Assembly (NCBI RefSeq): GCF_004135285.1
Contig: NZ_CP035494.1
Span: 1,550,001-1,614,000, forward strand
Length of the DNA stretch: 64,000 nt
Direction: 5' to 3'
From: Microbacterium protaetiae
GTDB taxonomy: Bacteria; Actinomycetota; Actinomycetes; Actinomycetales; Microbacteriaceae
Part shown: positions 1 through 64,000 of the stretch, piece by piece
Position numbering within the stretch: position 1 is the stretch's first letter
How the letters are laid out: each line of letters begins with the position of its first letter
The notes under the pieces: model-generated
What the model was told of the DNA's origin: nothing
The model's database searches: none
Seen by the model: the letters and a program-made list of their open reading frames with translations, nothing else
Translations under genes and position numbers: made by a program

Positions 1-60
1 TGGGCGGGAGCGAACCCGAGCGGCTCGTTCGAGTTGCCTCGCGTGACGGGGAGGGGCTGA
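1..60 (+). CDS. 3' end of an upstream gene cut by the window start
   Basis: The frame starting at base 1 is open and ends in TGA at 58-60. That stop overlaps the ATG of the next gene (TGATG, 58-62), the usual geometry of translational coupling. Only 19 residues are visible, ending PRVTGRG, so the product cannot be named. If the next two genes are SUKH-type immunity proteins, this could be the tail of the partner effector, but that is inference from position only. Confidence 0.35.
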   Translation, partial: WAGANPSGSFELPRVTGRG

Positions 61-479
61 TGGCGGGGTTCCACGTAATGCCGATAGGCGAGCGAATCGC
101 AGAATTTCAGGCAGTGATGCCGTCTGGCTTTCGTGCACCCGCGCGGTTTCTCGTGCTCTTGCGCGAGCCTGCGTTGGTCGATATTTACCCATGGCGTTGG
201 CTCTATCCGTATCGAGGCCATGAAGGCTCGTGGTCGAAGACAATCAGGGCGCAGTATCCCTCGCGGGCACTCGTGCCCTTTGCAAAACACGATCTCAATG
301 ACGACGTCTTCTGCTTCGACGGGACCGACACGACGGGCAACCCACGCGTGTACATCGTGCACACATTCGCGTCACCCGGCTGGGAAGACCGCGGCTACTG
401 GGATGACTTCGATGTGTTCATGGAGGCAGCAGAAGAAGAACACGCCGAGTGGTTGCGCGAAGAAGCGAAAGACGAGTGA
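60..479 (+). CDS. SUKH (SMI1/KNR4)-like protein, copy 1
   Basis: A 139-residue soluble acidic protein with no signal peptide or membrane segment. It has a GAGGGG ribosome site just before the ATG, which overlaps the upstream stop. The second half carries the block VPFAK..DDVFCFDGTD....PRVYIVHTFASPGW.....YWDDFD.F. This pattern of an acidic residue pair, a glycine turn, a beta-strand and an aromatic/acidic tail resembles SUKH proteins, many of which are immunity proteins of polymorphic toxin systems. The next gene repeats this block almost exactly, so the two are paralogues from a local duplication. The SUKH assignment is by eye, and a family-level name is the most that can be defended. Confidence 0.6.
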   Translation: MAGFHVMPIGERIAEFQAVMPSGFRAPARFLVLLREPALVDIYPWRWLYPYRGHEGSWSKTIRAQYPSRALVPFAKHDLNDDVFCFDGTDTTGNPRVYIVHTFASPGWEDRGYWDDFDVFMEAAEEEHAEWLREEAKDE

Positions 480-484
480 CGACG

Positions 485-943
485 ATGAAGCCACCGCCAG
501 AGCGCTCCGCGATGAGCGAGAGACTGAAAACATTCACCGCCCTATGCCCTCCGGGCCTTACTCTGCCGGCGAGCTTCGATGCAATCCTTCGACAAGAAGA
601 ACCGCCCGACATCGAACCATGGGAGTGGCTCTTCGAATATCACGAGTGGCTGCAGTTCTGGGTGCAGACCATCAAAGAGCAGTACCCGGCGCGGCCTCCC
701 TTGATTCCATTCGCCAAGAACGGCGGCAGCGACGACGTCTTCTGCTTCGACGGTACCGACACGGCAGGCAACCCGCGGGTGTATATCGTGCACACCTTCG
801 CAAGCCCCGGTTGGGAGAACCGCGGCTATTGGGATGACTTCGACGACTTCATGGAAGAGGCCGAAGAGGTGAACGCCGAGTGGGTGCGAGACGAAGAAGA
901 GTACAGGCAGCAGCAAGCGAAGGACGAAGCCGATGACCAATGA
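485..943 (+). CDS. SUKH (SMI1/KNR4)-like protein, copy 2
   Basis: A 152-residue paralogue of the gene at 60-479. The shared core is DDVFCFDGTDTAGNPRVYIV followed by HTFASPGWENRGYWDDFD; the N-terminal thirds differ strongly. ATG 485 is taken as the start because it lies 5 bases after the previous stop; ATG 512 is an alternative, and a longer reading would overlap copy 1. The end overlaps the start of kptA by 11 bases, so the three genes look like one translationally coupled unit. The C-terminal tail is highly charged (EEEYRQQQAKDEADD). Paired divergent SUKH genes are typical of immunity cassettes, but no toxin is visible here. Confidence 0.6.
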   Translation: MKPPPERSAMSERLKTFTALCPPGLTLPASFDAILRQEEPPDIEPWEWLFEYHEWLQFWVQTIKEQYPARPPLIPFAKNGGSDDVFCFDGTDTAGNPRVYIVHTFASPGWENRGYWDDFDDFMEEAEEVNAEWVRDEEEYRQQQAKDEADDQ

Positions 944-1234
944 CGTGACGCTGAGCAAGACGATGTCGCACGCGCTCCGCCATGCTCCCGAAGAGTACGG
1001 ACTGCTGTTGGATGCCGCTGGCTGGGCGGACCTCGAGAAGGTTCGCGAGGCCGTCGCGAAAGCCCTGCACACGCCGATCACGATCGATGACATCGAGCGG
1101 GTCGTCGCCGAATCGCCGAAGCGTCGTTTCGAGTCCGACGGCGTCTCTATCCGCGCCGCCTACGGCCACTCGATCGACGGACGCATCGAGCATCCCGTCG
1201 CAACGGAGGCTCCCGCACAGCTGTTCCATGCGAC
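921..1234 (+). repeat. 314-bp direct repeat, left copy (kptA 5' part)
   Basis: Bases 921-1234 recur at 3765-4078 in the same orientation, offset 2844. I see one mismatch (C at 1135, A at 3979; Ser to Tyr). The repeat starts 12 bases before the kptA start codon, so it includes the ribosome site, and stops abruptly inside codon 101. Confidence 0.95.
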
Positions 1235-1499
1235 GGCACCGAGCGTGTTGCCCGCCATCCGCACCGAGGGCTTGCGGGCGATGGGACGGCAGTACGTGCA
1301 CCTTGCCGTCGACCGCGACGTGGCTCTCCGGGTCGGGAAGCGCAAGGCCTCCAACCCTGTCCTGCTCACGATCGAGGCCGCGAGGTTCCGTGCCGACGGG
1401 CATCCCCTCTTCGCGGCGGGACCGTACATCTTTCTCGCCGATGGCGTGGCGCCCGAGTACCTTTCTGAGGAGCCGGGCGCGGCAACCTCATACGGGTAG
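933..1499 (+). CDS. kptA: RNA 2'-phosphotransferase (Tpt1/KptA family)
   Basis: A 188-residue protein of normal KptA length. Family landmarks are in order: LSKTMSHALRHAP with GLLLDAAGW (N-terminal winged-helix-like lobe), SIRAAYGHSI, LFHAT (NAD-binding ART-fold start), and GRQYVHLAVDRDVALRVGKR. Known Tpt1/KptA enzymes transfer an internal RNA 2'-phosphate to NAD+, giving ADP-ribose 1'',2''-cyclic phosphate. In bacteria lacking tRNA splicing the physiological substrate is unclear. An AAGGACG ribosome site lies inside the end of the preceding SUKH-like gene, which it overlaps by 11 bases. A truncated near-identical copy lies 2.8 kb downstream. The link to the SUKH-like genes suggests a role in RNA damage or toxin response, which is inference. 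Confidence 0.88.
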   Translation: MTNDVTLSKTMSHALRHAPEEYGLLLDAAGWADLEKVREAVAKALHTPITIDDIERVVAESPKRRFESDGVSIRAAYGHSIDGRIEHPVATEAPAQLFHATAPSVLPAIRTEGLRAMGRQYVHLAVDRDVALRVGKRKASNPVLLTIEAARFRADGHPLFAAGPYIFLADGVAPEYLSEEPGAATSYG

Positions 1500-1528
1500 C
1501 GCGCGACGGAGCCGCGGCATCCCGCCTC

Positions 1529-2170
1529 TCATTCGTCGCCGAGAACAATGCCTTTCAGCTCGCGCAGGGACTGGATGCGGTGGGTCGCCCGCGAGAAATC
1601 CTGTGTCTTCGTGAACTCGTTGTGCACGACGGCGCAGTCGATCCCCGCGGCGACCGCAGAACTCAGACCCCGTGACGAGTCTTCGACGACGAGCGTCTCG
1701 GCCGCCGTCGCGCCGAAACGCCGCAGCCCGGCCAGATAGGGCTCGGCGTCGGGCTTGGCGCGCTCGTAGTTCTCGCGGGTGAGGACGAACTCCATGAACG
1801 GCACGATCTGACGCTTCTCGTGGATGAGGTCGAAGTCCGTGCGCTTCGACGTCGTGACGATGGCCATGCGCGCGTGCTCTGCAAGCTCGGCAAGCGTCTC
1901 GATGACGCCGGGGATCTCGATGTCTTCGGTCCGCAGGTATTCCTGGTAGTAGTCATTGCGACGGCGGCGCAACCGATCCAGGGTCTCGTCATCGACTCCG
2001 GCGGCTCGCGCGCGGTGCCACGTGCCCAGACCCAGGCTCATGTCGTGCAGGTACGAGTCCAGATCAACCGACACGCCCACCTCAGCAAGGGCGCGCTGAC
2101 CCGCGCGAAAGTACCAGGGCTCGGTATCGACGAGGACCCCGTCGTGGTCGAGGAGAACGAACTTCTTCAC
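1529..2170 (-). CDS. HAD-superfamily hydrolase (beta-phosphoglucomutase-like)
   Basis: 213 residues counted from the GTG at 2170, which places the catalytic DHDGVLVDTEP motif near the N-terminus; an in-frame start at 2194 would add eight residues. HAD landmarks: motif I D-H-D at the N-terminus, motif II TTSK, the conserved lysine in AKPDAEPY, and motif IV VVEDSSRGLSSA. An all-helical cap lies between motifs I and II, as in subclass I enzymes such as phosphoglycolate phosphatase or beta-phosphoglucomutase. The substrate cannot be told from sequence. It lies 43 bases after the AlbA_2-type gene on the same strand and may be cotranscribed with it. Confidence 0.85.
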   Translation of the reverse strand: MKKFVLLDHDGVLVDTEPWYFRAGQRALAEVGVSVDLDSYLHDMSLGLGTWHRARAAGVDDETLDRLRRRRNDYYQEYLRTEDIEIPGVIETLAELAEHARMAIVTTSKRTDFDLIHEKRQIVPFMEFVLTRENYERAKPDAEPYLAGLRRFGATAAETLVVEDSSRGLSSAVAAGIDCAVVHNEFTKTQDFSRATHRIQSLRELKGIVLGDE

Positions 2171-2213
2171 TCGTCGAGTATTCCAGCCGGTCACTCGGCC
2201 CGCAGATTCGCGT

Positions 2214-3638
2214 CTACTCTGCTGGCTCCCACATGGCCCGCGGGTCTTTAGGGGACCTCCCGGTCCACTGGACCAGCCCTTCAGCTCGAAGCGCGTTGAG
2301 TTGCTTGACGAGTGTGGGACGGCTGAGGCCTGTCAGTTCCAGCAGGTCACCGGTTCCCAACGGCTGGTGGGTCGCCCGGAGGGCGCTGAGCGTATCGGAC
2401 GCTCCTCGAGGGAGCCGCTGCAGAACGTCCTCAGGGAGGCGCGACTGGGCCGAGAGTGTGAGCGTGACGGACCCGGTGCCTTGTCTGTACGCCGGGTCAG
2501 TGAGGCCTCGATCGCGCATCTCCTCGAACATGCGGCGAATGCCCTCACCCAGCTCCCGCGTGATCCGGAGGTCTGTGCACACTCGCGCTATGCGCGGATT
2601 CCTCGCATAGCGGCTGATGTCGAGTGGCCGTGTCGGATCGGCCAGACCGGGGAACCGCCCGGGGCTAGTGATCTCGATGCGGTCCGGGAAGATCTCCACA
2701 CGCACGTGGTCGCCAGCCAGACTGTAGGAGCGGTGGACGACAGCATTGACGAGCCCCTCCATCCACGCGTCGGGAGGGACGACGGGCTCATCTACGAAGG
2801 TGCCACCCAACAGTCGAGTTCGCCGAGGCTGCCAGGCATCGATCAGCGAACGTGCGCGACCGATTGCCGTCGGGATGGGACCTTCGACGCGCTCATCGAA
2901 ACCAGCCTCAACATTGAGATTCGCCCCCGATCCCCGGCTTGTGCTGCGATATCGAACGACACGGATGACAGCGTGAGGGAAGCCCTCGGTGGGGTTCGGC
3001 GCGAACAGAAGATACCCGGCCGCGGTGACATCGCCCGTCGATGCCAGCAGCCCGCGGTTGCGCAGGAGTTGGGTGTTCGTGCCGCTGAAGCCGGCATTCA
3101 GGCGATAGTTCCTCAGAAGAGTGGGGTCCAGGTCTGCAGGCGTCATATTGGAGACGGGGGATCCGTCGAACTGCGCCACCCCGCGGTCGAAGTGCAGTTC
3201 CTGTCGTTGGGCGAACCCAAGCTTCCGCGATTCGTCGCCGACGCGAAGGTAGCAATCCCCGTTCGTCATCTCGTGGACGGCTTCACCGGGCTGCACGTGT
3301 GCGATCAGCAGATTGTCCAGCTCTTGCAAATCGTTGATGCAACCGACGGTGCTGAAATGCGTGCGCACCGGGGGCGAAGTGTGGTCCATGGAGGCCTGGC
3401 GCAGCGCGTTCACCGACTTGGCGTGATTCCGAGTCCCCTCGACAGCGCCGTTGCTGAGACCGATGATCACCGTGCCGCCCTCCGCATTCCCCATTGCGCA
3501 CAGGGTCTTCGCGAGGTCCTTAGGGGCGATGCGCACAGATTTGCGCTCGAACCACTGGTCCTCAGGAAGCGCGAGCAGTTGCGCCGCGCGTTGACGGATA
3601 TCGGCGTTGAGTGCGCGATCGACCTCGTTGGTTGACAT
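2214..3638 (-). CDS. AlbA_2-domain / GHKL-ATPase-fold regulator (Schlafen-type)
   Basis: A 474-residue cytosolic protein. An N-terminal AlbA_2-type domain (about residues 25-140) shows WFERKSVRI followed by AMGNAEGGTVIIGL. The middle/C-terminal part resembles the HATPase_c_4 module of this family, with NAVVHRSYS, EITSPGRFPG and GEGIRRMFEEM. The last 60 residues look like a winged helix (GLSRPTLVKQLNALRAEGLV). Related proteins are annotated as ATP-dependent DNA helicase-like or putative transcriptional regulators; several AlbA_2/Schlafen-like proteins act in RNA or phage defence. The start codon lies inside a perfect palindrome at 3635-3673, suggesting autoregulation. Its exact function is unknown. 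Confidence 0.8.
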   Translation of the reverse strand: MSTNEVDRALNADIRQRAAQLLALPEDQWFERKSVRIAPKDLAKTLCAMGNAEGGTVIIGLSNGAVEGTRNHAKSVNALRQASMDHTSPPVRTHFSTVGCINDLQELDNLLIAHVQPGEAVHEMTNGDCYLRVGDESRKLGFAQRQELHFDRGVAQFDGSPVSNMTPADLDPTLLRNYRLNAGFSGTNTQLLRNRGLLASTGDVTAAGYLLFAPNPTEGFPHAVIRVVRYRSTSRGSGANLNVEAGFDERVEGPIPTAIGRARSLIDAWQPRRTRLLGGTFVDEPVVPPDAWMEGLVNAVVHRSYSLAGDHVRVEIFPDRIEITSPGRFPGLADPTRPLDISRYARNPRIARVCTDLRITRELGEGIRRMFEEMRDRGLTDPAYRQGTGSVTLTLSAQSRLPEDVLQRLPRGASDTLSALRATHQPLGTGDLLELTGLSRPTLVKQLNALRAEGLVQWTGRSPKDPRAMWEPAE

Positions 3639-3673
3639 GAAGCTACTCTAAACTCTTTAGAGTAGCTTCATGT
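3635..3673. promoter_or_regulatory. Perfect 18+18 bp palindrome over the AlbA_2-gene start
   Basis: The left arm ACATGAAGCTACTCTAAA (3635-3652) and right arm TTTAGAGTAGCTTCATGT (3656-3673) are exact reverse complements around the triplet CTC. The left arm contains the start codon (3636-3638, minus strand). It is far longer than chance and sits where an autoregulatory operator or a translation-blocking hairpin would act. Confidence 0.85.
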
Positions 3674-3764
3674 GATCGACGCGCAGTGTCTCGTCGCAGC
3701 CACGCGCGGGGCGCCGTGTGCTGTTCGCGACCGCCACGGAATGGGGCACCCGCGTTCGCTGCCG

Positions 3765-4078
3765 AGGACGAAGCCGATGACCAATGACGTGACGCTGAGC
3801 AAGACGATGTCGCACGCGCTCCGCCATGCTCCCGAAGAGTACGGACTGCTGTTGGATGCCGCTGGCTGGGCGGACCTCGAGAAGGTTCGCGAGGCCGTCG
3901 CGAAAGCCCTGCACACGCCGATCACGATCGATGACATCGAGCGGGTCGTCGCCGAATCGCCGAAGCGTCGTTTCGAGTACGACGGCGTCTCTATCCGCGC
4001 CGCCTACGGCCACTCGATCGACGGACGCATCGAGCATCCCGTCGCAACGGAGGCTCCCGCACAGCTGTTCCATGCGAC
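3765..4078 (+). repeat. 314-bp direct repeat, right copy
   Basis: Second copy of 921-1234, same orientation, one mismatch at 3979. Together the copies flank a 2.5-kb segment holding the kptA 3' end, the HAD gene and the AlbA_2-type gene. No integrase or transposase lies between them, so a simple duplication or recombination event is more likely than an insertion sequence. Confidence 0.95.
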
Positions 4079-4136
4079 CCCACTCGGTGGATCGAGGGAG
4101 CTGAGAAGCCGAACTCCGAAACGCTCGTGCGACTGA
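3777..4136 (+). pseudogene. Truncated second kptA (N-terminal lobe only)
   Basis: From ATG 3777 the first 101 residues equal KptA except one change (Ser to Tyr). After LFHAT the sequence diverges into about 18 unrelated residues (PLGGSRELRSRTPKRSCD) and a stop. The ART-fold NAD-binding lobe, including the GRQYVHL region, is missing, so catalytic activity is not expected. The ribosome site was copied with it, so a 119-residue fragment may be translated. It is either debris or a dominant-negative or RNA-binding form; the first is more likely. Confidence 0.8.
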
Positions 4137-4177
4137 ATGTCACTCAATGGAGTCCACTGCGCACTCGCCGCATGGCG

Positions 4178-4211
4178 CTGAGGCGGACCCTGCTCACGGG
4201 GCCCGCCTCAG
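4178..4211. terminator. Hairpin terminator after the epoxide hydrolase gene
   Basis: Arms CTGAGGCGG (4178-4186) and CCGCCTCAG (4203-4211) are perfect complements, directly downstream (minus-strand sense) of the stop at 4220. No U-tract, as is usual in actinobacteria. The rest of 4137-4219 shows nothing recognisable. Confidence 0.6.
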
Positions 4212-4219
4212 TCATGTGG

Positions 4220-5416
4220 TCAGCGGAGTGCGGAGAAGAACTCTCTGAGGTCCTCCGTCAGCGCCAGGGGTACCTCCATTGCTGCGAAGTGACCGCCCTC
4301 GTCATGCTCCGACCAGTACACGATGTTGCTGTTCTCCCGATCAGCGAACGCCCGGATCGTGCGGAAGTCGTTCGCGAAGACGGAGACGCCCGTCGGCGCA
4401 TCATTCACAACGGCGGGAGCGCTGGGGTCGGTGACTCTGGCGTCTTCGTAGTACTGACGGGCGGCTGATCCAGCCGAATTACTGAACCAGTACAGTGCGA
4501 CGTTCCCGAGCACCTGGTCGCGGCTGAGAAGGTTGCCGTCACCGAACCCGACGATCAGCTCGTTCCACGCGAGGAGTCCGGCTGGCGAGTCGGACAGGGC
4601 GTGAGCCACAGTCTGCGGCCGGGTGGACTGCATCGCAGAGAAACCCGCACGCGCCTGGAAGTTGGCGAGCGTGGCGAGCGACTCATGGTCCTTCTGGCTG
4701 AGCTTCTCGAACTCTGCGGGGTCGCCGGACGGGAAGGAGAACAATTGCAGCACGTGCGTGCCGACCAGACCGATCGGGTTCAGCAGTCCGAACTCGCGAC
4801 CGATGAGCGATCCGCCGTCACCGCCGTGTGCCCCGTAGCGCTCGTATCCGAGCCGCTTCATCAGTGTGTCCCAGGTCGCGGCGATCCGGGCCGATGACCA
4901 CCCTCCTTCGATGAGCGGAGAGCTGAAGCCATAGCCGGGAACCGAGGGGATGACGACATCGAACGCGTCCTCTGCCCGACCGCCATGCGCCACTGGATCC
5001 GTGAGCGGTCCGATCATGTCCATGAACTCGAGGAACGATCCCGGCCAGCCATGCGTGAGCACGATGGGGAGCGCGTTCTTCTCCTGGGAGCGCACGTGGA
5101 TGAAGTGGATCTGCTGCCCGTCGATCTCTGTGAGGAAGTGGGGGACGGCGTTGATCTTCTCTTCGAGTGCGCGCCAGTCGAACTCGGTGCGCCAGTACTC
5201 GACGAGCTCAGCAACCCACGATGTGGGAACGCCGTATGCCCAATCGTCGCCCGGCGCGGAGGGAGCGAAGCGGGTGCGGAGGAGCCGGTCGTTGAGATCG
5301 TCGATCTCAACCTGCGGGATCGCCACCGTGAACGGACGAACGGACTCGTCGTGCGTCGAGGTCTCGCGGGAACGGACGGTTGTGGTCTGCGGCGTGAACG
5401 CTGTCGTGTGTGTCAT
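4220..5416 (-). CDS. Epoxide hydrolase (EHN + alpha/beta-hydrolase)
   Basis: 398 residues, typical of microsomal-type bacterial epoxide hydrolases. After a 25-residue polar leader, the EHN domain starts at VRPFTVAIPQVEIDDLNDRL. The alpha/beta-hydrolase fold has the oxyanion-hole motif HGWPGS, the nucleophile elbow GGDGGS (Asp nucleophile) and a C-terminal EGGHFAAME carrying the catalytic His. It opens epoxides to diols through an ester intermediate in the cytosol; the natural substrate is unknown. It is divergent from a WYL-domain regulator 61 bases away, a likely regulator. The N-terminal leader may be over-long, and no strong ribosome site precedes the chosen ATG. Confidence 0.88.
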   Translation of the reverse strand: MTHTTAFTPQTTTVRSRETSTHDESVRPFTVAIPQVEIDDLNDRLLRTRFAPSAPGDDWAYGVPTSWVAELVEYWRTEFDWRALEEKINAVPHFLTEIDGQQIHFIHVRSQEKNALPIVLTHGWPGSFLEFMDMIGPLTDPVAHGGRAEDAFDVVIPSVPGYGFSSPLIEGGWSSARIAATWDTLMKRLGYERYGAHGGDGGSLIGREFGLLNPIGLVGTHVLQLFSFPSGDPAEFEKLSQKDHESLATLANFQARAGFSAMQSTRPQTVAHALSDSPAGLLAWNELIVGFGDGNLLSRDQVLGNVALYWFSNSAGSAARQYYEDARVTDPSAPAVVNDAPTGVSVFANDFRTIRAFADRENSNIVYWSEHDEGGHFAAMEVPLALTEDLREFFSALR

Positions 5417-5425
5417 GTGACGAGG

Positions 5426-5440
5426 CTATTTCGGCAATAG
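5426..5440. promoter_or_regulatory. Candidate WYL-regulator operator
   Basis: CTATT-TCGGC-AATAG is a small inverted repeat (5-bp arms) in the 61-bp divergent gap between the epoxide hydrolase and the WYL regulator. It is short, so support is modest and rests on position. Confidence 0.35.
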
Positions 5441-5477
5441 GAACACCTGCTTCCGCTTGTGCTGGCATCCTGAATGA

Positions 5478-6470
5478 ATGTTGGAAACGTCCGCGCGGCT
5501 CTTCCGCCTCCTCTCGCTCCTGCAGTCCAAGCCGCACTGGCCTGGCGCCGAGCTGGCTCAGCGGCTCAACGTGTCGACACGCACTGTTCGCAACGACATC
5601 GAGTGCCTCCGCCGGCTCGGATACCCGGTCGATGCCCGCCATGGTTCCGCCGGTGGCTACCGGCTCAGCGCCGGGGCGAACATGCCGCCGTTGCTCTTCG
5701 ACGATGACGAGGCGGTGGCCACGACCATCGCACTGGCCACAGTCGGGACGAGTCAGATGGCCGGCATGGGCGAGAGCGCTCAACGCGCCCTCGCGAAGTT
5801 GGAACAGGTCATCCCGAGCCACGTGCGCGCCAAAGTCGCCGCTCTCCGCACGGCGACACAGGTTCCGGTGCCGTCGACTCGCGGAGCCGACCCTGCGATC
5901 GTCGACGCGGAGACGCTGACCGCTGTCGCCATGGCGATCCAGGAGCATGAGTGGCTGCGATTCGACTATGTGCGCTTCTCTGCCAACGGCTCCGCCGAGG
6001 AGCCCGCGAGTCGTCGGGTCGAGCCATATCGCCTGGTCAGCTGGCGTGGTCGCTGGTATCTGGTGGCATTCGATCTCGAGCGCGACGATTGGCGCACCTT
6101 CCGCCTCGATCGCATGCAGCCACGCGCTCGCACCTTCCGCCCATTCCCACCTCGCGAACTGCCGGCTGATGCGTCGACTCTTGTGCTGAGAGGAGTCGCC
6201 GGCGCCGGATGGCGTGTGCACGCCAGGATCGTCGTGCACGCGCCGGCTAAGGAGGTCTTGTCGCGCATTGATCCGACAGTCGGCGTTGTGGAGGTCCTCG
6301 ATGAGCACACCTCGGCATTGGCGACAGGTGCGGACGGTTACGAGACGATCGCCGTCTACATCGGGATGCTGGGCCTGGACTTCACGGTGAAGGATCCGCC
6401 CGAACTCGTCGCGCACATCGATCTGCTCGCAGGGCGCTATCGTGCCGCTGTCGAGGCGGCGACGCGGTGA
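5478..6470 (+). CDS. WYL-domain transcriptional regulator (YafY type)
   Basis: 330 residues with the standard architecture. An HTH_11 winged helix covers residues 1-60 (LSLLQ...GAELAQRLNVSTRTVRNDIECLRRLGYPV), a linker follows, then the WYL domain with VEPYRLVSWRGRWYLVAFD and WRTFRLDRM (the W-Y-L signature and ligand arginines), then a C-terminal WCX-like extension. The family binds DNA and senses small ligands or nucleic acids. It is divergent from the epoxide hydrolase and probably controls it. The stop at 6470 is followed by about 100 bases with no gene before the ArsR promoter. Confidence 0.88.
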   Translation: MLETSARLFRLLSLLQSKPHWPGAELAQRLNVSTRTVRNDIECLRRLGYPVDARHGSAGGYRLSAGANMPPLLFDDDEAVATTIALATVGTSQMAGMGESAQRALAKLEQVIPSHVRAKVAALRTATQVPVPSTRGADPAIVDAETLTAVAMAIQEHEWLRFDYVRFSANGSAEEPASRRVEPYRLVSWRGRWYLVAFDLERDDWRTFRLDRMQPRARTFRPFPPRELPADASTLVLRGVAGAGWRVHARIVVHAPAKEVLSRIDPTVGVVEVLDEHTSALATGADGYETIAVYIGMLGLDFTVKDPPELVAHIDLLAGRYRAAVEAATR

Positions 6471-6540
6471 GTGTCACGATCACCGCGACGCACTCTGCGA
6501 ACTCGTCCGTCGAGTGAGTCGTTGCGACACCACCAACCCC

Positions 6541-6569
6541 TTGACGCGGCATCCTGCTTCGCCTAATCT
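6541..6569 (+). promoter_or_regulatory. Promoter of arsR-type gene (leaderless)
   Basis: A -35 box TTGACG (6541-6546), 17-bp spacer, and -10 box TAATCT (6564-6569). Transcription would start about 7 bases on, at or next to the ATG at 6578, so the mRNA should be leaderless. Confidence 0.7.
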
Positions 6570-6586
6570 ACAACCAAATGGTTGTA
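6569..6586. promoter_or_regulatory. ArsR-type operator overlapping the start codon
   Basis: TACAACC-AAAT-GGTTGTA is a perfect 7-bp inverted repeat abutting the -10 box and containing the ATG at 6578. Position and form fit autorepression by the encoded ArsR-family protein. Confidence 0.65.
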
Positions 6587-6925
6587 CAAAATGAACTCAG
6601 CGACGACGACGTCGACCGGATCTTCCGGGCCCTCGCCGATGCGACCAGGCGCGACATCCTGCGGCGCACCGTCACCGACGAACAGTCGGTGTCGGCACTG
6701 GCCGCCGACTATGACATGTCGTTCGCCGCCGTGCAGAAGCACGTCGCCGTTCTCGAAGCGGCGCACTTGATCGTCAAGCGCGCCGAAGGCAGGGAGCGGC
6801 TCGTGCGGGCCGATCCCGCCGTCATCGCCCGCGCCCAGCACCTGCTGGAGCGCTACCAAGACCTGTGGCGCGGCCGCATCGACCGGCTCGACGCGCTGCT
6901 GGCCGAAGACCGAGAAAGCACCTGA
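6578..6925 (+). CDS. ArsR-family transcriptional regulator
   Basis: 115 residues. A winged helix-turn-helix occupies most of the protein: DRIFRALADATRRDILRR, then SVSALAADYDMSFAAVQKHVAVLEAA, typical of the ArsR subgroup paired with AHSA1/SRPBCC proteins. No metal-binding cysteine motif (CxC) is present, so it probably senses something other than thiophilic metals. There is no Shine-Dalgarno; the promoter places the transcription start at the ATG. It is followed 14 bases later by the double AHSA1 gene, a very common pairing. Confidence 0.88.
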   Translation: MVVQNELSDDDVDRIFRALADATRRDILRRTVTDEQSVSALAADYDMSFAAVQKHVAVLEAAHLIVKRAEGRERLVRADPAVIARAQHLLERYQDLWRGRIDRLDALLAEDREST

Positions 6926-6939
6926 CAAGAGGAATGATC

Positions 6940-7920
6940 ATGCCCGTCACCGATATCTCTGCTGACGCCGACACGCTGACGATGAACATCGTCGCCGACT
7001 TCGACGCCCCGCTCGATCGCGTGTGGAAGGTGTTCACCGACCCACGCCAGCTCGAACGCTTCTGGGGCCCTCCTGGCTGGCCGGCCACCTTCACTCGGTT
7101 CGACTTCGCCCCTGGTGGCCTCGCTCAGTACTACATGACCAGTCCCCAGGGCGAGGTCTCGCGCGGTCGCTGGGAGTTCCTGAGCATCGATGAGCCACGC
7201 TCGTTCGAAGTGCTCGACGGATTCGCCGATGCCGACGGCGACCTCACCGGCGACATCGATCCGATGCGCATGGTGTTCGCGTTCGAAGAGACCCCGACCG
7301 GCACGCGGCTGAATGGCAAGACCTACTTCACGTCGGCCGATTCGCTCGAACAGGCTGTGCAGATGGGCATGGTCGAGGGCACGCGTCTGGCGATGGGTCA
7401 GCTCGACGCCGTGCTGCAAGATCTGCGTGCCTACGCCGCGGTCAAGGGCACCCAGATCGAGGTGCTCGACGACCAGCACGTGCGCATCACGCGGCTCATC
7501 GACGGCCCGCGCGAGCTCGTCTGGCGCGCGCATCACGAGCCCGAGCTGATGAAGCGCTGGCTGCTGGGCCCCGACGGCTGGCGGATGACGGTGTGCGAGA
7601 TCGATCCGGCACCCGGCGGCGCCTACCGCTACGCCTGGGAACCCGAGGACGGCATCGAGGGGCAGGCGTTCGGGTTCGACGGGGTGACCCTTGTCGCCGA
7701 GGCCCCGCGGCGCGCGGTGACCACCGAGCACATGACCGGCACGGATTACCCGACCACGATCAACGATCTGCAGCTGTACGAAGAAGACGGCGCGACGCTG
7801 CTCACCCTGCTGGTGGAGTACCCGGATGCCGCAACCCGCGACGCGGTGCTGGCGACAGGCATGGTCGACGGTATGGAGACCAGCTACGCACGCCTCGAGC
7901 GCGAGCTGATCGCGAGCTGA
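6940..7920 (+). CDS. Tandem AHSA1/SRPBCC-domain protein
   Basis: 326 residues with two Aha1-C-type SRPBCC (Bet v 1-fold) domains in a row. The first, about residues 8-160, has FDAPLDRVWKVFTDPRQLERFWGP and PRSFEVLDGF. The second, about 175-320, has IDGPRELVWRAHHEPELMKRW. ATG 6940 is preferred because AAGAGGA lies 6-7 bases upstream; ATG 6934 sits too close to it. Such proteins bind hydrophobic ligands and are usually coexpressed with an ArsR partner, as here. Single-domain versions are the norm, so the fused duplicate is a mild oddity. The ligand is unknown. Confidence 0.82.
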   Translation: MPVTDISADADTLTMNIVADFDAPLDRVWKVFTDPRQLERFWGPPGWPATFTRFDFAPGGLAQYYMTSPQGEVSRGRWEFLSIDEPRSFEVLDGFADADGDLTGDIDPMRMVFAFEETPTGTRLNGKTYFTSADSLEQAVQMGMVEGTRLAMGQLDAVLQDLRAYAAVKGTQIEVLDDQHVRITRLIDGPRELVWRAHHEPELMKRWLLGPDGWRMTVCEIDPAPGGAYRYAWEPEDGIEGQAFGFDGVTLVAEAPRRAVTTEHMTGTDYPTTINDLQLYEEDGATLLTLLVEYPDAATRDAVLATGMVDGMETSYARLERELIAS

Positions 7921-7941
7921 GGGGCGTCAAATCGTGAGTGG

Positions 7942-7962
7942 GATGCCGCTGACCGCGGCATC
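7942..7962. terminator. Hairpin after the AHSA1 gene
   Basis: GATGCCGC-TGACC-GCGGCATC forms a perfect 8-bp stem with a 5-base loop, 22 bases after the stop codon. Confidence 0.5.
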
Positions 7963-7991
7963 TCGCCGACGGTGGCATCACGCTCACGAAA

Positions 7992-8057
7992 GGAGGAGAT
8001 CTCACCAAACGAGTACAGGATGGGGCCGTTGTCTCCTCCTTTGGTGAGATCTCCTCC
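7992..8057. repeat. 18-bp perfect inverted repeat upstream of the GDPD gene
   Basis: GGAGGAGATCTCACCAAA (7992-8009) and its exact reverse complement TTTGGTGAGATCTCCTCC (8040-8057) flank a 30-base loop. A third partial copy, GGTGAGATCTCC, follows at 8061-8072. The group lies 50-130 bases upstream of the GDPD start, so it may be an operator cluster or a terminator/attenuator. Confidence 0.8.
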
Positions 8058-8120
8058 GCTGGTGAGATCTCCGCCCGGCCCTCAGCATCCCCTCGTCCAG
8101 GCCCGATATCCTGTCCTCTC

Positions 8121-9929
8121 GTGAGCGCGTTGATGCAGAAGACGCGAGCCCCTCGGCTCGAGATTCGCGCGCACCTCTCACACGTCTGGCAGGCCGCCCA
8201 CCGTGGTCTCGCCGAGAGCATCTGGAGCATCGTGCTCATCCAGGCGTTCAGCGCCGGTGTCGCGGTGCCGGCGATCGGGTTTCTGTTCGGCCTCGCGCTC
8301 TCGCACGCCGGTCTGACCAACGTGACCGATCACAACATCGGCACGCTCCTGGCCGACCCGGTCGCCGATCTCATCCTGGCCGTCGTGCTCATCGTCATGC
8401 TCGCCGCCGTGCTGCTGCAGTTGGCCGCCTTGTTCGCGATCTCGGCGCGGCAGCATCGCGGGCGGGTGCTGAGCGTGCGCGGCATGGTCCGCGACGCGGC
8501 GCGCAACCTGCGGGTCGTGTGGCATCCGCAGGTGCTCATCTTGTCGGTCTATCTGCTCGTGCTGGCGCCGGTCACGGGGCTGGGGTTGTTCTCCGCGGTC
8601 ACGCAGGGCATCGCGGTCCCGCCCTTCGTGACCCGTGAATACCTGAAGTCGCCGCTGGGCAGCGCCATCTACCTCGCCGCGGCGCTGGCGCTGGTCTTCG
8701 TCAACGCGCGGCTCATCTACACCGTCCCGGTCATGTTCCTGCGCCGGATGCCTCCGCTTGCCGCCATGCGCGAGAGCCTGCGGATGACTGCCCGGTGGCG
8801 GGTGCTTCGCGTCGTGGTGATGATCGGCGTGCCCGCCGGGCTCGCGTGGGCCCTGTCATCCGGGCTCGCCGAGCTCGTCGTGGGATTCACCCGTCTCGAG
8901 CTCGACACGGCCGCGGTGAGCGTGGCGACGGGGATCGTGAAGACCATCGGTCTCGTCCTCATCGCCTGGGCGACGGTCACCGCGATCAACATGTTCGTCG
9001 CCGACACTCTCGGCGCCCCGGCCGCCGCGCACCCCGAACGTGCTCGCCTCGCGCGTGTACCCTCTCCCACCCGACGGCGCTGGGTGTCGCTGGCCGCCGT
9101 CGCAGTTGTGTTCACGGTCGCGACATCCACCTCTGTCTCGGCAGCGTTGGCAAGCCCCGCCCAGCCCAGCGACACCATCGTCATCGGCCACCGCGGGTTC
9201 TCGGGCGGAGGTGTAGAGAACACCCTGAGCGCGCTCGACGCGGCCGCGGCAGCGCAGGCAGACGCGGTGGAAATGGACGTGCAGCAGACGAAGGACGGGG
9301 TCTGGGTCGCCTCGCACGACACGAACCTGCTGATGGTCGCCGGGCGCAACCAGAACATCTACGACATGACCGCCGCCGAGGTCACCTCGACGCGCGTGCG
9401 CGAGGGCGGTTTCGAAGACACCATCCCGACGATGCAGCAGTATGTGCGCCGCGCCGTCGAACTCGGGATGCCGCTGCTGATCGAGCTCAAGGTGACCGGG
9501 CACGAGCATCCCGACTTCGTCGAAGACTTCCTCGCGGTGCTCGACGGGCTCGGGGTCACCGATGATGAGACGTACCACTCGCTCGACCCGGACGTGGTCG
9601 TCGAGCTGAAGCGGCTGCGGCCGCAGTTGCGGGTCGGGCTCACGATCGCTGTCAGTCGCGGAGGCGTGCCGGCCAGCCCGTGTGACTTCTACGTCATCGA
9701 GCAGGCCTCGTTCACGACCGACTTCCTGACCGAGGCGCATCGCCAGGGCAAGGCCGTGTACGTGTGGACGGTGAACGACGACGACGGTTTGCGCCGCTTT
9801 CTGCGGTCACGGGTCGACGGCATCGTGACAGATCACCCCGACCGCGCGCTGCAGTTCCGGTCGGAGTTGGCCGGCACCGACGCTGTCGCCTTCACGGTCG
9901 AAGACGCCCTGGGCCGGCTCGTGCCCTGA
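8121..9929 (+). CDS. Membrane-anchored glycerophosphodiester phosphodiesterase
   Basis: 602 residues from a GTG. The N-terminal 330 residues hold about eight hydrophobic segments (glycerophosphoryl-diester-phosphodiesterase membrane domain). A GDPD TIM barrel starts near residue 355: GHRGFSGGGVENT, EMDVQQTKDG, SHD, ending YVWTVNDDDGLRRFL and GIVTDHPD. Catalytic His/Glu/Asp positions of the family (HR...E.T, E.D, H) are present. The enzyme hydrolyses glycerophosphodiesters or lipid/teichoic-acid-derived head groups at the membrane. The ribosome site is weak. It converges with the MscS gene 11 bases later. Confidence 0.88.
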   Translation: MSALMQKTRAPRLEIRAHLSHVWQAAHRGLAESIWSIVLIQAFSAGVAVPAIGFLFGLALSHAGLTNVTDHNIGTLLADPVADLILAVVLIVMLAAVLLQLAALFAISARQHRGRVLSVRGMVRDAARNLRVVWHPQVLILSVYLLVLAPVTGLGLFSAVTQGIAVPPFVTREYLKSPLGSAIYLAAALALVFVNARLIYTVPVMFLRRMPPLAAMRESLRMTARWRVLRVVVMIGVPAGLAWALSSGLAELVVGFTRLELDTAAVSVATGIVKTIGLVLIAWATVTAINMFVADTLGAPAAAHPERARLARVPSPTRRRWVSLAAVAVVFTVATSTSVSAALASPAQPSDTIVIGHRGFSGGGVENTLSALDAAAAAQADAVEMDVQQTKDGVWVASHDTNLLMVAGRNQNIYDMTAAEVTSTRVREGGFEDTIPTMQQYVRRAVELGMPLLIELKVTGHEHPDFVEDFLAVLDGLGVTDDETYHSLDPDVVVELKRLRPQLRVGLTIAVSRGGVPASPCDFYVIEQASFTTDFLTEAHRQGKAVYVWTVNDDDGLRRFLRSRVDGIVTDHPDRALQFRSELAGTDAVAFTVEDALGRLVP

Positions 9930-9940
9930 ACCAGGCTCGA

Positions 9941-11155
9941 TCAGATCTCGTCGTCGCGGGATGCCGCGGCCTGCGCGGCCTCGATGTCGGCCAGGCGCAG
10001 CGGCTTGGTCTCATCGCCGCGTGATCGCTGGTCGGCATCGGTCTTGGCGCGGGGCGTACGGGCAGGTTTGGGGAACGCCTCGCCGTCGCGTTCGATCGTC
10101 TGGATGCGGGTGCGCGGCAGGCCCTCGGGGTTCTCTTTCTGCAGCCAGAGCAGCATCTCTTCGCGCACCGTGCGCGACAGATCGAACATCGAGAAGGCGT
10201 CGGCAGCGCTGATCAGCGCCCGCACCTGCACGTACCCGCCGACGGTGTCGGTGACCCGCAGTGACGAGGCGGCGCCGTCCCACAGCCCGCTCTCGGCGAG
10301 GATGCGGTCGAGCTTCGTGCGCATGCGCGGGATGTCGACTCCCCAGTCGAGGTCGAAGAAGACAGTGCCCAGCACGGCCGTCGACTCCCGCGTCCAGTTC
10401 TCGTAGGGCTGCTGCGTGAAATAGGTCGAGGGCAGCACCAACCGGCGCTCATCCCAGACCCGCACGACGACGTAGGTGAGGGTGATCTCTTCGATGTAGC
10501 CCCATTCGGCGTTGACCACCACGATGTCTTCGAGCCGGATGGCACCGCTGAAGGCCAGCTGCATCCCGGCGAACACGTTGCTCAGCGTCGACTGGGCGGC
10601 AAGGCCGGCAACCACCGACAAGAAGCCGGCCGAAGCGAGAAGCGTCGTGCCGATCGCGCCGATGCCGGGGATCGTCAGCAATGCGGCGCCGACGCCGATG
10701 ATGACCGTTCCGGCGCCGATGAGCCGCCGCACGACCGCGACCTGGGTGCGTGCTCGCCGTGCCTGCCAGCCGTCAGAGCCGTCGGTCGCATACCGCGCGA
10801 GCCCGAGGTCGGCGGCGAAGACCAGTGCCGAGCCGATAGCCCAGGTGATCGACAGCACCAGCAGCACGACGAACACGTGCCGGAACACCTCGGCGGCATC
10901 GCCCCGATAGGGCAGCGTCAGACGCAGGGAGACCCACGCGAGGATGACCGAGGTCACCACGACGAACGGCACGCGCGTGCGCCGTTTGAGCAGGATGACC
11001 CAGGGGCGATCGCGTCCGACGGTGGCGAGAACCCAGGTGAACAGGTAGGCGACCGCGACCACGATCGCCGCGGCGATCACGAGCGCGATCACAGCGTTGA
11101 CGGCGACGGGCAGGTTCCAGAACGTGACCATGGCCTTCCACACTAGGCGGGTCAT
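9941..11155 (-). CDS. MscS-family mechanosensitive channel
   Basis: About 404 residues from the ATG at 11155. The earlier in-frame starts at 11194 and 11230 add polar residues and cannot be excluded. There are five hydrophobic segments in the first half, then the MscS pore-lining helix GIGAIGTTLLASAGFLSVV, the beta domain (FSGAIRLEDIVVVNAEWGYI) and a soluble C-terminus with a charged tail. The role is release of solutes under hypo-osmotic stress. It follows the LacI gene by 138 bases on the same strand and converges with the GDPD gene. Confidence 0.87.
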   Translation of the reverse strand: MTRLVWKAMVTFWNLPVAVNAVIALVIAAAIVVAVAYLFTWVLATVGRDRPWVILLKRRTRVPFVVVTSVILAWVSLRLTLPYRGDAAEVFRHVFVVLLVLSITWAIGSALVFAADLGLARYATDGSDGWQARRARTQVAVVRRLIGAGTVIIGVGAALLTIPGIGAIGTTLLASAGFLSVVAGLAAQSTLSNVFAGMQLAFSGAIRLEDIVVVNAEWGYIEEITLTYVVVRVWDERRLVLPSTYFTQQPYENWTRESTAVLGTVFFDLDWGVDIPRMRTKLDRILAESGLWDGAASSLRVTDTVGGYVQVRALISAADAFSMFDLSRTVREEMLLWLQKENPEGLPRTRIQTIERDGEAFPKPARTPRAKTDADQRSRGDETKPLRLADIEAAQAAASRDDEI

Positions 11156-11293
11156 CCGGTCCGGCTCAACGGATGCCGTGCGCACGGGCGGCATATCGGC
11201 ACTGGATAGGCTCGACGAGTGTCGGATCATGCAGCGGCCAGCGACTGACCGACGCCCGCGCGGTGCGGGCGGGGGCGGCATCCCGAGTTTGAG

Positions 11294-12304
11294 TCAGTCG
11301 GCCGCGGGACGCGCCGTCGTGCCGCGCACTATCAGCTCGAACGGCAGCGGCGTCGGCTCGGGTGCCGACCCGCCGCGCAGCGCCGTGAGCATCGCGGTCG
11401 CTGCGCGCGCGCCCTGGCGCAGGGGGAATTGGTCGACGGTGGTCAGCCGGAAGAACTCGCCGAGCTCGTGCCCGTCGACGCCGACGATCGACAGGTCGGT
11501 CGGCACGCTGTAGCCCATCTCGCGAGCCGCCAGTAGCGCGCCGATCGCCATCTCATCCGATGCCGCGAAGATAGCGGTCGGCTGCTCGCCGGGGCGGCCC
11601 AGCAGCTGCTTGGCCGCCCGGAACCCGCCCTCGATCGTGAAGTCGGCGGGCTCGAACAGCGTCGAGTTCACGTCGATGCCGGCCTCTGCCAGGGCAAGCT
11701 CGAAGCCCTGACGGCGCTGGGTGGGAATGTGGAAGTCGAGATCGAACTCGCCGCTCGCGCCGATGTGTGCGATCTTGCGGTGCCCCAGGGCCAGCAGGTG
11801 CTGTGTCGCCAGATGCGCGACGCCGACGTTGTCGACCGTGAGCGTGCTCAGCTGGGGGTTCGGGCCCCCGATGGCGATCACCGGAATGCCCAAGGCGAGC
11901 AGCCCCTCGGTCTCGTCGTCGTCGAGCTCCAGTGAGACGGCGATCACCCCGTCGACGCGGCCGCGTCGCAGCAGCGTGTCGAACACGTTGCGACGCAGCT
12001 CACGGTCTTCGGCGAGGCTGTACAGCGTCGTGTCGAAACCCTGACGCATCAGCTCGGTCGCCGTGCCCGAAAGCACGGTGCTGAAGAACCAGCGTTCGAG
12101 GAACGGCACCAGCAGCCCGATGTTGCGGTTGCGCCCCGAGGCCAGGCTCGACGCCGATGCCGAGACCACGTAGCCCAGCGATGCGGCGGCAGCGCGCACG
12201 CGCTCTTTCGAGGTGTCGGAGACGTGTCCGCGCCCGCTGAGTGCGCGCGAGACCGTCGCGGTGGACACGCCGGCCAGCCGCGCGACCTCGTCGATGCTCA
12301 CCAT
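11294..12304 (-). CDS. LacI-family regulator of the alpha-glucosidase
   Basis: 336 residues. The LacI helix-turn-helix and hinge are clear at the N-terminus (SIDEVARLAGVSTATVSRAL, then SLGYVVSASASSLASGR), followed by a periplasmic-binding-protein-like effector domain (ALGHRKIAHIGASGEFD, IFAASDEMAIGALLAAREMG). The ribosome site GGAAGGA precedes the ATG. It lies 21 bases after the GH13 gene on the same strand, so the two form an operon. The operator at 14020-14033 upstream of GH13 is its likely target; the inducer is presumably an alpha-glucoside (inference). Confidence 0.88.
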   Translation of the reverse strand: MVSIDEVARLAGVSTATVSRALSGRGHVSDTSKERVRAAAASLGYVVSASASSLASGRNRNIGLLVPFLERWFFSTVLSGTATELMRQGFDTTLYSLAEDRELRRNVFDTLLRRGRVDGVIAVSLELDDDETEGLLALGIPVIAIGGPNPQLSTLTVDNVGVAHLATQHLLALGHRKIAHIGASGEFDLDFHIPTQRRQGFELALAEAGIDVNSTLFEPADFTIEGGFRAAKQLLGRPGEQPTAIFAASDEMAIGALLAAREMGYSVPTDLSIVGVDGHELGEFFRLTTVDQFPLRQGARAATAMLTALRGGSAPEPTPLPFELIVRGTTARPAAD

Positions 12305-12325
12305 GGCGCGTCCTTCCCTTCGTCG

Positions 12326-14005
12326 TCAGTCCGCCTCGACCCACACGGTGGTGTCGACCGGGATCAGTCCGCCCTGCAGCGGGCCGCTCGAGACGATCAC
12401 GCGGCCGGCCGGCACAGGCACGGGGTCGGCACCGAGATTCGCGATCACGACGACATTCCCGTTGCGGAATGAGACGGTGTCGGCGCCGGCGCCGTCGATC
12501 CATTCCAGCGTGCCGGTGCCCAGGCTGCGCGCGCGGCGTTGGGCGAGCAGCGTCGTGTAGAGCGACAGTGTGGATGCCGCATCCGCCGCTTCCACGTCGC
12601 GCGCCAGCTGCTTCCACTCGGCCGGCTGGGGCAGCCATGAGTTGCCGGAATCGTTGAAGCCGTACGCCGGGGCGTCGGCGACCCAGGGCAGCGGCACCCG
12701 GCAGCCGTCTCGGCCGTAGCGCTCGTGGTTCGTGCGGAACCAGGTCGGGTCTTGACGCGCATCGTCGGGGATGTCGATGACCTCAGGCAGACCGAGCTCT
12801 TCGCCCTGGTAGAGATACGCCGAGCCGGGCAGTGCGAGCATGAGCGTCGTGGCGGCGCGAGCGCGGCGCAGGCCGAGCACCGGGTCGGGCTTGCCGGGCG
12901 AGTTCGGGCCGATCCCGTCGCCCTGCGGACTGTCGGCGGTCAGCGCCAGGCGCGACGCATGGCGGATCACGTCGTGGTTCGAGAGCACCCACGTGCTGGG
13001 TGCGCCCACGGCGTGGTATTCGTGCAGCGACTCGACGATGACCTCACGCAGCTTCGCGGCATCCCATTCGGTCATCAGGTACCCGAAGTTGAACGCCTGG
13101 TTCATCTCGTCGGGGCGCACCCACTTCGCTATTTCGGCGACGGTCGGCATCCATGCCTCGGCACACAGGGCACGATCGCCGTCGTACTCGGCGAGAACCT
13201 TATGCCAGTCGCGGTATATGTCGTGCACCTCGGGCTGGCCCCAGTACGGCACATCGGTCTCGTCACCGCCCATCGAACCCGCGTCGGCGGCGGGGGTGTA
13301 GTCGGGCAGACCCTTCTTCTTCATCAGCCCGTGCGCGACATCCACGCGGAAGCCGTCGACGCCCCGGTCGAGCCAGAACCGCAGAATGCGGCGGAACTCG
13401 GCCTGCACCTCGGGGTTGGTCCAGTCGAAGTCGGGCTGCGACGAGTCGAACAGGTGCAGGTACCACTGACCGGGAGTGCCGTCGGGCTCGGTGACGCGGG
13501 TCCACGCCGGACCGCCGAACACCGACTGCCAGTTGTTCGGCGGCAACTCGCCGTGCTCGCCCTTTCCCTCCCGGAACAGGTAGCGGGCGCGCTCGGGGCT
13601 GCCGGGGGAGGCCGCCAGCGCCTGCTGGAACCAGACGTGCTGGTCGGAGGAGTGGTTGGGCACGAGGTCGACGATGAGCCGGATGCCGTGGGCATGTGCC
13701 TCGCCGAGCATCGCATCGAAGTCGGCCAGCGTGCCGAAGAGCGGGTCGACGTCGCAGTAATCGGCGACGTCGTATCCGGCATCCTTCTGCGGGCTCGTCA
13801 TGAAGGGGCTGAGCCACACCGCATCGACGCCGAGGGCGGAAAGCTCGGCCAGATGCGCGGTGATCCCGGGCAGATCGCCGATGCCGTCGCCGTTGCTGTC
13901 GGCGAACGAGCGGGGATAGATCTGGTAGATGACGGCGGAGCGCCACCACTCCGCTCCGCGGGCGGAGGGCAGGGAGTACACGGCGTCGGGCGCGGTCGAA
14001 GTCAT
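12326..14005 (-). CDS. GH13 alpha-glucosidase (oligo-1,6-/maltase type)
   Basis: 559 residues, the usual length for GH13 subfamily alpha-glucosidases. Conserved GH13 regions: DLVPNHSS (region I), GFRVDVAHGL (II, Asp nucleophile), CAEAW (III, Glu acid/base) and VLSNHD (IV, third Asp). It starts AEWWRSAVIYQIYPRSFADS. No signal peptide, so it cleaves imported maltose or alpha-glucoside oligomers in the cytosol. The start is taken as ATG 14005, after a GGGGG run; ATG 14014 is an alternative. A LacI-type operator sits just upstream. Confidence 0.9.
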   Translation of the reverse strand: MTSTAPDAVYSLPSARGAEWWRSAVIYQIYPRSFADSNGDGIGDLPGITAHLAELSALGVDAVWLSPFMTSPQKDAGYDVADYCDVDPLFGTLADFDAMLGEAHAHGIRLIVDLVPNHSSDQHVWFQQALAASPGSPERARYLFREGKGEHGELPPNNWQSVFGGPAWTRVTEPDGTPGQWYLHLFDSSQPDFDWTNPEVQAEFRRILRFWLDRGVDGFRVDVAHGLMKKKGLPDYTPAADAGSMGGDETDVPYWGQPEVHDIYRDWHKVLAEYDGDRALCAEAWMPTVAEIAKWVRPDEMNQAFNFGYLMTEWDAAKLREVIVESLHEYHAVGAPSTWVLSNHDVIRHASRLALTADSPQGDGIGPNSPGKPDPVLGLRRARAATTLMLALPGSAYLYQGEELGLPEVIDIPDDARQDPTWFRTNHERYGRDGCRVPLPWVADAPAYGFNDSGNSWLPQPAEWKQLARDVEAADAASTLSLYTTLLAQRRARSLGTGTLEWIDGAGADTVSFRNGNVVVIANLGADPVPVPAGRVIVSSGPLQGGLIPVDTTVWVEAD

Positions 14006-14019
14006 GGCCCCCATGCTAG

Positions 14020-14033
14020 TGCAAGCGCTTACA
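14020..14033. promoter_or_regulatory. LacI-family operator for the GH13 gene
   Basis: TGCAAGCGCTTACA is a near-perfect 14-bp palindrome with the AAGCGCTT core typical of LacI/GalR operators. It lies 15 bases upstream of the GH13 start (minus strand) and differs from the GGGAGCGCTCCC sites at the ceb locus, so two LacI-type circuits can be told apart. Confidence 0.75.
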
Positions 14034-14097
14034 TGGATGTGGGGAGACGCCGGGAACACCTCGGCGGCCGCTCAGGGCCTCAGCGTAGGGTTGTCGG

Positions 14098-14616
14098 GTG
14101 CCAGACGACAGACTCATCCGGGCCGAGGGCCTGATCCGCAGCATCCCCGACTATCCCGAGCCCGGGGTGCTCTTCCGCGACATCACGCCGCTTCTGGCCG
14201 ACGCCGATGCGTTGCGGGCGACCATCGACGCCATGATCGAGCCGTTCGCGGGCACGTTCGACGTCGTCGCGGGCATCGAGGCGCGGGGGTTCTTGTTGGC
14301 CGGTGCCGTGGCGATAGCCGCCGGTGTCGGGCTGGTGCCGATCCGCAAAGCCGGCAAGCTGCCCCGGCCCGCGGCATCCGTCGACTACGCCCTTGAATAC
14401 GGCACGGCCACGATCGAGGCGCACGACGACATCCGGCCGGGTATGCGTCTGCTGCTGGTCGACGATGTGCTGGCCACCGGTGGCACGCTGCAGGCCGCGC
14501 ACGCCCTCGTGGCCGAGCTGGGCGGCACCGTTGTGGGAACCTCGGTGCTCATGGAGCTCGACGCGCTCGGCGGCCGGGCCGTGGTCGGCGACGTGCACAC
14601 CGTCTTCGGCGCCTAG
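14098..14616 (+). CDS. apt: Adenine phosphoribosyltransferase
   Basis: 172 residues, full length for Apt. Shows the type I PRTase fold: FRDITPLL near the N-terminus, AGIEARGFLLAGAVA, PIRKAGKLPR and the PRPP loop LLLVDDVLATGGTLQAA. It salvages adenine with PRPP to AMP. The start is GTG; no strong ribosome site is seen in the 38-residue-equivalent gap to the GH13 promoter. It converges with the dehydrogenase gene, with a palindromic repeat between. Confidence 0.92.
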   Translation: MPDDRLIRAEGLIRSIPDYPEPGVLFRDITPLLADADALRATIDAMIEPFAGTFDVVAGIEARGFLLAGAVAIAAGVGLVPIRKAGKLPRPAASVDYALEYGTATIEAHDDIRPGMRLLLVDDVLATGGTLQAAHALVAELGGTVVGTSVLMELDALGGRAVVGDVHTVFGA

Positions 14617-14619
14617 CGG

Positions 14620-14702
14620 CAATTCCATATGGAATTTCCCGCCCCACATCAAACTGCCGCAAAATTGATGTGGCCTGGGAAAATCCATATGGAATTTCCC
14701 GG
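14620..14702. repeat. Palindromic intergenic element, copy A (complete)
   Basis: Two AT-rich palindromes centred on CCATATGG (AATTCCATATGGAATT near 14621-14636 and AATCCATATGGAATTT near 14682-14697) flank a stem with arms CCACATCAA and TTGATGTGG. It lies between the convergent apt and dehydrogenase genes. A related copy is at 23238-23305, also between convergent genes. Bidirectional termination is a plausible role. Confidence 0.85.
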
Positions 14703-14714
14703 GGGTGGGGCGGG

Positions 14715-15637
14715 TCAGGATGCCGGGAGCACCACGTTCAGCGGCGGCTCGCCGGCGCGCATCCGATCGATCTGCGTGCGGATCAGCCGCGCGATGCGCG
14801 GGCGCATGGCGGTGGACGCCCCACCCACGTGCGGCGCTATCAGCACACCGGGCAGCGACCAGAGCGGGTGATCGGCCGGCAGCGGCTCGGGGTCGGTGAC
14901 ATCCAGCGCCGCACGCACCCGGCCGCGCCGAGCATGCTCGACCAGCGCGTCGGTGTCGATGAGCGGCCCGCGCCCGACATTGACCAGCAGCGCCCCGTCG
15001 GGCAGCAGCGACAGCGCCGCGTCGTCGATGATGTGCCGGGTGGCATCCCCACCGGGAAGACTCAGCACGACGATCTCGGCCGTCGGCAGCAGCGCGGCCA
15101 GCTCATCGACGCCGTGCACACGCACACCGTCTTCGTCGCGCGCACGGTGCGCGACCACCGTGAGATCGACCTCGAACGGCTTCAGCCGCACGGCGACCGC
15201 CTTGCCCACTCCGCCGTAGCCGAGAAGCAGCACACGCCGGTCGGCCAGACTCGCCGCGAACACCGGAGACCACTCGGCCCGATCCTGCGCCCGCACGAAA
15301 TCGGGCAGATGGCGCTGCGCGGCCAGCGTCAAGGCGAGCGCCAGCTCGGCAGTCGAGGTCTCGTGCACGCTCGCGGCGTTCGCGAAGGTGTGCCCGGGCG
15401 GCAGCACCTCGGCGATCCCGTCGTACCCGATCGACTGACTCTGCACGAGCCGAGTGCGCACGCCCGCCAGCCGGGGGTAGACCGCTCCCGCGTTCATGTA
15501 CGGCGGAACGACGATGTCGATGCGCTCACGGGGGATGCGGCATCCATCGCCCAATCGATGACCTCGACATCGGCGGGCAGCGGCTGAAGATCGGCGGCGA
15601 GCTGTGCGGTGGGAACGGAGACGACGAGACCTGCCAT
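14715..15637 (-). pseudogene. D-2-hydroxyacid dehydrogenase, interrupted by a -1 frameshift
   Basis: The true start is ATG 15637 (GAGGGG ribosome site; MAGLVVSVPTAQL...). That frame runs about 35 residues to a run of five G (plus strand, 15530-15534). The rest of the protein continues in another frame (RERIDIVVPPYMNAG... to PLNVVLPAS). One more base in the run restores a normal ~307-residue enzyme. The downstream part has the Rossmann motif LLGYGGVGKAVAVRL, NVGRGPLIDTDAL (catalytic Arg), the acidic residue in DVTDPEPLP, and APHVGG (catalytic His). These are NAD(P)H-dependent 2-keto acid reductases. The break may be decay or a homopolymer sequencing error; the intact downstream motifs favour the latter. 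Confidence 0.8.
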
Positions 15638-15658
15638 GCCCCTCACGCTACCGCCGGC

Positions 15659-15994
15659 TCACAGCTGCTTGACCACTGTCAGCAGGAACGCCGAATCGTC
15701 GACGGCCTCCACCGCGTGCCGCCCGGGCGGGACCATCAGCAGATCGCCGGGCAGTCCCTCCCACACGACATCGCCCGCACGCAGCCGGATGTGTCCGCTG
15801 ATCACGTGCACTGTGGCTTCGCCGGGGTTGTTGTGCTCTTCGAGATCGCGCCCGGCCAGCAGCCCGATGACGGTCTGCCGCAGGGCGTGCTCATGGCCGC
15901 CGTACACGGTCTTGGCGCTGCGCCCGCTGGGCGCATCGGCGGCGAGCTTGAGTTCGTGTCGCGCCTGCGCGACGAGTGAGATCTTCTGCGACAC
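15659..15994 (-). CDS. Small single-cupin protein
   Basis: 111 residues, one cupin barrel. Motif 1-like LEEHNNPGEATVHVISGHIRL and motif 2-like GDLLMVPPGRHAVEAVDD supply the expected His/Glu metal-ligand region (H..N..E then H). No signal peptide. Proteins of this type are often metal-binding stress or enzyme-like cupins with unknown substrate. It lies 65 bases after purQ on the same strand and 21 bases before the dehydrogenase start, so may be cotranscribed with either. Confidence 0.75.
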   Translation of the reverse strand: MSQKISLVAQARHELKLAADAPSGRSAKTVYGGHEHALRQTVIGLLAGRDLEEHNNPGEATVHVISGHIRLRAGDVVWEGLPGDLLMVPPGRHAVEAVDDSAFLLTVVKQL

Positions 15995-16059
15995 AGGTCA
16001 CCTCCGCTGCGCACAGTCAAGCACTTTTCGCGACGCGCTGGTGCTCGGGATGCCGCGGC

Positions 16060-16767
16060 TCAGGCGGCGACAGCGGCCACTGCGGCGATCGCCGAGACGA
16101 AGAAACCCAGGCCGTCGATGCCCGAGCGCATCGCGGCAGCGGTGTCAGGGCCGAAGCCGGGTTCGACGGCGTGCTCAGGGTGCGGCATGAGTCCGACGAC
16201 GTTTCCGTGCTCGTTGGTCACCCCGGCGATGTCGTTGAGCGAGCCGTTGGGGTTCACCCCGAGGTAGCGGAAGGCCACCTGTCCTTCGCCCTCGATCCGC
16301 CGGAGCGTCTCGGCGTCGGCGATGTAGCCGCCCTCGCCGTTCTTGAGCGGAATGACGATCTCCTGCTCCGCCTCGAATGCGTTCGTCCAGGCGGTGTCGG
16401 TGTTCTCGACGCGCAGCTTCTGGTCACGGCGCACGAACTGCTGGTTCGCATTGCGGATGAGTCCGCCGGGCAGCAGGTGCGCCTCGACGAGCATCTGGAA
16501 GCCGTTGCAGATGCCCAGCACCGGCATTCCGCTCGCTGCGGCATCCTTCACTTCTGCCATGATCGGCGAGAGCGCCGCGATCGCTCCCGAACGCAGGTAA
16601 TCGCCGTAGCTGAAGCCGCCCGGCAACACGAGGGCGTCGACACCGGCGAGGTCGTGTGAGCCGTGCCAGAGCGCGATCGGTTCGGCGCCGGCGATGCGGA
16701 TGGCGCGCTGGGCGTCGCCGTCGTCGAGCGAACCGGGAAACGTGATGACCCCGACGCGCACCGTCAT
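16060..16767 (-). CDS. purQ: Phosphoribosylformylglycinamidine synthase subunit PurQ
   Basis: 235 residues, class I glutamine amidotransferase. [12 protein letters not shown] at the N-terminus, nucleophile elbow VLGICNGFQ (Cys), and the His/Glu of GLMPHPEHA. It supplies ammonia to PurL for conversion of FGAR to FGAM in purine synthesis. The start overlaps the purS stop by 4 bases (coupled translation). purL is not in the window. The C-terminus is extended by an alanine-rich tail ([10 protein letters not shown]). Confidence 0.93.
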
Positions 16768-17012
16768 TCCACGACCTCGATGCCGACGACGTCTTCGATC
16801 ACGGCGTTCGAGAGCACCTCGTCGGCGATCTTGCGCGCTTCGGCCAGCACGGCTTCGTCGACCTCGCCGTCGACGGTGAGCTCGAACCGCTTGCCGATGC
16901 GCACGGCGCTGAACGCGCTGTCACCGATGCGGGCGAGGGCGCCTGCGACGGCCTTCCCCTGCGGATCGAGCAGTTCGGCCTTGGGCATGACGTCGACGAC
17001 GATGGTGGGCAT
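16764..17012 (-). CDS. purS: Phosphoribosylformylglycinamidine synthase subunit PurS
   Basis: 82 residues starting [20 protein letters not shown], the normal PurS length and N-terminus; longer in-frame starts extend into non-coding sequence. ATG 17012 is preceded by GGAG. PurS dimers bridge PurL and PurQ in the FGAM synthase complex. It overlaps purQ. The region upstream (17013-17139) leads into the divergent ceb promoter. Confidence 0.93.
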
Positions 17013-17139
17013 GAGGGCTCCGGATGTCGCGGAAAAAGGGTGCCTGTCCAGTCTACGGTGCCGCGCACCCGCCGCTCGCGAAGCAATCCCAGGCGGCCGT
17101 CGGCCCCGAATCGTCGTGACCAAACTGTGACAAAAGTCG

Positions 17140-17153
17140 TGGGAGCGCTCCCT
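17140..17153. promoter_or_regulatory. CebR-type operator 1
   Basis: TGGGAGCGCTCCCT matches the Streptomyces CebR site TGGGAGCGCTCCCA except for the last base. It ends on the first base of the -35 box. Confidence 0.85.
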
Positions 17154-17182
17154 TGACGCTCATGGGAGCGTTCCCATACAGT
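17153..17182 (+). promoter_or_regulatory. cebE promoter
   Basis: -35 TTGACG (17153-17158), 18-bp spacer, -10 TACAGT (17177-17182). Operator 2 fills the spacer, so bound repressor would block RNA polymerase directly. Confidence 0.6.
17163..17176. promoter_or_regulatory. CebR-type operator 2
   Basis: TGGGAGCGTTCCCA, one base from a perfect palindrome, located between the -35 and -10 boxes. Confidence 0.85.
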
Positions 17183-17196
17183 AGGTCGCACGTGAG

Positions 17197-17210
17197 TGGG
17201 AGCGCTCCCA
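17197..17210. promoter_or_regulatory. CebR-type operator 3
   Basis: TGGGAGCGCTCCCA is a perfect 14-bp palindrome identical to the known CebR consensus, just downstream of the expected transcription start. Confidence 0.88.
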
Positions 17211-17292
17211 AAAGGACGGCTGTTTTCAGATCGCGCTCCCGCCCGCCCGCTCGCATGACCCGATAACCCGCACACCACAAAGGAGTGACACC

Positions 17293-18624
17293 GTGAAATC
17301 ACGTGCACTGCGACGCGCCCTCATCGTGACGGCCGCCGCATCCACCGTCGCCATCGCGCTCGCCGGCTGTTCCGGCAGCGACGACAAGGGCGCCTCCGGC
17401 GACTCAAACGAGAAGATCACGCTCACCGTGACCACGTTCGGTTCGATGGGCCTGGACTCGCTCTATAAGAAGTACGAGGCAGACCACCCGAACATCACGA
17501 TCAAGCCCACCAACATCGACACCGGCGGCAACGCGCTGACCGACTGGCAGACCAAGCAGGCCGCCGGTTCGGGTCTGCCCGATGTGCAGGCTGTCGAAGA
17601 GGGCTGGCTGAGCAAGGTCATGCAGGTCAGCGACTCGTTCACCGACCTGCGCGACTACGGCGCCGACGACATCAAGGACCGCTGGGTCTCTTGGAAGGTC
17701 GACCAGGCCACCGACAAGGACGGCCGCATCATCGGCTACGGCACCGACATCGGCCCCGAGGGTCTGTGTTACAACAGAAAGCTGTTCGCCGCAGCCGACC
17801 TGCCCACTGACCGCGACGAGGTCGCCAAGCTGTTCGGCGGCGACGACGCGACCTGGGAGGACTACTTCAAGATCGGCAAGCAGTATCACGAGAAGACCGG
17901 CAAGGCCTGGTATGACCAGTCCGGCTTCGTCTGGAACTCGATGGTCAACCAGCTGCCCGAGGGCTACTACAAGGCAGACGGCACGCTGAACGTCAAGGAC
18001 AACGCCGACCTGAAGGCGCGCTGGGCACTGCTCGCGCAGGGTGCAGCCGACGGCCTGTCGAGCAACCAGACGCAGTGGGACTGGGGTGGGGGCAAGGCCT
18101 TTATCGATGGATCGTTCGCGACCTTCGTGTGCCCCGCGTGGATGCTCGCAAACGTCAAGGGACCGACCGAGGCTGCCGGCGGTGACGCCAGCACCGGGTG
18201 GGACTTCGCCGACGTCTTCCCGGGTGGCCCGGCCAACTGGGGCGGTTCGTTCCTGACCGTGCCGACCACCTCGAAGCACCCGAAGGAGGCCGCAGCGCTG
18301 GCCGAGTACCTCACCAGCGCTCCGTCACTGGTGACCGCCTTCCAGGCTGCCGGTGCATTCCCGAGCGTCATCGAGGCACAGACCGACCCCGGCGTGACCG
18401 GTGAGAGCGAACTGACGAAGTTCTTCAATGACGCCCCGATCGGCAAGATCCTGGCCCGACGCGCCGACGGCGTGAAGGCGCAGTTCAAGGGCCCGGATGA
18501 CTCGGTCATCCAGGAGCAGGTGTTCGGTCCGAGCATCCAGCAGCTCGACTCTGGCGACGCCGACGGGCAGCAGGCGTGGGACAACGCCATGAAGCTGCTC
18601 GACCAGCTGGTCGTCAACAACTAG
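17293..18624 (+). CDS. cebE: ABC transporter solute-binding lipoprotein (CebE-like)
   Basis: 443 residues from GTG with an AGGAG ribosome site. A lipoprotein signal peptide ends at ALAGC (Cys about residue 26), followed by a Ser/Asp/Gly-rich linker and an extracellular family 1 solute-binding domain (ITLTVTTFGSMGLDSLYKKY, GLCYNRKLFAAADLP). It captures a sugar outside the membrane for the CebF/CebG permease. Assignment to cellobiose/cello-oligosaccharide rests on gene order (SBP, two permeases, GH1, LacI) and the CebR-type operators, not on binding-site residues. No ATPase is encoded; such systems share an MsiK-type ATPase elsewhere. Confidence 0.88.
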   Translation: MKSRALRRALIVTAAASTVAIALAGCSGSDDKGASGDSNEKITLTVTTFGSMGLDSLYKKYEADHPNITIKPTNIDTGGNALTDWQTKQAAGSGLPDVQAVEEGWLSKVMQVSDSFTDLRDYGADDIKDRWVSWKVDQATDKDGRIIGYGTDIGPEGLCYNRKLFAAADLPTDRDEVAKLFGGDDATWEDYFKIGKQYHEKTGKAWYDQSGFVWNSMVNQLPEGYYKADGTLNVKDNADLKARWALLAQGAADGLSSNQTQWDWGGGKAFIDGSFATFVCPAWMLANVKGPTEAAGGDASTGWDFADVFPGGPANWGGSFLTVPTTSKHPKEAAALAEYLTSAPSLVTAFQAAGAFPSVIEAQTDPGVTGESELTKFFNDAPIGKILARRADGVKAQFKGPDDSVIQEQVFGPSIQQLDSGDADGQQAWDNAMKLLDQLVVNN

Positions 18625-18640
18625 CGGACCCCCGCACACC

Positions 18641-18673
18641 GCCGGCGGCCTCTCGCCCCGAGGGGCCGCCGGC
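18641..18673 (+). terminator. Intra-operon hairpin between cebE and cebF
   Basis: GCCGGCGGCC (18641-18650) and GGCCGCCGGC (18664-18673) pair perfectly across a 13-base loop, 17 bases after the cebE stop. Hairpins here commonly stabilise the binding-protein mRNA or partly terminate transcription, raising SBP over permease. Confidence 0.7.
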
Positions 18674-18694
18674 ACCCTCTCGTCAGGCACACTC

Positions 18695-19789
18695 ATGACT
18701 TCCACGATTTCCTCGCCGCCACGCCGCCCGCAGGCCCCGCCCCGAGATGCGGCATCCACCTCGCGGATCACCTTCCGTCAGCGCCTCAATCGCTGGGACG
18801 TGCGCTACTCGCCGTACTTCTACGTCGCCCCGTTCTTTCTGCTGTTCGGCGTCGTCGGCCTGTTCCCCCTGCTGTACACATTCGTCGTCTCGCTGAACGA
18901 CTGGAACCTGCTCACCGGCCCCGGTGACTGGGTGGGGTTGAAGAACTTCACCACCGAGCTGACCGACCCGCTGTTCTGGAACTCGGTGTTCAACACCTTC
19001 AGCATCTTCTTCCTCTCGGCGATCCCGCAGTTGATCGCGGCCACGGTCATCGCCGCCGTGCTCGACCAGAACCTGCGCGCGAAGACGTTCTGGCGCATCT
19101 CGGTGATCCTGCCCTATGTGGTCACCCCGGTCGCGGTCACCCTCATCTTCAGCAACATGTTCAGTGAGAAGTACGGCCTCATCAACAATCTGCTCGACGC
19201 TTTCCACCTGCCGGGGGTGATGTGGAAGACCGACACGCTGCCCAGCCACCTCGCCATCGCGACCATGGTCAACTGGCGCTGGACCGGGTACAACGCACTC
19301 ATCCTGCTGGCTGCCATGCAGGCGGTGCCGCGTGATCTTCACGAGTCCGCAGCCATCGACGGCGCGGGCGCGGTACGCAGGTTCTTCTCGGTCACCATCC
19401 CCAGCATCAAGCCGACGTTCATCTTCGTCGTGATCACCGCCACGATCGGCGGGCTGCAGATCTTCACCGAACCGAAGCTCTTCAACGCCGCCAGTGCCAT
19501 CCCCGGTGGTCCACAGCGGCAATATCAGACGACGGTGCTGTATCTGTGGGACCTCGCCTTCAACCGTCAGAACTTCGGCAAGGCCGCCGCCGTCGCCTGG
19601 ATCCTCTTCCTGATCATCGTGCTCATCGGCCTCGTCAACTTCCTCATCACCCGCAGCATCTCCGGCGCTGAGGCCAAGGCGATATCGCGTCGCAAACAGC
19701 GCAAGCTCGCCCGGGTGCGTGCTGCAGAAGCCGCAGCGGTGGATGCTTCGCCCGCCGTGGCCGCCGGCACCGAAAGGGGCATCGAATGA
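18695..19789 (+). CDS. cebF: Sugar ABC permease (CebF-like)
   Basis: 364 residues, MalF-type inner-membrane permease with six predicted membrane segments (first near YFYVAPFFLLFGVVGLFPLL) and the EAA-loop ESAAIDGAGAVRRFFSVTIP that contacts the ATPase. A 40-residue cytosolic N-terminus and an Arg/Lys-rich C-terminus extended by an Ala/Glu tail. Overlaps cebG by 4 bases (ATGA). Confidence 0.9.
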   Translation: MTSTISSPPRRPQAPPRDAASTSRITFRQRLNRWDVRYSPYFYVAPFFLLFGVVGLFPLLYTFVVSLNDWNLLTGPGDWVGLKNFTTELTDPLFWNSVFNTFSIFFLSAIPQLIAATVIAAVLDQNLRAKTFWRISVILPYVVTPVAVTLIFSNMFSEKYGLINNLLDAFHLPGVMWKTDTLPSHLAIATMVNWRWTGYNALILLAAMQAVPRDLHESAAIDGAGAVRRFFSVTIPSIKPTFIFVVITATIGGLQIFTEPKLFNAASAIPGGPQRQYQTTVLYLWDLAFNRQNFGKAAAVAWILFLIIVLIGLVNFLITRSISGAEAKAISRRKQRKLARVRAAEAAAVDASPAVAAGTERGIE

Positions 19790-20667
19790 CCGCCCAGACT
19801 CTCACCGCCGCGCCCGCGCGCGCCAGCCGGCACCGTCGCGGCGGTTTCGGCATCGAACGCCGCCCGGGGTGGTTCAGCTATACCCTCGTCGCTGTCTTCT
19901 TCATCGCGGGCGCCTACCCGTTGTACTGGTCGTTCATCGTCGGGTCGCGCGACAACTCGGCCATGACCCAGACGTGGCCGCCGCTGCTGCCGGGCGGGCA
20001 GTTCTGGACGAACGTCGGCGAAGTGTTCGACACCATCGATTTCTGGAAGGCCCTCGGCAACTCGATCATCGTGGCCGGTGTCATCACGGCGTCGGTCATC
20101 TTGTTCTCCACGCTGGCCGGGTACGCGTTCGCGAAGCTGCGGTTCCGGGGTCGGGAGGGCCTGATGGTCTTCGTCATCGCGACGCTGGCCGTGCCCACAC
20201 AGCTGGGCATCATCCCGATGTTCATGGTGATGAAGCAGTTCGGCTGGACCGGCACGCTGGGGGCTGTCATCATCCCCACCTTGGTGACGGCTTTCGGCGT
20301 GTTCTTCATGCGGCAGTACCTGGTCGATGTGATTCCCGATGAGCTCATCGAGGCCGCTCGCATCGACGGCGCCAGCATGATCCGCACGTTCTGGCATGTG
20401 GGTGTGCCCGCGGCACGCCCCGCCATGGGGATCCTGGGCCTCTTCACCTTCATGACCGCATGGACCGACTTTCTGTGGCCCCTGCTCGTCGTGCCGCAGA
20501 ACCCGACCCTGCAGGTCGCCCTCAGCCAGTTGCAGAGTGCGCGCTATGTGGACTACTCCATCGTGCTCGCCGGTGCGATCCTGGCGACCCTGCCGCTGAT
20601 CGTCGTCCTGATCGTGGCCGGAAAGCAGCTGGTCAGCGGCATCATGGCCGGCGCTGTGAAAGGCTGA
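19786..20667 (+). CDS. cebG: Sugar ABC permease (CebG-like)
   Basis: 293 residues, MalG-type permease with six membrane segments and the EAA motif EAARIDGASMIRTFWHVGVP. It forms the heterodimeric channel with CebF. Its start overlaps the cebF stop and the glucosidase begins within 50 bases, so all are one operon. Confidence 0.9.
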   Translation: MTAQTLTAAPARASRHRRGGFGIERRPGWFSYTLVAVFFIAGAYPLYWSFIVGSRDNSAMTQTWPPLLPGGQFWTNVGEVFDTIDFWKALGNSIIVAGVITASVILFSTLAGYAFAKLRFRGREGLMVFVIATLAVPTQLGIIPMFMVMKQFGWTGTLGAVIIPTLVTAFGVFFMRQYLVDVIPDELIEAARIDGASMIRTFWHVGVPAARPAMGILGLFTFMTAWTDFLWPLLVVPQNPTLQVALSQLQSARYVDYSIVLAGAILATLPLIVVLIVAGKQLVSGIMAGAVKG

Positions 20668-20715
20668 GTGGTGACGACTCCCCGTCTGACCATCCCCAGA
20701 GAGGACTCCGTCCGC

Positions 20716-22170
<1,455 letters not shown>

Positions 22171-22180
22171 CATCCCGCAT

Positions 22181-23203
22181 GTGACCCATGCCATGAACGA
22201 GGCGATGCGACAGGCGGTGACGATCGAAGAGGTCGCCGCCGCTGCCGGTGTCTCGCGCTCGACGGTGTCGCGCGTGGTCAACGGCTCGACGGCTGTGAGC
22301 CCGTCGGCGCTCGAGGCCGTGCAGCGCGCCATCGCCGACCTGAAGTACGTGCCCAACCGGGCGGCCCGATCCCTCGCGAGCAGGCAGACGCTCGCGATCG
22401 GGCTGGTCGTTCCCGAAGACACCACGCGGTTCTTCGGCGACCCGTTCTTCGCCTCGATCGTCTCGGGCATCAACGAGCGTCTGGTGCGCAGTGACTACGT
22501 GCTGAACCTCTTCATCGCCAGCGATGATCCGGGTCACAAGATGACCAGTTACATGCGGGGCGGCAACGTCGACGGGGCCATCATCGTGTCGCACCACACC
22601 AGCGACACGTTCGTCGACCGCATCGCGGCGACCATGCCGGTGGTCTACGGCGGCCGTCCGGTGCGCGAGCGTGAGGGCGATCACTACGTCGACGTCGACA
22701 ACATCGCCGCCGGGCGCGATGCCACCAGCTATCTGATCTCGCGAGGGCACCGCCGCATCGCCACCATCACCGGCCCGACGACGATGGCTGCGGCCGTCGA
22801 TCGCCTGGAGGGGTATCGCCGGGCGCTGCAGGCGGCGGGCCTGCCCGAGGGCGCCAGCGAAGACGGCGCGTTCTCGTCGGACGGCGGCGCCGACGCCATG
22901 CGCCGGATCCTTGCCGCGGGCGAGCGGCCCGACGCCATCTTCGTCGCCAGCGACCTGATGGCACGCGGCGCGATGACCGTGCTCGCCGAAGCCGGGCTGC
23001 GTGTGCCCGACGACGTCGCCATCGTGGGCTTCGACGACTCGCCGGTGGCGATCTCGGTCTCGCCCCAGCTGACGACGATGCGCCAGCCATCGTTCGAGCA
23101 GGGGCAGACGATGGCCGGGTTGCTGCTGGACATTCTGGCCGGCAAGAACCCCCCGCACGGCACGATCTTGACCGCCGACCTCGTGGTGCGCGCCTCTGCC
23201 TGA
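22181..23203 (+). CDS. cebR: LacI-family repressor (CebR-like)
   Basis: About 340 residues from GTG 22181, or 336 from ATG 22193; an in-frame start at 22142 lies inside the glucosidase gene. HTH and hinge: VTIEEVAAAAGVSRSTVSRV, then YVPNRAARSLASRQT; effector domain with VDNIAAGRDATSYLISRGHR and FDDSPVAISVSPQLTTMRQP. It is the last gene of the ceb operon, 10 bases after the glucosidase stop. The GGGAGCGCTCCC sites upstream of cebE are its probable targets, with cellobiose as inducer by analogy with Streptomyces CebR. Confidence 0.87.
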   Translation: MTHAMNEAMRQAVTIEEVAAAAGVSRSTVSRVVNGSTAVSPSALEAVQRAIADLKYVPNRAARSLASRQTLAIGLVVPEDTTRFFGDPFFASIVSGINERLVRSDYVLNLFIASDDPGHKMTSYMRGGNVDGAIIVSHHTSDTFVDRIAATMPVVYGGRPVREREGDHYVDVDNIAAGRDATSYLISRGHRRIATITGPTTMAAAVDRLEGYRRALQAAGLPEGASEDGAFSSDGGADAMRRILAAGERPDAIFVASDLMARGAMTVLAEAGLRVPDDVAIVGFDDSPVAISVSPQLTTMRQPSFEQGQTMAGLLLDILAGKNPPHGTILTADLVVRASA

Positions 23204-23237
23204 CCCGCCGCCGCGTCCGCCTGCCGGGGTGGGGGGT

Positions 23238-23305
23238 AAATTCCATATGGAATTTACGAGACCACATCAATTTGGCGTTGGATTGATGTGGTCTTGGAAA
23301 ATTGG
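23238..23305. repeat. Palindromic intergenic element, copy B
   Basis: AAATTCCATATGGAATTT (23238-23255) is an 18-bp perfect palindrome. It is followed by a stem with arms GACCACATCAAT and ATTGATGTGGTC and a short degraded right end. Same design and orientation as copy A at 14620. It sits between the convergent cebR and MFS genes. Confidence 0.85.
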
Positions 23306-23341
23306 TGTCGGCTCGTGGGGCAGATGCCGCCGACGGCCCGC

Positions 23342-24613
23342 TCAACGGCGCGCGCTCAGTCCGAACAGCCAGGCACCGGCGGCGAGCACGCACGCCAGCG
23401 CTATCAGCCCGCCCAGGTGCGCGGCGGTCGTGCCGATCACGCCGGTGACCGGTGATCCGAGCGCACCGCCGAAGAACTGGAAGGCACCGGTGAGGGCGGA
23501 TGCCGCGCCGCTGGCGACCGCGGTGGCTTGACCCCAGCTGTGCGCGGCCGGCAGAACGAACCCCGCGCCCGCGGCGAAGAGCGCCGACAACGTCCAGATC
23601 AGCCCCTCGGGGGCATTCAGCCCGGCGCCGACCAGAAGACCGGCGCCACTCAGACCACTGATGGCCAGCCCGATACCCAGCGGCAGTGCGGCGTGCCTGC
23701 GGCGCACGACCGCGCGAAAGACCAGCGTGGCCACGAGCATGGCGGCGGCGTTCGTGGCGAACACCCCTGCGAAGACGGCGGGGGAGTGCCCATACTCGCG
23801 CTCGACGATGAACGCCGCCGTGGCGATGTAGGCATAGAAGCCGAGCGAGAAGAGGCCGATCGCCAGCGCTGCGCCGAGCAGTTGGCGGTTGCGCAGCGCG
23901 CTTGCCAGCGCGCGTGCGGCGCTGGTGCGTACCGTGCTCATGCGCCCGGTGCCCGGCGGCGCAGCATCCGCGGGCACAGCACCCGGCGGCGCAGCATCCG
24001 TACGCACCGCGACGCCCATCGTCTCGGGAACCCACAGGGCGAAAGCCGTGGCTGTCAGTGCACCGAGCAGAGCGAGGGCCAGAAAATCGGCGCGCCAGCC
24101 GAACAGCTGCGCGATGCCCGCCCCGATCGTGGGGGCTATCACCGGCGCGATGCCGGTGACCACCGACAGCATCCCGATCCGTGATCCGGTGAGGTGGTCG
24201 TCCGACGAGATGTCGCGCACGATGCTGCGGGCCACCACGATCCCCGCCGCGCCGCAGAGTCCGACCGCGACGCGCACGGCCAGCAGCACGGCGGCCGTCG
24301 GTGCGAAGGCACTGGCGGCAGAGGCGAGCGTCCAGCCGATCGCACCGATGAGCACGACCGGTCGCCGGCCGAAGCGGTCGCTGAGCGGGCCCCACAGCAA
24401 CTGCCCCACGGCGATGCCCAGCAAGCACGTCGTGACGCTGCCTTCGGCCAGCCATGCGCCGCCGCCCAGATCCGCCTGGATGCGTGGCAGCGACGGCGTG
24501 TAGATGTCCACCGACAACGGGGCTGCGGCGGTCAGCAGCGCCAGGATCACCAGGGTGCGGATCGTGCGCGCACGGGTGCCGGCGACGACCGAGATCGTGT
24601 CGTCACCGGGCAC
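23342..24613 (-). CDS. MFS drug-resistance transporter (Bcr/CflA type)
   Basis: 423 residues from GTG 24613, preceded by GGGAG at good spacing; the longer reading would need a TTG at 24658. Twelve hydrophobic segments; Bcr/CflA landmarks PLSVDIYTPSLPRIQADL (helix 1), GPLSDRFGRRPVVL (motif A) and a central cytosolic loop with PPGAVPADAAPPGTG. Probable proton-driven exporter of toxic compounds. It follows the RidA gene by 138 bases on the same strand and could be the last member of the catabolic operon, but no coupling is seen. Confidence 0.85.
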   Translation of the reverse strand: MPGDDTISVVAGTRARTIRTLVILALLTAAAPLSVDIYTPSLPRIQADLGGGAWLAEGSVTTCLLGIAVGQLLWGPLSDRFGRRPVVLIGAIGWTLASAASAFAPTAAVLLAVRVAVGLCGAAGIVVARSIVRDISSDDHLTGSRIGMLSVVTGIAPVIAPTIGAGIAQLFGWRADFLALALLGALTATAFALWVPETMGVAVRTDAAPPGAVPADAAPPGTGRMSTVRTSAARALASALRNRQLLGAALAIGLFSLGFYAYIATAAFIVEREYGHSPAVFAGVFATNAAAMLVATLVFRAVVRRRHAALPLGIGLAISGLSGAGLLVGAGLNAPEGLIWTLSALFAAGAGFVLPAAHSWGQATAVASGAASALTGAFQFFGGALGSPVTGVIGTTAAHLGGLIALACVLAAGAWLFGLSARR

Positions 24614-24650
24614 GCGTCGGCTCCCGCTGCGGCCGGTTCGCGGCGCAGCC

Positions 24651-24740
24651 GCGTTCAAAACTCAGCCACACCGAGCCGTCGGGGCGCCCACGGCGTGGTT
24701 TTCGGCCGCCCGGGGGCAGAAAGAACTGACTTCTGATCAC
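24651..24740. repeat. Degenerate palindromic element (left arm conserved)
   Basis: GCGTTCAAAACTCAGCC (24651-24667) matches 16 of 17 bases of the left arm of the perfect inverted repeat at 40410-40499. The right half is degraded. Lies in the 137-base gap between the RidA and MFS genes. Confidence 0.55.
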
Positions 24741-24750
24741 CCGGCGCCCG

Positions 24751-25146
24751 TCACAGAGGCGAATCGGGAAGCACCGCGACGAGGTCGCACTGAATGAGCG
24801 CCCCCCGGTCGAGCTGTGCAGCCATCGTGTGGCGTGCGGGGCGGGACGCGGCATCCGGGAACATCGCCAGCCACTGGGCGTTGAGCGCCTCGCGGTCGCG
24901 GTAGTCGACGAGCCAGAACGTCATCTTCACGATGTCGTCGACCGAACCGCCGGCGGCTCTCAGCAGTGCGCGCACGTGATGAAAGGCGTTCGCGCACTGC
25001 TCGGCCAGTGAGGTGGGCATCTCCCGCGTCTGCGGGTCGCGCCCGGTGAGCGCCCCGCTGAACAGGAACGGCCCGATGCGGCTGCCCGCCGGGATCGGGT
25101 TCTCGTGTGAGAACCCGCCGATGTGGATGCTCTGTCGTCGCGGCAT
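24751..25146 (-). CDS. RidA (YjgF/YER057c/UK114) family protein
   Basis: 131 residues, single RidA domain: FSHENPIPAGSRIGPFLFSG, CANAFHHVRALLRAAGG, DIVKMTFWLVDY, and the Arg in PARHTMAAQL near the imine-binding site; the usual downstream Glu is Asp here. RidA proteins hydrolyse enamine/imine intermediates, and some catabolic members act as 2-aminomuconate deaminases. Four bases after the FAA-hydrolase stop, so cotranscribed with the flavin monooxygenase operon. A catabolic deaminase role is inference from context. Confidence 0.85.
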   Translation of the reverse strand: MPRRQSIHIGGFSHENPIPAGSRIGPFLFSGALTGRDPQTREMPTSLAEQCANAFHHVRALLRAAGGSVDDIVKMTFWLVDYRDREALNAQWLAMFPDAASRPARHTMAAQLDRGALIQCDLVAVLPDSPL

Positions 25147-25150
25147 ACGG

Positions 25151-26023
25151 CTATCCTTGCGCGGGCGCGCCCTCTGCGACCACTCGGTTCTCGATGGCCC
25201 CCAAGCCTTCGATCTGACCGCGCACGAGGTCGCCGGGAACGAGGAACCGTCCCGTGGGCGCCCCGATCCCCGCCGGCGTGCCGGTGGCCAGGATGTCGCC
25301 GGGCATGAGCGTGAACACCTGGGTGAGATACGCGATCTGCTCGTAGATGTCGTAGATCATGTCCGAGGTGGCGAAGTCCTGACGCACGTCGCCGTTGACC
25401 GTCAGCTGCATGTGCAGGTTCAGCGGGTCGTCGATCTCGTCGTCGGTGGTCAGCCAGGGCCCGATCGGTCCGTGCGTGTCGAACGACTTGCCCAGCGTGA
25501 AGGTGGGCGAGCGCTTGTGCAGCCAGTCGCGCACCGACACATCGTTGGCCACGAGATAACCGGCGATCACCGATCGGGCGTCCTCGACTGCAACGTGCCG
25601 GCAGCGCTGACCGATCACCACCGCCAGTTCGATCTCATAGTCGAGCTGGTCCGAGATGTCGGGTTTGACGATGTCGTCGAAGGGTCCGACGATGCACGAC
25701 ACCTGCTTGTTGAACCACATCTGGCTGGTCGGCGTGGGGATGCCGGCCTGCCGTGCCTCTTCGGCGTGTTCCTTGTAGTTCATACCGATGCCGAGGTATT
25801 TCTGCGGGTCATCGATGGGCGCGTGCAGGTGCACGTCGGCCAGGGCGTGACGGGGGCCGGATGCCGCGGCCAGCGCTTCGCGCAGCTCGGGCAGCCGCGG
25901 CAGAAGGGCGCGCAACGAGGTACCGACTCCCGGCACCTCGGAGAGGTCGATGACGTCGTCGCCGTCGACGCGCGCGATGCGCACGTCATCGGACGCGGCG
26001 GTGCTGAAACGTGCGAGCTTCAT
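25151..26023 (-). CDS. Fumarylacetoacetate-hydrolase-family protein
   Basis: 290 residues. The FAH fold C-terminal domain begins near residue 75: YLGIGMNYKEHAEEA, then metal-site acids in DYEIELAVVIG and VANDVSVRDW, and the end GDILATGTPAGIG. The family includes acylpyruvate hydrolases, oxaloacetate/4-oxalocrotonate decarboxylases and hydratases acting after ring cleavage. The start overlaps the NTF2-like gene stop by 4 bases (ATGA), so the operon is tightly coupled. The exact reaction is not evident. Confidence 0.88.
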   Translation of the reverse strand: MKLARFSTAASDDVRIARVDGDDVIDLSEVPGVGTSLRALLPRLPELREALAAASGPRHALADVHLHAPIDDPQKYLGIGMNYKEHAEEARQAGIPTPTSQMWFNKQVSCIVGPFDDIVKPDISDQLDYEIELAVVIGQRCRHVAVEDARSVIAGYLVANDVSVRDWLHKRSPTFTLGKSFDTHGPIGPWLTTDDEIDDPLNLHMQLTVNGDVRQDFATSDMIYDIYEQIAYLTQVFTLMPGDILATGTPAGIGAPTGRFLVPGDLVRGQIEGLGAIENRVVAEGAPAQG

Positions 26024-26475
26024 CGGGAATCCTCCTCGTTCGCGGCATCCTGCTCACTGGGCAGCTTGCCCCACACCTCGTCGCCGTGCGGAGTCATCTG
26101 AAAGCTCACATATCGCCACGCGCCGTCGGCCCCGCGATGCAGCACCTGGGTGACCGGTCCGCTCAGGGTGCGCTCGCCGCCACCGGGGGCGCGCATGCGG
26201 TTTGTCAGCTCGCCGGTGACGACGGCGATATCCCCGGCGACCCGCATGTTCAGCTCGCCGCGCCACATGTCCAGGTAGGCGCGGCGGGCGGCGACATGCT
26301 CGAGCAGGTGGGCTTTGTCGTGCACCAGGCCCGGGGCGTGGATGTGCACGAGTGAGTCGTCGAAGAGGTCGTCGAGGGCGGCGATGTCGCCGTCGATGAG
26401 TGCCTGGCGGCGGCGTGCTTCGACCTCGAGAAGCTCAGCGCGCGTCGCCTGGTCAGCCGGATGGATGCCGCTCAC
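26020..26475 (-). CDS. NTF2-like (SnoaL/DUF4440-type) protein
   Basis: 151 residues from GTG 26475, which overlaps the stop of the flavin monooxygenase (GTGA). One NTF2-like cone fold: RRRQALIDGDIAALDDLFDD, HIHAPGLVHDKAHLLEH, ending WRYVSFQMTPH. Such proteins are small dehydratases, isomerases or ring-hydroxylating dioxygenase small subunits; no large subunit is nearby. The tight coupling on both sides says it works in the same pathway. Reading further upstream in this frame only shadows the monooxygenase gene. Confidence 0.8.
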   Translation of the reverse strand: MSGIHPADQATRAELLEVEARRRQALIDGDIAALDDLFDDSLVHIHAPGLVHDKAHLLEHVAARRAYLDMWRGELNMRVAGDIAVVTGELTNRMRAPGGGERTLSGPVTQVLHRGADGAWRYVSFQMTPHGDEVWGKLPSEQDAANEEDSR

Positions 26476-27752
26476 CGCGCCGACCCGGTCAGCGCGTCGT
26501 CGGTGCGGAACCCGGTGGGCTCGTCCTGCGCGAATCCGATGCGCTTCTGTCCGACCATCGCGTGGTACGTGCTGAAGATGGCGTTGGCCTCTTCGAGCGG
26601 CAGCACCTTCTCGATGTCGTCGAAGCGCTGGCCGCCGGTGCGCTCTTCGACCATGCGACGGATCACCTCGTAGCCCTCGCCGCGGTGCGACATGACGATG
26701 GCGTTGACCATCTGCAGCCGCTCCGACTCGAACGCCGTCAGAGCCTGAAGCGGGTCGTCGATGCTCGCGAGCTTGGCCGCCAGTGCGGCCCCGTCGACGA
26801 TGGACTGGCAGGCGCCGTTTCCACCGCGCGGATACATCGCGTGCGCGGCGTCGCCGATGAGCACGACCCGGCCGTCGGTCCAGCTGGTCAGCGGGTCGTG
26901 CCGGATGAGCGGGAACAGGTACACCTCGCGGGCGTTGCGCAGCATCTGCTGCACATCCAGGAACGGGATGGCGCACTGATCGTAATAGTGCATGACCTCG
27001 TCGATCGACCCGAGCTGGTTCCAGTCTTCGATCGACTCGTCGCGGGTGGCCTCGACGACCCAGTTCACGAGCGTCTTGCCCGATCCTTCGAAGTCGTCGG
27101 CGATCGGGTAGACGATCATGCTCGAGATGTCGGGCGCGCCGATGTGCAGAATCGTGTGGCCGTCGCGGAAGGGCTCCATCAGGGTGGTGCCGCGCCACAT
27201 CGTGATGCCCGAATAGACCGGATCGGCACTCTCGGGGTGCATCTGCCGGCGCACGACCGACTTGATGCCGTCGGCGGCGATGAGGATGTCGGCGGTGGCC
27301 TGTTCGGTGCGACCGTCGGCGTGCTGCAGGTGCAGGGTGACCGCGTTGTCGTCTTGTTCGTAGCGCAGCAGTCGGGCGCCCTGGACAACGGCGTCGGCGC
27401 CGAGCCGTTCGAGCACGGTGCGGTACAGCAGCATCTGCAGGATGCCGCGGTGCACGAAGCGCTGTTCGTATTCGTATCCTGCGGCGGTGCCGCAGAGTTC
27501 GGCGTAGATCTCCTGGCCGTACTTGTTGTAGAAGATCGACTCGCGCGCCTCCACCGAGATCGCCCGGAACTGGTCGAGCAGACCGAGCTGATCGAACTCC
27601 TCGGCGGCATAGGTCTTGATGTCCAGGCCGACACCGAGGGGCTTGAGCTCGGTGACCGTCTCATAGATGCGGGGGCGGAAGCCCTTCTGATGCAGGCGCA
27701 GGGCTGCGGCCAGGCCCGCGGGGCCGGCTCCGATGATGGCGATGTCGAGCAT
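26472..27752 (-). CDS. Flavin-dependent aromatic hydroxylase (PhzS-like)
   Basis: 426 residues, group A FAD monooxygenase. FAD-binding GAGPAGLAAALRL, the E of IYETVTELKPLGVGLDIK, the DG motif IAADGIKSVVR and the GD motif VVLIGDAAHAMYPRGGNGA. The order and wording of conserved blocks (RPLGVG, HRG.LQM, GITMWRG, LVNWV) recall PhzS, which hydroxylates a phenazine ring. It probably adds an OH to an aromatic or N-heteroaromatic acid using NAD(P)H and O2. First full gene of the minus-strand operon; AGGAACACC precedes the ATG. Substrate unknown. Confidence 0.87.
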   Translation of the reverse strand: MLDIAIIGAGPAGLAAALRLHQKGFRPRIYETVTELKPLGVGLDIKTYAAEEFDQLGLLDQFRAISVEARESIFYNKYGQEIYAELCGTAAGYEYEQRFVHRGILQMLLYRTVLERLGADAVVQGARLLRYEQDDNAVTLHLQHADGRTEQATADILIAADGIKSVVRRQMHPESADPVYSGITMWRGTTLMEPFRDGHTILHIGAPDISSMIVYPIADDFEGSGKTLVNWVVEATRDESIEDWNQLGSIDEVMHYYDQCAIPFLDVQQMLRNAREVYLFPLIRHDPLTSWTDGRVVLIGDAAHAMYPRGGNGACQSIVDGAALAAKLASIDDPLQALTAFESERLQMVNAIVMSHRGEGYEVIRRMVEERTGGQRFDDIEKVLPLEEANAIFSTYHAMVGQKRIGFAQDEPTGFRTDDALTGSAR

Positions 27753-27782
27753 GGTGTTCCTGTTCTGTTCTGGTCGGGGATG

Positions 27783-27842
27783 TCAGTAGACGCTCGGGCG
27801 TGCCCGGGCGGCTCTGCGCTCGGTGCTCATCAGGTCGTTCAT
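27783..27842 (-). CDS. Possible 19-residue leader peptide upstream of the PhzS-like gene
   Basis: ATG 27842 with GAGGACC 7 bases upstream opens a 19-codon frame (MNDLMSTERRAARARPSVY) ending 30 bases before the monooxygenase start. Five Arg codons in 19. It may be a translated leader or chance; no conservation can be checked here. Confidence 0.3.
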   Translation of the reverse strand: MNDLMSTERRAARARPSVY

Positions 27843-27953
27843 CTGTGGTCCTCGCGGTTCGTCGGCGGCGACCCGCTGCGGTCGGTGCCACCCTTCGGCC
27901 CGATGACGGCTGCGTCACCGACCCGGAGGAAGTGTGGTGCGAGCGTAAGGCAG

Positions 27954-27965
27954 ATCGCACACGAT
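27954..27965. promoter_or_regulatory. Candidate operator, left copy
   Basis: ATCG-CACA-CGAT is a perfect 4-bp-arm inverted repeat. The ten-base core TCGCACACGA recurs at 28120-28129. Both lie in the 432-base divergent gap between the two catabolic arms, which holds no other gene except the possible leader ORF. Confidence 0.45.
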
Positions 27966-28118
27966 TTCAAGCGCGATAGCTTCCCTGCACTCCGGGGTGG
28001 ATCGTGGGAAGGTCCACTATACGGTGCAGGGTTTATGCCATTGATCTGGGAGTTTACCTTCAGCTTTGCGAATGATGGCTGAGAGGGGTTACCTTGGACT
28101 CACGAAGTTGCATAGGAT

Positions 28119-28130
28119 TTCGCACACGAT
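28119..28130. promoter_or_regulatory. Candidate operator, right copy
   Basis: TTCGCACACGAT shares the ten-base core TCGCACACGA with the site at 27954, 55 bases upstream of the permease start. A pair of like sites in a divergent promoter fits shared control of both arms, perhaps by the GntR- or LysR-type protein downstream. Confidence 0.45.
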
Positions 28131-28184
28131 CTTCGATGACCGCACTGATGCGGTGCCCGTACCCGACGTTGGGGGAAGAGCTCG

Positions 28185-29228
28185 ATGACCAATACCCGTA
28201 CTCCGGAAACCGGGACGCCCGCGCCCGACACCTATACCGGTCTCGTTCTGCAGGAGCACAGGACGGCCGGTGAACGCGTTCGCCATGCGCTGGGCTGGAC
28301 GTCGGCCCGTTTCTCGGTGATCGGCGTCTGGATCCTTTTCGTGATCCTCTACGCCGTGCTCGTGCCCGACACTTTCCTCACCTCGGGTGCGTTCCGTACG
28401 ATCTTCGGCAGTCAGCAGTCGCTCGTCTTTCTCACCGCATCACTGCTGTGCACGATCATCGTCGGTGAGTTCGTCGACATGTCGGTGGCTTCCAACTTCG
28501 GACTCGCGGCGACACTGGTCACGGTGCTCAACGTCAATCACGGCGTCAACGTGTGGGCAGCGGCGGTGATAGCCGTCGTCGCGACCACCGTCGTGGGCAT
28601 CATCAACGGCCTCTTGATCGTCAAGGTCGGGGTGAACACCATCGTGGTCACCCTCGGTATGGGCACGTTCCTGCTCGGGATCGGGTTGTGGCTGAGCAAT
28701 CTGATGCCGATCAGCGGGCTGCCCTCGTCGTTCTCGCAGATAGCGCTGTTCGAGATTCTCGGCCTGCCGCTGAGTTTCTACCTGGGGCTGATCCTCATGC
28801 TCGGCTTCGCGTACGTGTTGGCGTTCACGCCGCTCGGCCGCAACATGCGCTTCGTCGGCGAGAACCGAGAGGTCAGCCGGCTCGCGGGTGTGCGCGTCAC
28901 GCGGGTGCGCATCGGCGCGTTCGTCTTCGCGGGTGTGATCGCCGGCGTCGGCGGCGTGATCGCCGCAGCGGGAACGGGCGGGTTCGACCCGGCAAGCTCG
29001 CAGGCCTACCTGCTGCCGATGTTCGCGGCGACCTTCCTCGGCACTGCTGTGCTGTTCCCCGGCCGGTTCAACCCGATCGGCACGCTCATTGCCATCTACT
29101 TCCTTGCCACCGGCGTTCTCGGCCTGCAGCTGCTGGGCGCGACCTCGTGGGTCTCGAGCGTCTTCTACGGCGGCGTGCTGGTCATCGCCGTCACCCTGTC
29201 CACGATCCTCAACAAGAAATCGCGTTGA
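28185..29228 (+). CDS. Ribose-type ABC transporter permease
   Basis: 347 residues, RbsC/MglC-like integral membrane protein with about ten hydrophobic segments and the family block GENREVSRLAGVRVTRVRIGAFV near the C-terminal third. A 45-residue cytosolic N-terminus. GGGGGAAGAG precedes the ATG. It pairs with the downstream SBP and two-domain ATPase. Although the family is named for sugars, related importers carry other small polar compounds; the aromatic catabolic context suggests a ring compound as cargo (inference). Confidence 0.88.
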   Translation: MTNTRTPETGTPAPDTYTGLVLQEHRTAGERVRHALGWTSARFSVIGVWILFVILYAVLVPDTFLTSGAFRTIFGSQQSLVFLTASLLCTIIVGEFVDMSVASNFGLAATLVTVLNVNHGVNVWAAAVIAVVATTVVGIINGLLIVKVGVNTIVVTLGMGTFLLGIGLWLSNLMPISGLPSSFSQIALFEILGLPLSFYLGLILMLGFAYVLAFTPLGRNMRFVGENREVSRLAGVRVTRVRIGAFVFAGVIAGVGGVIAAAGTGGFDPASSQAYLLPMFAATFLGTAVLFPGRFNPIGTLIAIYFLATGVLGLQLLGATSWVSSVFYGGVLVIAVTLSTILNKKSR

Positions 29229-29265
29229 GGGCAGCGTGTTTCCCATCACCACGAAGGAGTGACCG

Positions 29266-30426
29266 ATGATATCCACCACCCGCGTGCACCTCATGCGTGC
29301 CCTGACCGCCGGCGCGGCCGTGGCCGCCGTCGCACTGAGCCTTGCCGCGTGCAGCGCCACCGACGACAAGGCGGCGAGCACCCCGAGCACGTCGGCTGAG
29401 AGCCCGGCGCTGGCGGCCCTGGCCGACCTGCAGAAGCCGTTGGATGCCTACCCGGTTCCCACCGAACCGATCGAGGGCGTCGACGCCGACAAGGGCGGCA
29501 CCCTCTACTACATTCCGATCACGCAGCAGTCGCCCGAGTTCGCCGTCGACCAGGCCGGCGTCGAGGCGGCGGCAGCCGCCGTCGGAATGTCGGTGCAGGT
29601 GTGCGACGGCAAGGGCACCCCGACCGAGGTCAGCGCGTGCATCGACCACGCGACCAACGCGAAGGCCGCCGGCATCATCCTCGATGCGGTGCCGTACGAC
29701 ATCGCCGCCAACTCGATCGCCGCCGCACAGAAGGCGGGCATCCCGGTCGTGATCGGCAACCAGCTCGCCGATGACCGCCACCCGTCGACCCCGACGTTCA
29801 CCTACACGGCCGTCAGCGGTTCGGCGCAGCAGGAGGCTCTGGCGCGCTGGGTGATCGCCGACTCCGACGGCAAGGCCAACGTGCTGATGAACGTGACCAC
29901 CGACGGTCAGTCGCAGATCCAGTACGCCGCGGACGGCAAGAAGGTCTTCGCCGATGAGTGCAGCGGTTGCACCGTCGCCACCAACGAGGTGTCGTCGGCC
30001 AACTTCTCGCAGGTTCCCAGCTCGACCAGTTCCGCGCTGCTGAAGAACTCCGACACCGATTACCTCATCGTCGAGTTCGCCCAGTTCCTGCAGGCGACGC
30101 AGTCGGGCGTGCAGAACGCCGGTGCCAGCGGCCGGATCACTCTCGCCGCCGGTTCTGCGTCGCTGAACGACATCAAGGCCGTCGCGTCGGGCTCGGTCGG
30201 TGCAGCCACCGCGCAGGCCTCGGCCTTCGTCGGGTGGATGTACGTCGACGCGACCCTGCGGCTGATCGCCGGTCAGAGTGTTCCCGAGTACACGATCCCG
30301 ATCCGGCTGTTCACGAAGGACACCATGGGCGACGTGCAGCTGACCGAGGCGGCGCAGGAGTCGGGCGAGTGGTTCGGCCCCACCACCTTCACCGACGAGT
30401 TCAAGAAGCTGTGGGGCGTGGCGTGA
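29266..30426 (+). CDS. ABC solute-binding lipoprotein 1 (ribose-type)
   Basis: 386 residues with AAGGAG ribosome site. Lipoprotein signal ends at SLAAC (Cys near residue 29). The type I periplasmic-binding fold follows: GGTLYYIPITQQSPEFAVDQ, CIDHATNAKAAGIILDAVPY, AGIPVVIGNQLADDRHP. A paralogue is at 34467-35639 in the same cluster. The stop overlaps the ATPase start by 4 bases. Confidence 0.88.
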   Translation: MISTTRVHLMRALTAGAAVAAVALSLAACSATDDKAASTPSTSAESPALAALADLQKPLDAYPVPTEPIEGVDADKGGTLYYIPITQQSPEFAVDQAGVEAAAAAVGMSVQVCDGKGTPTEVSACIDHATNAKAAGIILDAVPYDIAANSIAAAQKAGIPVVIGNQLADDRHPSTPTFTYTAVSGSAQQEALARWVIADSDGKANVLMNVTTDGQSQIQYAADGKKVFADECSGCTVATNEVSSANFSQVPSSTSSALLKNSDTDYLIVEFAQFLQATQSGVQNAGASGRITLAAGSASLNDIKAVASGSVGAATAQASAFVGWMYVDATLRLIAGQSVPEYTIPIRLFTKDTMGDVQLTEAAQESGEWFGPTTFTDEFKKLWGVA

Positions 30427-32048
30427 CCGAAAGCACGAGCGCAGACAGGCGGGGAGCGGACACCCCCCGCCTGGACGTGCACAACCTCTGGATGACGTTC
30501 GCGAACAACAGAGTGCTGCGCGATGTCGCCATCGAGGTGCGACCCGGTGAGATCCACGGCCTGGTCGGGCAGAACGGGTCGGGCAAGTCGACGCTCGCGA
30601 AGGTGCTGACCGGGCTGTATCACCCCGATCCGGGCACGCGGGTGAGCGTGGACGGAACTGAGCTGAAGCTGCCCGTGCAGCCGCGCGAGGCGCGTGAGCG
30701 CGGCGTCGCGGTCGTGCACCAGAGCCTGGGGCTGTTCGACGACGACACCGTCCTCGAGAATCTTCGGATCGGGCGCCACCGTGCCAGTCGGGTGCTGCGC
30801 CGGATCGACTGGAAGCATGAGCGCGCCCAAGCCCGGGCCGTGTTCGAACGGCTGGGCCGCGACATCCCCCTCGATGCCCGCGTGGGCACGCTGCGCGAAG
30901 AGCAGCGCGCTACCGTCGCCATCGCCCGCGCACTGCAGGATGCCACGCCCGGTCGAGGTCTGATCATCTTCGACGAGTCGACGCGCGCACTGGGCCGGCC
31001 GTCGTTGGAGCACTTCTTCCGCATTCTCGACGACATCGTGCAGACGGGAACGTCGGTGCTGCTGATCACGCACCGTCTCGAGGAGATCATCGACGCCGCC
31101 GATCGCGTCACCGTGCTGCGCGACGGCCGGATCGTCGAGATGGGCCGCTCGGTCGAGGGCCTCGATGAGGCCGCGCTGGCCGAGTTGATGCTCGGCACCA
31201 CGCTCACACACGAGGTGCGTGGACATGCCTCGACAATGGATGCCGCAGCCCGGCCGATCACGGTCGCGGGCCTGCATGGCGGCGAGGTCGCCGACGCGTC
31301 GCTTCAGGTGCGCCCGGGTGAGGTGCTCGGGCTGACCGGTATCGCCGGGTCGGGCTATGACGACGTGCCCTATCTGCTCAGCGGCGTCACTCCGCCGGCC
31401 GCCGGCTCTCTGACTTTGTCTGGAGGCGAGTTGGGTCTGCACAGCCTGACCCCGGGCGATGCCATCGCGGCCGGTGTCGTGCTGGTGCCCGAGGGGCGCG
31501 AGCATGCTGGCCTGGCGATGGGCATGTCGGTGCAAGAGAACACGGTGTTCCCGCAGACAAGTCGCGCCCGCGCTGCGCTCAAGCCGTTCGCCCGGAGTGA
31601 GGAACGCGCCCAGGTGGCCGACTGGATAGATCGGCTCGACGTGCGCCCGCCCGATCCCAGCGCGATCGTGGGTACGCTCAGCGGCGGCAATCAGCAGAAG
31701 GTGCTGCTGGCCAAATGGCTGGCGATGGACCCTGAGCTGCTGCTGCTGCACGAGCCGACCCAAGCTGTTGACGTCGGGGCGCGGCAGACCATCGTCGCTG
31801 CGGTCCGGGCGGCTGCGGCATCCGGACGCGCCGTCATCGTCGCCGGCGGCGACGAGAACGAGCTGTCGCTGCTGTGCGACCGCGTCGTCGTCTTCGAAGA
31901 CGGCAGGGTCAGTCGCGAGCTGACCGAGGATCTGACGCCCGAGAACATCGTGCGGGCCATCTACACCCAACAGGGACGCAGCCGCCTGCGCGCGCGGTCC
32001 ACTGACCCCTCGATGAACGAAGAAGAAAAGAAGGAACAATCACTATGA
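30423..32048 (+). CDS. Ribose-type ABC ATPase with two nucleotide-binding domains
   Basis: 541 residues from GTG 30423, overlapping the SBP stop. NBD1: Walker A GQNGSGKST, a degenerate signature (LREEQRATVAIARAL instead of LSGGQ), Walker B LIIFDEST. NBD2: Walker A degenerate (GIAGSGYDDVP, no Lys), good signature LSGGNQQKVLLAKWLA and Walker B LLLLHEPTQAVDVG. Asymmetric sites are typical of RbsA/MglA, though loss of the NBD1 signature is more marked than usual. It energises the permease at 28185. The stop overlaps the amidohydrolase start by 4 bases. Confidence 0.9.
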   Translation: MTESTSADRRGADTPRLDVHNLWMTFANNRVLRDVAIEVRPGEIHGLVGQNGSGKSTLAKVLTGLYHPDPGTRVSVDGTELKLPVQPREARERGVAVVHQSLGLFDDDTVLENLRIGRHRASRVLRRIDWKHERAQARAVFERLGRDIPLDARVGTLREEQRATVAIARALQDATPGRGLIIFDESTRALGRPSLEHFFRILDDIVQTGTSVLLITHRLEEIIDAADRVTVLRDGRIVEMGRSVEGLDEAALAELMLGTTLTHEVRGHASTMDAAARPITVAGLHGGEVADASLQVRPGEVLGLTGIAGSGYDDVPYLLSGVTPPAAGSLTLSGGELGLHSLTPGDAIAAGVVLVPEGREHAGLAMGMSVQENTVFPQTSRARAALKPFARSEERAQVADWIDRLDVRPPDPSAIVGTLSGGNQQKVLLAKWLAMDPELLLLHEPTQAVDVGARQTIVAAVRAAAASGRAVIVAGGDENELSLLCDRVVVFEDGRVSRELTEDLTPENIVRAIYTQQGRSRLRARSTDPSMNEEEKKEQSL

Positions 32049-33091
32049 CCGTCGTCGATATCTGCATCCACCACCTGCCGGAAGACCTCTTCACCAACCA
32101 GAAGATGCTCAACGGCTTCCTCAACTCCGCGCCGCGCGGCTTCGGCGAGATCGTGCGCGTCGAGAAGATGGACAACGGCAAACATCACCTGGTGCTGGAA
32201 AAGCCCGCCGGGCACGACAACCTCGACTACGTCGAGGGCGACTACTCGGTCGAGGCCAAGCTCGCCGTCATGGACGACGCGGGAGTCGACTACGGCATCA
32301 TGCGCGTGCCGGTGTGGCAGGAGTGGCTCGATCTGGAGACCTGCAAGGCCGTCAACGACAACGCGGCCGAGTACTGCAAGCGCTCGGGCGGCCGACTTTT
32401 CTTCACCGCCGCGGTGCCGCCGTGGGGCGGCAAGGAGAACATCGACGAGCTCAAGCGCTGCATCGACCTCGGTGCCGTGGGAGTGCAGCTGGCCTGCCAC
32501 TACGGCCAGCTCTATCTCGACGACCCGGTGTTCGAGCCCTACTTCCGCGAGATCGAGAAGCTGAACATCCCGGTCATCGCGCACCACACTCCGCTGCCGG
32601 TGGAATGGCAGTCGGTCGTCGACTACAAGAATCTGCGCCGTGAGTACGGGCGCGTCATCGACCAGGGCATCGCCGTGGGCCGCGAGCTGTTCAGCGGCAT
32701 GTTCGACCGGATGCCGAACCTGCGCATGATCCACACCATGATGGGCGGAAACTGGTTCGCCAGCACCGAGTTGCTGACGCCGCACGCGTCTCCGAAGAAG
32801 GAGTCGCTGCAGCGCCTCGATTCCACCAGCGGCGAGAAGATCAAGAGCTACCTCGAGAACAACATCTTCTACGACATGACCCACCCGCACTCGTGGGGCA
32901 AGACCCAGGTCGAGGCGGCGCTGAAGATCAACGGCGCCGATCACTTCATGTTCGGCTCGTCGTTCCCGGTGTTCTACGGCTGGATGAGCCAGGGCGTGGA
33001 CTTCCTCACCAACGAGGTCGAGATCAGTGACGCCGACCGCGAGGCGGTGCTCTCGGGCAACGCGAAGCGTCTTTTCAACCTGCCCATCTGA
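32045..33091 (+). CDS. Amidohydrolase-2 / ACMSD-like protein with altered metal site
   Basis: 348 residues of the ACMSD/gamma-resorcylate decarboxylase superfamily: VDICIHHLPEDLF at the N-terminus, KLAVMDDAGVDYGIM, DLGAVGVQL, IPVIAHHTPL, and the C-terminal FGSSFPVFYG...GNAKRLFNL. In ACMSD the start reads D-x-H-x-H and the late motif GSDYP supplies an Asp. Here the first His aligns with Cys and the Asp with Ser, so the usual Zn site looks incomplete. It may use a different metal set, have another chemistry (hydratase, lyase) or be non-catalytic. Its place behind the importer argues for a catabolic role. Confidence 0.8.
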   Translation: MTVVDICIHHLPEDLFTNQKMLNGFLNSAPRGFGEIVRVEKMDNGKHHLVLEKPAGHDNLDYVEGDYSVEAKLAVMDDAGVDYGIMRVPVWQEWLDLETCKAVNDNAAEYCKRSGGRLFFTAAVPPWGGKENIDELKRCIDLGAVGVQLACHYGQLYLDDPVFEPYFREIEKLNIPVIAHHTPLPVEWQSVVDYKNLRREYGRVIDQGIAVGRELFSGMFDRMPNLRMIHTMMGGNWFASTELLTPHASPKKESLQRLDSTSGEKIKSYLENNIFYDMTHPHSWGKTQVEAALKINGADHFMFGSSFPVFYGWMSQGVDFLTNEVEISDADREAVLSGNAKRLFNLPI

Positions 33092-33102
33092 AAGACACGC
33101 GG

Positions 33103-34410
33103 ATGACGGAACTCACCGACCACGACATCGACGGATCGTTCTCGACCGCGCGCATCAATGTACGCTCCGACGACATCCTGCTCACTTCAGACAGCTACCG
33201 CGAGTTCATCTACGACCACGACGACCCCGCGATAGCGAAGTTCCGTGGGCTTGACTACGAAGCGTTCGCCGACGAGAAGAAGAGGCCTTCGTTCGTGCAG
33301 GACCTGCTCGCCTCGTGGCAAGCGCTGTACGACGAGCCGTTCGTGGGCATCACCACCGATGGAACCCTCGTGCCGGGGCTGTATCCGCTACCCAAGCGCA
33401 CCGAGCCGAACGACGAGCGGATGGTCACCGCGGCCTACCACTTCCTCGCGACGCTCGACGCGCCGCAGCGGGCCGCGGTGAACCATGCGATCGACGCCCC
33501 CGAGTGGCGGGCGTGGAGCAACCCCGAGTTCGTCATCCATCGGGTGGGCGTGCGTCTGGAGGAGTTGTCGAGGGATGCCGCAGACGCGGCGCTGAGCCTG
33601 GTCGCGGCATCCCTCAGCCCCGCCGGCTACGAGCGCGTGCGCGAGGCGATGTCGCTGAACGGCTACCTCGGCGAGCTGACCGATCTCACGCCGCTCATGA
33701 ACGAGCGCAGCTACTGGTTCTCGCTGTTCGGCACGCCGTCGACCACCGAGCCGTGGGGCTGGCAGCTGTTCGGGCACCACGTCGCCGTGAACTGCATCGT
33801 GGTCGGCGGGCGGCAGGTGATAGCCCCGGTGTTCCTCGGCGCCGAACCCGCGCTCTCCGACGGCGCGCACCCTCCGCTGTTCGCCGACCGTGAAGCCCAG
33901 GCGATCCGGCTCGGCGAGTCGTTCACCGATGCGCAGCGGGCGAAGGCCGTCGTGTACCGATCGGTGCTCGACCCCGCGATGCCCGAGGGGCGGGTGCACC
34001 CCGCCGACGAGCGCCACGTGGCCGGCGCCTTCCGCGACAACCGCGTCGTGCCGTACGAGGGCATCTGCGTGCGGGAGTTCGACGATGCTCAGCGGCGGTT
34101 GCTGCGTGAGATCGTCGACGACTTCCTGCTGCTGCTGCCCGACCACCAGCGCGCACTGACGATGCAGCTGGTGGGCGCGCACCTCGGCGACACCTGGGTC
34201 AGCTGGTACGGCGCAACCGACGGGTCACAGCCGTTCTATCTGCGCATACAGAGCCCGGTGATCATCGCCGAGATGGACCACCATGCCGGCGTCTGGCTGA
34301 GCAACAGGCTGCCGGCTCGCTTCCACGTGCACACCACGCTGCGGCTGCCCAACGGCAACGACTACGGCCGGGCCTACCTTGCGCAGTGGCGCGCACAGCG
34401 GAACGAGTGA
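33103..34410 (+). CDS. DUF3500 protein
   Basis: 435 residues, soluble, no signal peptide. The wording PFVGITTDGTLVPGLYPL, PQRAAVNHAIDAPEWRAWSN, SYWFSLFGTPSTTEPWGWQ and FGHHVAVNCIVVGG matches the DUF3500 family as I recall it. It is rich in His/Trp/Asp in the central block, which could hold a metal or cofactor, but no function is established. Only 11 bases follow the amidohydrolase stop, so it belongs to the same operon. Confidence 0.8.
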   Translation: MTELTDHDIDGSFSTARINVRSDDILLTSDSYREFIYDHDDPAIAKFRGLDYEAFADEKKRPSFVQDLLASWQALYDEPFVGITTDGTLVPGLYPLPKRTEPNDERMVTAAYHFLATLDAPQRAAVNHAIDAPEWRAWSNPEFVIHRVGVRLEELSRDAADAALSLVAASLSPAGYERVREAMSLNGYLGELTDLTPLMNERSYWFSLFGTPSTTEPWGWQLFGHHVAVNCIVVGGRQVIAPVFLGAEPALSDGAHPPLFADREAQAIRLGESFTDAQRAKAVVYRSVLDPAMPEGRVHPADERHVAGAFRDNRVVPYEGICVREFDDAQRRLLREIVDDFLLLLPDHQRALTMQLVGAHLGDTWVSWYGATDGSQPFYLRIQSPVIIAEMDHHAGVWLSNRLPARFHVHTTLRLPNGNDYGRAYLAQWRAQRNE

Positions 34411-34466
34411 GGCTCGCTCGCACGTCCCCACATTCCTTGCCGATGCAGTCAAGAAAGAGAGATCAC

Positions 34467-35639
34467 ATGACCATCACGCATCGCGCCGCACGGCGCACTC
34501 GGGTGCTGACAGCACTCGCGGTGGGGGCGGCTCTGACCGCGACCCTCGCCGCGTGCAGCTCCGATTCCGACGACGGCGGTTCCGCGTCGGCTCCCTCGGG
34601 TGAGACGAGCGCGGACTCTGCGCTCGCGCAGGAGATCACCACGCTCGAGCAGCCACTGGATGCCTTCCCGGTACCCACCGACAAGGTCGACGGCGTCGCC
34701 GATCTGGCCGGGGGCACCATCTACTACGTGCCGATCACCTCGCGCGCGCCGCAGTTCGCCATCACGCAGGCAGAGATCACCGTGGCCGCCAAGGCCGCGG
34801 GGCTGAAGGTGCAGGCGTGTGACGGAAAGGGCACGCCCACCGACATCTCGGCATGCATCACCCAGGCCACGCATGCGAAGGCCGTCGGCATCGTGCTCGA
34901 CGGTCTTGCGTACGACATGGCGGCCAACGCGATCGAGGGCGCGCAGAAGGCGGGTGTGCCGGTGGTGATCTCGAACCAGATGACCGATGAGCGGCATCCG
35001 GCCACCGAGACGTTCTCAAATGTCGGCACCGCCGGTTCCCCGCAGATGATCGCGCTGGCCAAGTGGATCATGTTCGATTCGGGCGGCAAGGCGAATGTGC
35101 TCATCAACGAGGCCACCGACGGCGCATCTCAGATCGCGTACGTCGAGGCCGCTGTCGACGAGTTCACGAAGGACTGCCCCGACTGCACCGTCACCGTCAA
35201 CAAGGTCTCGTCGGCCAGCTTCGATCAGATTCCCTCGTCGACGAGTTCGGCGCTGCTGAAGAACCCCGACATCGACTACGTCATCTCGGAGTTCGCCGAG
35301 TTCCTGCAGCCGACGGCACAGGGTGTGCAGCAGGCAAGCGCCAAGGTGACGATGACCACCGCCGCATCTGCGCTGAGCACGCTGAAGGAGCTCAAGGGCG
35401 GCGCCACTCTGCAGGCGGCCACCGCGCAGGCCGCCGGTTACCAAGGATGGGTCGACGTCGACGCGATCCTGCGTCTGCACGCCGGTCAGGACGTGCCGGA
35501 GTACGAGGTGCCCACACGTCTGTTCACGCCGGACACGCTCGACGGTGTCGAGCTGACCTCGGACGCGGAGCAGACGGGGGCGTGGTTCGGTCCGGCGACA
35601 TACACCGACGACTTCACCGCTCTGTGGGGCGTCAACTAG
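34467..35639 (+). CDS. ABC solute-binding lipoprotein 2 (paralogue of 29266)
   Basis: 390 residues from ATG 34467 (AAGAGAGA upstream). Lipoprotein signal ends at TLAAC. Closely related to the first SBP along its whole length: QPLDAFPVPTDKVDG, GGTIYYVPITSRAPQFAIT, DGLAYDMAANAIEGAQKAGV, and both end in a WFGP.T(Y/F)TD(D/E)F..LWGV motif. No second permease or ATPase is present, so the two binding proteins probably feed one channel with different substrates or affinities. It is the last gene before a strong terminator. Confidence 0.87.
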   Translation: MTITHRAARRTRVLTALAVGAALTATLAACSSDSDDGGSASAPSGETSADSALAQEITTLEQPLDAFPVPTDKVDGVADLAGGTIYYVPITSRAPQFAITQAEITVAAKAAGLKVQACDGKGTPTDISACITQATHAKAVGIVLDGLAYDMAANAIEGAQKAGVPVVISNQMTDERHPATETFSNVGTAGSPQMIALAKWIMFDSGGKANVLINEATDGASQIAYVEAAVDEFTKDCPDCTVTVNKVSSASFDQIPSSTSSALLKNPDIDYVISEFAEFLQPTAQGVQQASAKVTMTTAASALSTLKELKGGATLQAATAQAAGYQGWVDVDAILRLHAGQDVPEYEVPTRLFTPDTLDGVELTSDAEQTGAWFGPATYTDDFTALWGVN

Positions 35640-35650
35640 CGAATGCGCGA

Positions 35651-35687
35651 GCGGGGGCCGAGGGCGAGTGCTGCCCTCGGCCCCCGC
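35651..35687 (+). terminator. Strong hairpin terminator of the import operon
   Basis: GCGGGGGCCGAGGGC (35651-35665) and GCCCTCGGCCCCCGC (35673-35687) pair perfectly (15 bp) around a 7-base loop, 11 bases after the SBP stop. Confidence 0.88.
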
Positions 35688-35713
35688 TGCTGTGCGGGGT
35701 GGCTTGTGCGCCC

Positions 35714-35765
35714 GGTGGTCGAGATTCCGCGCTCGCGGCGCTGCCGGTGCGGAATCGCGACCACC
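35714..35765. repeat. 17-bp inverted repeat after the terminator
   Basis: GGTGGTCGAGATTCCGC and GCGGAATCGCGACCACC pair at 16 of 17 positions with an 18-base loop. Looks like one of the REP-like elements common in this family. Confidence 0.65.
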
Positions 35766-35799
35766 TCGTCGCGGATCGCGCGTGACTGCTGGCGTGATG

Positions 35800-35850
35800 T
35801 TGCCAATCAATATATGCTCATATATATGTTGACATATTTATGTGTCGACA
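35800..35850 (+). promoter_or_regulatory. AT-rich promoter/operator of the FAD-monooxygenase-marR unit
   Basis: -35 TTGCCA (35800-35805), 17-bp spacer, -10 TATATG (35823-35828). A MarR-style inverted repeat ATATGT-TG-ACATAT (35824-35837) covers the -10/+1, and TGTCGACA (35843-35850) follows. The AT-rich patch stands out in this genome. Confidence 0.6.
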
Positions 35851-35880
35851 TGTGACCACGACAACGAAGTAGGTGGAGAT

Positions 35881-37014
35881 ATGAGCACGAGCACGGCTCT
35901 CATCGTCGGCGGCGGGATCGGCGGGCTTTCGGCCGCGATAGCGCTCAGCGACGCGGGTTGCGAGGTCACGGTCGTCGAGCGACACGCTGACGTCCATTCC
36001 TCGGTGTACGGCGTCGGAATCATCCAGCCGGTCAACGCCCTGCGGGCGCTGGCGGCGATCGGATGTGCCGACGCGTGCATCGAGGCCGGCTACCCCGCCG
36101 AGGGATGGGGCAAGATGTACGACGTCGACGGCGTCTTCCTGCACGCGATGCCGGGGGCCGTGATCGAGGGCTCGGGTCTGCCGCCGCTGAACGGTGTGAC
36201 CCGGCCGAAGCTGCACGAGATTCTCACTGAGCGCGCCCACGATGCCGGGGTCGACATCCGGTACGGAACTTCGTTCACCACGTTGGAGCAAGACGATGAT
36301 GCTGTGACGGTCACGCTCACCGATGGCCAGGTCGCGCGCGTCGACCTGGTCGTGGGTGCGGACGGTGTGCGCTCGCAGGTGCGCCGGGAGGTCTTCGGAT
36401 CGCAGCTGCAGCCGCGCTACATCGGCCAGTCCGCCTACCGCGTGAACGTGCCGCTGGACCCGGAGATCGATCGCATCATCCTGCAGGCGGGCCCCGAAGG
36501 CATGGCCGGGTTCGTGCCGATCGGCAAAGACCTGGCCTACTTCTTCTACAACGCTCAGATGGAGCGCCCGCCGCATGAGGACCGGCGAGATCTCGTCGCC
36601 GAGCTGCGGGAGCACCTGCGCCCGTTCGCCGGGCTCACCGCTCGTGCGCGCGACGAATGGATCGACGGGTCGAGCGAGATCGTGCTTCGCCCCGAGGAGT
36701 CACTCATCCTGCCTGGACCGTGGCACCGTGGACGGGTGGTCCTGCTCGGGGATGCTGTGCACGCCATCACCCCGCATCTTGGCCAGGGTGCGGCACAGGC
36801 CATCGAAGACGCCGTCGTGCTGGCCGAAGAGGTGAGCAGGCAGGGTGCGACGGATGCCGCGTTCCAGGCGTACCTGCATCGGCGCTTCGAGCGCTGCGAG
36901 CTGATCGTGCAGACCTCGCTGAACATCGGCGAATGGGAGATGGGTCGGCTCGAGGGGTTCGACAACGTCGCGGCGACCAACCACGTCCTCGAGGTGATGG
37001 CGCGCCCCCTGTGA
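35881..37014 (+). CDS. FAD-dependent aromatic monooxygenase (second)
   Basis: 377 residues from ATG 35881 (GGTGGAG upstream). Group A hydroxylase: GGGIGGLSAAIAL, Glu/Arg of VVERHADVHSSVYG, DG motif VGADGVRSQVR, GD motif VVLLGDAVHAITPHLGQGAAQAIEDA. Only distantly related to the PhzS-like enzyme at 26472; closer to salicylate/6-hydroxynicotinate-type hydroxylases. Followed 55 bases later by a MarR regulator on the same strand. Probably a second hydroxylation or an alternative entry step; substrate unknown. Confidence 0.85.
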   Translation: MSTSTALIVGGGIGGLSAAIALSDAGCEVTVVERHADVHSSVYGVGIIQPVNALRALAAIGCADACIEAGYPAEGWGKMYDVDGVFLHAMPGAVIEGSGLPPLNGVTRPKLHEILTERAHDAGVDIRYGTSFTTLEQDDDAVTVTLTDGQVARVDLVVGADGVRSQVRREVFGSQLQPRYIGQSAYRVNVPLDPEIDRIILQAGPEGMAGFVPIGKDLAYFFYNAQMERPPHEDRRDLVAELREHLRPFAGLTARARDEWIDGSSEIVLRPEESLILPGPWHRGRVVLLGDAVHAITPHLGQGAAQAIEDAVVLAEEVSRQGATDAAFQAYLHRRFERCELIVQTSLNIGEWEMGRLEGFDNVAATNHVLEVMARPL

Positions 37015-37069
37015 GTCGGTGCCCGGCCGTGCGATAGCATGGCGCGGCCGGGCGGGCGGAAGGACGGGC

Positions 37070-37504
37070 ATGAGTACTGACGGGCTGGCGGTGACGCTCC
37101 GGGAGCTCGCCTGGGTCATCCACAAGCGCATCCCCGAACGGGCAGGTGTCGGCCCTCTGCCGACGACGGAGGTCGCCCTCCTCAAGCAGGTCATCGATGG
37201 GCCGGGGCAGACGGTCGGCGAGCTGTCGGCCGCCCTCGGGCTGCGGCAGCCGAACACCTCTGCCGCACTGCGCGTGCTGACCTCGCGCGGTCTCGTCGTG
37301 CGATCGGCGGATGCCGCGGATCGACGCACCAGCCGTATCCACCCGACCGAGGAGGGGCGTCGCGAGCACGAGGCGATAGCGGCCGCATGGGCCGCGTCGG
37401 TCGATGACGCGCTGGACACACTGCCCGAGTCCGACCGCTCGGCTTTGACGAATGCCGCAGGAGCCCTCTCAGCGCTCGCGCGCGCTATGCACGCGGCAGA
37501 GTGA
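37070..37504 (+). CDS. MarR-family regulator
   Basis: 144 residues from ATG 37070 (GGAAGG upstream). Winged helix: PTTEVALLKQVIDG, QTVGELSAALGLRQPNTSAALRVL, the wing RSADAADRRTSRIHPTEEG with the conserved DRR. MarR proteins usually release DNA on binding aromatic ligands. It is cotranscribed with the flavin monooxygenase and the AT-rich palindrome at 35824-35837 is a likely operator. Confidence 0.87.
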   Translation: MSTDGLAVTLRELAWVIHKRIPERAGVGPLPTTEVALLKQVIDGPGQTVGELSAALGLRQPNTSAALRVLTSRGLVVRSADAADRRTSRIHPTEEGRREHEAIAAAWAASVDDALDTLPESDRSALTNAAGALSALARAMHAAE

Positions 37505-37513
37505 GCCTTTCAC

Positions 37514-38173
37514 TCAGCGTCCGTCGCGCTCCGCGTCGTATTTGAGCACGGCATCCACCGTCTTGATCTCGTGCCGGCGCGCGGCGGTCTCGATCATCTC
37601 GGCGTCGGCGCCGCCCTCGATCAGGTCGATGAGCGACTCGTGCTCGGTGATCGAGGCGAGGGCGCGCCCGGGCGCGTACCAGAACGCTGAGCGGCGGATG
37701 ACCTCGGCGCGCGCCCACTCCGAGATGACCATGTCGTTGAGGCGGGCGTCTTCGCACCGCGAACACAGCAGCTCGTGGAACTCGCGATTGAGCTGCCCGA
37801 ACCGGCCGGTGTCGAAGTTGGCCAGGGCGTCGCCCATCTCGGTGTTCAGGGTGCGGGCGTGCGCGATGTCGTCGGAGGTGAGGTTCTGGGCCGACAGCGA
37901 GGTGGCGAAGCCTTCCAGGCGGGCCAGCAGCAGCATGGTGTGCTTCCAGGCGTCGGTGTCGAATGTCTTGACCATGGCGCCGACATTCGGGATGATCTCG
38001 ACCCAGCCCTCGGCCTCAAGGCGTCGCAACGACTCGCGCCAGGGCACGGAGCTGATGTTGAACTCGCGGCCGAGCTGGTCGATCACCAGGCGCCGACCGG
38101 GGCCGAACGTGCCGTCCATGATGCGCTCTTTGAGGGTCAGGTAGGCCTGTTCTGCCTTGCTCGCAACCGCCAC
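37514..38173 (-). CDS. GntR-family regulator (FCD type)
   Basis: About 219 residues from GTG 38173 (GGAGA upstream); GTG 38206 would add 11 residues with no ribosome site. N-terminal winged helix (QAYLTLKERIMDGTFGPGRR, EFNISSVPWRESLRRLEAEGWVEI) and an all-helical FCD domain with the metal-site Asp/His pattern (RLEGF, NREFHELL, EHESLIDLI, RRHEIKTV). FCD regulators often sense carboxylic acids. Convergent with marR, and downstream of lysR on the same strand. Confidence 0.85.
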   Translation of the reverse strand: MAVASKAEQAYLTLKERIMDGTFGPGRRLVIDQLGREFNISSVPWRESLRRLEAEGWVEIIPNVGAMVKTFDTDAWKHTMLLLARLEGFATSLSAQNLTSDDIAHARTLNTEMGDALANFDTGRFGQLNREFHELLCSRCEDARLNDMVISEWARAEVIRRSAFWYAPGRALASITEHESLIDLIEGGADAEMIETAARRHEIKTVDAVLKYDAERDGR

Positions 38174-38195
38174 ACGCACTCTCCGCCGAGTCGAT

Positions 38196-38220
38196 ATTTC
38201 GTACACATCATCGTACAGGA
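38196..38220. promoter_or_regulatory. Candidate GntR operator
   Basis: Reading the minus strand, TGTACGATGATGTGTACGA carries TGTACGA twice and GTAC at both ends, in the gap before the GntR start. Modest support from position. Confidence 0.35.
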
Positions 38221-39131
38221 TCTGCTGCGCGGGCCGACGACAGGCACGCGAGCAAGCGATCGATGACGGGATACTGCGCCGCGCCGGGGCGCACGAGCAC
38301 GAGAGAGCGCAGCGGACGGGGCGCGGGGTGCAGCGGGCGGGTGACCAGGTCGAAGCGCCCCAGACTCGCGCCGTCGGGGTCGGGCAGGATGCCCCAGGCG
38401 GTTCCTGCCTCGATGAACGGGATGCTGGTCTGGATCGTTTCTGCGGTGCGCACGGCGCCGGGGGTCACGTGGCACGCGCGAAGCGCGTCTTCGACAGCCT
38501 CGGGCAGGCTGGGCACCGCGGCCGTGCGCTGCGGCAGCACGAGAGTGTGGCCCTCGAACGCCTGCAGTGGCAGCGGGTCGGGCGTATCGGTCTCGGTGGG
38601 CGGCAGCGCCGCCACGAGGGGAATGTCACCGCCGTCGACGATGTCGAACTGCCCCCGGTGTCGCTTCGCGAACCGTGGGCCATCGTCGACCATGATCATC
38701 GCGACGTCGACCGTTCGCCGGGCGAGCATGTCGATCGCCGTCCACGGCGGCGGGTCGGTCAGGCGCACCTCGACATCGGGTGCGGCCTTGGCGAAGGCCC
38801 GCAGCAGCCGGGGGAGCCGGTGCCACAGCAGCGTGGGCACGACGGCGAGCGAAACGCGACCGGTGGTTCCCGCGCCGAAGCGTCCGAGCGTCTCGACGAT
38901 GTCGTCTGCGGTTGAGAGCAGGCCGGCTGCGGCATCCAGCAGATAACGCCCCGCACTGGTGGGCTCGACCCCGCGCGGCGAGCGCACGAGCAGGGCGACG
39001 CCCACGGACGCCTCGAGCTTGCCGATAGCGACGCTCAGCGAGGGCTGCGCCAGGTGCAGGGCCTGCGCTGCGGCCGAGAATGAGCCCGCTTCGACCACGG
39101 CGGTGAAGTACCGCAGGTGCCGCAGTTCCAT
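38208..39131 (-). CDS. LysR-family regulator
   Basis: 307 residues from ATG 39131 (MELRHLRYFTAVVEAGSFSA). The HTH SAAAQALHLAQPSLSVAIGKLE is followed by an effector-binding domain (GRVSLAVVPTLLWHRLPRLL, VDVAMIMVDDGP). Reading further upstream adds unlikely residues inside the divergent promoter. It is divergent from the extradiol dioxygenase with 121 bases between; a LysR box lies there. Catabolic LysR proteins commonly activate the divergent gene when the pathway intermediate is bound. Confidence 0.88.
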   Translation of the reverse strand: MELRHLRYFTAVVEAGSFSAAAQALHLAQPSLSVAIGKLEASVGVALLVRSPRGVEPTSAGRYLLDAAAGLLSTADDIVETLGRFGAGTTGRVSLAVVPTLLWHRLPRLLRAFAKAAPDVEVRLTDPPPWTAIDMLARRTVDVAMIMVDDGPRFAKRHRGQFDIVDGGDIPLVAALPPTETDTPDPLPLQAFEGHTLVLPQRTAAVPSLPEAVEDALRACHVTPGAVRTAETIQTSIPFIEAGTAWGILPDPDGASLGRFDLVTRPLHPAPRPLRSLVLVRPGAAQYPVIDRLLACLSSARAADPVR

Positions 39132-39158
39132 GGTGTCGATGATAGCTCTGCTCTCGAT

Positions 39159-39173
39159 ATAGCGAATGACTAT
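39159..39173. promoter_or_regulatory. LysR box in the dioxygenase promoter
   Basis: ATAG-CGAATGA-CTAT is a T-N11-A palindrome (4-bp arms, 7-base centre) between the divergent lysR and dioxygenase genes, the standard location for a LysR-type site. Confidence 0.6.
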
Positions 39174-39252
39174 TGCTTCGAGAGGTGATTCGGGGATTCC
39201 GCCACGACGCCGGCTCGCCGACGATGGAAACACCGACCCGAAGGAGAAGGCG

Positions 39253-40248
39253 ATGCTGCCCACCTGGAACCAGAATCCCCCGTTCACCCTCACCCGTGCC
39301 AGCCACGTGCGCCTGGCCGTGACCGACCTGAGCGCCAGCCGCGACTTCTATCGCGACACGGTGGGGCTCGTGGTCACCGAAGAGGCCGATGACGTCGTCT
39401 ACCTGCGTGGACTCGAGGAATCGGCGCACCACAGCCTCGTGCTCGAGCGCGCCGAGACTGCGCAGGCCCTGCAGATCGGGCTGCGGGTGCGCACCGACGA
39501 CGACATCGTCGCCGCAGAGAAGCACTTCGCCGCGCACGGCATCGAGCACGAGCGCGTCGAGCTGCCGCACCAGGGACCGACCCTGCGCTTTCGCGACCCC
39601 GTGGGCACGCACATGGAGCTGACCAGCAGCATGTCGCTCGTCGAGCGCAAGATGCAGAACTTCGATGAGTTCGTCGCCGGTGCCCCGCAGCGCATCGACC
39701 ACTACCAGTGCGTGACCTACGACGTGCAGGCGGCCACCGACTTCTGGACGGGCCTGGGCATGCGCATGAGCGAGTACACCGCCAAGGACGACACCGACGA
39801 GCTGTGGGGCACGTGGATGGAGGTCAAGGGCAACACCCACGATCTCGTCTTCACGAACGGGCGCGGGCCGCGCCTGCACCACTTCGCCTACACGGTGCCC
39901 GATGTCTCGTCGCTGATGCGGGCGGCGGATGTCGCCGGTGCGACCGGCTTCGGTGAGGAGATCGACCGGGGACCGGGCCGCCACGGCATCAGCAACGCCG
40001 TGTTCCTGTATCTGCGCGACCCCGACCAGCATCGCATCGAACTGTTCACCACGCACTACCAGTTCATCGACCTCGAAGAGCAGCCGATCCGCTGGGACAT
40101 CAGCAACCGCCGCCGCGCGCAGCTGTGGGGCATGCCCGCCTCACGCCGGTGGTTCTTCGAGGCCAGCGAGTTCCCGGGCGAGAACGTGCGTGAGCCGCTG
40201 CTGACGGCCACCCCCGACACGCTCGAGGACTTCCTCGGCGTGCACTGA
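39253..40248 (+). CDS. Extradiol ring-cleavage dioxygenase (homoprotocatechuate 2,3-dioxygenase-like)
   Basis: 331 residues from ATG 39253 (AAGGAGAAGG upstream). Two VOC modules: SHVRLAVTDLSASRDFYRDT, then RIDHYQCVTYDVQAATDFW. The Fe/Mn ligands of type I extradiol enzymes are in place: His150 (RIDHY), His209 or 210 (LHHFAY) and Glu263 (HRIELF). GPGRHGISNAVFLYLRDPD and the C-terminal WDISNRRRAQLWG/WFFEAS match the Brevibacterium homoprotocatechuate dioxygenase layout. It cleaves a catechol-type ring next to the diol with O2. Substrate may be a carboxylated catechol or dihydroxypyridine; not determinable. Confidence 0.85.
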   Translation: MLPTWNQNPPFTLTRASHVRLAVTDLSASRDFYRDTVGLVVTEEADDVVYLRGLEESAHHSLVLERAETAQALQIGLRVRTDDDIVAAEKHFAAHGIEHERVELPHQGPTLRFRDPVGTHMELTSSMSLVERKMQNFDEFVAGAPQRIDHYQCVTYDVQAATDFWTGLGMRMSEYTAKDDTDELWGTWMEVKGNTHDLVFTNGRGPRLHHFAYTVPDVSSLMRAADVAGATGFGEEIDRGPGRHGISNAVFLYLRDPDQHRIELFTTHYQFIDLEEQPIRWDISNRRRAQLWGMPASRRWFFEASEFPGENVREPLLTATPDTLEDFLGVH

Positions 40249-40251
40249 GCC

Positions 40252-40380
40252 CGGTGGCCCGGGGCCCGGTGCCCGGCTCCCGGCGCCCAGCGCTCGGTGT
40301 TCGACGCCCGGCGCCCGGTGTTCGCGGTGCCCGGCTCCCGGCTCCCGGCGCCCGGCGCCCGGCGCCCGGTGTTCGCAGCA
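40252..40380. repeat. Low-complexity CCCGGCG-type tandem repeats
   Basis: A run of imperfect 6-9 base units (CCCGGCGC, CCCGGTG, CCCGGCTC) after the dioxygenase stop. No gene. Likely slippage-prone filler. Confidence 0.7.
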
Positions 40381-40409
40381 GCGCTGCGGCGCGGGTACGG
40401 GCGGCCGAA

Positions 40410-40499
40410 GCGTTCAGAACTCAGCCTCTTCGTGCCGGATACGTGCCGTTCGCGGCCGTGTCGGTGCCGTGCTCGACGAATGGGCTGAGTTCTGAACGC
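40410..40499. repeat. Perfect 17-bp inverted repeat between convergent genes
   Basis: GCGTTCAGAACTCAGCC (40410-40426) and GGCTGAGTTCTGAACGC (40483-40499) are exact complements flanking 56 bases. A degenerate relative is at 24651. Confidence 0.85.
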
Positions 40500-40539
40500 C
40501 GGCGCGGGTCGCCCGGTCGGGTCGCGCCCGCCCCGCCGG

Positions 40540-40998
40540 CTACTCCGGGTCGCCGCCGAGCTGGCCGACGGCCGGGATCGGACCACCGTCGTCGGCGCCG
40601 GTCTTGCGCACGCGGGCGATGGCGTTGCCGCCGTGGTAGATGATCAGGGCCGCCGCGGCGCCGAGCACGATGCCGGTGAGCTGGAAGTCGCCCCAGCCCA
40701 TCGTGAAGTTCGCGATTGCGATCACCAGAGCCACCGCTCCCGTGTACTGGTTGACCGGACGTGAGAAGTCGACGCGGTTGTCGACCCAGATCTTGATGCC
40801 GATGATGCCGATGAGGCCGTACAGAGCGGTGGTGGCCCCGCCCAGCACACCATCGGGGATGGTGTGGAAGATCTCGCCGATCTTCGGAGACAGCGCGAGG
40901 ACGATCGCCACGATGCCGGCGACCCAGTACGCGGCCGTCGGATGCCGCTTCCAGAACCTTACCTGGGAACGGCCTGTGAGCACCGGATCTCGTCGCAT
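40540..40998 (-). pseudogene. Remnant of an NCS2 uracil/xanthine permease (C-terminal part)
   Basis: About the last 125-130 residues of a UraA-type permease survive: TAAYWVAGIVAIVLALSPKIG, HTIPDGVLGGATTALYGLIG, IGIKIWVDNRVDFSRPVNQ, then the last helix and a polar tail. A normal protein has about 430 residues and ten more membrane spans; nothing upstream encodes them, and the DUF2249 gene begins on the other strand 59 bases away. The join lies near 40945, just before the TAAYW block. Whether the fragment is translated (ATG 40998) is unknown. Confidence 0.8.
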
Positions 40999-41056
40999 CG
41001 GAGCCGACCCCCTTCCCGCGGGTCTAGCGTCGAAGGTGAATCCTGAAGGGAGCTCC

Positions 41057-41296
41057 ATGAGCGAGTCCGAAATCCTCGATGTCCGTGAACTGATCCCGGC
41101 GCAGCGCCATGTGATCATCTTCGAGAAGTACAACGCCCTCGAACCCGGGCACAGCTACATCCTCGTCAACGATCACGACCCGAAGCCGCTCTACTATCAG
41201 TTCGCCGCCGAGCACGAGGGCCAGTTCACCTGGCAGTACCTCGAAGAGGGCCCGACGACCTGGCGCGTCGAGATCGGACGCCCCGAGGCCGCTTGA
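41057..41296 (+). CDS. DUF2249 protein
   Basis: 79 residues from ATG 41057 (GAAGGGAGC upstream). Single DUF2249 domain: LDVRELIPAQRHVIIFEKYN, GHSYILVNDHDPKPLYYQFA, WQYLEEGPTTWRVEIGR. Proteins of this TusA-like fold accompany nitrogen-oxide or anaerobic metabolism genes in several bacteria; here the anaerobic reductase genes are next door but on the other strand. Function unknown. Confidence 0.82.
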   Translation: MSESEILDVRELIPAQRHVIIFEKYNALEPGHSYILVNDHDPKPLYYQFAAEHEGQFTWQYLEEGPTTWRVEIGRPEAA

Positions 41297-41302
41297 CGAA
41301 GG

Positions 41303-41337
41303 CCCCCGCCGCGCGGGTGGTCTGCGCGCGGCGGGGG
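41303..41337. terminator. Hairpin terminator after the DUF2249 gene
   Basis: CCCCCGCCGCGC (41303-41314) and GCGCGGCGGGGG (41326-41337) pair perfectly, 6 bases after the stop. Confidence 0.75.
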
Positions 41338-41349
41338 TGTCTGGGGCGA

Positions 41350-41429
41350 GGGGGCGTTTCGACTCGCTTCGCTCGCTCAACGAGCGGGGGGCGTTTCGAT
41401 TTGCCTGCGGCTCGCTCGAGCGACCGAGG
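41350..41429. repeat. Intergenic repeat of the GTTTCGACTCGCTTCGCTCG type
   Basis: Two GCGTTTCGA starts (41353 and 41391) with nested CGCTCGCTCAACGAGCG. This word is a frequent intergenic element in Microbacteriaceae as I recall; here it lies between convergent genes and abuts the nrdG stop. Confidence 0.5.
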
Positions 41430-42131
41430 TCAGCGGATGATCACCCGTTCGAACCGGGCGGCGTCCACCACACCCAGGTCGACCGGGCGCGCGGGACCGT
41501 CGACCCGCGGCATCCCCTCTCTCGTGCCGGTCGTGCGAAAGCGCTGCAGCGCCCACGTGCCCACCCCCGCGTCGGCCAGCCGGTCGGCGAGCGTGCAGAG
41601 CCCGGCCTCGTCGATCGCATCGGAGTGCACGGTCGTGCGCACCTCGTACGAGAGCGACCCGGCGCGGCGCGCATGCTCGTGCAGCACGAGCTCGAGCGCG
41701 CGCCATGCCCGGTCGGCTCCGCCGCCGCGCCCCACCACGTGGTCGTAGCCGTCGTCGGTCGCCTTGATGTCGAGCCCGACCCAGTCCAGGCGCGGCAACA
41801 GCTTCTCGAGCCGGCGCGGGTACGCACCCGAGGTGTGCAGCCCGACGCCGAACCCGAGCGCGCGCACCTCGTCGACGGCCGGTTCCAGCGCCGCGTGCAG
41901 CGTCGGCTCACCGCCCGAGAAGACGACGCCGTCCAGCATCCCGCGTCGTCTGCGCAGGAACGTGAGCACGTCGCTCCAGGCGAGTTGCCCGGGCGCCCGC
42001 GGATCGATCAGCGCCGGGTTGTGGCAGTAGAAGCAGTCCCACGGGCAGCCCTGCAGGAACACGGTGGCCACCAGGTGCTCGGGCCAGTCCACCGACGAGA
42101 GGCGGGTCAGTCCCGCCACCCGCAGCGTCAT
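41430..42131 (-). CDS. nrdG: Anaerobic ribonucleotide reductase activase
   Basis: 233 residues from ATG 42131, which overlaps the nrdD stop by 4 bases. Radical-SAM CxxxCxxC as CPWDCFYCHN; GGE-type motif VVFSGGEPTLH. It uses SAM and a 4Fe-4S cluster to install the glycyl radical on NrdD. Somewhat longer than E. coli NrdG (154 residues) but typical for the pflA-like activases paired with this NrdD class. Confidence 0.88.
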   Translation of the reverse strand: MTLRVAGLTRLSSVDWPEHLVATVFLQGCPWDCFYCHNPALIDPRAPGQLAWSDVLTFLRRRRGMLDGVVFSGGEPTLHAALEPAVDEVRALGFGVGLHTSGAYPRRLEKLLPRLDWVGLDIKATDDGYDHVVGRGGGADRAWRALELVLHEHARRAGSLSYEVRTTVHSDAIDEAGLCTLADRLADAGVGTWALQRFRTTGTREGMPRVDGPARPVDLGVVDAARFERVIIR

Positions 42132-43945
42132 GACGCTCCGGCCAGCGCCGCTTCGGGCGCGGCGACCTCTTGGGAGAAGTACCGCCGCTCGGCGGCCTCG
42201 CCCTTCTTGCCGATGTTGAACGACGAGATCGGGCGGAAGTAGCCCATCACCCGCGTCCACACCTCGCAGCCGGCGCCGCACTCGGGGCACTGCTCGTGGT
42301 GCCCCGACACGTAGCCGTGCGCGGGGCAGATCGAGAACGTCGGGGTCACCGTGATGTACGGCAGGCGGAAGCGCTCGAGCGACCGGCGCACGAGGTTCTT
42401 GCACGCTGTGGCCGAGACGAGAGCCTCGCCCATGTACAGGTGCAGCACCGTGCCGCCGGTGTACGCGGCCTGCAGCTGCTCTTGCTGCTCGAGTGCCTCG
42501 AACGGGTCGTCGGTCCACCCCACCGGCAGCTGCGAGCTGTTGGTGTAGTACGGGTTCGCGTCGGTGCCGGCGTGGATGATGCCGGGGTATCGCGCGATGT
42601 CTTCCTTCGCGAACCGGTAGGTCGCCCCCTCGGCGGGGCTGGCCTCGAGGTTGTACATGTTGCCGGTTTCGGTCTGGAAGGCGACCATCCGCTCGCGCAC
42701 GTGGTCGAGCAGGCGCAGCACCAGCGCGCGGCCGCGCTCGGTGGTGATGTCGTCGGTGTCGCCGGTGACATTGCGCACGTACTCGTTGAGCCCGTTGACC
42801 CCGATCGTCGAGAAGTGGTTCTGCAGACTGCCCAGGTAGCGCTTGGTGTAGGGGAACAGCCCGCCGGCGATGTGCCCGTCGATGACGGCCCGCTTGGTCT
42901 CCAGGCTGTCGCGGGCGATCTCGAGCAGCTCGTCGAGGCGCCGGATGACGGCATCCTCGTCTCCCGCATGCACGAAACCGAGTCGGGCGCAGTTGACGGT
43001 GACCACTCCCAGCGACCCGGTCTGCTCGGCCGAGCCGAACAGTCCGTTGCCGCGCTTGAGAAGCTCGGTGACATCCAGCTGCAGGCGGCAGCACATCGAC
43101 CGGATCATGTGCGGGTCGAGATCGGAGTTCACGAAGTTCTGGAAGTACGGCAGGCCGTACTTCGCGGTCATGGCGAACAGCGCCTCGACGTTGGGGCCGT
43201 CCCAGTCGAAGTCGCGGGTGATGTTGTAAGTGGGTATCGGGAACGTGAATGCCCGGCCCGCGGCATCCCCCTGGCTCATCACCTCGATGAATGCGCGGTT
43301 TATCACTCCCATCTCGGCGGTGAGATCACCGTAGGTGAACTGCTGCACGACGCCGCCGATGAGGGGATGCTGCGCCGCGAGGTCATCGGGCACGGTCCAG
43401 TCGAAGGTCAGGTTGGTGAACGGCGTCTGCGTGCCCCAGCGCGAGGGGACGTTGAGGTTGTACACGAACTCCTGCAGCGCCTGCACGACCTGCTCGTAGC
43501 TGAGGGAGTCGAGCCGCACGAGCGGCGCGAGGTAGGTGTCGAACGAGCTGAACGCCTGGGCACCGGCCCACTCGTTCTGCAGGGTGCCCAGGAAGTTGAC
43601 CATCTGCCCGAGGGCGCTGGTCAGGTGCTTCGGCGGCGCCGAGGCGATCTTGCCCGGCGCGCCGTTGAAGCCTTCTTCGAGAAGCATCCGCAGCGACCAG
43701 CCGGCGCAGTAGCCGGCGAAGACATCGAGGTCGTGGATGTGGATGTCGCCGGCGCGGTGGGCTTCGCCGGCCTCGGGGGCATAGACCTCGTTCAGCCAGT
43801 AGTTGGCGATGAGCTTGCCCGAGGCGTTCAGGATCAGACCGCCCAGCGAGTACCCCTGGTTGGCGTTGGCGTTCACCCGCCAGTCGGAGCGGTCGAGGTA
43901 CTCCTCGACGGTGCTGGCGACGCTGACGGCGTCGGATGTGTGCAT
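42128..43945 (-). CDS. nrdD: Anaerobic (class III) ribonucleoside-triphosphate reductase
   Basis: 605 residues from ATG 43945 (GGGGAGT upstream). NrdD features: ANQGYSLGGLILN at the start, IHIHDLDVF, MCCRLQLD, GSLGVVTVNCARLGF, and near the C-terminus a zinc-type cysteine set (CPAHG, CPECGAGC) and the glycyl-radical site RVMGYFRP (Gly near residue 566). No N-terminal ATP cone is evident. It makes deoxynucleotides without oxygen, so the organism can probably grow or survive anaerobically. Two NrdR boxes precede it. Confidence 0.9.
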   Translation of the reverse strand: MHTSDAVSVASTVEEYLDRSDWRVNANANQGYSLGGLILNASGKLIANYWLNEVYAPEAGEAHRAGDIHIHDLDVFAGYCAGWSLRMLLEEGFNGAPGKIASAPPKHLTSALGQMVNFLGTLQNEWAGAQAFSSFDTYLAPLVRLDSLSYEQVVQALQEFVYNLNVPSRWGTQTPFTNLTFDWTVPDDLAAQHPLIGGVVQQFTYGDLTAEMGVINRAFIEVMSQGDAAGRAFTFPIPTYNITRDFDWDGPNVEALFAMTAKYGLPYFQNFVNSDLDPHMIRSMCCRLQLDVTELLKRGNGLFGSAEQTGSLGVVTVNCARLGFVHAGDEDAVIRRLDELLEIARDSLETKRAVIDGHIAGGLFPYTKRYLGSLQNHFSTIGVNGLNEYVRNVTGDTDDITTERGRALVLRLLDHVRERMVAFQTETGNMYNLEASPAEGATYRFAKEDIARYPGIIHAGTDANPYYTNSSQLPVGWTDDPFEALEQQEQLQAAYTGGTVLHLYMGEALVSATACKNLVRRSLERFRLPYITVTPTFSICPAHGYVSGHHEQCPECGAGCEVWTRVMGYFRPISSFNIGKKGEAAERRYFSQEVAAPEAALAGAS

Positions 43946-43998
43946 GGTGACTCCCCGTGTTGTGTGTCGATGCGTTCTTTCGACCACCGGAACGCAGG

Positions 43999-44014
43999 AT
44001 CACTATATGTGGGG
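43999..44014. promoter_or_regulatory. NrdR box 1
   Basis: ATCACTATATGTGGGG carries the CACTATATGTGG core and fits the NrdR consensus ACACWATATWTNGTGT on one strand. It is 54 bases upstream of nrdD. Confidence 0.7.
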
Positions 44015-44029
44015 GTCAACGTAGAATGC

Positions 44030-44045
44030 ACCACTATATGTGGTG
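44030..44045. promoter_or_regulatory. NrdR box 2
   Basis: ACCACTATATGTGGTG, the same core as box 1 shifted by exactly 31 bases (about three helical turns), the usual NrdR box spacing. A better palindrome than box 1. Confidence 0.75.
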
Positions 44046-44198
44046 GCGCACAAAGGGTGTGATGGCGAACTCCGGTGCAATTGCCGAGGGGTGCAGACAC
44101 GCTTGTCGATGCGGGACGATCGGGATGCTGCGGTGTATAAGCGGTCGGTGCGCGTGTTGCAGGTCAGCAGTCGAGGCATCCCGATTCGGTCGTCACGA

Positions 44199-44228
44199 AT
44201 GGCCCCTTCCGTCGTGAGGAGGGGCCAT
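44199..44228. terminator. Terminator hairpin after purC
   Basis: ATGGCCCCTTCC and GGAGGGGCCAT pair with one bulge, 30 bases after the purC stop (minus strand). The rest of 44046-44198 shows nothing recognisable. Confidence 0.6.
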
Positions 44229-44257
44229 ATGCGACGACTGACGGGTCGGAGGGCGGG

Positions 44258-45258
44258 TCAGGACATGAGGCGTGCGATCAGCTCGCGGTATCGGGCAGCG
44301 GTGCGCTCGACGATCTCTGCGGGCAGGGTCGGGGGCTCGCTCTGCTGGGCCTCCCCACGTCCACTCGACGCATCGCTGGCGCGCTGCGCCGAGCCTCCGG
44401 GCGCGTGGCCCTCCCCACGCCCACTCGACGCATCGCTGGCGCGCTGCGCCGAGCCTCCGGGCGCGTGGGCCCAGTGGGCCGAAAGCCAGTCGCGCACGAT
44501 CTGCTTGTCGAAGCTTGCCATGCGCTCGGCCGGCGTTGAGCCGGTGCGCCAGGCTTCGGCATCCCAATACCGCGACGAGTCCGCCGTCAGCACCTCGTCG
44601 GCAAGCGTCACCGTGCCATCCGGCGCGATGCCGAACTCGAACTTCGTGTCGGCGAGAATGAGCCCGTGTTCTTCGGCCGTGGCGGCGGCGCGGTCATAGA
44701 TGTCGAGCGAGAGCGCCCGCACCTTCTCGGCGTGCGCCGCGCCGAGCAGCTCGACCGCGCGGTCGAAAGAGATGTTCTCATCGTGCTCACCGAGCGGCGC
44801 CTTGTACGCCGGAGTGAAGATAGGCGCGGGCAGCCGGTCGCCGTTGTGCAGCCCGTCGGGCAGATGGATGCCGCACACGGTCTGGCTCGCCTGATACTCG
44901 GCCCAGCCCGAGCCGGTGAGGTAGCCGCGCACGACGCACTCCACCGGCAGCATGTCGAGCTTGCGCACGACCATTGCGCGTCCGGCCACTGCCTCGGGCG
45001 GCGTGGCGCCGTCGATGAGGTGATTGGGAATCGGCGTTCCGCCGTCGCCGCCGGCCAGGCGATCGAACCACCACAGGCTCAGCGTCGTCAGCAGCTCGCC
45101 CTTGCCGGGAATCGGCGGCTCAAGCATGTAATCGAACGAACTCACGCGGTCGCTGGCGACCACCAGCATCCGGTCGCCTCCGTCGTCGGGGCGTACAGAT
45201 CGCGCACCTTTCCGGAGTAGATGTGCGTCCAGCCGGGGAGGGTGTCGGGAGTGCTCAC
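44258..45258 (-). pseudogene. purC: SAICAR synthase with frameshift and in-frame tandem insertion
   Basis: The reading from GTG 45258 gives VSTPDTLPGWTHIYSGKVRD, the normal start, then breaks at a four-G run (45188-45191). The rest continues in another frame: DDGGDRMLVVASDRVSSFDY to the end. One more base in the run restores a single protein. Enzyme landmarks KGELLTTLSLWWF, RGYLTGSGWAEY, LILADTKFEFG and DKQIVRDWL are intact. Near the C-terminus a 60-bp tandem duplication adds about 40 residues. PurC ligates aspartate to CAIR in purine synthesis and is normally essential, so a sequencing error in the homopolymer is the likelier explanation for the frameshift. Confidence 0.82.
44349..44468. repeat. 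60-bp in-frame tandem duplication inside purC
   Basis: Bases 44349-44408 and 44409-44468 are near-identical 60-bp units encoding HAPGGSAQRASDASSGRGE twice in a row. They sit between the DWLSAHW helix and the PAEIVERTAARYREL helix, a surface linker in PurC. Confidence 0.9.
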
Positions 45259-45334
45259 CTGCCCATCCTCCCATCCGTCGCGGCGTCTCGCCTGCGACCC
45301 ATGCGGTGCCGGCAGCGCGATCTCGGGTTGTGCC

Positions 45335-46064
45335 GTCCCGTTGTGTCGCATCGCTTGGGTGAACCGGCTCAGTGGGACGGCGTTGCGGTGGCGCCCGGCG
45401 TCCGCCGCTGCGCCGCGCCGCCGGGCGTGTTGCGGTACGCCGTCCCGTTGTGTCGCTTCGTCTGCGTGATGCGGCTGTTTGGGACGGTGTTGCGTCGGGA
45501 GACGAAAGGGCGGGCCCGTATTGTCGCTTCGGCTGGCTGAAGCGGCAGTTTGGGACGGCGTTGCGGTGGGGTTGGGCGGCTGAGGGATGCCGGGGTGCGT
45601 CGCGCGCCGCGCTGCGCCGCCGGGCGCGCCGCGCTGTGCCGCCGGGCGCGTTGCGGTACGCCGTCCCGTTGTGTCGCATCGTCTGCGTGATGCGGCAGTT
45701 CGGGACGGTGTCGCGTCGGGGAGGCGAAAGGGCGGGCCCATATTGTCGCTTCGGCTGGCTGAAGCGGCAGTTTGGGACGGGGTTGCGGTGGGGTTGGGCG
45801 GCTGAGGGATGCCGGGGTGCGTGGCGCGCCGCGCTGTGCCGCCGGGCGCGTTGCGCTGTGCCGCCGGGCGCGTCGCGCTGTGCCGCCGCGCGCGCCGCGC
45901 TGTGCCGTCCCACTGTGTCGCATCGTCTGCGTGATGCGGCAGTTTGGGACGGTGTCGCGTCGGGGAGACGGAAGGGCGGGCCCTTATTGTCGCTTCGGCT
46001 GGCTGAACCGGCAGTTTGGGACGGCGTTGCGGTGGCGCCCGGCGTCCGCCACCGCGCCGGGGGT
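45335..46064. repeat. Array of seven hairpin modules with GC-rich spacers
   Basis: Seven ~40-bp modules end in GGGACGG: near 45335, 45439, 45520, 45661, 45742, 45904 and 45986. Type A pairs CGCATC with GATGCG around loop GTCTGCGT; type B pairs CGCTTC with GAAGCG around GGCTGGCT. Modules two to seven alternate A-B with similar spacers. Module two is an A/B hybrid and modules one and seven have imperfect stems. The 840-base stretch between purC and padR holds no convincing gene; on the minus strand it is open in one frame by composition only. Confidence 0.85.
45600..45905. repeat. 22-bp GC-rich minisatellite units inside the array
   Basis: Units of the form CGCGCTGTGCCGCCGGGCG repeat about two times at 45600-45655 and four times at 45823-45905, forming the spacers of the hairpin array. 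Confidence 0.75.
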
Positions 46065-46065
46065 G

Positions 46066-46083
46066 TATAGTCCATCTGGACTA
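46066..46083 (+). promoter_or_regulatory. padR promoter -10 and operator
   Basis: A TATAGT -10 box (46066-46071) overlaps the palindrome TAGTCCA-TC-TGGACTA (46068-46083), 18 bases before the PadR start. Fits autorepression. Confidence 0.7.
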
Positions 46084-46100
46084 ATCGATATGGAGTGATG

Positions 46101-46721
46101 ATGAAGGATGCCGCACTCACGCCGCTGGGCGTGATGGTGCTCGCGCTGCTGCGCGAGGGCGACATGCATCCGTACGAGATGATGCGGCTGCTGCGGCACC
46201 GTCGTGAGGACCGCATGGTCAGGATCACGAACGGCACGTTCTATCACACGGTCGCCCGGCTCGAACGGGACGGGCTCATCGCTGAGGTGGGCGTCGACCG
46301 TGAGGGCAACCGGCCCGAGCGCACCACCTACACGCTCACCGACGCCGGGCCCGCCGCACTGGAGGAGTGGGTGCGATCGCACCTGGCCGGGGACGGCGCG
46401 CAGAACTTTCGCGTTGCGCTAGCCGAGGCGCACAACCTCGACCGCTCCGAGGTCATCGCCGAAATCTCCACGAGAAAAAGTGCGCTCGCTGCGGAATACG
46501 CATTGATGCAGAACGGGTTGCAGTCTGCACGCACACGCGGCGTCTCTGATCAGTACATCGTCGAACTCGACCGTCACTGCGCGCTGTTGCGCGCCGACCT
46601 TGATTGGACCGATTCCCTCCTCGCGCGTCTGGAGCGCGAGGACTATCCGTGGGGGCATGAAGACCTCACCCCCGAAAACCTCGCCGCCCGTGAGGCCATG
46701 CGAAAGGCAGCACAGAAGTGA
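46101..46721 (+). CDS. PadR-family regulator
   Basis: 206 residues from ATG 46101, with GGAG 5 bases upstream; in-frame starts at 46095 and 46098 are too close to it. PadR winged helix: LGVMVLALLREGDMHPYEMM, TNGTFYHTVARLERDGLIAE, RPERTTYTLTDAG; helical C-terminal dimerisation domain (Vir_act_alpha_C type). The stop overlaps the exporter GTG, so repressor and pump are one unit, a classic multidrug-sensing pair. Confidence 0.88.
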   Translation: MKDAALTPLGVMVLALLREGDMHPYEMMRLLRHRREDRMVRITNGTFYHTVARLERDGLIAEVGVDREGNRPERTTYTLTDAGPAALEEWVRSHLAGDGAQNFRVALAEAHNLDRSEVIAEISTRKSALAAEYALMQNGLQSARTRGVSDQYIVELDRHCALLRADLDWTDSLLARLEREDYPWGHEDLTPENLAAREAMRKAAQK

Positions 46722-48247
46722 CAGACACCAGTTCCGCGGCACCGACTGCGGCATCCACCACCTCGCACGGCCACCAGCCGCGCAGCCCGTGGCCGGCCCT
46801 GTGGGCCTTGGTCATCGGCTTCTTCATGATCCTGGTCGACACGACGATCGTCTCGGTGGCCAACCCGGCGATCAAAGCGGCGCTCGACCCGAACACCAAC
46901 AATCTCGACAACGTCGTCTGGGTCACCAGCGCCTATCTGCTCGCGTACGCGGTGCCCCTGCTGATCACCGGACGCCTCGGCGACCGGTTCGGCCCCAAGA
47001 ACGTGTATCTGGTGGGCCTCGCGATCTTCACCCTCGCCTCGCTCGGCTGCGGCCTGTCGACGACCCTCACCACGCTGATCGCCTTCCGCGCCGTGCAGGG
47101 CCTGGGCGCCGCGCTGCTGACGCCGCAGACGATGGCGGTGATCACCCGCACCTTCCCGCCGAACCAGCGGGGTGCGGCGATGGGCCTGTGGGGTGCCACC
47201 TCGGGCGTCGCCATGCTCGTCGGCCCGCTGGCCGGAGGCCTTCTCGTCGACGGCCTCGGCTGGGAATGGATCTTCTTCATCAACCTGCCAGTCGGTGTCG
47301 TCGGCTTCGTGCTGGCCATGATCCTCGTGCCCAAGCTGCCCACGCATCCGCACCGCTTCGACATCGTGGGTGTCTTCCTCTCGGCTGCGGCGATGTTCTT
47401 CATCGTGTTCGGTCTGCAAGAGGGTGAGAAGTACGACTGGGGCAAGATCTGGGGCCCCATCACCGTCTGGGAGCTCATCGCCGTCGGCGTCGTGCTGCTG
47501 GGCGTTTTCATCTGGCAGCAGGCCAAGACCCGCAGCGAGGCGCTTGTGCCGCTGGGCCTTTTCCGCGACCGCAACTTCTCGGTGTCGAACCTGGGGATCG
47601 CGGTGGTCGGGTTCACCGTGACGAGCATGACGCTGCCGCTGATGTTCTTCATCCAGCTGGCCCGTGGGCTGACCCCCACACAGTCGGCACTGCTGATGAT
47701 CCCCATGGCGGTGCTGGCCGGTGCGCTCTCGCCCTTCGCGGGTCGGCTGCTGGACCGCATCGACTCGCGCCTGCTTCTCGTGCCCGGCGTCGCGCTGTTC
47801 GCCGGAGCGCTGTTCTGGTACGCCGCGCTGATGAACATGGACACCCCGATCTGGATGTTCCTGCTGCCTTCGGCGGTCATGGGCATCGGCAGCGCGGGGG
47901 TGTGGGGCCCGCTGGCGACGACGGCCACCCGCAGTCTCGAACCGCGTCAGGCCGGGGCCGGCTCAGGCATCTACAACACGACGCGCACGATCGGATCGGT
48001 GCTCGGCTCGGCCGCCATCGCCGCGTTCATGCAGGGTCGGCTCGAGGCGAACCTGCCGGGCGCTGCGGATCAGGCCGGTGGGTTCGGCGGGAGCGACCAG
48101 CTGCCGGCCGTCATCGCCGGACCGTTCGGTCAGGCCATGGCGCAGGCCATGCTTCTGCCGGCGATCATCATGGCTGTGGGCGTGGTCGTCGTGCTGTTCA
48201 TGAAGGACCCGCGAGCGACGACAGCGGCGGAGTGGCAGCACCACTGA
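46718..48247 (+). CDS. DHA2-family (14-TM) multidrug exporter
   Basis: 509 residues from GTG 46718. About 14 hydrophobic segments; DHA2 motifs LVDTTIVSVANPAI (helix 1, motif D1), TGRLGDRFGPKNVYLVG (motif A), RAVQGLGAAL (motif B) and GPLAGGLLVDGLGWEWIFFINLP (motif C). Proton-driven efflux of drugs or other toxic compounds. Translationally coupled to padR. Confidence 0.9.
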   Translation: MTDTSSAAPTAASTTSHGHQPRSPWPALWALVIGFFMILVDTTIVSVANPAIKAALDPNTNNLDNVVWVTSAYLLAYAVPLLITGRLGDRFGPKNVYLVGLAIFTLASLGCGLSTTLTTLIAFRAVQGLGAALLTPQTMAVITRTFPPNQRGAAMGLWGATSGVAMLVGPLAGGLLVDGLGWEWIFFINLPVGVVGFVLAMILVPKLPTHPHRFDIVGVFLSAAAMFFIVFGLQEGEKYDWGKIWGPITVWELIAVGVVLLGVFIWQQAKTRSEALVPLGLFRDRNFSVSNLGIAVVGFTVTSMTLPLMFFIQLARGLTPTQSALLMIPMAVLAGALSPFAGRLLDRIDSRLLLVPGVALFAGALFWYAALMNMDTPIWMFLLPSAVMGIGSAGVWGPLATTATRSLEPRQAGAGSGIYNTTRTIGSVLGSAAIAAFMQGRLEANLPGAADQAGGFGGSDQLPAVIAGPFGQAMAQAMLLPAIIMAVGVVVVLFMKDPRATTAAEWQHH

Positions 48248-48252
48248 CAGGT

Positions 48253-48279
48253 CTGACCGACGGCCGGGTGGCCGTTCAG
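48253..48279. terminator. Bidirectional hairpin between exporter and SIP gene
   Basis: ACGGCC (48260-48265) and GGCCGT (48270-48275) with flanking CTGA/TCAG form a stem over the 28-base convergent gap, reaching the SIP stop codon. Confidence 0.5.
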
Positions 48280-49118
48280 TCGGGGTCGGCGGGGTCGATT
48301 GGGGCGTGGTGATCCCACGCCTCGACACCCTGCCGCCAGTAACCGCTGACCGTGTACTGCTCACGCGGCAGCGCCAGGGTGTGGCGCAGGTGCCGGCGCA
48401 GCGGCACGAGAGTGGATGCCTCACCGGCAGCGAACACGTAGCTTGAGGCATCCACCCCCACGGCCGTCAGCGCGGCGATGAGGTCATCGCCGGCGGCGTG
48501 CAGCGCGAACTCACGGTCGGCGAAGGTGCGCAGGTACGCGCGCGCCGCGTCGAGATCGAACGCCGAGGCGATGATTTCGACGGTCGTGGATGCCGGGACG
48601 TCAGCCAGCCAGCGGCCCGCCGCCGGCAGCGAGGTGCCGTCGACGACGAGCACGACGCGGGGGGCGTTCTGGGTCGCCTGCCGTGATCCGCGCGGTCCGA
48701 CCAGCACCAGGCGTGACCCCACGACGGCCTGCGCGCCGAATTGCGCGGCCGGACCGGGGCTCTCATGGCGCAGAATGTCGATGTCGACCAGGCGCCGGCC
48801 GTTTTCATCGCGCACGTTCAGCGGGGTGAAGTCGCGCCCGAAAGTGGCGCGGTCGGGCCGGGTGATGCCGTCCTGCCCGGGGCCGGCTGCCACCGGGGCG
48901 ACCAGCTCGCCGGTGGCCGGATCGGGGAAGAACGTGCGCACGTGGTCGCTCGGGCCGGCATCGGGAAAGTCGCCGAAGTCCGGGCCCGTCAGCGTGACCC
49001 GCACGTACTCGGCAGTCGGGTTGCTCACCGCTGTGACGATCGCCTCGCGAGCGGTGAAGCGGTTGCGGCCGCCGGCTCGATAGAACAGCGTCGATGCCTC
49101 GGTTGCGGCATCCGTCAT
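48276..49118 (-). CDS. Siderophore-interacting protein (ferric-siderophore reductase)
   Basis: 280 residues from ATG 49118 (AGGAGG at ideal spacing). FAD_binding_9 domain (YVRVTLTGPDFGDFPD, DHVRTFFPDP, VDIDILRHESPGPAAQ, LVGPRGS) and SIP C-terminal NAD(P)H domain (VLVVDGTSLPAAGRWL, FAAGEASTLVPLRRHL, YTVSGYWRQGVEAW). It reduces Fe(III)-siderophores in the cytosol to release iron. No DtxR-type box is visible just upstream, unlike the htaA locus. Confidence 0.9.
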   Translation of the reverse strand: MTDAATEASTLFYRAGGRNRFTAREAIVTAVSNPTAEYVRVTLTGPDFGDFPDAGPSDHVRTFFPDPATGELVAPVAAGPGQDGITRPDRATFGRDFTPLNVRDENGRRLVDIDILRHESPGPAAQFGAQAVVGSRLVLVGPRGSRQATQNAPRVVLVVDGTSLPAAGRWLADVPASTTVEIIASAFDLDAARAYLRTFADREFALHAAGDDLIAALTAVGVDASSYVFAAGEASTLVPLRRHLRHTLALPREQYTVSGYWRQGVEAWDHHAPIDPADPD

Positions 49119-49178
49119 GGCATTCCTCCTCGTGCCGCGCACATCGCGACCCTCCTAGCCAATCACGTTGGTGGTGGC

Positions 49179-51698
49179 TCAGCCGCGCCGGATCGTTCGG
49201 ATCGCCCCGGTGGCGGTCGCGGCCCGTCCAGCGTCGATGACCGCCGCCAGCTCGGCGACGACCTCGGAGGTGTAGGCGGCGGCATCCAGTCGGGTCACCG
49301 GAATCTCACCCGCCAGATGCGCGAGCATTCCATCGCGCAGTGCGTCGTCGTGCTGGTCGACGACGCGGATGGTGTCGCCGGGCAGGGCATCGCGCACCGA
49401 AGCGAACGCGGTCGAGACGATGGGCAGCTCGCACAGCGCGGCCTCCAACAGCACCATCGGCTGGCCTTCGTAGGTGCTGGAGAGCACGAAGCAGTCGGCA
49501 GCGGCCAGGATCGCGAAGGGGTTGCGGCGCAGCCCCGCCAGAAAGGCGGTGCCTTCCAGCCCGAGCTCGGCGATCAGCTGCTGCAATTCGCCCTCGAGCG
49601 GCCCGGCGCCCACGATCAGCAGCCGGGCGCGGGCATCCCGCGCATGCACCTGCGCGAAGGCGCGGATCAGGCGTGCGTGGTTCTTCTCGGTCGACAGGCG
49701 CCCCACGGTCACGAACCAGACGCTGTCGTGATCGGGCTGCTCGAGCTGCGACATCCACTCCGGCACGGCCTCGTCCGCCTCCAGCACACTGCGCAGCGGC
49801 GCGCGCATCCCCTCTGAGACCCGGGCGACATTGGGCAGATTGCGCACCGTGACGAACTTCTCGGGCGCCGCGTATGCCGACAGCTCGGCACGGTTCAGCG
49901 CGGTCAGACTCGGCGAGACCGACACCAGGTGGTCGAACGCGCCGTATTGGGCGAAGACGAGTCCGAGCGCGCGGCGATGCGGCTGCTTGCCGGCCACGGT
50001 GCGCTGCTGGTCGGCGGCCATCTCGTTGTGCAGCCACACCGCGCGCGGGGCGAAGGGGGAGTGCAGCAGCAGGTTCGTCCAGATCGGGCTGTAGCCGCTG
50101 AAATCGGCGACCCAGTCGAACGTCGCCGAGCCGAACACGCGTGCCCATTCGCCGTCCCACAGCTGCGCGTGCCAGTGCTCGTCGCGCGGTGCCGGCGGCA
50201 GGCCGCGCCGGTCGCGGGCGTGGCGGCGCAGCTGCAGCGCCTTCGAGCCGTTCATGCCGCCGATGCGGAAGACCTGTCGCACGGCGGGGTGGATCAGCTC
50301 CCGGTTCGCGAGCGGGTCCTCCGCACGAAAACGCGGCATGAGCGCGGTCACATCGTATTTCTCGTGGTCGATGGCGCCCAACAGGTTCAGCACCGAAGTG
50401 GTGATGCCGTTCGAGCGCATTCCACCCAGGAAGAACAGCAGGCGCGTGCGTCCGTCTGAGACGGCCGGCCGCACGCGGCGGCCGACGGTGCGCCCGCGAA
50501 AGACGATGTCGACGACGCGGCGGGTGGCCTCGCCGTCGTCGTACGGCGTGAAGCGCTGCGCCCACTGTGCGTACCGCTCATGCTGCCGGCCCTCGAGCAG
50601 CTCGGCGACCAGCGTGCCCGCCTCGAACGGATCGGCCGTGACCGGTCCGGGCAGCTCGTCGAGGGAAAGATAGGTGCCGCGCGCGGCGGAGTAATCGTCG
50701 GCATCCGGCGTGAAGAAGACGATGGGCCGGCCCGTGGCCAGATAGTCGAAGAAGATCGAGGAGTAGTCAGTCACCAGCGCCGCTGCGACGCCCAGCAGCA
50801 CGTTGGTGGGGATCGTGTTGGGGAGAAGGATGCTGCGCAGCGCCGGCCGCGTGGATGCGAGTGCGTGCACGACCTGGTGTGTCTTCAGCAGCACCACGGT
50901 GTCGTCGCCGACGCGTGATTGCAGCGCCTTCACTTGTGCGGCCAGCGCGTCGAGGTCGTCGTCGGGGTTGCTGAACGACGAGCCGCGCCAGGTCGGGGCG
51001 AACAGCACGATGCGCCGCTCTCCTGCCGCGATGCCCTGGCGGTCCAGCTCGGTGCGCACGTCGCTCTCCTGTGCAGGGCTGAGGCGCTGCCGGTCGATGC
51101 GCGGGTAGCCTTCCGTGATGATCTGCCCACGGTAAACGTTGCGCAGCCGGTAGGCGTCTTCGTACATCGTCTCGGCCATGAACTCATTGGCGGCCAGCAG
51201 ATAGTCGGCCGACAGCAGATTGCGCAGCGTGTTGGCCGACTCGATGGCGCCGTCGGGCATGTCGAAGCCCATGAGCTTGAGTGGGGTGCCGTGCCACGTG
51301 TTCAGATACACCTGACCGGGTCGCTTGCCGAACGCCGGTGGGAACGTCGCGTTGTTGATGAGGTAACCGGCCGTCGACAGCGTGCGCCAGTAGTCGAATG
51401 ATCCGCGGCGCACAGCAGAGACCCGTGGATGCGTGCCGAACTCGTCCGTGAAGCGCGCGAGGGCCGCGTCGTCGTCGATGGCCCACACGTGCCACAGGTG
51501 GTCGAAGTCGGGCCGGCCCAGCAGGTAGCGGAAGATCGCCTCGGGATTGCACAGCACCCCGTTCCCCGCGAAGGACTCGTACAGCACGACGTCACTGAGC
51601 ACGGGCTTTGACCGCGCATAGGCGATGCGCTCGGCCTGTACGGCCTTGCCGGCCCGCGACACATAGCGGTTGACACGGTGCGGCAGGGGGAGCTTCAC
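49179..51698 (-). CDS. CDP-glycerol:glycerophosphate transferase fused to GT4 glycosyltransferase
   Basis: 839 residues from GTG 51698; reading further upstream runs into the neighbouring gene. N-terminal half, TagB/TagF-type: NTWHGTPLKLMG (catalytic-His motif, about residue 135), FAPTWRGSSF, LVTDYSSIFFDYL (about 308) and RGTYLSLDELPGPV. C-terminal half from about residue 424, GT4 type: GGMRSNGITTSVLNLL, VGRLSTEKNHARLIRAF, LLIVGAGPLEGELQQLI and the EGQPMVLLEA nucleotide-sugar motif. No membrane span. It likely builds and glycosylates a teichoic-acid-like or other polyol-phosphate wall polymer. It lies 58 bases behind the giant surface protein. Confidence 0.87.
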   Translation of the reverse strand: MKLPLPHRVNRYVSRAGKAVQAERIAYARSKPVLSDVVLYESFAGNGVLCNPEAIFRYLLGRPDFDHLWHVWAIDDDAALARFTDEFGTHPRVSAVRRGSFDYWRTLSTAGYLINNATFPPAFGKRPGQVYLNTWHGTPLKLMGFDMPDGAIESANTLRNLLSADYLLAANEFMAETMYEDAYRLRNVYRGQIITEGYPRIDRQRLSPAQESDVRTELDRQGIAAGERRIVLFAPTWRGSSFSNPDDDLDALAAQVKALQSRVGDDTVVLLKTHQVVHALASTRPALRSILLPNTIPTNVLLGVAAALVTDYSSIFFDYLATGRPIVFFTPDADDYSAARGTYLSLDELPGPVTADPFEAGTLVAELLEGRQHERYAQWAQRFTPYDDGEATRRVVDIVFRGRTVGRRVRPAVSDGRTRLLFFLGGMRSNGITTSVLNLLGAIDHEKYDVTALMPRFRAEDPLANRELIHPAVRQVFRIGGMNGSKALQLRRHARDRRGLPPAPRDEHWHAQLWDGEWARVFGSATFDWVADFSGYSPIWTNLLLHSPFAPRAVWLHNEMAADQQRTVAGKQPHRRALGLVFAQYGAFDHLVSVSPSLTALNRAELSAYAAPEKFVTVRNLPNVARVSEGMRAPLRSVLEADEAVPEWMSQLEQPDHDSVWFVTVGRLSTEKNHARLIRAFAQVHARDARARLLIVGAGPLEGELQQLIAELGLEGTAFLAGLRRNPFAILAAADCFVLSSTYEGQPMVLLEAALCELPIVSTAFASVRDALPGDTIRVVDQHDDALRDGMLAHLAGEIPVTRLDAAAYTSEVVAELAAVIDAGRAATATGAIRTIRRG

Positions 51699-51756
51699 GA
51701 CTCCCGAGCGTAGACCGCGCTCCTTGTGAACAGCCTTGGGGGTTACCCGGTCGTTA

Positions 51757-54700
51757 TCATCGGGCCGCTCGGCGTCGACGGAGGCGAGCCAGAGCCAGCG
51801 ATGCCGCGCCGGCCAGAAGCGCGAACAGCGCCACCAGCAGACCGGTACCGAGCCCGGGCGTGCCGCCGGTGACAGGCAAGGTCCCGGTCGTCCCGTCGCT
51901 GACGGGCAAAGTCCCGGTCGTCCCGTCGGTGACGGCCGAGGTCCCGGTTGTGCCGTCGGTGACGGCTGAGGTCCCGGTTGTGCCGTCGGTGACGGCCGAT
52001 GGGTCGTCGGTGACACCCGAGTCGTCGCCCGCGGCGGGTACGGCGACCGCCACAGCAGCGGATTCGCTGATAACGGTGCCGTTCGGCAGGGTGGCGTCCA
52101 CCACGATGTGGTGGGCACCCGCCGAGGTCGCGGCCGGAATCGTCACCGTGGTGGCGAACGTTCCGTCAGCGGTCAGAGATGCGCTGCCGAGGTCGACCGG
52201 GGTCGACTCCAACCAGATGTGCAGGCGCGTTCCCGTCGGAAGCACGCCACCGCTCAGCTGCAGCGTCGTACCAGCGGTGACATCGGTCGCCGACAGCGTC
52301 AACGAGAAATGCGACGGCCAGTCGATCGTCAGGCCGGCGGCATCCGTGCCCGTCGCATAGTCGAAGGTGTAGTTGTTCGCCGCCCCCGCCGTGCAGACGA
52401 TCGGATACGTCCCCGGAAGGGTGAAACGTGTTACGGGGCGGCCGTTGTCCCACGCGGCGCACACGGCCGCGTGGCTGAGAACACTCTCGTCGTCGCCGGC
52501 GACGAAGCCGGAGTATTCGACGGGGAGGGTGGGCAGAGACCGCCCGAACATGGTCGTCGCATCGGAGGTGGTCGCGCGCAGCACGGCCGGCGACACGGTG
52601 AGCGCACCCGTGGCGTACACGAATCGGTAGTTCGGCGCGGTGGCCGCCGAGCACTGGGTGAGATAGGTGCCGATGTCATCGCCGGCGGCGTAGTCGTTCG
52701 TGGTGCAGGTGGGCGGCGTGGTCAGGTCGCCGGCACCCTCACCGACGGCGAAGCCGACGTATCGCGGGTGCACCTCGGGGGCATCGGCGCCGTACGCCGC
52801 GTCGGTGTCGGATGCCGTGACCACCAGGGATCGCGGGAGGATGCGCAGATCACCACCGGTGTAGGAGAACGCATGGTTCCCGGAGGCGTCTGCGGCCGGG
52901 CCTGTGCAGCTTGCGCCGTCGACCGTGTAGTGGCCGACGGGGAGGTGCGCGTCGATGGGCGCACCGCCGATGACCGCGGTGCACGCGATATCACCGGGAA
53001 CAGTCACGCCGTCGCCGAGCGCGCCAGGTGTCACCGCTATCTCGTCGCCGTAGTCGGCGGCACCGCCGACGGTGACCTCGACGCGCTGCGGTTCGACGGT
53101 GATGGTGCCTGGCACAAAGCTCAGGACGTAGTTGACGGCCGAGCCGTTCGCGCACGTGATCGGGTAGGCGCCCACCGGTGAGCCCGGCTGGTAGCTCGTC
53201 GTGCAGGTGGGCTCGACGAGCGCCCCGCTGGCGACCAGCTGCGCCGCATCCTCATCGAGCACCAGGCCCTCATACGTCGCGGTCAGGGCGGGTACGGCAT
53301 CCCCGAATTCGATCGTCGGGGCGGGCGCGTGCACGGCCAGTGGGGCGGGATCGACCGTGACGGTGCCGAATGTGGAGCGCACGGTGTAGTTCTCGGCCAC
53401 CGCGTCGTCGAGGCACCCGGCGTCGTACTGGCCGACACCATCGCCGACGTGGTAGGTCGTGAGGCAGGTGAGAGGCGTGGAGAACACCGACGCGTCGTCG
53501 CCGTAGGCGAAGCCGGTGTAGCTCGGCGTGATGGCCGGGACCGGCGCTCCATACCGGATCGTCTTCTCGCCCAGCGTTGCGGTGAGCTGTTTCTTGGAGA
53601 CCGTGAGCGTGCCGCCGGTGTAGTCGAAGGCGTGATTGCCCGAAGAGTCTGTCATCGGCCCCGCGCACAGCGAGCCATTGAGGGTGTACTCGCCGACCGG
53701 CAGGCGCCCCGACACATCCTGGCTGTCGCTGGTCTGCGGGCAGTTCACGACCGCGTCGGCCGGGAACAGCGACGAGCCCGAGACGGTGAACTGGGCCGTC
53801 TCGCCATACACCTTCGACCCGGTGACGGTCACCGGAATGACCTCGGCTGCCACCACGAACTCGGCCGTCGGGTAGACGAGTGTGTAGTCGTTGGCCGCGC
53901 CGCCCGAGCACGACGCGGTGTAGGTACCGACCATGTCGCCGGGTCCGTAGTCGTCAGCGGCGCAGGTGGGCGTCGTGGTGAACACGTTGGCGTCATCGTC
54001 GCCGACGAACCCGTCGTACGACACCCCGACCTCGGCCGGCTCGCCGAAGGTGATGTCATGAACGATGGGGGCCACGACGAGGCGAACCGAGGTGACGCCC
54101 ATGGTGCCGCCGGCCAGCGTGACGGTGTAGTCACCGCTCGTGTCGGTGGTCGGACCGGTGCACGAAGCCGCGTCGATCGGATAACTGTACGGCTGGGACC
54201 GTTGCACGTGCAGGTCAGACAGCTTCGTTCCATCGGTCGTCTTCGTGCAGGTGACCTGCGTGCCATCCAGCGACACACCAGACGGTGATGAGGATGCCAC
54301 GTAGAAGCTCGGTTGGTCGCCGTAGCGCATGGTGCCAGAGATCGTGACGATGGCCGACGCGGGCGTGACAGTCACCGTGCCGGCAGTGAAGACGAGCGTG
54401 TAGTTCGCGGCGGAACCGTCTTTGCACGACGAGGTGTATGTTCCCACGTCGTCTCCCGGCGCGTACGGGGTCGAGCAGCTGGGGTCATACAGATCGCCGG
54501 CGTCGCGCAAGGCCGCGATGGTCTGGCCGTTCTTCAGATCGCCGGTGTCGTACGTCGGGGTGATCGCCGGGGTGCGATCGGAGTAATGCACGGCCGCGTC
54601 AGACGCAGTGACATGCAAAGGCGCCCGGCGAACCGTCAAGTGGGCGTTCTTTGCTCCGGTGAGGATGGTGAACTGATAGTGGTCGGCGCCCGGACCGGTC

Positions 54701-57090
54701 GCGCTCCCCGACAGCTCACAGCTGTCGAGGTCGATCGGGTAGTCGGCGACGATCAGGGTTGCATCATCGGTCCATCCGTCGAGATCGCAGGTGACCGCCA
54801 ACGTCGAGATGTCGATGTCGTCGGGAAGGCCCGCAACCCCGGTCAGGGTGTAGGTGCCCTTCGCGTCGCCGTAGGTCTTCTCGCCGTGCACCGATCCGCG
54901 CAGGGTCACGATCTGGGTGGGGCGTTGCACGGCGCCGATGTCGCAGGCGGCGGGCTTGTCCTGACCTGCCTGATCCAGGCCGGGGTCATCCCCGTCGGTG
55001 CACACGCTGCCGTTGCCGCGCGCCACACCGGCAGGCAGATAGCCGGATGACTCGTACCCGCCGGGAAGCGCATAGGTGGTCAGCAGCGTCTCGTAGCCGT
55101 CGACGTTCAGCGCGCCCGCGTTCACTGCATGATCGGTGCCTGTCGCCGAGACGCATGCGTCGCCGTAGGTCGCGTCCTGACCGTAGAAGACGTTGTGGCC
55201 CCCCGAGGTCAGCGCCATGTTGCGCACCTCCCACCCGACGTACGTTCCGGTCTCGCCACCGGTCTGGTCGATCATCTGCCGGCAGCCGTTTGCGAGGTGG
55301 TCGACGCCGTCGGTGGTGCGCACAGCATTCGGGCCGACGATGCTGCTTGTCACGGTGACCGGGATCGTCGGCTTCCAGACATAGGTCGTCAGATCTTCTT
55401 CAAGCCACGCTTTGCTGTGCCACTCGGGCGTGTTCTCTCCTGTCAAAGCGGCATTGGTGTCAGAGGCCCACGCCTGCATGAGCCCGGCGTTCAGCTGCCA
55501 TTGGTCATCGAACTGTGACTTCGCCAGAGAGAGCTTCGTGGTGTTGCCGGCGATCGTGGACGAGACGATGGTGAGCGCTCCGTCGCCGGCGACAGCGGTG
55601 CCGATTCCGCGGTCGAAGTGGATGGCGTCGCACAGCTGGTTCTGCCGGGACTGGTCGTGATAGGCCGCGCAGTCCCAGTCGGACTCGATAGCATTGCCCG
55701 CGCCGTTGCCGGGTACCGATGTCGTCTCGGTCACCGTGGAGTCTTCGAGGGCGAAGGTGCCCGATGAGTTACCCAGCAGGTCGTTGTCGGTGTAGCCGTC
55801 GAAGAAGATCGCGGCTCCCAGTGCGTTCGAGGCGATGTCGCCGTGTCCGGCACTCCCGCGGTCGGTTCCGTCGACGCCGGGTCCGCCGCCGTTGCCGGTG
55901 GGGTCGTCTGCGCCTTCGAATCCCCCGCCGCCGGGGTCGATCTCGGGGTAGCACGTGATCGTCTCGTCGGAGTTGTCAGCGCCGCCCTGTCCGATCTCGC
56001 CACGACCGCCGCCCTGGCCGCTGCCACCCCCTGTCGCGATCTGCTTCTCGATCACGGTCCGGCGCACGACGACATCGCCGCCGCGGGCGAAGACCGCCGC
56101 GCCGAAGGCATCGCCTCCCGCGGTTCCATTCCCGCCGTCACCCCCATTGCCGCCGTCGCCGCCGTCGATCCCGTCGATACCGGCGCCGTCGTCGTGGCAC
56201 CAGGGTGCAGCACCGTCGGCGCCATTGCCACCGTGGCCGCCGTCGCCACCGTCGCCACCGTCACCGCCGGTGGCGGCATTGCCGGTGAACATCGAGTCGC
56301 TGATGGTCACCGTGCCGCCATCCGAGTACACGGCGCCACCGCGCGCTACGCCGCCGTGGCCGCCATTGCCGCCCGCGCCCCCGAGGTATCCGTCGACGTC
56401 GAAGCTGTCGCCGGAGCGCCCGGGACGGCCGTGGCCGCCGTTGCCGCCATCGCCGGCGGCGACACTGTTGTCGGTGAGGACGACGCGCTCCAGGTCAAGG
56501 GTGCCGCCCGTCACGGCGATGGCGCCGCCTTGGGCATCGGCGCCGGCGCCACCGGCGTCGGCGGTGCAGTCACCGTCGGTGTAACACGCCAGCGTCGGGT
56601 CGGCGGGACCGTCGGCGCCGTCGGCACCCACCACGCGCCCGCCGGTGAGCACGGCGTCTTCGATGGTCAGGTCGCCGCTGGAGGTCACCGAGAAAAGACG
56701 GAACGGAGTCTCACCACCACGAGAGACGGTGTGGCCGTCTCCGTCGACGACGAGTGAGTAGGTGATCTTCGCCGTCTCGGTGAGGGTGACGTCGGTGGCC
56801 AGGGTGAGTGTGAAGGTCGTGGAACGGTCGCCGAAGACCGCCTGGCTACCGCACAACACCCCCGCGCCCGGGGTTGTGACCGCGCGGGCGGTGGCGATGG
56901 CGTTCAGCGCCGCGTTCCATGTGCACGATGCGTCGACGGTGAGAGTGGGCGTCGCTTCTGCCGCGCGCGCGGCAGACGGTGGGGTGAGGGCGAGAGCGCC
57001 GGCCAACGCCGTTGCGAACACGGCGACGATCCCCACGGATCGCAGACCGCGTCCATATGCGGAACGGTCGAAGAAGGGGTGCGCACGCAC
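51757..57090 (-). CDS. Giant LPXTG-anchored MBG-repeat surface protein
   Basis: 1777 residues from GTG 57090 (AGGAG upstream). Signal peptide about 1-43 (VFATALAGALALTPPSAARA). Residues ~160-420 are a glycine/aspartate-rich right-handed-beta-helix-like region (GGNGGHG, GGDGGDGGDGG). From ~730 to ~1580 there are about ten MBG-type units (TYGDAKGTYTLTG, then repeats of Y.SG.F/P.CTT.Y.PGDDVGTY....C..G.A.NYTL.F..GT.TV). An Ig-like domain, four to five DGTTGTSAVT repeats, then the sortase signal LPVTGG (residues 1737-1742), a membrane helix and an Arg-rich tail. A wall-anchored stalk, perhaps an adhesin. The class F sortase at 59796 is a natural partner. Confidence 0.87.
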   Translation of the reverse strand: MRAHPFFDRSAYGRGLRSVGIVAVFATALAGALALTPPSAARAAEATPTLTVDASCTWNAALNAIATARAVTTPGAGVLCGSQAVFGDRSTTFTLTLATDVTLTETAKITYSLVVDGDGHTVSRGGETPFRLFSVTSSGDLTIEDAVLTGGRVVGADGADGPADPTLACYTDGDCTADAGGAGADAQGGAIAVTGGTLDLERVVLTDNSVAAGDGGNGGHGRPGRSGDSFDVDGYLGGAGGNGGHGGVARGGAVYSDGGTVTISDSMFTGNAATGGDGGDGGDGGHGGNGADGAAPWCHDDGAGIDGIDGGDGGNGGDGGNGTAGGDAFGAAVFARGGDVVVRRTVIEKQIATGGGSGQGGGRGEIGQGGADNSDETITCYPEIDPGGGGFEGADDPTGNGGGPGVDGTDRGSAGHGDIASNALGAAIFFDGYTDNDLLGNSSGTFALEDSTVTETTSVPGNGAGNAIESDWDCAAYHDQSRQNQLCDAIHFDRGIGTAVAGDGALTIVSSTIAGNTTKLSLAKSQFDDQWQLNAGLMQAWASDTNAALTGENTPEWHSKAWLEEDLTTYVWKPTIPVTVTSSIVGPNAVRTTDGVDHLANGCRQMIDQTGGETGTYVGWEVRNMALTSGGHNVFYGQDATYGDACVSATGTDHAVNAGALNVDGYETLLTTYALPGGYESSGYLPAGVARGNGSVCTDGDDPGLDQAGQDKPAACDIGAVQRPTQIVTLRGSVHGEKTYGDAKGTYTLTGVAGLPDDIDISTLAVTCDLDGWTDDATLIVADYPIDLDSCELSGSATGPGADHYQFTILTGAKNAHLTVRRAPLHVTASDAAVHYSDRTPAITPTYDTGDLKNGQTIAALRDAGDLYDPSCSTPYAPGDDVGTYTSSCKDGSAANYTLVFTAGTVTVTPASAIVTISGTMRYGDQPSFYVASSSPSGVSLDGTQVTCTKTTDGTKLSDLHVQRSQPYSYPIDAASCTGPTTDTSGDYTVTLAGGTMGVTSVRLVVAPIVHDITFGEPAEVGVSYDGFVGDDDANVFTTTPTCAADDYGPGDMVGTYTASCSGGAANDYTLVYPTAEFVVAAEVIPVTVTGSKVYGETAQFTVSGSSLFPADAVVNCPQTSDSQDVSGRLPVGEYTLNGSLCAGPMTDSSGNHAFDYTGGTLTVSKKQLTATLGEKTIRYGAPVPAITPSYTGFAYGDDASVFSTPLTCLTTYHVGDGVGQYDAGCLDDAVAENYTVRSTFGTVTVDPAPLAVHAPAPTIEFGDAVPALTATYEGLVLDEDAAQLVASGALVEPTCTTSYQPGSPVGAYPITCANGSAVNYVLSFVPGTITVEPQRVEVTVGGAADYGDEIAVTPGALGDGVTVPGDIACTAVIGGAPIDAHLPVGHYTVDGASCTGPAADASGNHAFSYTGGDLRILPRSLVVTASDTDAAYGADAPEVHPRYVGFAVGEGAGDLTTPPTCTTNDYAAGDDIGTYLTQCSAATAPNYRFVYATGALTVSPAVLRATTSDATTMFGRSLPTLPVEYSGFVAGDDESVLSHAAVCAAWDNGRPVTRFTLPGTYPIVCTAGAANNYTFDYATGTDAAGLTIDWPSHFSLTLSATDVTAGTTLQLSGGVLPTGTRLHIWLESTPVDLGSASLTADGTFATTVTIPAATSAGAHHIVVDATLPNGTVISESAAVAVAVPAAGDDSGVTDDPSAVTDGTTGTSAVTDGTTGTSAVTDGTTGTLPVSDGTTGTLPVTGGTPGLGTGLLVALFALLAGAASLALARLRRRRAAR
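51868..52016. repeat. 30-bp tandem repeats before the LPXTG motif
   Basis: About five 30-bp units (GTCCCGGT.GT.CCGTC..TGACGG...) encode TDGTTGTSAV / SDGTTGTLPV. Copy number could vary by slippage. One unit carries LPVSDG, a near-miss of LPXTG next to the true LPVTGG. Confidence 0.85.
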
Positions 57091-57224
57091 GAGGGGCTCC
57101 TGACGTCGAAGACTGAGCCCCGAACCTAGCGGGCCCGCGATGAGCGTGCCTCAGTAGTCGACCACTGGTTTTTCCGAGCGGACCCGGGTTCCGGTCCCGC
57201 CGCATCGAGGCATAGCCTGACCTC

Positions 57225-58091
57225 ATGCATGCGGGAATACACTTCTGGAACTACACGATGCCCGGTGCGCCGGCGACGATTCCGACCGGCCTCGCCGACA
57301 CCGCGCGCACCACCGAGGACGGCGGTGTCGACCAGTTCACCGTCATGGACCACTGGTTCCAGATGGAGGCGGCAGGCGACCCGGCCGAGCCGATGCTCGA
57401 GGCGTTCACCACTCTCGGTTACGTGGCGGCGCAGACACACCGGATGCGGCTGGCCCCCCTTGTGACGGGCGTGACGTATCGGCATCCCGGTCTTCTCGCC
57501 AAGATCGTCACGACGCTCGATGTGCTCAGCTCAGGCCGTGCTGCTCTGGGCATCGGAGCGGCCTGGTATGAGCGCGAACACCGCGCCCTCGGCGTGCCCT
57601 ACCCGGCCCTGGCCGAGCGCTTCGAGCGGCTCGAAGAGGCCGTGCAGATAGCGCTGCAGATGTTCGGTGACGAGACCGGCCCGTTCGAGGGCGCCCACTA
57701 CACGCTGGCCGAGACCCTCAACAGCCCGCCGGTGGTCAGTACCCCGCATCCGCCCGTCATGATCGGGGGCAAGGGCGAGCGCAAGACCCTGCGCATCGCC
57801 GCGCAGTATGCGCAGATCGTCAATCTCACCACGGCCGATCCCGATGAGGTCGCGCACCTGCTCCACGTGCTGCGCGGCCACTGCGACGCCGTCGGCACCG
57901 ACTACGACGCGATCGAGAAGCAGGTGATGGGCAGCCGCCTCGACCCGGGCAGCGCTGAATTCTGGCCGACGATGCAGCGCTTCGCCGAGCTGGGCATCGA
58001 CCTGGTCGTGTTCGGCGTGCGCCGTGATCGGCAGCTTGAGACCGTCGAAGCACTGGTGCGCGATGTCGTGCCGCGGCTCGCGCAGCTGTGA
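57225..58091 (+). CDS. LLM-class flavin (F420-type) oxidoreductase
   Basis: 288 residues, luciferase-like monooxygenase fold: FTVMDHWFQM, LAPLVTGVTYRHPGLLAKIV, TLDVLSSGRAALGIGAAWYEREH and HPPVMIGGKGERKTLRIAAQ. Length and wording fit the F420-dependent LLM subgroup common in actinobacteria. The gene has no clear ribosome site; a TAGCCT -10-like box lies about 8 bases upstream, so the mRNA may be leaderless. Substrate unknown. Converges with purD. Confidence 0.85.
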   Translation: MHAGIHFWNYTMPGAPATIPTGLADTARTTEDGGVDQFTVMDHWFQMEAAGDPAEPMLEAFTTLGYVAAQTHRMRLAPLVTGVTYRHPGLLAKIVTTLDVLSSGRAALGIGAAWYEREHRALGVPYPALAERFERLEEAVQIALQMFGDETGPFEGAHYTLAETLNSPPVVSTPHPPVMIGGKGERKTLRIAAQYAQIVNLTTADPDEVAHLLHVLRGHCDAVGTDYDAIEKQVMGSRLDPGSAEFWPTMQRFAELGIDLVVFGVRRDRQLETVEALVRDVVPRLAQL

Positions 58092-58107
58092 CTCAGTGCT
58101 CGATGGC

Positions 58108-59379
58108 TCAGTCTTCGATGACCCGGGCGGCGATGTCGGTGCGGTATTGCCCGCCCTCGAGCCCGATCTTCGCGAGGGCTTCGTAGGCGCGCTCGGTCGA
58201 CTCGGCGAACGTCGTGCCCAGGGCGACGACATTGAGCACCCGTCCCCCGGTGGCCACCAGGCCTTCATCGGTGCGTCCGGTCGCCGCATGGGCGATGTGC
58301 ACGCCCTCGACCGTGGATGCGGCATCCAGCCCGGTCAGCACCCGTCCGGTGATCGGCTTTTCCGGGTAGCCCTGGCTGGCCAGCACCACCGTGACCGCGG
58401 TCGCCTCGGCAAAGGCGGGCTTCGGGAAGTCTTCGAGATGACCGGATGCCGCTGCCAGCAGCAGTTCGGAGAGCGGGTCGACCAGCCGCGGCAGCACCAC
58501 CTGCGTCTCGGGGTCGCCGAAGCGTGCGTTGAACTCGATGACCTTCACGCCCTGCTCGGTCAGGATGAGCCCCGCATACAGCAGCCCGATGAACGGGGTG
58601 CCCTCGGCATCGAGCTGATGGATGACCGGCTCGGCGATCTCGCGCGTGACGGCATCGACGAAGGCATCTTCGCCGCCGAAGTGCTCAAGCAGCCAGGGCA
58701 GCGGTGAGTACGCACCCATGCCGCCGGTGTTCGGTCCTTCGTCGCCGTCGCGCAGGCGCTTGTAGTCTTGCGCCGGGCTCAGCGGCAGCACGTGGTCACC
58801 GTCGCACAAGAAGAAGAGCGACACCTCGGGGCCGGCAAGATGCTCTTCGACGAGGACGGGCGCGTCGGCGAGATACTGCCCGGCGTGGGCGAGAGCCGCT
58901 GCGCGGTCGTCGGTGACGATGACCCCTTTGCCGGCGGCCAGGCCGTCGGCCTTCACGACGAACGGCGCGCCGAACTCGTCGAGCGCGGCGGCGACCTCGT
59001 CGAGGGTGCGTGCGTTGACGGCGCGGCCGGTGGGGACACCCGCGGCATCCATCACACGCTTCGCGAACGACTTCGAGCCCTCCAGCTGTGCGGCCGCCTT
59101 GCCGGGGCCGAAGACCGGGATGCCGCGCTCGCGCAGTGCATCGGCGACGCCGGCCACCAGGGGCGCCTCGGGGCCGATCACGACGAGGTCGATGTTCTCG
59201 TCGTTCGCATAGTTCGTGACGGCGGCGGGATCATTCGCGTCGAGCGCGACCACGACCGCGTCGTGTGCGATGCCGGCGTTGCCGGGGGCGGCGAAGATCT
59301 CGTGCGGCGTGTTCTCTTCACGCAGCGCGAGGATGATGGCGTGCTCGCGGGCGCCCGCGCCGAGGACCAGGATTCTCAC
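58108..59379 (-). CDS. purD: Phosphoribosylamine-glycine ligase
   Basis: 423 residues, full length. N-terminal MRILVLGAGAREHAIILAL, ATP-grasp part with GLAAGKGVIVTDD, GPEVSLFFLCDGDHVLPL, NTGGMGAYSPLPW and VIEFNARFGDPETQVVLPRL. It makes GAR from phosphoribosylamine and glycine in purine synthesis. Divergent from the sterol-carrier-like gene 57 bases away. Confidence 0.95.
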   Translation of the reverse strand: MRILVLGAGAREHAIILALREENTPHEIFAAPGNAGIAHDAVVVALDANDPAAVTNYANDENIDLVVIGPEAPLVAGVADALRERGIPVFGPGKAAAQLEGSKSFAKRVMDAAGVPTGRAVNARTLDEVAAALDEFGAPFVVKADGLAAGKGVIVTDDRAAALAHAGQYLADAPVLVEEHLAGPEVSLFFLCDGDHVLPLSPAQDYKRLRDGDEGPNTGGMGAYSPLPWLLEHFGGEDAFVDAVTREIAEPVIHQLDAEGTPFIGLLYAGLILTEQGVKVIEFNARFGDPETQVVLPRLVDPLSELLLAAASGHLEDFPKPAFAEATAVTVVLASQGYPEKPITGRVLTGLDAASTVEGVHIAHAATGRTDEGLVATGGRVLNVVALGTTFAESTERAYEALAKIGLEGGQYRTDIAARVIED

Positions 59380-59436
59380 GCTGCCAGCCTATCTGCGGCC
59401 TCCCGTCGACGGCACCGCCGGGGTAGCGTGGGCCGC

Positions 59437-59790
59437 ATGGCGCGCAAGATCTCCATGGAGGAAGGCAGAGCCGCCCTGGCCGGCGTCGACAGCGGCGACC
59501 CGGGGCGCAACGACCTGGCCACCGCGGTTCGCTATCTGCTGCAGCTGCTGGGCGAGAAGGCGCCCGGGCACACCGTCGAGGTGCGGGTGCCGCCGTTCGG
59601 TGCCGTGCAGATCATCGAGGGGCCGCGGCACACCCGGGGCACGCCGCCGAACGTGGTCGAGACCGACCCGATGACCTGGATCTCGCTCGCTCTCGGCCAG
59701 CAGCAGTGGCAAGATGCCGAAGCCTCTGGTCGGATTCTCGCCTCGGGCACTCGCGCCGACATCTCCGACCTGCTGCCGCTGCGACCCTGA
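59437..59790 (+). CDS. Sterol-carrier (SCP-2)-like small protein
   Basis: 117 residues from ATG 59437 (MARKISMEEGRAALAG). SCP-like beta-sheet core: HTVEVRVPPFGAVQIIEG, then DPMTWISLALGQQQWQDA and ASGTRADISDLLPL. Small proteins of this type beside purD or purF are conserved in actinobacteria as I recall; no function is established. Converges with the sortase gene 5 bases later. Confidence 0.82.
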   Translation: MARKISMEEGRAALAGVDSGDPGRNDLATAVRYLLQLLGEKAPGHTVEVRVPPFGAVQIIEGPRHTRGTPPNVVETDPMTWISLALGQQQWQDAEASGRILASGTRADISDLLPLRP

Positions 59791-59795
59791 GCTAC

Positions 59796-60473
59796 TCAGC
59801 CCGCTGTGCGCTGGGCCGTGATCACTATGTTGTCGTGCGAGGGGCCGCCGCCCGGGCGCTGCAGGCAGGTGATGACCACGAGGCGGCCAGGCTGATCGGC
59901 CCAGATGTCGTCGTCGTCGGCGATGGCGGTCTTGATGATGTCGCTCGCCCCGGTCACGGTGTAGGCGACGCCTGAGACGTCGACCTCGTCGCCCGGGTGC
60001 ACGGCGGCTGTTCCGCTGTCGACGTCGATGAGATAGTTGCCGGGGCCCACCGCGCCGTCGCGCAGCGAGTGCATCACCACGAAGACGGTGCCTTCCGGGG
60101 CGTTCTGCGGTGTGACGCCGAGGTTGCGTACCAGATAGGCCGAGGTGAAACCGGGCGGGGTGATCTCGTCGCCGACCGCCGTCAGTGCGCCCAGGGGCAC
60201 GTCGAGCCCGACCGAGGGAACGGCGAAGCGTGTGTTCGTGTCGTCAACGGGATCCATGTCGGTCAGCTGCGGGCCGGCAGGCGTTGCGGCGGCATCCAGA
60301 GCGACGGCGTTGCCGTTCATGTCGCGCAGACCGCCGTGTGGCCACAGCAGTGCGGTGGCTCCTCCGGCGATCAACAGCACCGCGACGATCACCGCGATCA
60401 TGCCGGCCCAGCACCGACGTGCCGGGGGGAGGGATGCCTCGGCTGTCGCGGGGTGCTGGTTCTTTGTCGCCAT
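59796..60473 (-). CDS. Class F sortase
   Basis: 225 residues. Short cytosolic N-terminus, one membrane anchor (MIAVIVAVLLIAGGATALLW), then a sortase domain with catalytic His135 (VMHSLRD) and Cys203 in VVITCLQRPG, a class F-like T-C signature. The active-site Arg is probably in QRPGG or QRT near the end. It cleaves LPXTG-type signals and joins proteins to the wall; the LPVTGG protein at 51757 is the obvious local substrate. Divergent from htaA, sharing the region with two DtxR-type boxes, so it may be iron-regulated too. Confidence 0.87.
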   Translation of the reverse strand: MATKNQHPATAEASLPPARRCWAGMIAVIVAVLLIAGGATALLWPHGGLRDMNGNAVALDAAATPAGPQLTDMDPVDDTNTRFAVPSVGLDVPLGALTAVGDEITPPGFTSAYLVRNLGVTPQNAPEGTVFVVMHSLRDGAVGPGNYLIDVDSGTAAVHPGDEVDVSGVAYTVTGASDIIKTAIADDDDIWADQPGRLVVITCLQRPGGGPSHDNIVITAQRTAG

Positions 60474-60516
60474 GGGGTGAGGGCCTCGGGGTTACGGACC
60501 CGCTTTGCTTTTCAAT

Positions 60517-60535
60517 TTAGGTAAGGCTAGCCTTA
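60517..60535. promoter_or_regulatory. DtxR/IdeR iron box 1
   Basis: TTAGGTAAGGCTAGCCTTA matches the 19-bp DtxR/IdeR consensus TTAGGTTAGGCTAACCTAA closely. Lies 44 bases from the sortase start and 107 from htaA. Confidence 0.85.
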
Positions 60536-60559
60536 GGGGCTGTTGGGATCAGCTCTTAT

Positions 60560-60578
60560 TCAGGTAAGGCTAACCTCA
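60560..60578. promoter_or_regulatory. DtxR/IdeR iron box 2
   Basis: TCAGGTAAGGCTAACCTCA, a second 19-bp iron box 43 bases from box 1 (same phase of the helix within about one base). Two boxes in one divergent region suggest tight iron repression of htaA-hmuT. Confidence 0.85.
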
Positions 60579-60641
60579 TTCCCAGCTCCCCGCGAATCGG
60601 CCGAGTCCGACGGCGACGATTCCCTCAGAAGGAGATCTCCG

Positions 60642-63125
60642 ATGCGACATCACCACCCGAACCGGTGGCGCCGAGCTGCGGCAGGGCTGGCGGCCCTGGC
60701 CCTGGCCGCTGCCGGACTCGCTGTCACCGCACCCGCCTATGCGGCGGATGCTCCCGCGCGACAGACGACCGTCGATGTGACGGCGGCATCCCAGGCAGAC
60801 GGCCTGAAGCTGCATGTGACCGGCGCGGGTTACACCGACCTGCCTCCAGCCGTCGGCGGCCCGACCGCGGGTATTTATGTCGCGCTGCGTGATGTCACGG
60901 TCAGCGACGACGATGTGCAGACGGAGGCTGTCGTCACGGCGTACGTGCCGGTCATCGTCGGGGGAGCGTGGACGGCAGACCTGCAGACATCCGTCGACAC
61001 TCTCGCGGCCGACGCCTCGTACGAGGTGATCGTCTGGGTTGCGCACGGATACGTGACCGATGCGAGCAAGCTCGCCACGCAGCCGGTCGCGCTGACCGAC
61101 GCGCAGCACGAGGCGCTGTTCCCGACGCCGAAGCCGCAGCCGGTGACGACGGTCGCCGTCAGCTCTGCGGATGCGGAGGGTCTGAAGCTGCATGTGACCG
61201 GCAGTGGTTATACCGATCTGCCGAAGGCGTCGACGGGTAAGGACAACGCCGGGGTGTATGTCGCTCTGCGTGATGTGACGATGACCGATGAGCAGCTCAA
61301 CGCCGATACCACGGCGGCGCCGGCCGTGAACTACATCTGGAGCGGATCGATCACCGATGGCGCGTGGAGCACGGATGTGGTGGCTCCGGTGGCCAAGCTT
61401 GATGCGACCGCTTCGTATGAGGTGATCGTCTGGGTTGCGCACGGCACGATCACGGCCGACACTCTGCTCGATGCGAAGGCTGTCGAGTTGACCGACGCTC
61501 AGCACGAGGCGCTGTTCCCGGCCACCGACCCCGGCACCAACCCGGGCGAGACTGACCCGGGCGAGACTGACCCGGGCGAGACTGACCCGGGTCAGACCGA
61601 CCCGGGCCAGAGCTGGAAGACGACGGTCGCCGTCAGCTCTGCGGATGCGGATGGTCTGAAGCTGCATGTGACCGGCAGTGGTTATACCGATCTGCCGAAG
61701 GCGTCGACGGGTAAGGACAACGCCGGGGTGTATGTCGCTCTGCGTGATGTGACAATGACCGATGAGCAGCTCAACGCCGATACCACGGCGGCGCCGGCCG
61801 TGAACTACATCTGGAGCGGATCGATCACCGATGGCGCGTGGGCGACCGACCTGGTGGCTCCGGTGGCCAAGCTTGATGCGACCGCTTCGTATGAGGTGAT
61901 CGTCTGGGTTGCGCACGGCACTATCACGGCCGACACTCTGCTCGATGCGAAGGCTGTCGAGTTGACCGACGCTCAGCGCAAGGCGCTCTCCTCGGCCACG
62001 GATCCGGGCGAGACCGACCCGGGCGAGACCGACCCGGGCACGACCGACCCTGGCGCGACGGACCCGGGCACGACCGAGCCGGGCACGACCGGACCGAAGG
62101 CCGCGATCTCGGGGGGTTCGACGGTGAAGACCGGCGGCAAGCTCGTCGTCTCGGCGACCGGGTTCGCCGCGGGCGAGCGGGTGAGCGCTGCTGTCCACTC
62201 CGATCCGGTGTCGCTCGGCTCCAAGACGGCTTCGGCGACCGGTGCGGTGTCGTTCACCTGGACGGTGCCGGCCGGATTCGCCACCGGCGCCCACGAGGTC
62301 GTCCTCACGGCGGCCAGCGGAACGGTTCGTGTTCCCTTCACGGTGGCTGCGGCATCCGGCTCGAAGACCCTCACCCCCACCGCACAGGTGACATGCACGA
62401 CGCAGACCGTCCCCGCCACAGCGGGCACGCCGCACCTGTCGTGGGGCGTGAAGTCGTCGTTCGTCAGCTACATCGGCGGCGGCATCGCCAACGGCAGCGT
62501 CACCGCTTCGAACGGGGCCGCCCGCAGCGGCAGCACCTTCACGTGGGGATCGGGAACAGACACGCTGGCCTCGTCGGGTCAGGGCACGGTGAGCTTCCCC
62601 GGTTCGGTGCACTTCACCGGGCATGACGGGGCGCTGGAGACCACCCTCTCTAACCCGCGGGTGCAGATCACCGGTGCACGCACCGGCGTGCTCGTGCTCG
62701 CCGTGAACTCGAAGACCCTCGAGGGTGGCACCGTCTCGAACAGCTCGATCACCTTCGCGAACCTGCAGTTCTCGTCGGCGTCGGCGACCGGCGGCACCGC
62801 GTCGGTGACGCTCACGGCCGCCGGTGCCGAGGCGTTCGCGGGGTTCTACTCCGCGGGTGAGTCGTTCGACGCTCTCACGGTGTCGTTCTCGGGCGCACGC
62901 GCGGCAACGACACAGAAGGTCTGCTACGACGCTGACGGCAACCGGGTCAACGCTGACGGCAGCGCCTATGTGGGTCCGTCGCTGACGGCGTCAGGCTTCG
63001 CGGTGAACACGGGCGGTGCGCCCGTCGCCGAGGCCGGTGCCGGCCAGTGGGGCTGGATTCCGCTGGTGGCGGGCCTGTTGCTGCTGACCGTGGTGATCCG
63101 TCGCGCGACGGCGGCACGCCGATAA
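60642..63125 (+). CDS. htaA: Secreted HtaA-domain haem-binding protein with three N-terminal repeats
   Basis: 827 residues from ATG 60642 (AGAAGGAGA). Signal peptide ends about residue 35 (AAGLAVTAPAYAA). Three ~120-residue repeats follow (LKLHVTGSGYTDLPKA, VYVALRDVTMTDEQLN, ASYEVIVWVAHGTITADTLL), then DPGETDPG-rich linkers, a bacterial Ig-like domain (GGKLVVSATGFAAGERV), an HtaA-type domain (LSWGVKSSFVSYIGGG, TVSFPGSVHFTGHDGALE, ALTVSFSGA) and a C-terminal membrane helix with an Arg tail, no LPXTG. In corynebacteria HtaA captures haem for HmuTUV. hmuT follows 88 bases on. Confidence 0.85.
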   Translation: MRHHHPNRWRRAAAGLAALALAAAGLAVTAPAYAADAPARQTTVDVTAASQADGLKLHVTGAGYTDLPPAVGGPTAGIYVALRDVTVSDDDVQTEAVVTAYVPVIVGGAWTADLQTSVDTLAADASYEVIVWVAHGYVTDASKLATQPVALTDAQHEALFPTPKPQPVTTVAVSSADAEGLKLHVTGSGYTDLPKASTGKDNAGVYVALRDVTMTDEQLNADTTAAPAVNYIWSGSITDGAWSTDVVAPVAKLDATASYEVIVWVAHGTITADTLLDAKAVELTDAQHEALFPATDPGTNPGETDPGETDPGETDPGQTDPGQSWKTTVAVSSADADGLKLHVTGSGYTDLPKASTGKDNAGVYVALRDVTMTDEQLNADTTAAPAVNYIWSGSITDGAWATDLVAPVAKLDATASYEVIVWVAHGTITADTLLDAKAVELTDAQRKALSSATDPGETDPGETDPGTTDPGATDPGTTEPGTTGPKAAISGGSTVKTGGKLVVSATGFAAGERVSAAVHSDPVSLGSKTASATGAVSFTWTVPAGFATGAHEVVLTAASGTVRVPFTVAAASGSKTLTPTAQVTCTTQTVPATAGTPHLSWGVKSSFVSYIGGGIANGSVTASNGAARSGSTFTWGSGTDTLASSGQGTVSFPGSVHFTGHDGALETTLSNPRVQITGARTGVLVLAVNSKTLEGGTVSNSSITFANLQFSSASATGGTASVTLTAAGAEAFAGFYSAGESFDALTVSFSGARAATTQKVCYDADGNRVNADGSAYVGPSLTASGFAVNTGGAPVAEAGAGQWGWIPLVAGLLLLTVVIRRATAARR
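61145..61503 (+). repeat. Near-identical 359-bp repeat in htaA, copy 1
   Basis: Pairs with 61619-61977 (offset 474) with only a handful of differences. Encodes the second of three repeat domains. The first domain (from 60771) is clearly diverged, so copies 2 and 3 are recent or homogenised. Confidence 0.9.
61619..61977 (+). repeat. Near-identical 359-bp repeat in htaA, copy 2
   Basis: Second member of the pair described at 61145. Differences include GAG/GAT (Glu/Asp) early and AGCACG/GCGACC (Ser-Thr/Ala-Thr) in the middle. Flanked by DPGETDPG-type linkers that are themselves tandem repeats. Confidence 0.9.
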
Positions 63126-63213
63126 CACGCCGCAGGCAGGTCGCCCGCGCCCGAAGCCCGCTTCTGAGGGCCCAGCGCGGCGACCTGCCTCTGGCATTGC
63201 TGAGAAGGTGTTC

Positions 63214-64000
63214 ATGAAACGAGTACGCGTGGCCGCGCTGCTGCTGGCCGCTGCCCTGCTGGCCACGGGGTGCGCGGCATCCCCGGCGCCCTCCGCAACG
63301 ACGACGGATGCCGCATCCCCCACCTCGACGGTGGCGTCGGACGCGGTCGACGCGCTGTCGCTGACCGGTCCGGTCGAAGCCGAGACCATTCCCGACATGC
63401 AGCCGGTCATCACCGACGCGGCCCCGCAGTTGCCGGCGACCGTGACCGACGCCGACGGCACGAAGGTCACCGTCACCACCGCCGACCGCGTCATAGCGCT
63501 CGATCTGTACGGCACGCTCACCGACACGGTCATCGGCCTGGGCCTGCAGGACCGCCTGGTGGGCCGCGCGATGTCAGACACCCAGAAGGCACTGGCCGAC
63601 CTGCCCGTGGTCAGCCGCGATGGCATCGACCTGAACGTCGAGGCCGTGCTCGACCTGCATCCCGACCTCGTGCTCACCAACATCACCATCGGCTCGGCGG
63701 CATCGTATCGCCAGCTCGAAGCGGCGGGCGTCACCGTGATGCGCTTCGCGCAGGTGCCGCACCTCGACGGCATCGCCGACGCGATAGCGCAGGTCGGTGC
63801 GACGTTCGGCGTGGCCGATGCCGCGCAGCAGCTGATCGATCACACCACTGCCGCTCTCGACGACGCCCGCAGCCAGATCGCGCAGCTGAAGGCGGCCACC
63901 ACGCGCGCCCCGCGCACCGTCGTGCTGTACGTTCGCGGCACCGGCGGCATCTTCTTCATCATGGGTTCGGACTATGGCGCCAGTGACCTCATCGAGGCGC
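63214..64000 (+). CDS. hmuT: Haem ABC transporter binding protein HmuT, cut by window end
   Basis: ATG 63214 (GAGAAGG upstream) opens a frame that is still open at 64000; 262 residues are visible. Lipoprotein signal ends at LLATGC (Cys about residue 20), then an Ala/Ser/Thr-rich linker and a class III periplasmic-binding fold: VTVTTADRVIALDLYGTLTD, GLGLQDRLVGRAMSD, LNVEAVLDLHPDLVLTNITI. It hands haem from HtaA to the HmuUV permease/ATPase expected just beyond the window. Confidence 0.87.
   Translation, partial: MKRVRVAALLLAAALLATGCAASPAPSATTTDAASPTSTVASDAVDALSLTGPVEAETIPDMQPVITDAAPQLPATVTDADGTKVTVTTADRVIALDLYGTLTDTVIGLGLQDRLVGRAMSDTQKALADLPVVSRDGIDLNVEAVLDLHPDLVLTNITIGSAASYRQLEAAGVTVMRFAQVPHLDGIADAIAQVGATFGVADAAQQLIDHTTAALDDARSQIAQLKAATTRAPRTVVLYVRGTGGIFFIMGSDYGASDLIEA

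Follow-up and report, generated by a model that had tools for sequence, protein, structure and literature searches.

The stretch of Microbacterium protaetiae DNA that we analysed (the window: 64,000 nucleotides, positions 1,550,001 to 1,614,000 of contig NZ_CP035494.1) contains 15 genes in tight operons that form an aromatic-catabolism island (24751-40248), which raises the question of what kind of ring it takes up and how this ring is opened. Judged from sequence, the island most likely serves the import and opening of hydroxyl-rich plant aromatic rings. Every gene type named in an earlier sequence-only reading, from RidA to the HpaD-type extradiol dioxygenase (HPCD2), was located (Table 1), and inspection of the reading frames confirmed its 4-base overlaps: FAH/NTF2 at 26020-26023, NTF2/FMO1 at 26472-26475, first binding protein/ATPase at 30423-30426, from which the ATPase start was inferred, and ATPase/Amidohydro_2 at 32045-32048. 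Likewise, the description as a ring-catabolism island equipped with an importer of its own stands, and the importer is of ribose (CUT2) type, having a BPD_transp_2 permease, a fused ATPase (334 bits against NCBIfam AraG, under cut-off) and Peripla_BP_4 proteins, of which there are two with 54% identity to each other. The 'four-part regulation' ascribed to it does not, because the island has three regulators (MarR, GntR/FCD and LysR).

Table 1. Genes of the island, with positions counted from the first letter of the window.
Feature	Position	Strand	Assignment
RidA-family protein, 131 aa	24751..25146	-	PF01042, 51 bits
FAH-family hydrolase, 290 aa	25151..26023	-	PF01557, 237 bits
NTF2-like / DUF4440 protein	26020..26475	-	PF14534; GTG start; 4-base overlap on both sides
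FMO1, class A flavin monooxygenase, PhzS-like	26472..27752	-	NF005720, 457 bits, cut-off 400
Ribose-type ABC permease	28185..29228	+	PF02653 (BPD_transp_2)
Substrate-binding lipoprotein 1	29266..30426	+	PF13407 (Peripla_BP_4)
Fused ABC ATPase, RbsA/AraG type	30423..32048	+	PF00005 x2, on longer frame from 29958
Amidohydrolase_2 protein, altered active site	32045..33091	+	PF04909, only over profile positions 59-289
DUF3500 protein, proposed ring-opening enzyme	33103..34410	+	PF12006, 320 bits
Substrate-binding lipoprotein 2	34467..35639	+	PF13407, on longer frame from 34386
FMO2, second flavin monooxygenase, PRK06847 group	35881..37014	+	NF005313, 405 bits, cut-off 372, longer frame from 35842
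MarR regulator	37070..37504	+	PF12802, on longer frame from 37019
GntR/FCD regulator	37514..38173	-	PF00392 + PF07729
LysR regulator	38208..39131	-	PF00126 + PF03466; divergent from HPCD2 dioxygenase
HPCD2, HpaD-type extradiol dioxygenase	39253..40248	+	TIGR02295, 332.8 bits, cut-off 321.4

In the 80 DUF3500 loci retained after scanning genomes, we examined whether these genes travel together or, as would count against a common function, are scattered in relatives. They are grouped: the block is recognisable, with varying completeness, in 44 loci (hereafter the relatives) from nine actinobacterial families, with a reduced module on a plasmid of the alphaproteobacterial Thioclava. Within these 44 loci Amidohydro_2 was present in 43, FMO1 in 41, NTF2 in 35, FAH in 33 and HPCD2 in 28, with HPCD2 elsewhere in the genome of a further six (34/44 in total), and the neighbours included RraA (28), HpaH (27) and HpaI (26). 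Orthologs of FMO2 and MarR were found in only six and five relatives, respectively. At 38% identity, none of the other 36 loci matched RidA, FAH, NTF2, FMO1, Amidohydro_2, GntR, LysR or HPCD2, and because the genes recur together in 44 of 80 loci with no match in the remainder, their co-occurrence exceeds chance. The island's gene content, operons and conserved grouping are thus directly evident from these comparisons.

DUF3500 is an uncharacterised family whose only link to ring opening has so far come from fungi, and it numbers 3278 proteins at E 1e-3 among 7998 candidates scored. The M. protaetiae genome has a single copy, for which the predicted structure has a pLDDT of 82. In fungi, the gene cluster for 1,2,3,5-tetrahydroxybenzene (THB) groups a DUF3500 protein with a flavin monooxygenase and an FAH-family hydrolase, and 2,4,6-trihydroxybenzoate is a substrate of the THB pathway. 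This central pathway (gallate) was reportedly described by Martins et al. 2024. Compared at the level of enzyme class, the same three are found in the island, and the fungal route has a lactone (hydroxydienelactone) intermediate, which would fit the dienelactone hydrolase (PF01738) encoded beside DUF3500 in 34 of the 44 relatives, although no match to this enzyme was detected within the window or in the 17 stretches of the M. protaetiae genome searched. Unlike the fungal pathway, the island consists of bacterial operons with ABC import, an HpaD-type dioxygenase and HpaH/HpaI steps. Passages from PMC12388069 propose that the enzyme opening the THB ring in Aspergillus nidulans is AN10530, a DUF3500 protein.

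The other 36 DUF3500 loci point in a similar direction. Here we detected an FAH enzyme in 35, a flavin monooxygenase in 34, a bicupin in 31, all three in 30 and a GH78 rhamnosidase in 13, and quercetin 2,3-dioxygenase is the name that many of the bicupin's relatives carry in their sources; quercetinase clusters make up most of these loci. Quercetinase frees the 2,4,6-trihydroxybenzoate ring. As in the island, DUF3500 (47-51% identical) adjoins the FAH enzyme and flavin monooxygenase, but the monooxygenase, as scanned in one locus (L045), belongs to group PRK06126 and carries Rng_hyd_C, and the dioxygenase is a quercetinase-type bicupin, with HPCD2, HpaH, HpaI, dienelactone hydrolase and Amidohydro_2 matched in 0/36. 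Conversely, a search for quercetin 2,3-dioxygenase came back empty for the 44 relatives (at 40% identity) and for the window (at 38%). DUF3500 and its partners point to polyhydroxylated, oxygen-only rings as the probable substrates.

The remaining enzymes can be placed around such a ring. FMO1 matches PDB entries 2rgj/3c96 ('flavin-containing monooxygenase'), which we take to be PhzS, with an E of 3e-74. The FAH-family hydrolase resembles HpaG and 2,4-diketo-3-deoxyrhamnonate hydrolase (best PDB matches 1gtt and 8gsr), and His86/Glu89 and Glu130/Glu132/Asp161, presumably its catalytic residues, are invariant in 27/27 aligned rows. In the proposed pathway, the binding proteins and ABC system would import a phenolic acid or glycoside, which FMO1 would hydroxylate in the manner of PhzS or salicylate hydroxylase, possibly with loss of CO2, to give a THB-type ring. 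DUF3500 would open this ring to a lactone or chain, and the dienelactone hydrolase of the relatives together with the FAH enzyme would cleave the resulting 2,4-diketo acid to central metabolites. HPCD2, linked to LysR, may open a second, catechol-type ring bearing an acid side chain, with products passing through RraA, HpaH and HpaI, which adjoin the block in 26-28 of the 44 relatives and sit at another locus in M. protaetiae; HpaH and HpaI had no match within the window, and their M. protaetiae copies lie at C1:470549-472056. The Amidohydro_2, NTF2 and RidA proteins could act on pathway intermediates. Eight genomes lack HPCD2 and carry a second DUF3500 paralog in its stead, and HPCD2 and this paralog were found together in 0/43 genomes. 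Overall, we consider it an evenly balanced proposition that the island is a bacterial pathway for opening highly hydroxylated, oxygen-only plant aromatic rings, built like the fungal THB route. We suggest more tentatively, as a possibility and with less than even confidence, that DUF3500 is a ring-opening family unlike the described dioxygenases, widespread in bacteria and interchangeable with a classical extradiol dioxygenase, the second paralog taking the place of HPCD2 in Streptomyces-type clusters, and that the island is a bacterial THB-type central pathway.

DUF3500 could instead be a dehydratase or hydratase that acts after ring cleavage; in that case HPCD2, or else a dioxygenase not linked to the island, would open the ring. 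Among solved structures DUF3500 is represented only by 9x86, whose title reads dehydratase ApmL, and the presence of HPCD2 in most relatives would agree with this. However, eight cluster-bearing genomes lack HPCD2 (best match 96 bits) and have no HpaD above the cut-off, and the quercetinase-type loci pair DUF3500 with a hydroxylase and FAH enzyme but have no match to HPCD2 (0/36). Furthermore, passages from PMC12388069 and PMC13094099 present the fungal work in terms of ring opening, and we regard the dehydratase explanation as unlikely, if a serious competitor.

A variant homoprotocatechuate (3,4-dihydroxyphenylacetate) pathway overlaps with this alternative, and the probabilities we assign do not sum to one. 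Here HPCD2 would be a genuine HpaD, the role of HpaE would fall to an ordinary aldehyde dehydrogenase, and the DUF3500 operon would prepare substituted (e.g. methoxylated) arylacetates. The likeness to the Hpa meta pathway is considerable, with HPCD2 above the HpaD equivalog cut-off, RraA, HpaH and HpaI in relatives, and HpaH there above its model cut-off. HPCD2 also retains the residues that align with His155, His200, His214, Arg243, Tyr257, Glu267, Arg293 and Trp304 in the solved enzyme, which we take to be the expected catalytic set, and the relatives' loci include an SSADH-like dehydrogenase (7/44) and O-demethylase-like proteins (8/44, or five under a stricter count), one of which, when scanned, scored 539 bits for DesA and 506 for LigM, under both cut-offs. 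Against this, Asn157 is replaced by Gln in 29/29 aligned rows, and HpaE was found in 0/44 relatives' loci and not within the window, nor above the cut-off in any of the four genomes where HPCD2 is the sole HpaD above cut-off. In eight genomes HpaH accompanies the cluster, yet neither class of HpaD is present, nor HpaE above cut-off. The island has additional DUF3500, FMO1, NTF2 and Amidohydro_2 genes, and it coexists in M. protaetiae with a separate Hpa cluster that has HpaE and an HpaD only 39% identical to HPCD2. Taken together, these differences make a homoprotocatechuate variant rather unlikely.

The sequence-only reading had favoured import, hydroxylation, cleavage, deamination and hydrolysis of an N-aromatic or N-heteroaromatic acid. 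In the manner of the 2-aminophenol and 3-hydroxyanthranilate routes, this would mean meta cleavage, with RidA as the deaminase and an ACMSD-like protein as the decarboxylase, and although the same superfamilies are present (Amidohydro_2, an extradiol enzyme, and RidA with Arg105 kept in 25/25 aligned rows), we judge this improbable because the Amidohydro_2 protein has Ser306 in 44/44 rows where ACMSD and gamma-resorcylate decarboxylase have an Asp (in ACMSD presumably catalytic) and because RidA is sometimes absent (found in 25/44 relatives, 21 with an overlap filter, with no match in the Thioclava locus). RidA is closest among solved proteins to YjgF/TdcF (E 2e-10) and only weakly matches 2-aminomuconate deaminase 6izh (E 1e-4), the extradiol enzyme is HpaD-type, and the relatives' partners (O-demethylase-like proteins, HpaH, HpaI and dienelactone hydrolase) belong to oxygen-only aromatics. 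An intact ACMSD-type Zn decarboxylase was likewise rejected for the Amidohydro_2 protein, which in addition to the Ser substitution has Asn/Cys at position 7, the first position of the HxH motif that we presume to lie at its N-terminus. The earlier remark that no aminomuconic semialdehyde dehydrogenase is visible holds: none of the island's genes encodes an aldehyde dehydrogenase.

Returning to the THB-like reading, PMC11069340 describes flavonoid/isoflavone clusters, fde of Herbaspirillum and ifc of Variovorax, in which a phenolic ring is likewise hydroxylated by a flavin enzyme and then cleaved by a dioxygenase of the glyoxalase fold. The island shares this order of steps, likened here by description, whereas the text of PMC11069340 does not mention DUF3500 and its passages on these clusters name no Hpa-type lower genes. 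The suspicion that the chemistry might differ from known routes was borne out to the extent that the island's gene set differs from those of the described routes compared.

The analysis offers a testable function for a large family of bacterial proteins whose role is unknown, and the mutual exclusion of HPCD2 and the second DUF3500 paralog amounts to a direct genetic prediction. If the THB-like reading is true, a mode of ring opening so far described for fungi, with the THB central pathway regarded as fungus-restricted, would extend to bacteria and would link a bacterial ring-opening route to the turnover of flavonoid and lignin carbon.

The island packs 15 genes into 15.5 kb, with 4-base overlaps at two of the three joints of the operon for the PhzS-like flavin monooxygenase (FMO1) and a 4-base gap before RidA. 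Four-part regulation had been proposed in the sequence-only reading, but the island encodes only three regulators (MarR, GntR and LysR). The M. protaetiae genome, a single contig (C1) of 3.79 Mb of which the window covers bases 1550001-1614000, carries one DUF3500 gene (PF12006), and a close relative of this protein from Microbacterium is 84% identical. G+C content of the island (67.0%) is the same as that of its surroundings (left flank 67.1%, right flank 68.7%). Copies of a 15-base repeat flank the island; since six further matches (≤2 mismatches) occur in ~336 kb of genome sampled outside the window, this is a dispersed element and not proof of insertion. Elsewhere in the window two frames share a sequence, so part of a gene was apparently duplicated within 3 kb.

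Features of the island, its surroundings and related loci
Feature	Position	Orientation	Content or remark
FMO1 operon		minus	FMO1, NTF2/DUF4440, FAH, RidA; one operon
Importer and DUF3500 genes		divergent from FMO1 operon	permease, binding protein, fused ATPase, Amidohydro_2, DUF3500, second binding protein
FMO2 (second flavin monooxygenase), MarR			come after second binding protein
GntR, LysR		minus	LysR divergent from HPCD2
15-base repeat, left end	window 24653-24667
15-base repeat, right end	window 40412-40426, 40483-40497	inverted pair	~71 bases apart
GCCCGGC tandem array	window 40257-40369		7-base unit; directly past HPCD2 gene
NRDD (anaerobic ribonucleotide reductase)	window 42128-43987		near oxygen-dependent catabolic genes
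Two frames sharing a sequence	window 933-1499, 3672-4136		MTNDVTLSKTMSHALRHAPEEYGLL
Separate Hpa (homoprotocatechuate) cluster	C1:465-472 kb (L090:5189-12123)		FAH-RraA fusion, GntR, HpaE, HpaD, HpaH, HpaI
LigM-like O-demethylase locus	C1:389-395 kb (L091:5600-10754)		adjoins RraA-like aldolase
GH78 alpha-L-rhamnosidase gene, Microbacterium oryzae	L015:6010-8907		directly 5' of Amidohydro_2-DUF3500 operon

A genome scan with DUF3500 gave 171 coding relatives, and the best 80 of these were analysed and formed two groups. Group A comprises 44 loci (L002-L044 and L046, some cut by contig ends) that bear the island with varying completeness, and the rows of the DUF3500 tree span nine families (Microbacteriaceae, Demequinaceae, Promicromonosporaceae, Cellulomonadaceae, Nocardiaceae, Streptomycetaceae, Nocardioidaceae, Micromonosporaceae and Micrococcaceae). 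Counting neighbours within ~10 kb of DUF3500, where a stricter overlap filter slightly lowers some counts, we detected Amidohydro_2 in 43/44 loci, FMO1 in 41, NTF2 in 35, FAH in 33 (32 with the filter), GntR in 33, the HpaD-type extradiol dioxygenase HPCD2 in 28, RidA in 25 (21 with the filter), LysR in 23, FMO2 in six and MarR in five, with HPCD2 showing the top median identity of the island genes (81%). The genes are thus not scattered in these relatives. The ribose-type permease and ATPase were each present in 19 loci, and an Opp-type binding protein replaces or accompanies this system in 18/44. This recurring gene set shows that the island is a real unit with an exchangeable importer. Several further genes recur in group A with no match in the window, namely dienelactone hydrolase (34/44), RraA-like protein (28/44), HpaH (27/44), HpaI (26/44), SDR (10/44), SSADH-like dehydrogenase (7/44) and an O-demethylase-like protein (8/44, or five with the overlap filter). 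One of the latter scored 539 bits on the DesA model and 506 bits on the LigM model, both below cut-off, and folate-like genes, recognised by eye, lie close to the O-demethylase-like gene in L002, L005 and L010. Besides the M. oryzae locus, one other group A locus (L031) has a GH78 gene.

The Amidohydro_2 protein, earlier described as ACMSD-like, is under strong constraint; His9, His10, His180, His181, His230, His280 and His282 are invariant in 44 rows, and the Pfam match spans profile positions 59-289 only. However, in the alignment Ser306 (Ser in 44/44 rows) takes the place of the Asp found in gamma-resorcylate decarboxylase and ACMSD, and position 7 is Asn in 43 rows and Cys in the window protein; it is no standard ACMSD.

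HPCD2 was absent from eight genomes that bear the cluster (G001-G008: six from Streptomyces/Kitasatospora, one from Nocardioides and one from Virgisporangium; best match 96 bits), and neither HpaD class nor HpaE exceeded its cut-off in any of them. HpaH was in the cluster in 8/8 (340-366 bits, above the 351.5 cut-off in four), and each of the eight also encodes a second DUF3500 paralog, whose identity to the L010 copy is 61-100% (524-1049 bits). In six this paralog lies within the locus, 3' of RidA and closing the FMO1 operon, while it sits directly past the locus edge in Nocardioides and, in the draft assembly of G006, on a different contig. Seven HPCD2 genomes searched for the paralog gave a best match of 253 bits (39%, G011), and it was found in 0/28 further genomes at E 1e-40 (a search without L017, with the eight paralog genomes as positive control). 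Among the eight other loci lacking a nearby HPCD2, six have it elsewhere in the genome (78-81% identity). Across 43 genomes, the paralog alone occurs in eight, HPCD2 alone in 33, neither in two (L041 and L043, both MAGs) and both in none, a pattern most simply read as a DUF3500 protein performing the job of a ring-cleaving dioxygenase. When the paralog label is mapped onto the DUF3500 tree, four changes are needed, of which well-supported branches force only one, so there may have been few events.

HPCD2 scored 332.8 bits on the HpaD model (cut-off 321.4) and retains, at the aligned positions, the residues that in the solved homoprotocatechuate enzyme bind the metal, act as acid-base His and bind the carboxylate, with Asn157 replaced by Gln in 29/29 rows. 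It is 39% identical to the HpaD of the separate Hpa cluster. HpaE was detected in 0/44 group A loci; where it exceeds cut-off in the genomes tested, it accompanies canonical HpaD (G010, G013 and G014, 433-438 bits, and the Hpa cluster of our own genome), and it did so in none of the four genomes in which HPCD2 is the only HpaD over cut-off (G009, G011, G012 and G015). Other aldehyde dehydrogenases in these genomes reach best scores of 449-527 bits on the HpaE model, and one of these may stand in for HpaE. The LigM-like protein elsewhere on C1 is 44% identical to that of L002, and its locus, which also encodes LigU/PrpF-like and GalB-like proteins (by eye) together with a VOC protein that shares 24% identity with HPCD2, may represent a pathway of the gallate or protocatechuate type.

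The remaining 36 of the 80 loci (group B) have a DUF3500 47-51% identical to ours, with an FAH enzyme in 35/36, a flavin monooxygenase in 34/36, a bicupin in 31/36 (all three in 30/36), a BD-FAE-type esterase in 30/36 and a GH78 alpha-L-rhamnosidase in 13/36. The bicupin has cupin domains, and many of its relatives carry the name quercetin 2,3-dioxygenase in their source records; 2,4,6-trihydroxybenzoate arises from quercetinase products. At 38% identity, neither HPCD2, Amidohydro_2, FMO1, FAH, NTF2 and RidA of the window nor HpaH, HpaI and dienelactone hydrolase of group A relatives matched in any of the 36 loci, which makes groups A and B distinct gene sets, and their hydroxylases differ. 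The fungal cluster for 1,2,3,5-tetrahydroxybenzene (THB) reportedly holds DUF3500 together with a monooxygenase, an FAH-like enzyme and a short protein, and is said in the original study to act on gallate and 2,4,6-trihydroxybenzoate. The combination of DUF3500, a flavin hydroxylase and an FAH-family enzyme is thus common to fungi, group B and the island. One report describes a fungal DUF3500 protein as the proposed ring opener of THB (PMC12388069), and another terms the THB pathway apparently restricted to fungi (PMC13094099).

Using tblastn, DUF3500 matched 49 plasmid records, five of which were examined (L092-L096). A Thioclava plasmid (L092) bears a reduced module, with identities of 66% for SDR, 57% for FMO1, 55% for HPCD2, 50% for HpaH, 45% for dienelactone hydrolase, 44% for HpaI, 43% for DUF3500, 37% for NTF2, 36% for FAH and a weak 27% for GntR; Amidohydro_2, RidA and RraA queries had no match there. 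The partners differ in Paraburkholderia (L093), Rhodococcus (L094) and Streptomyces (L095 and L096), with an FAH match in all but L095 and Rieske-type or ring-hydroxylating oxygenases annotated in L093-L095, and DUF3500 thus serves several aromatic contexts. With a two-ring polyphenol as substrate, the two ring-opening enzymes would make sense, as would the two lower branches and the separate regulators, although we offer this as a guess and a rather doubtful one. THB-type chemistry is our best reading of the island, in which we place an even measure of confidence. Most likely, this island of Actinobacteria, with a reduced form in one alphaproteobacterium, serves the opening of polyhydroxylated rings, centred on DUF3500 and with an Hpa-like second branch.
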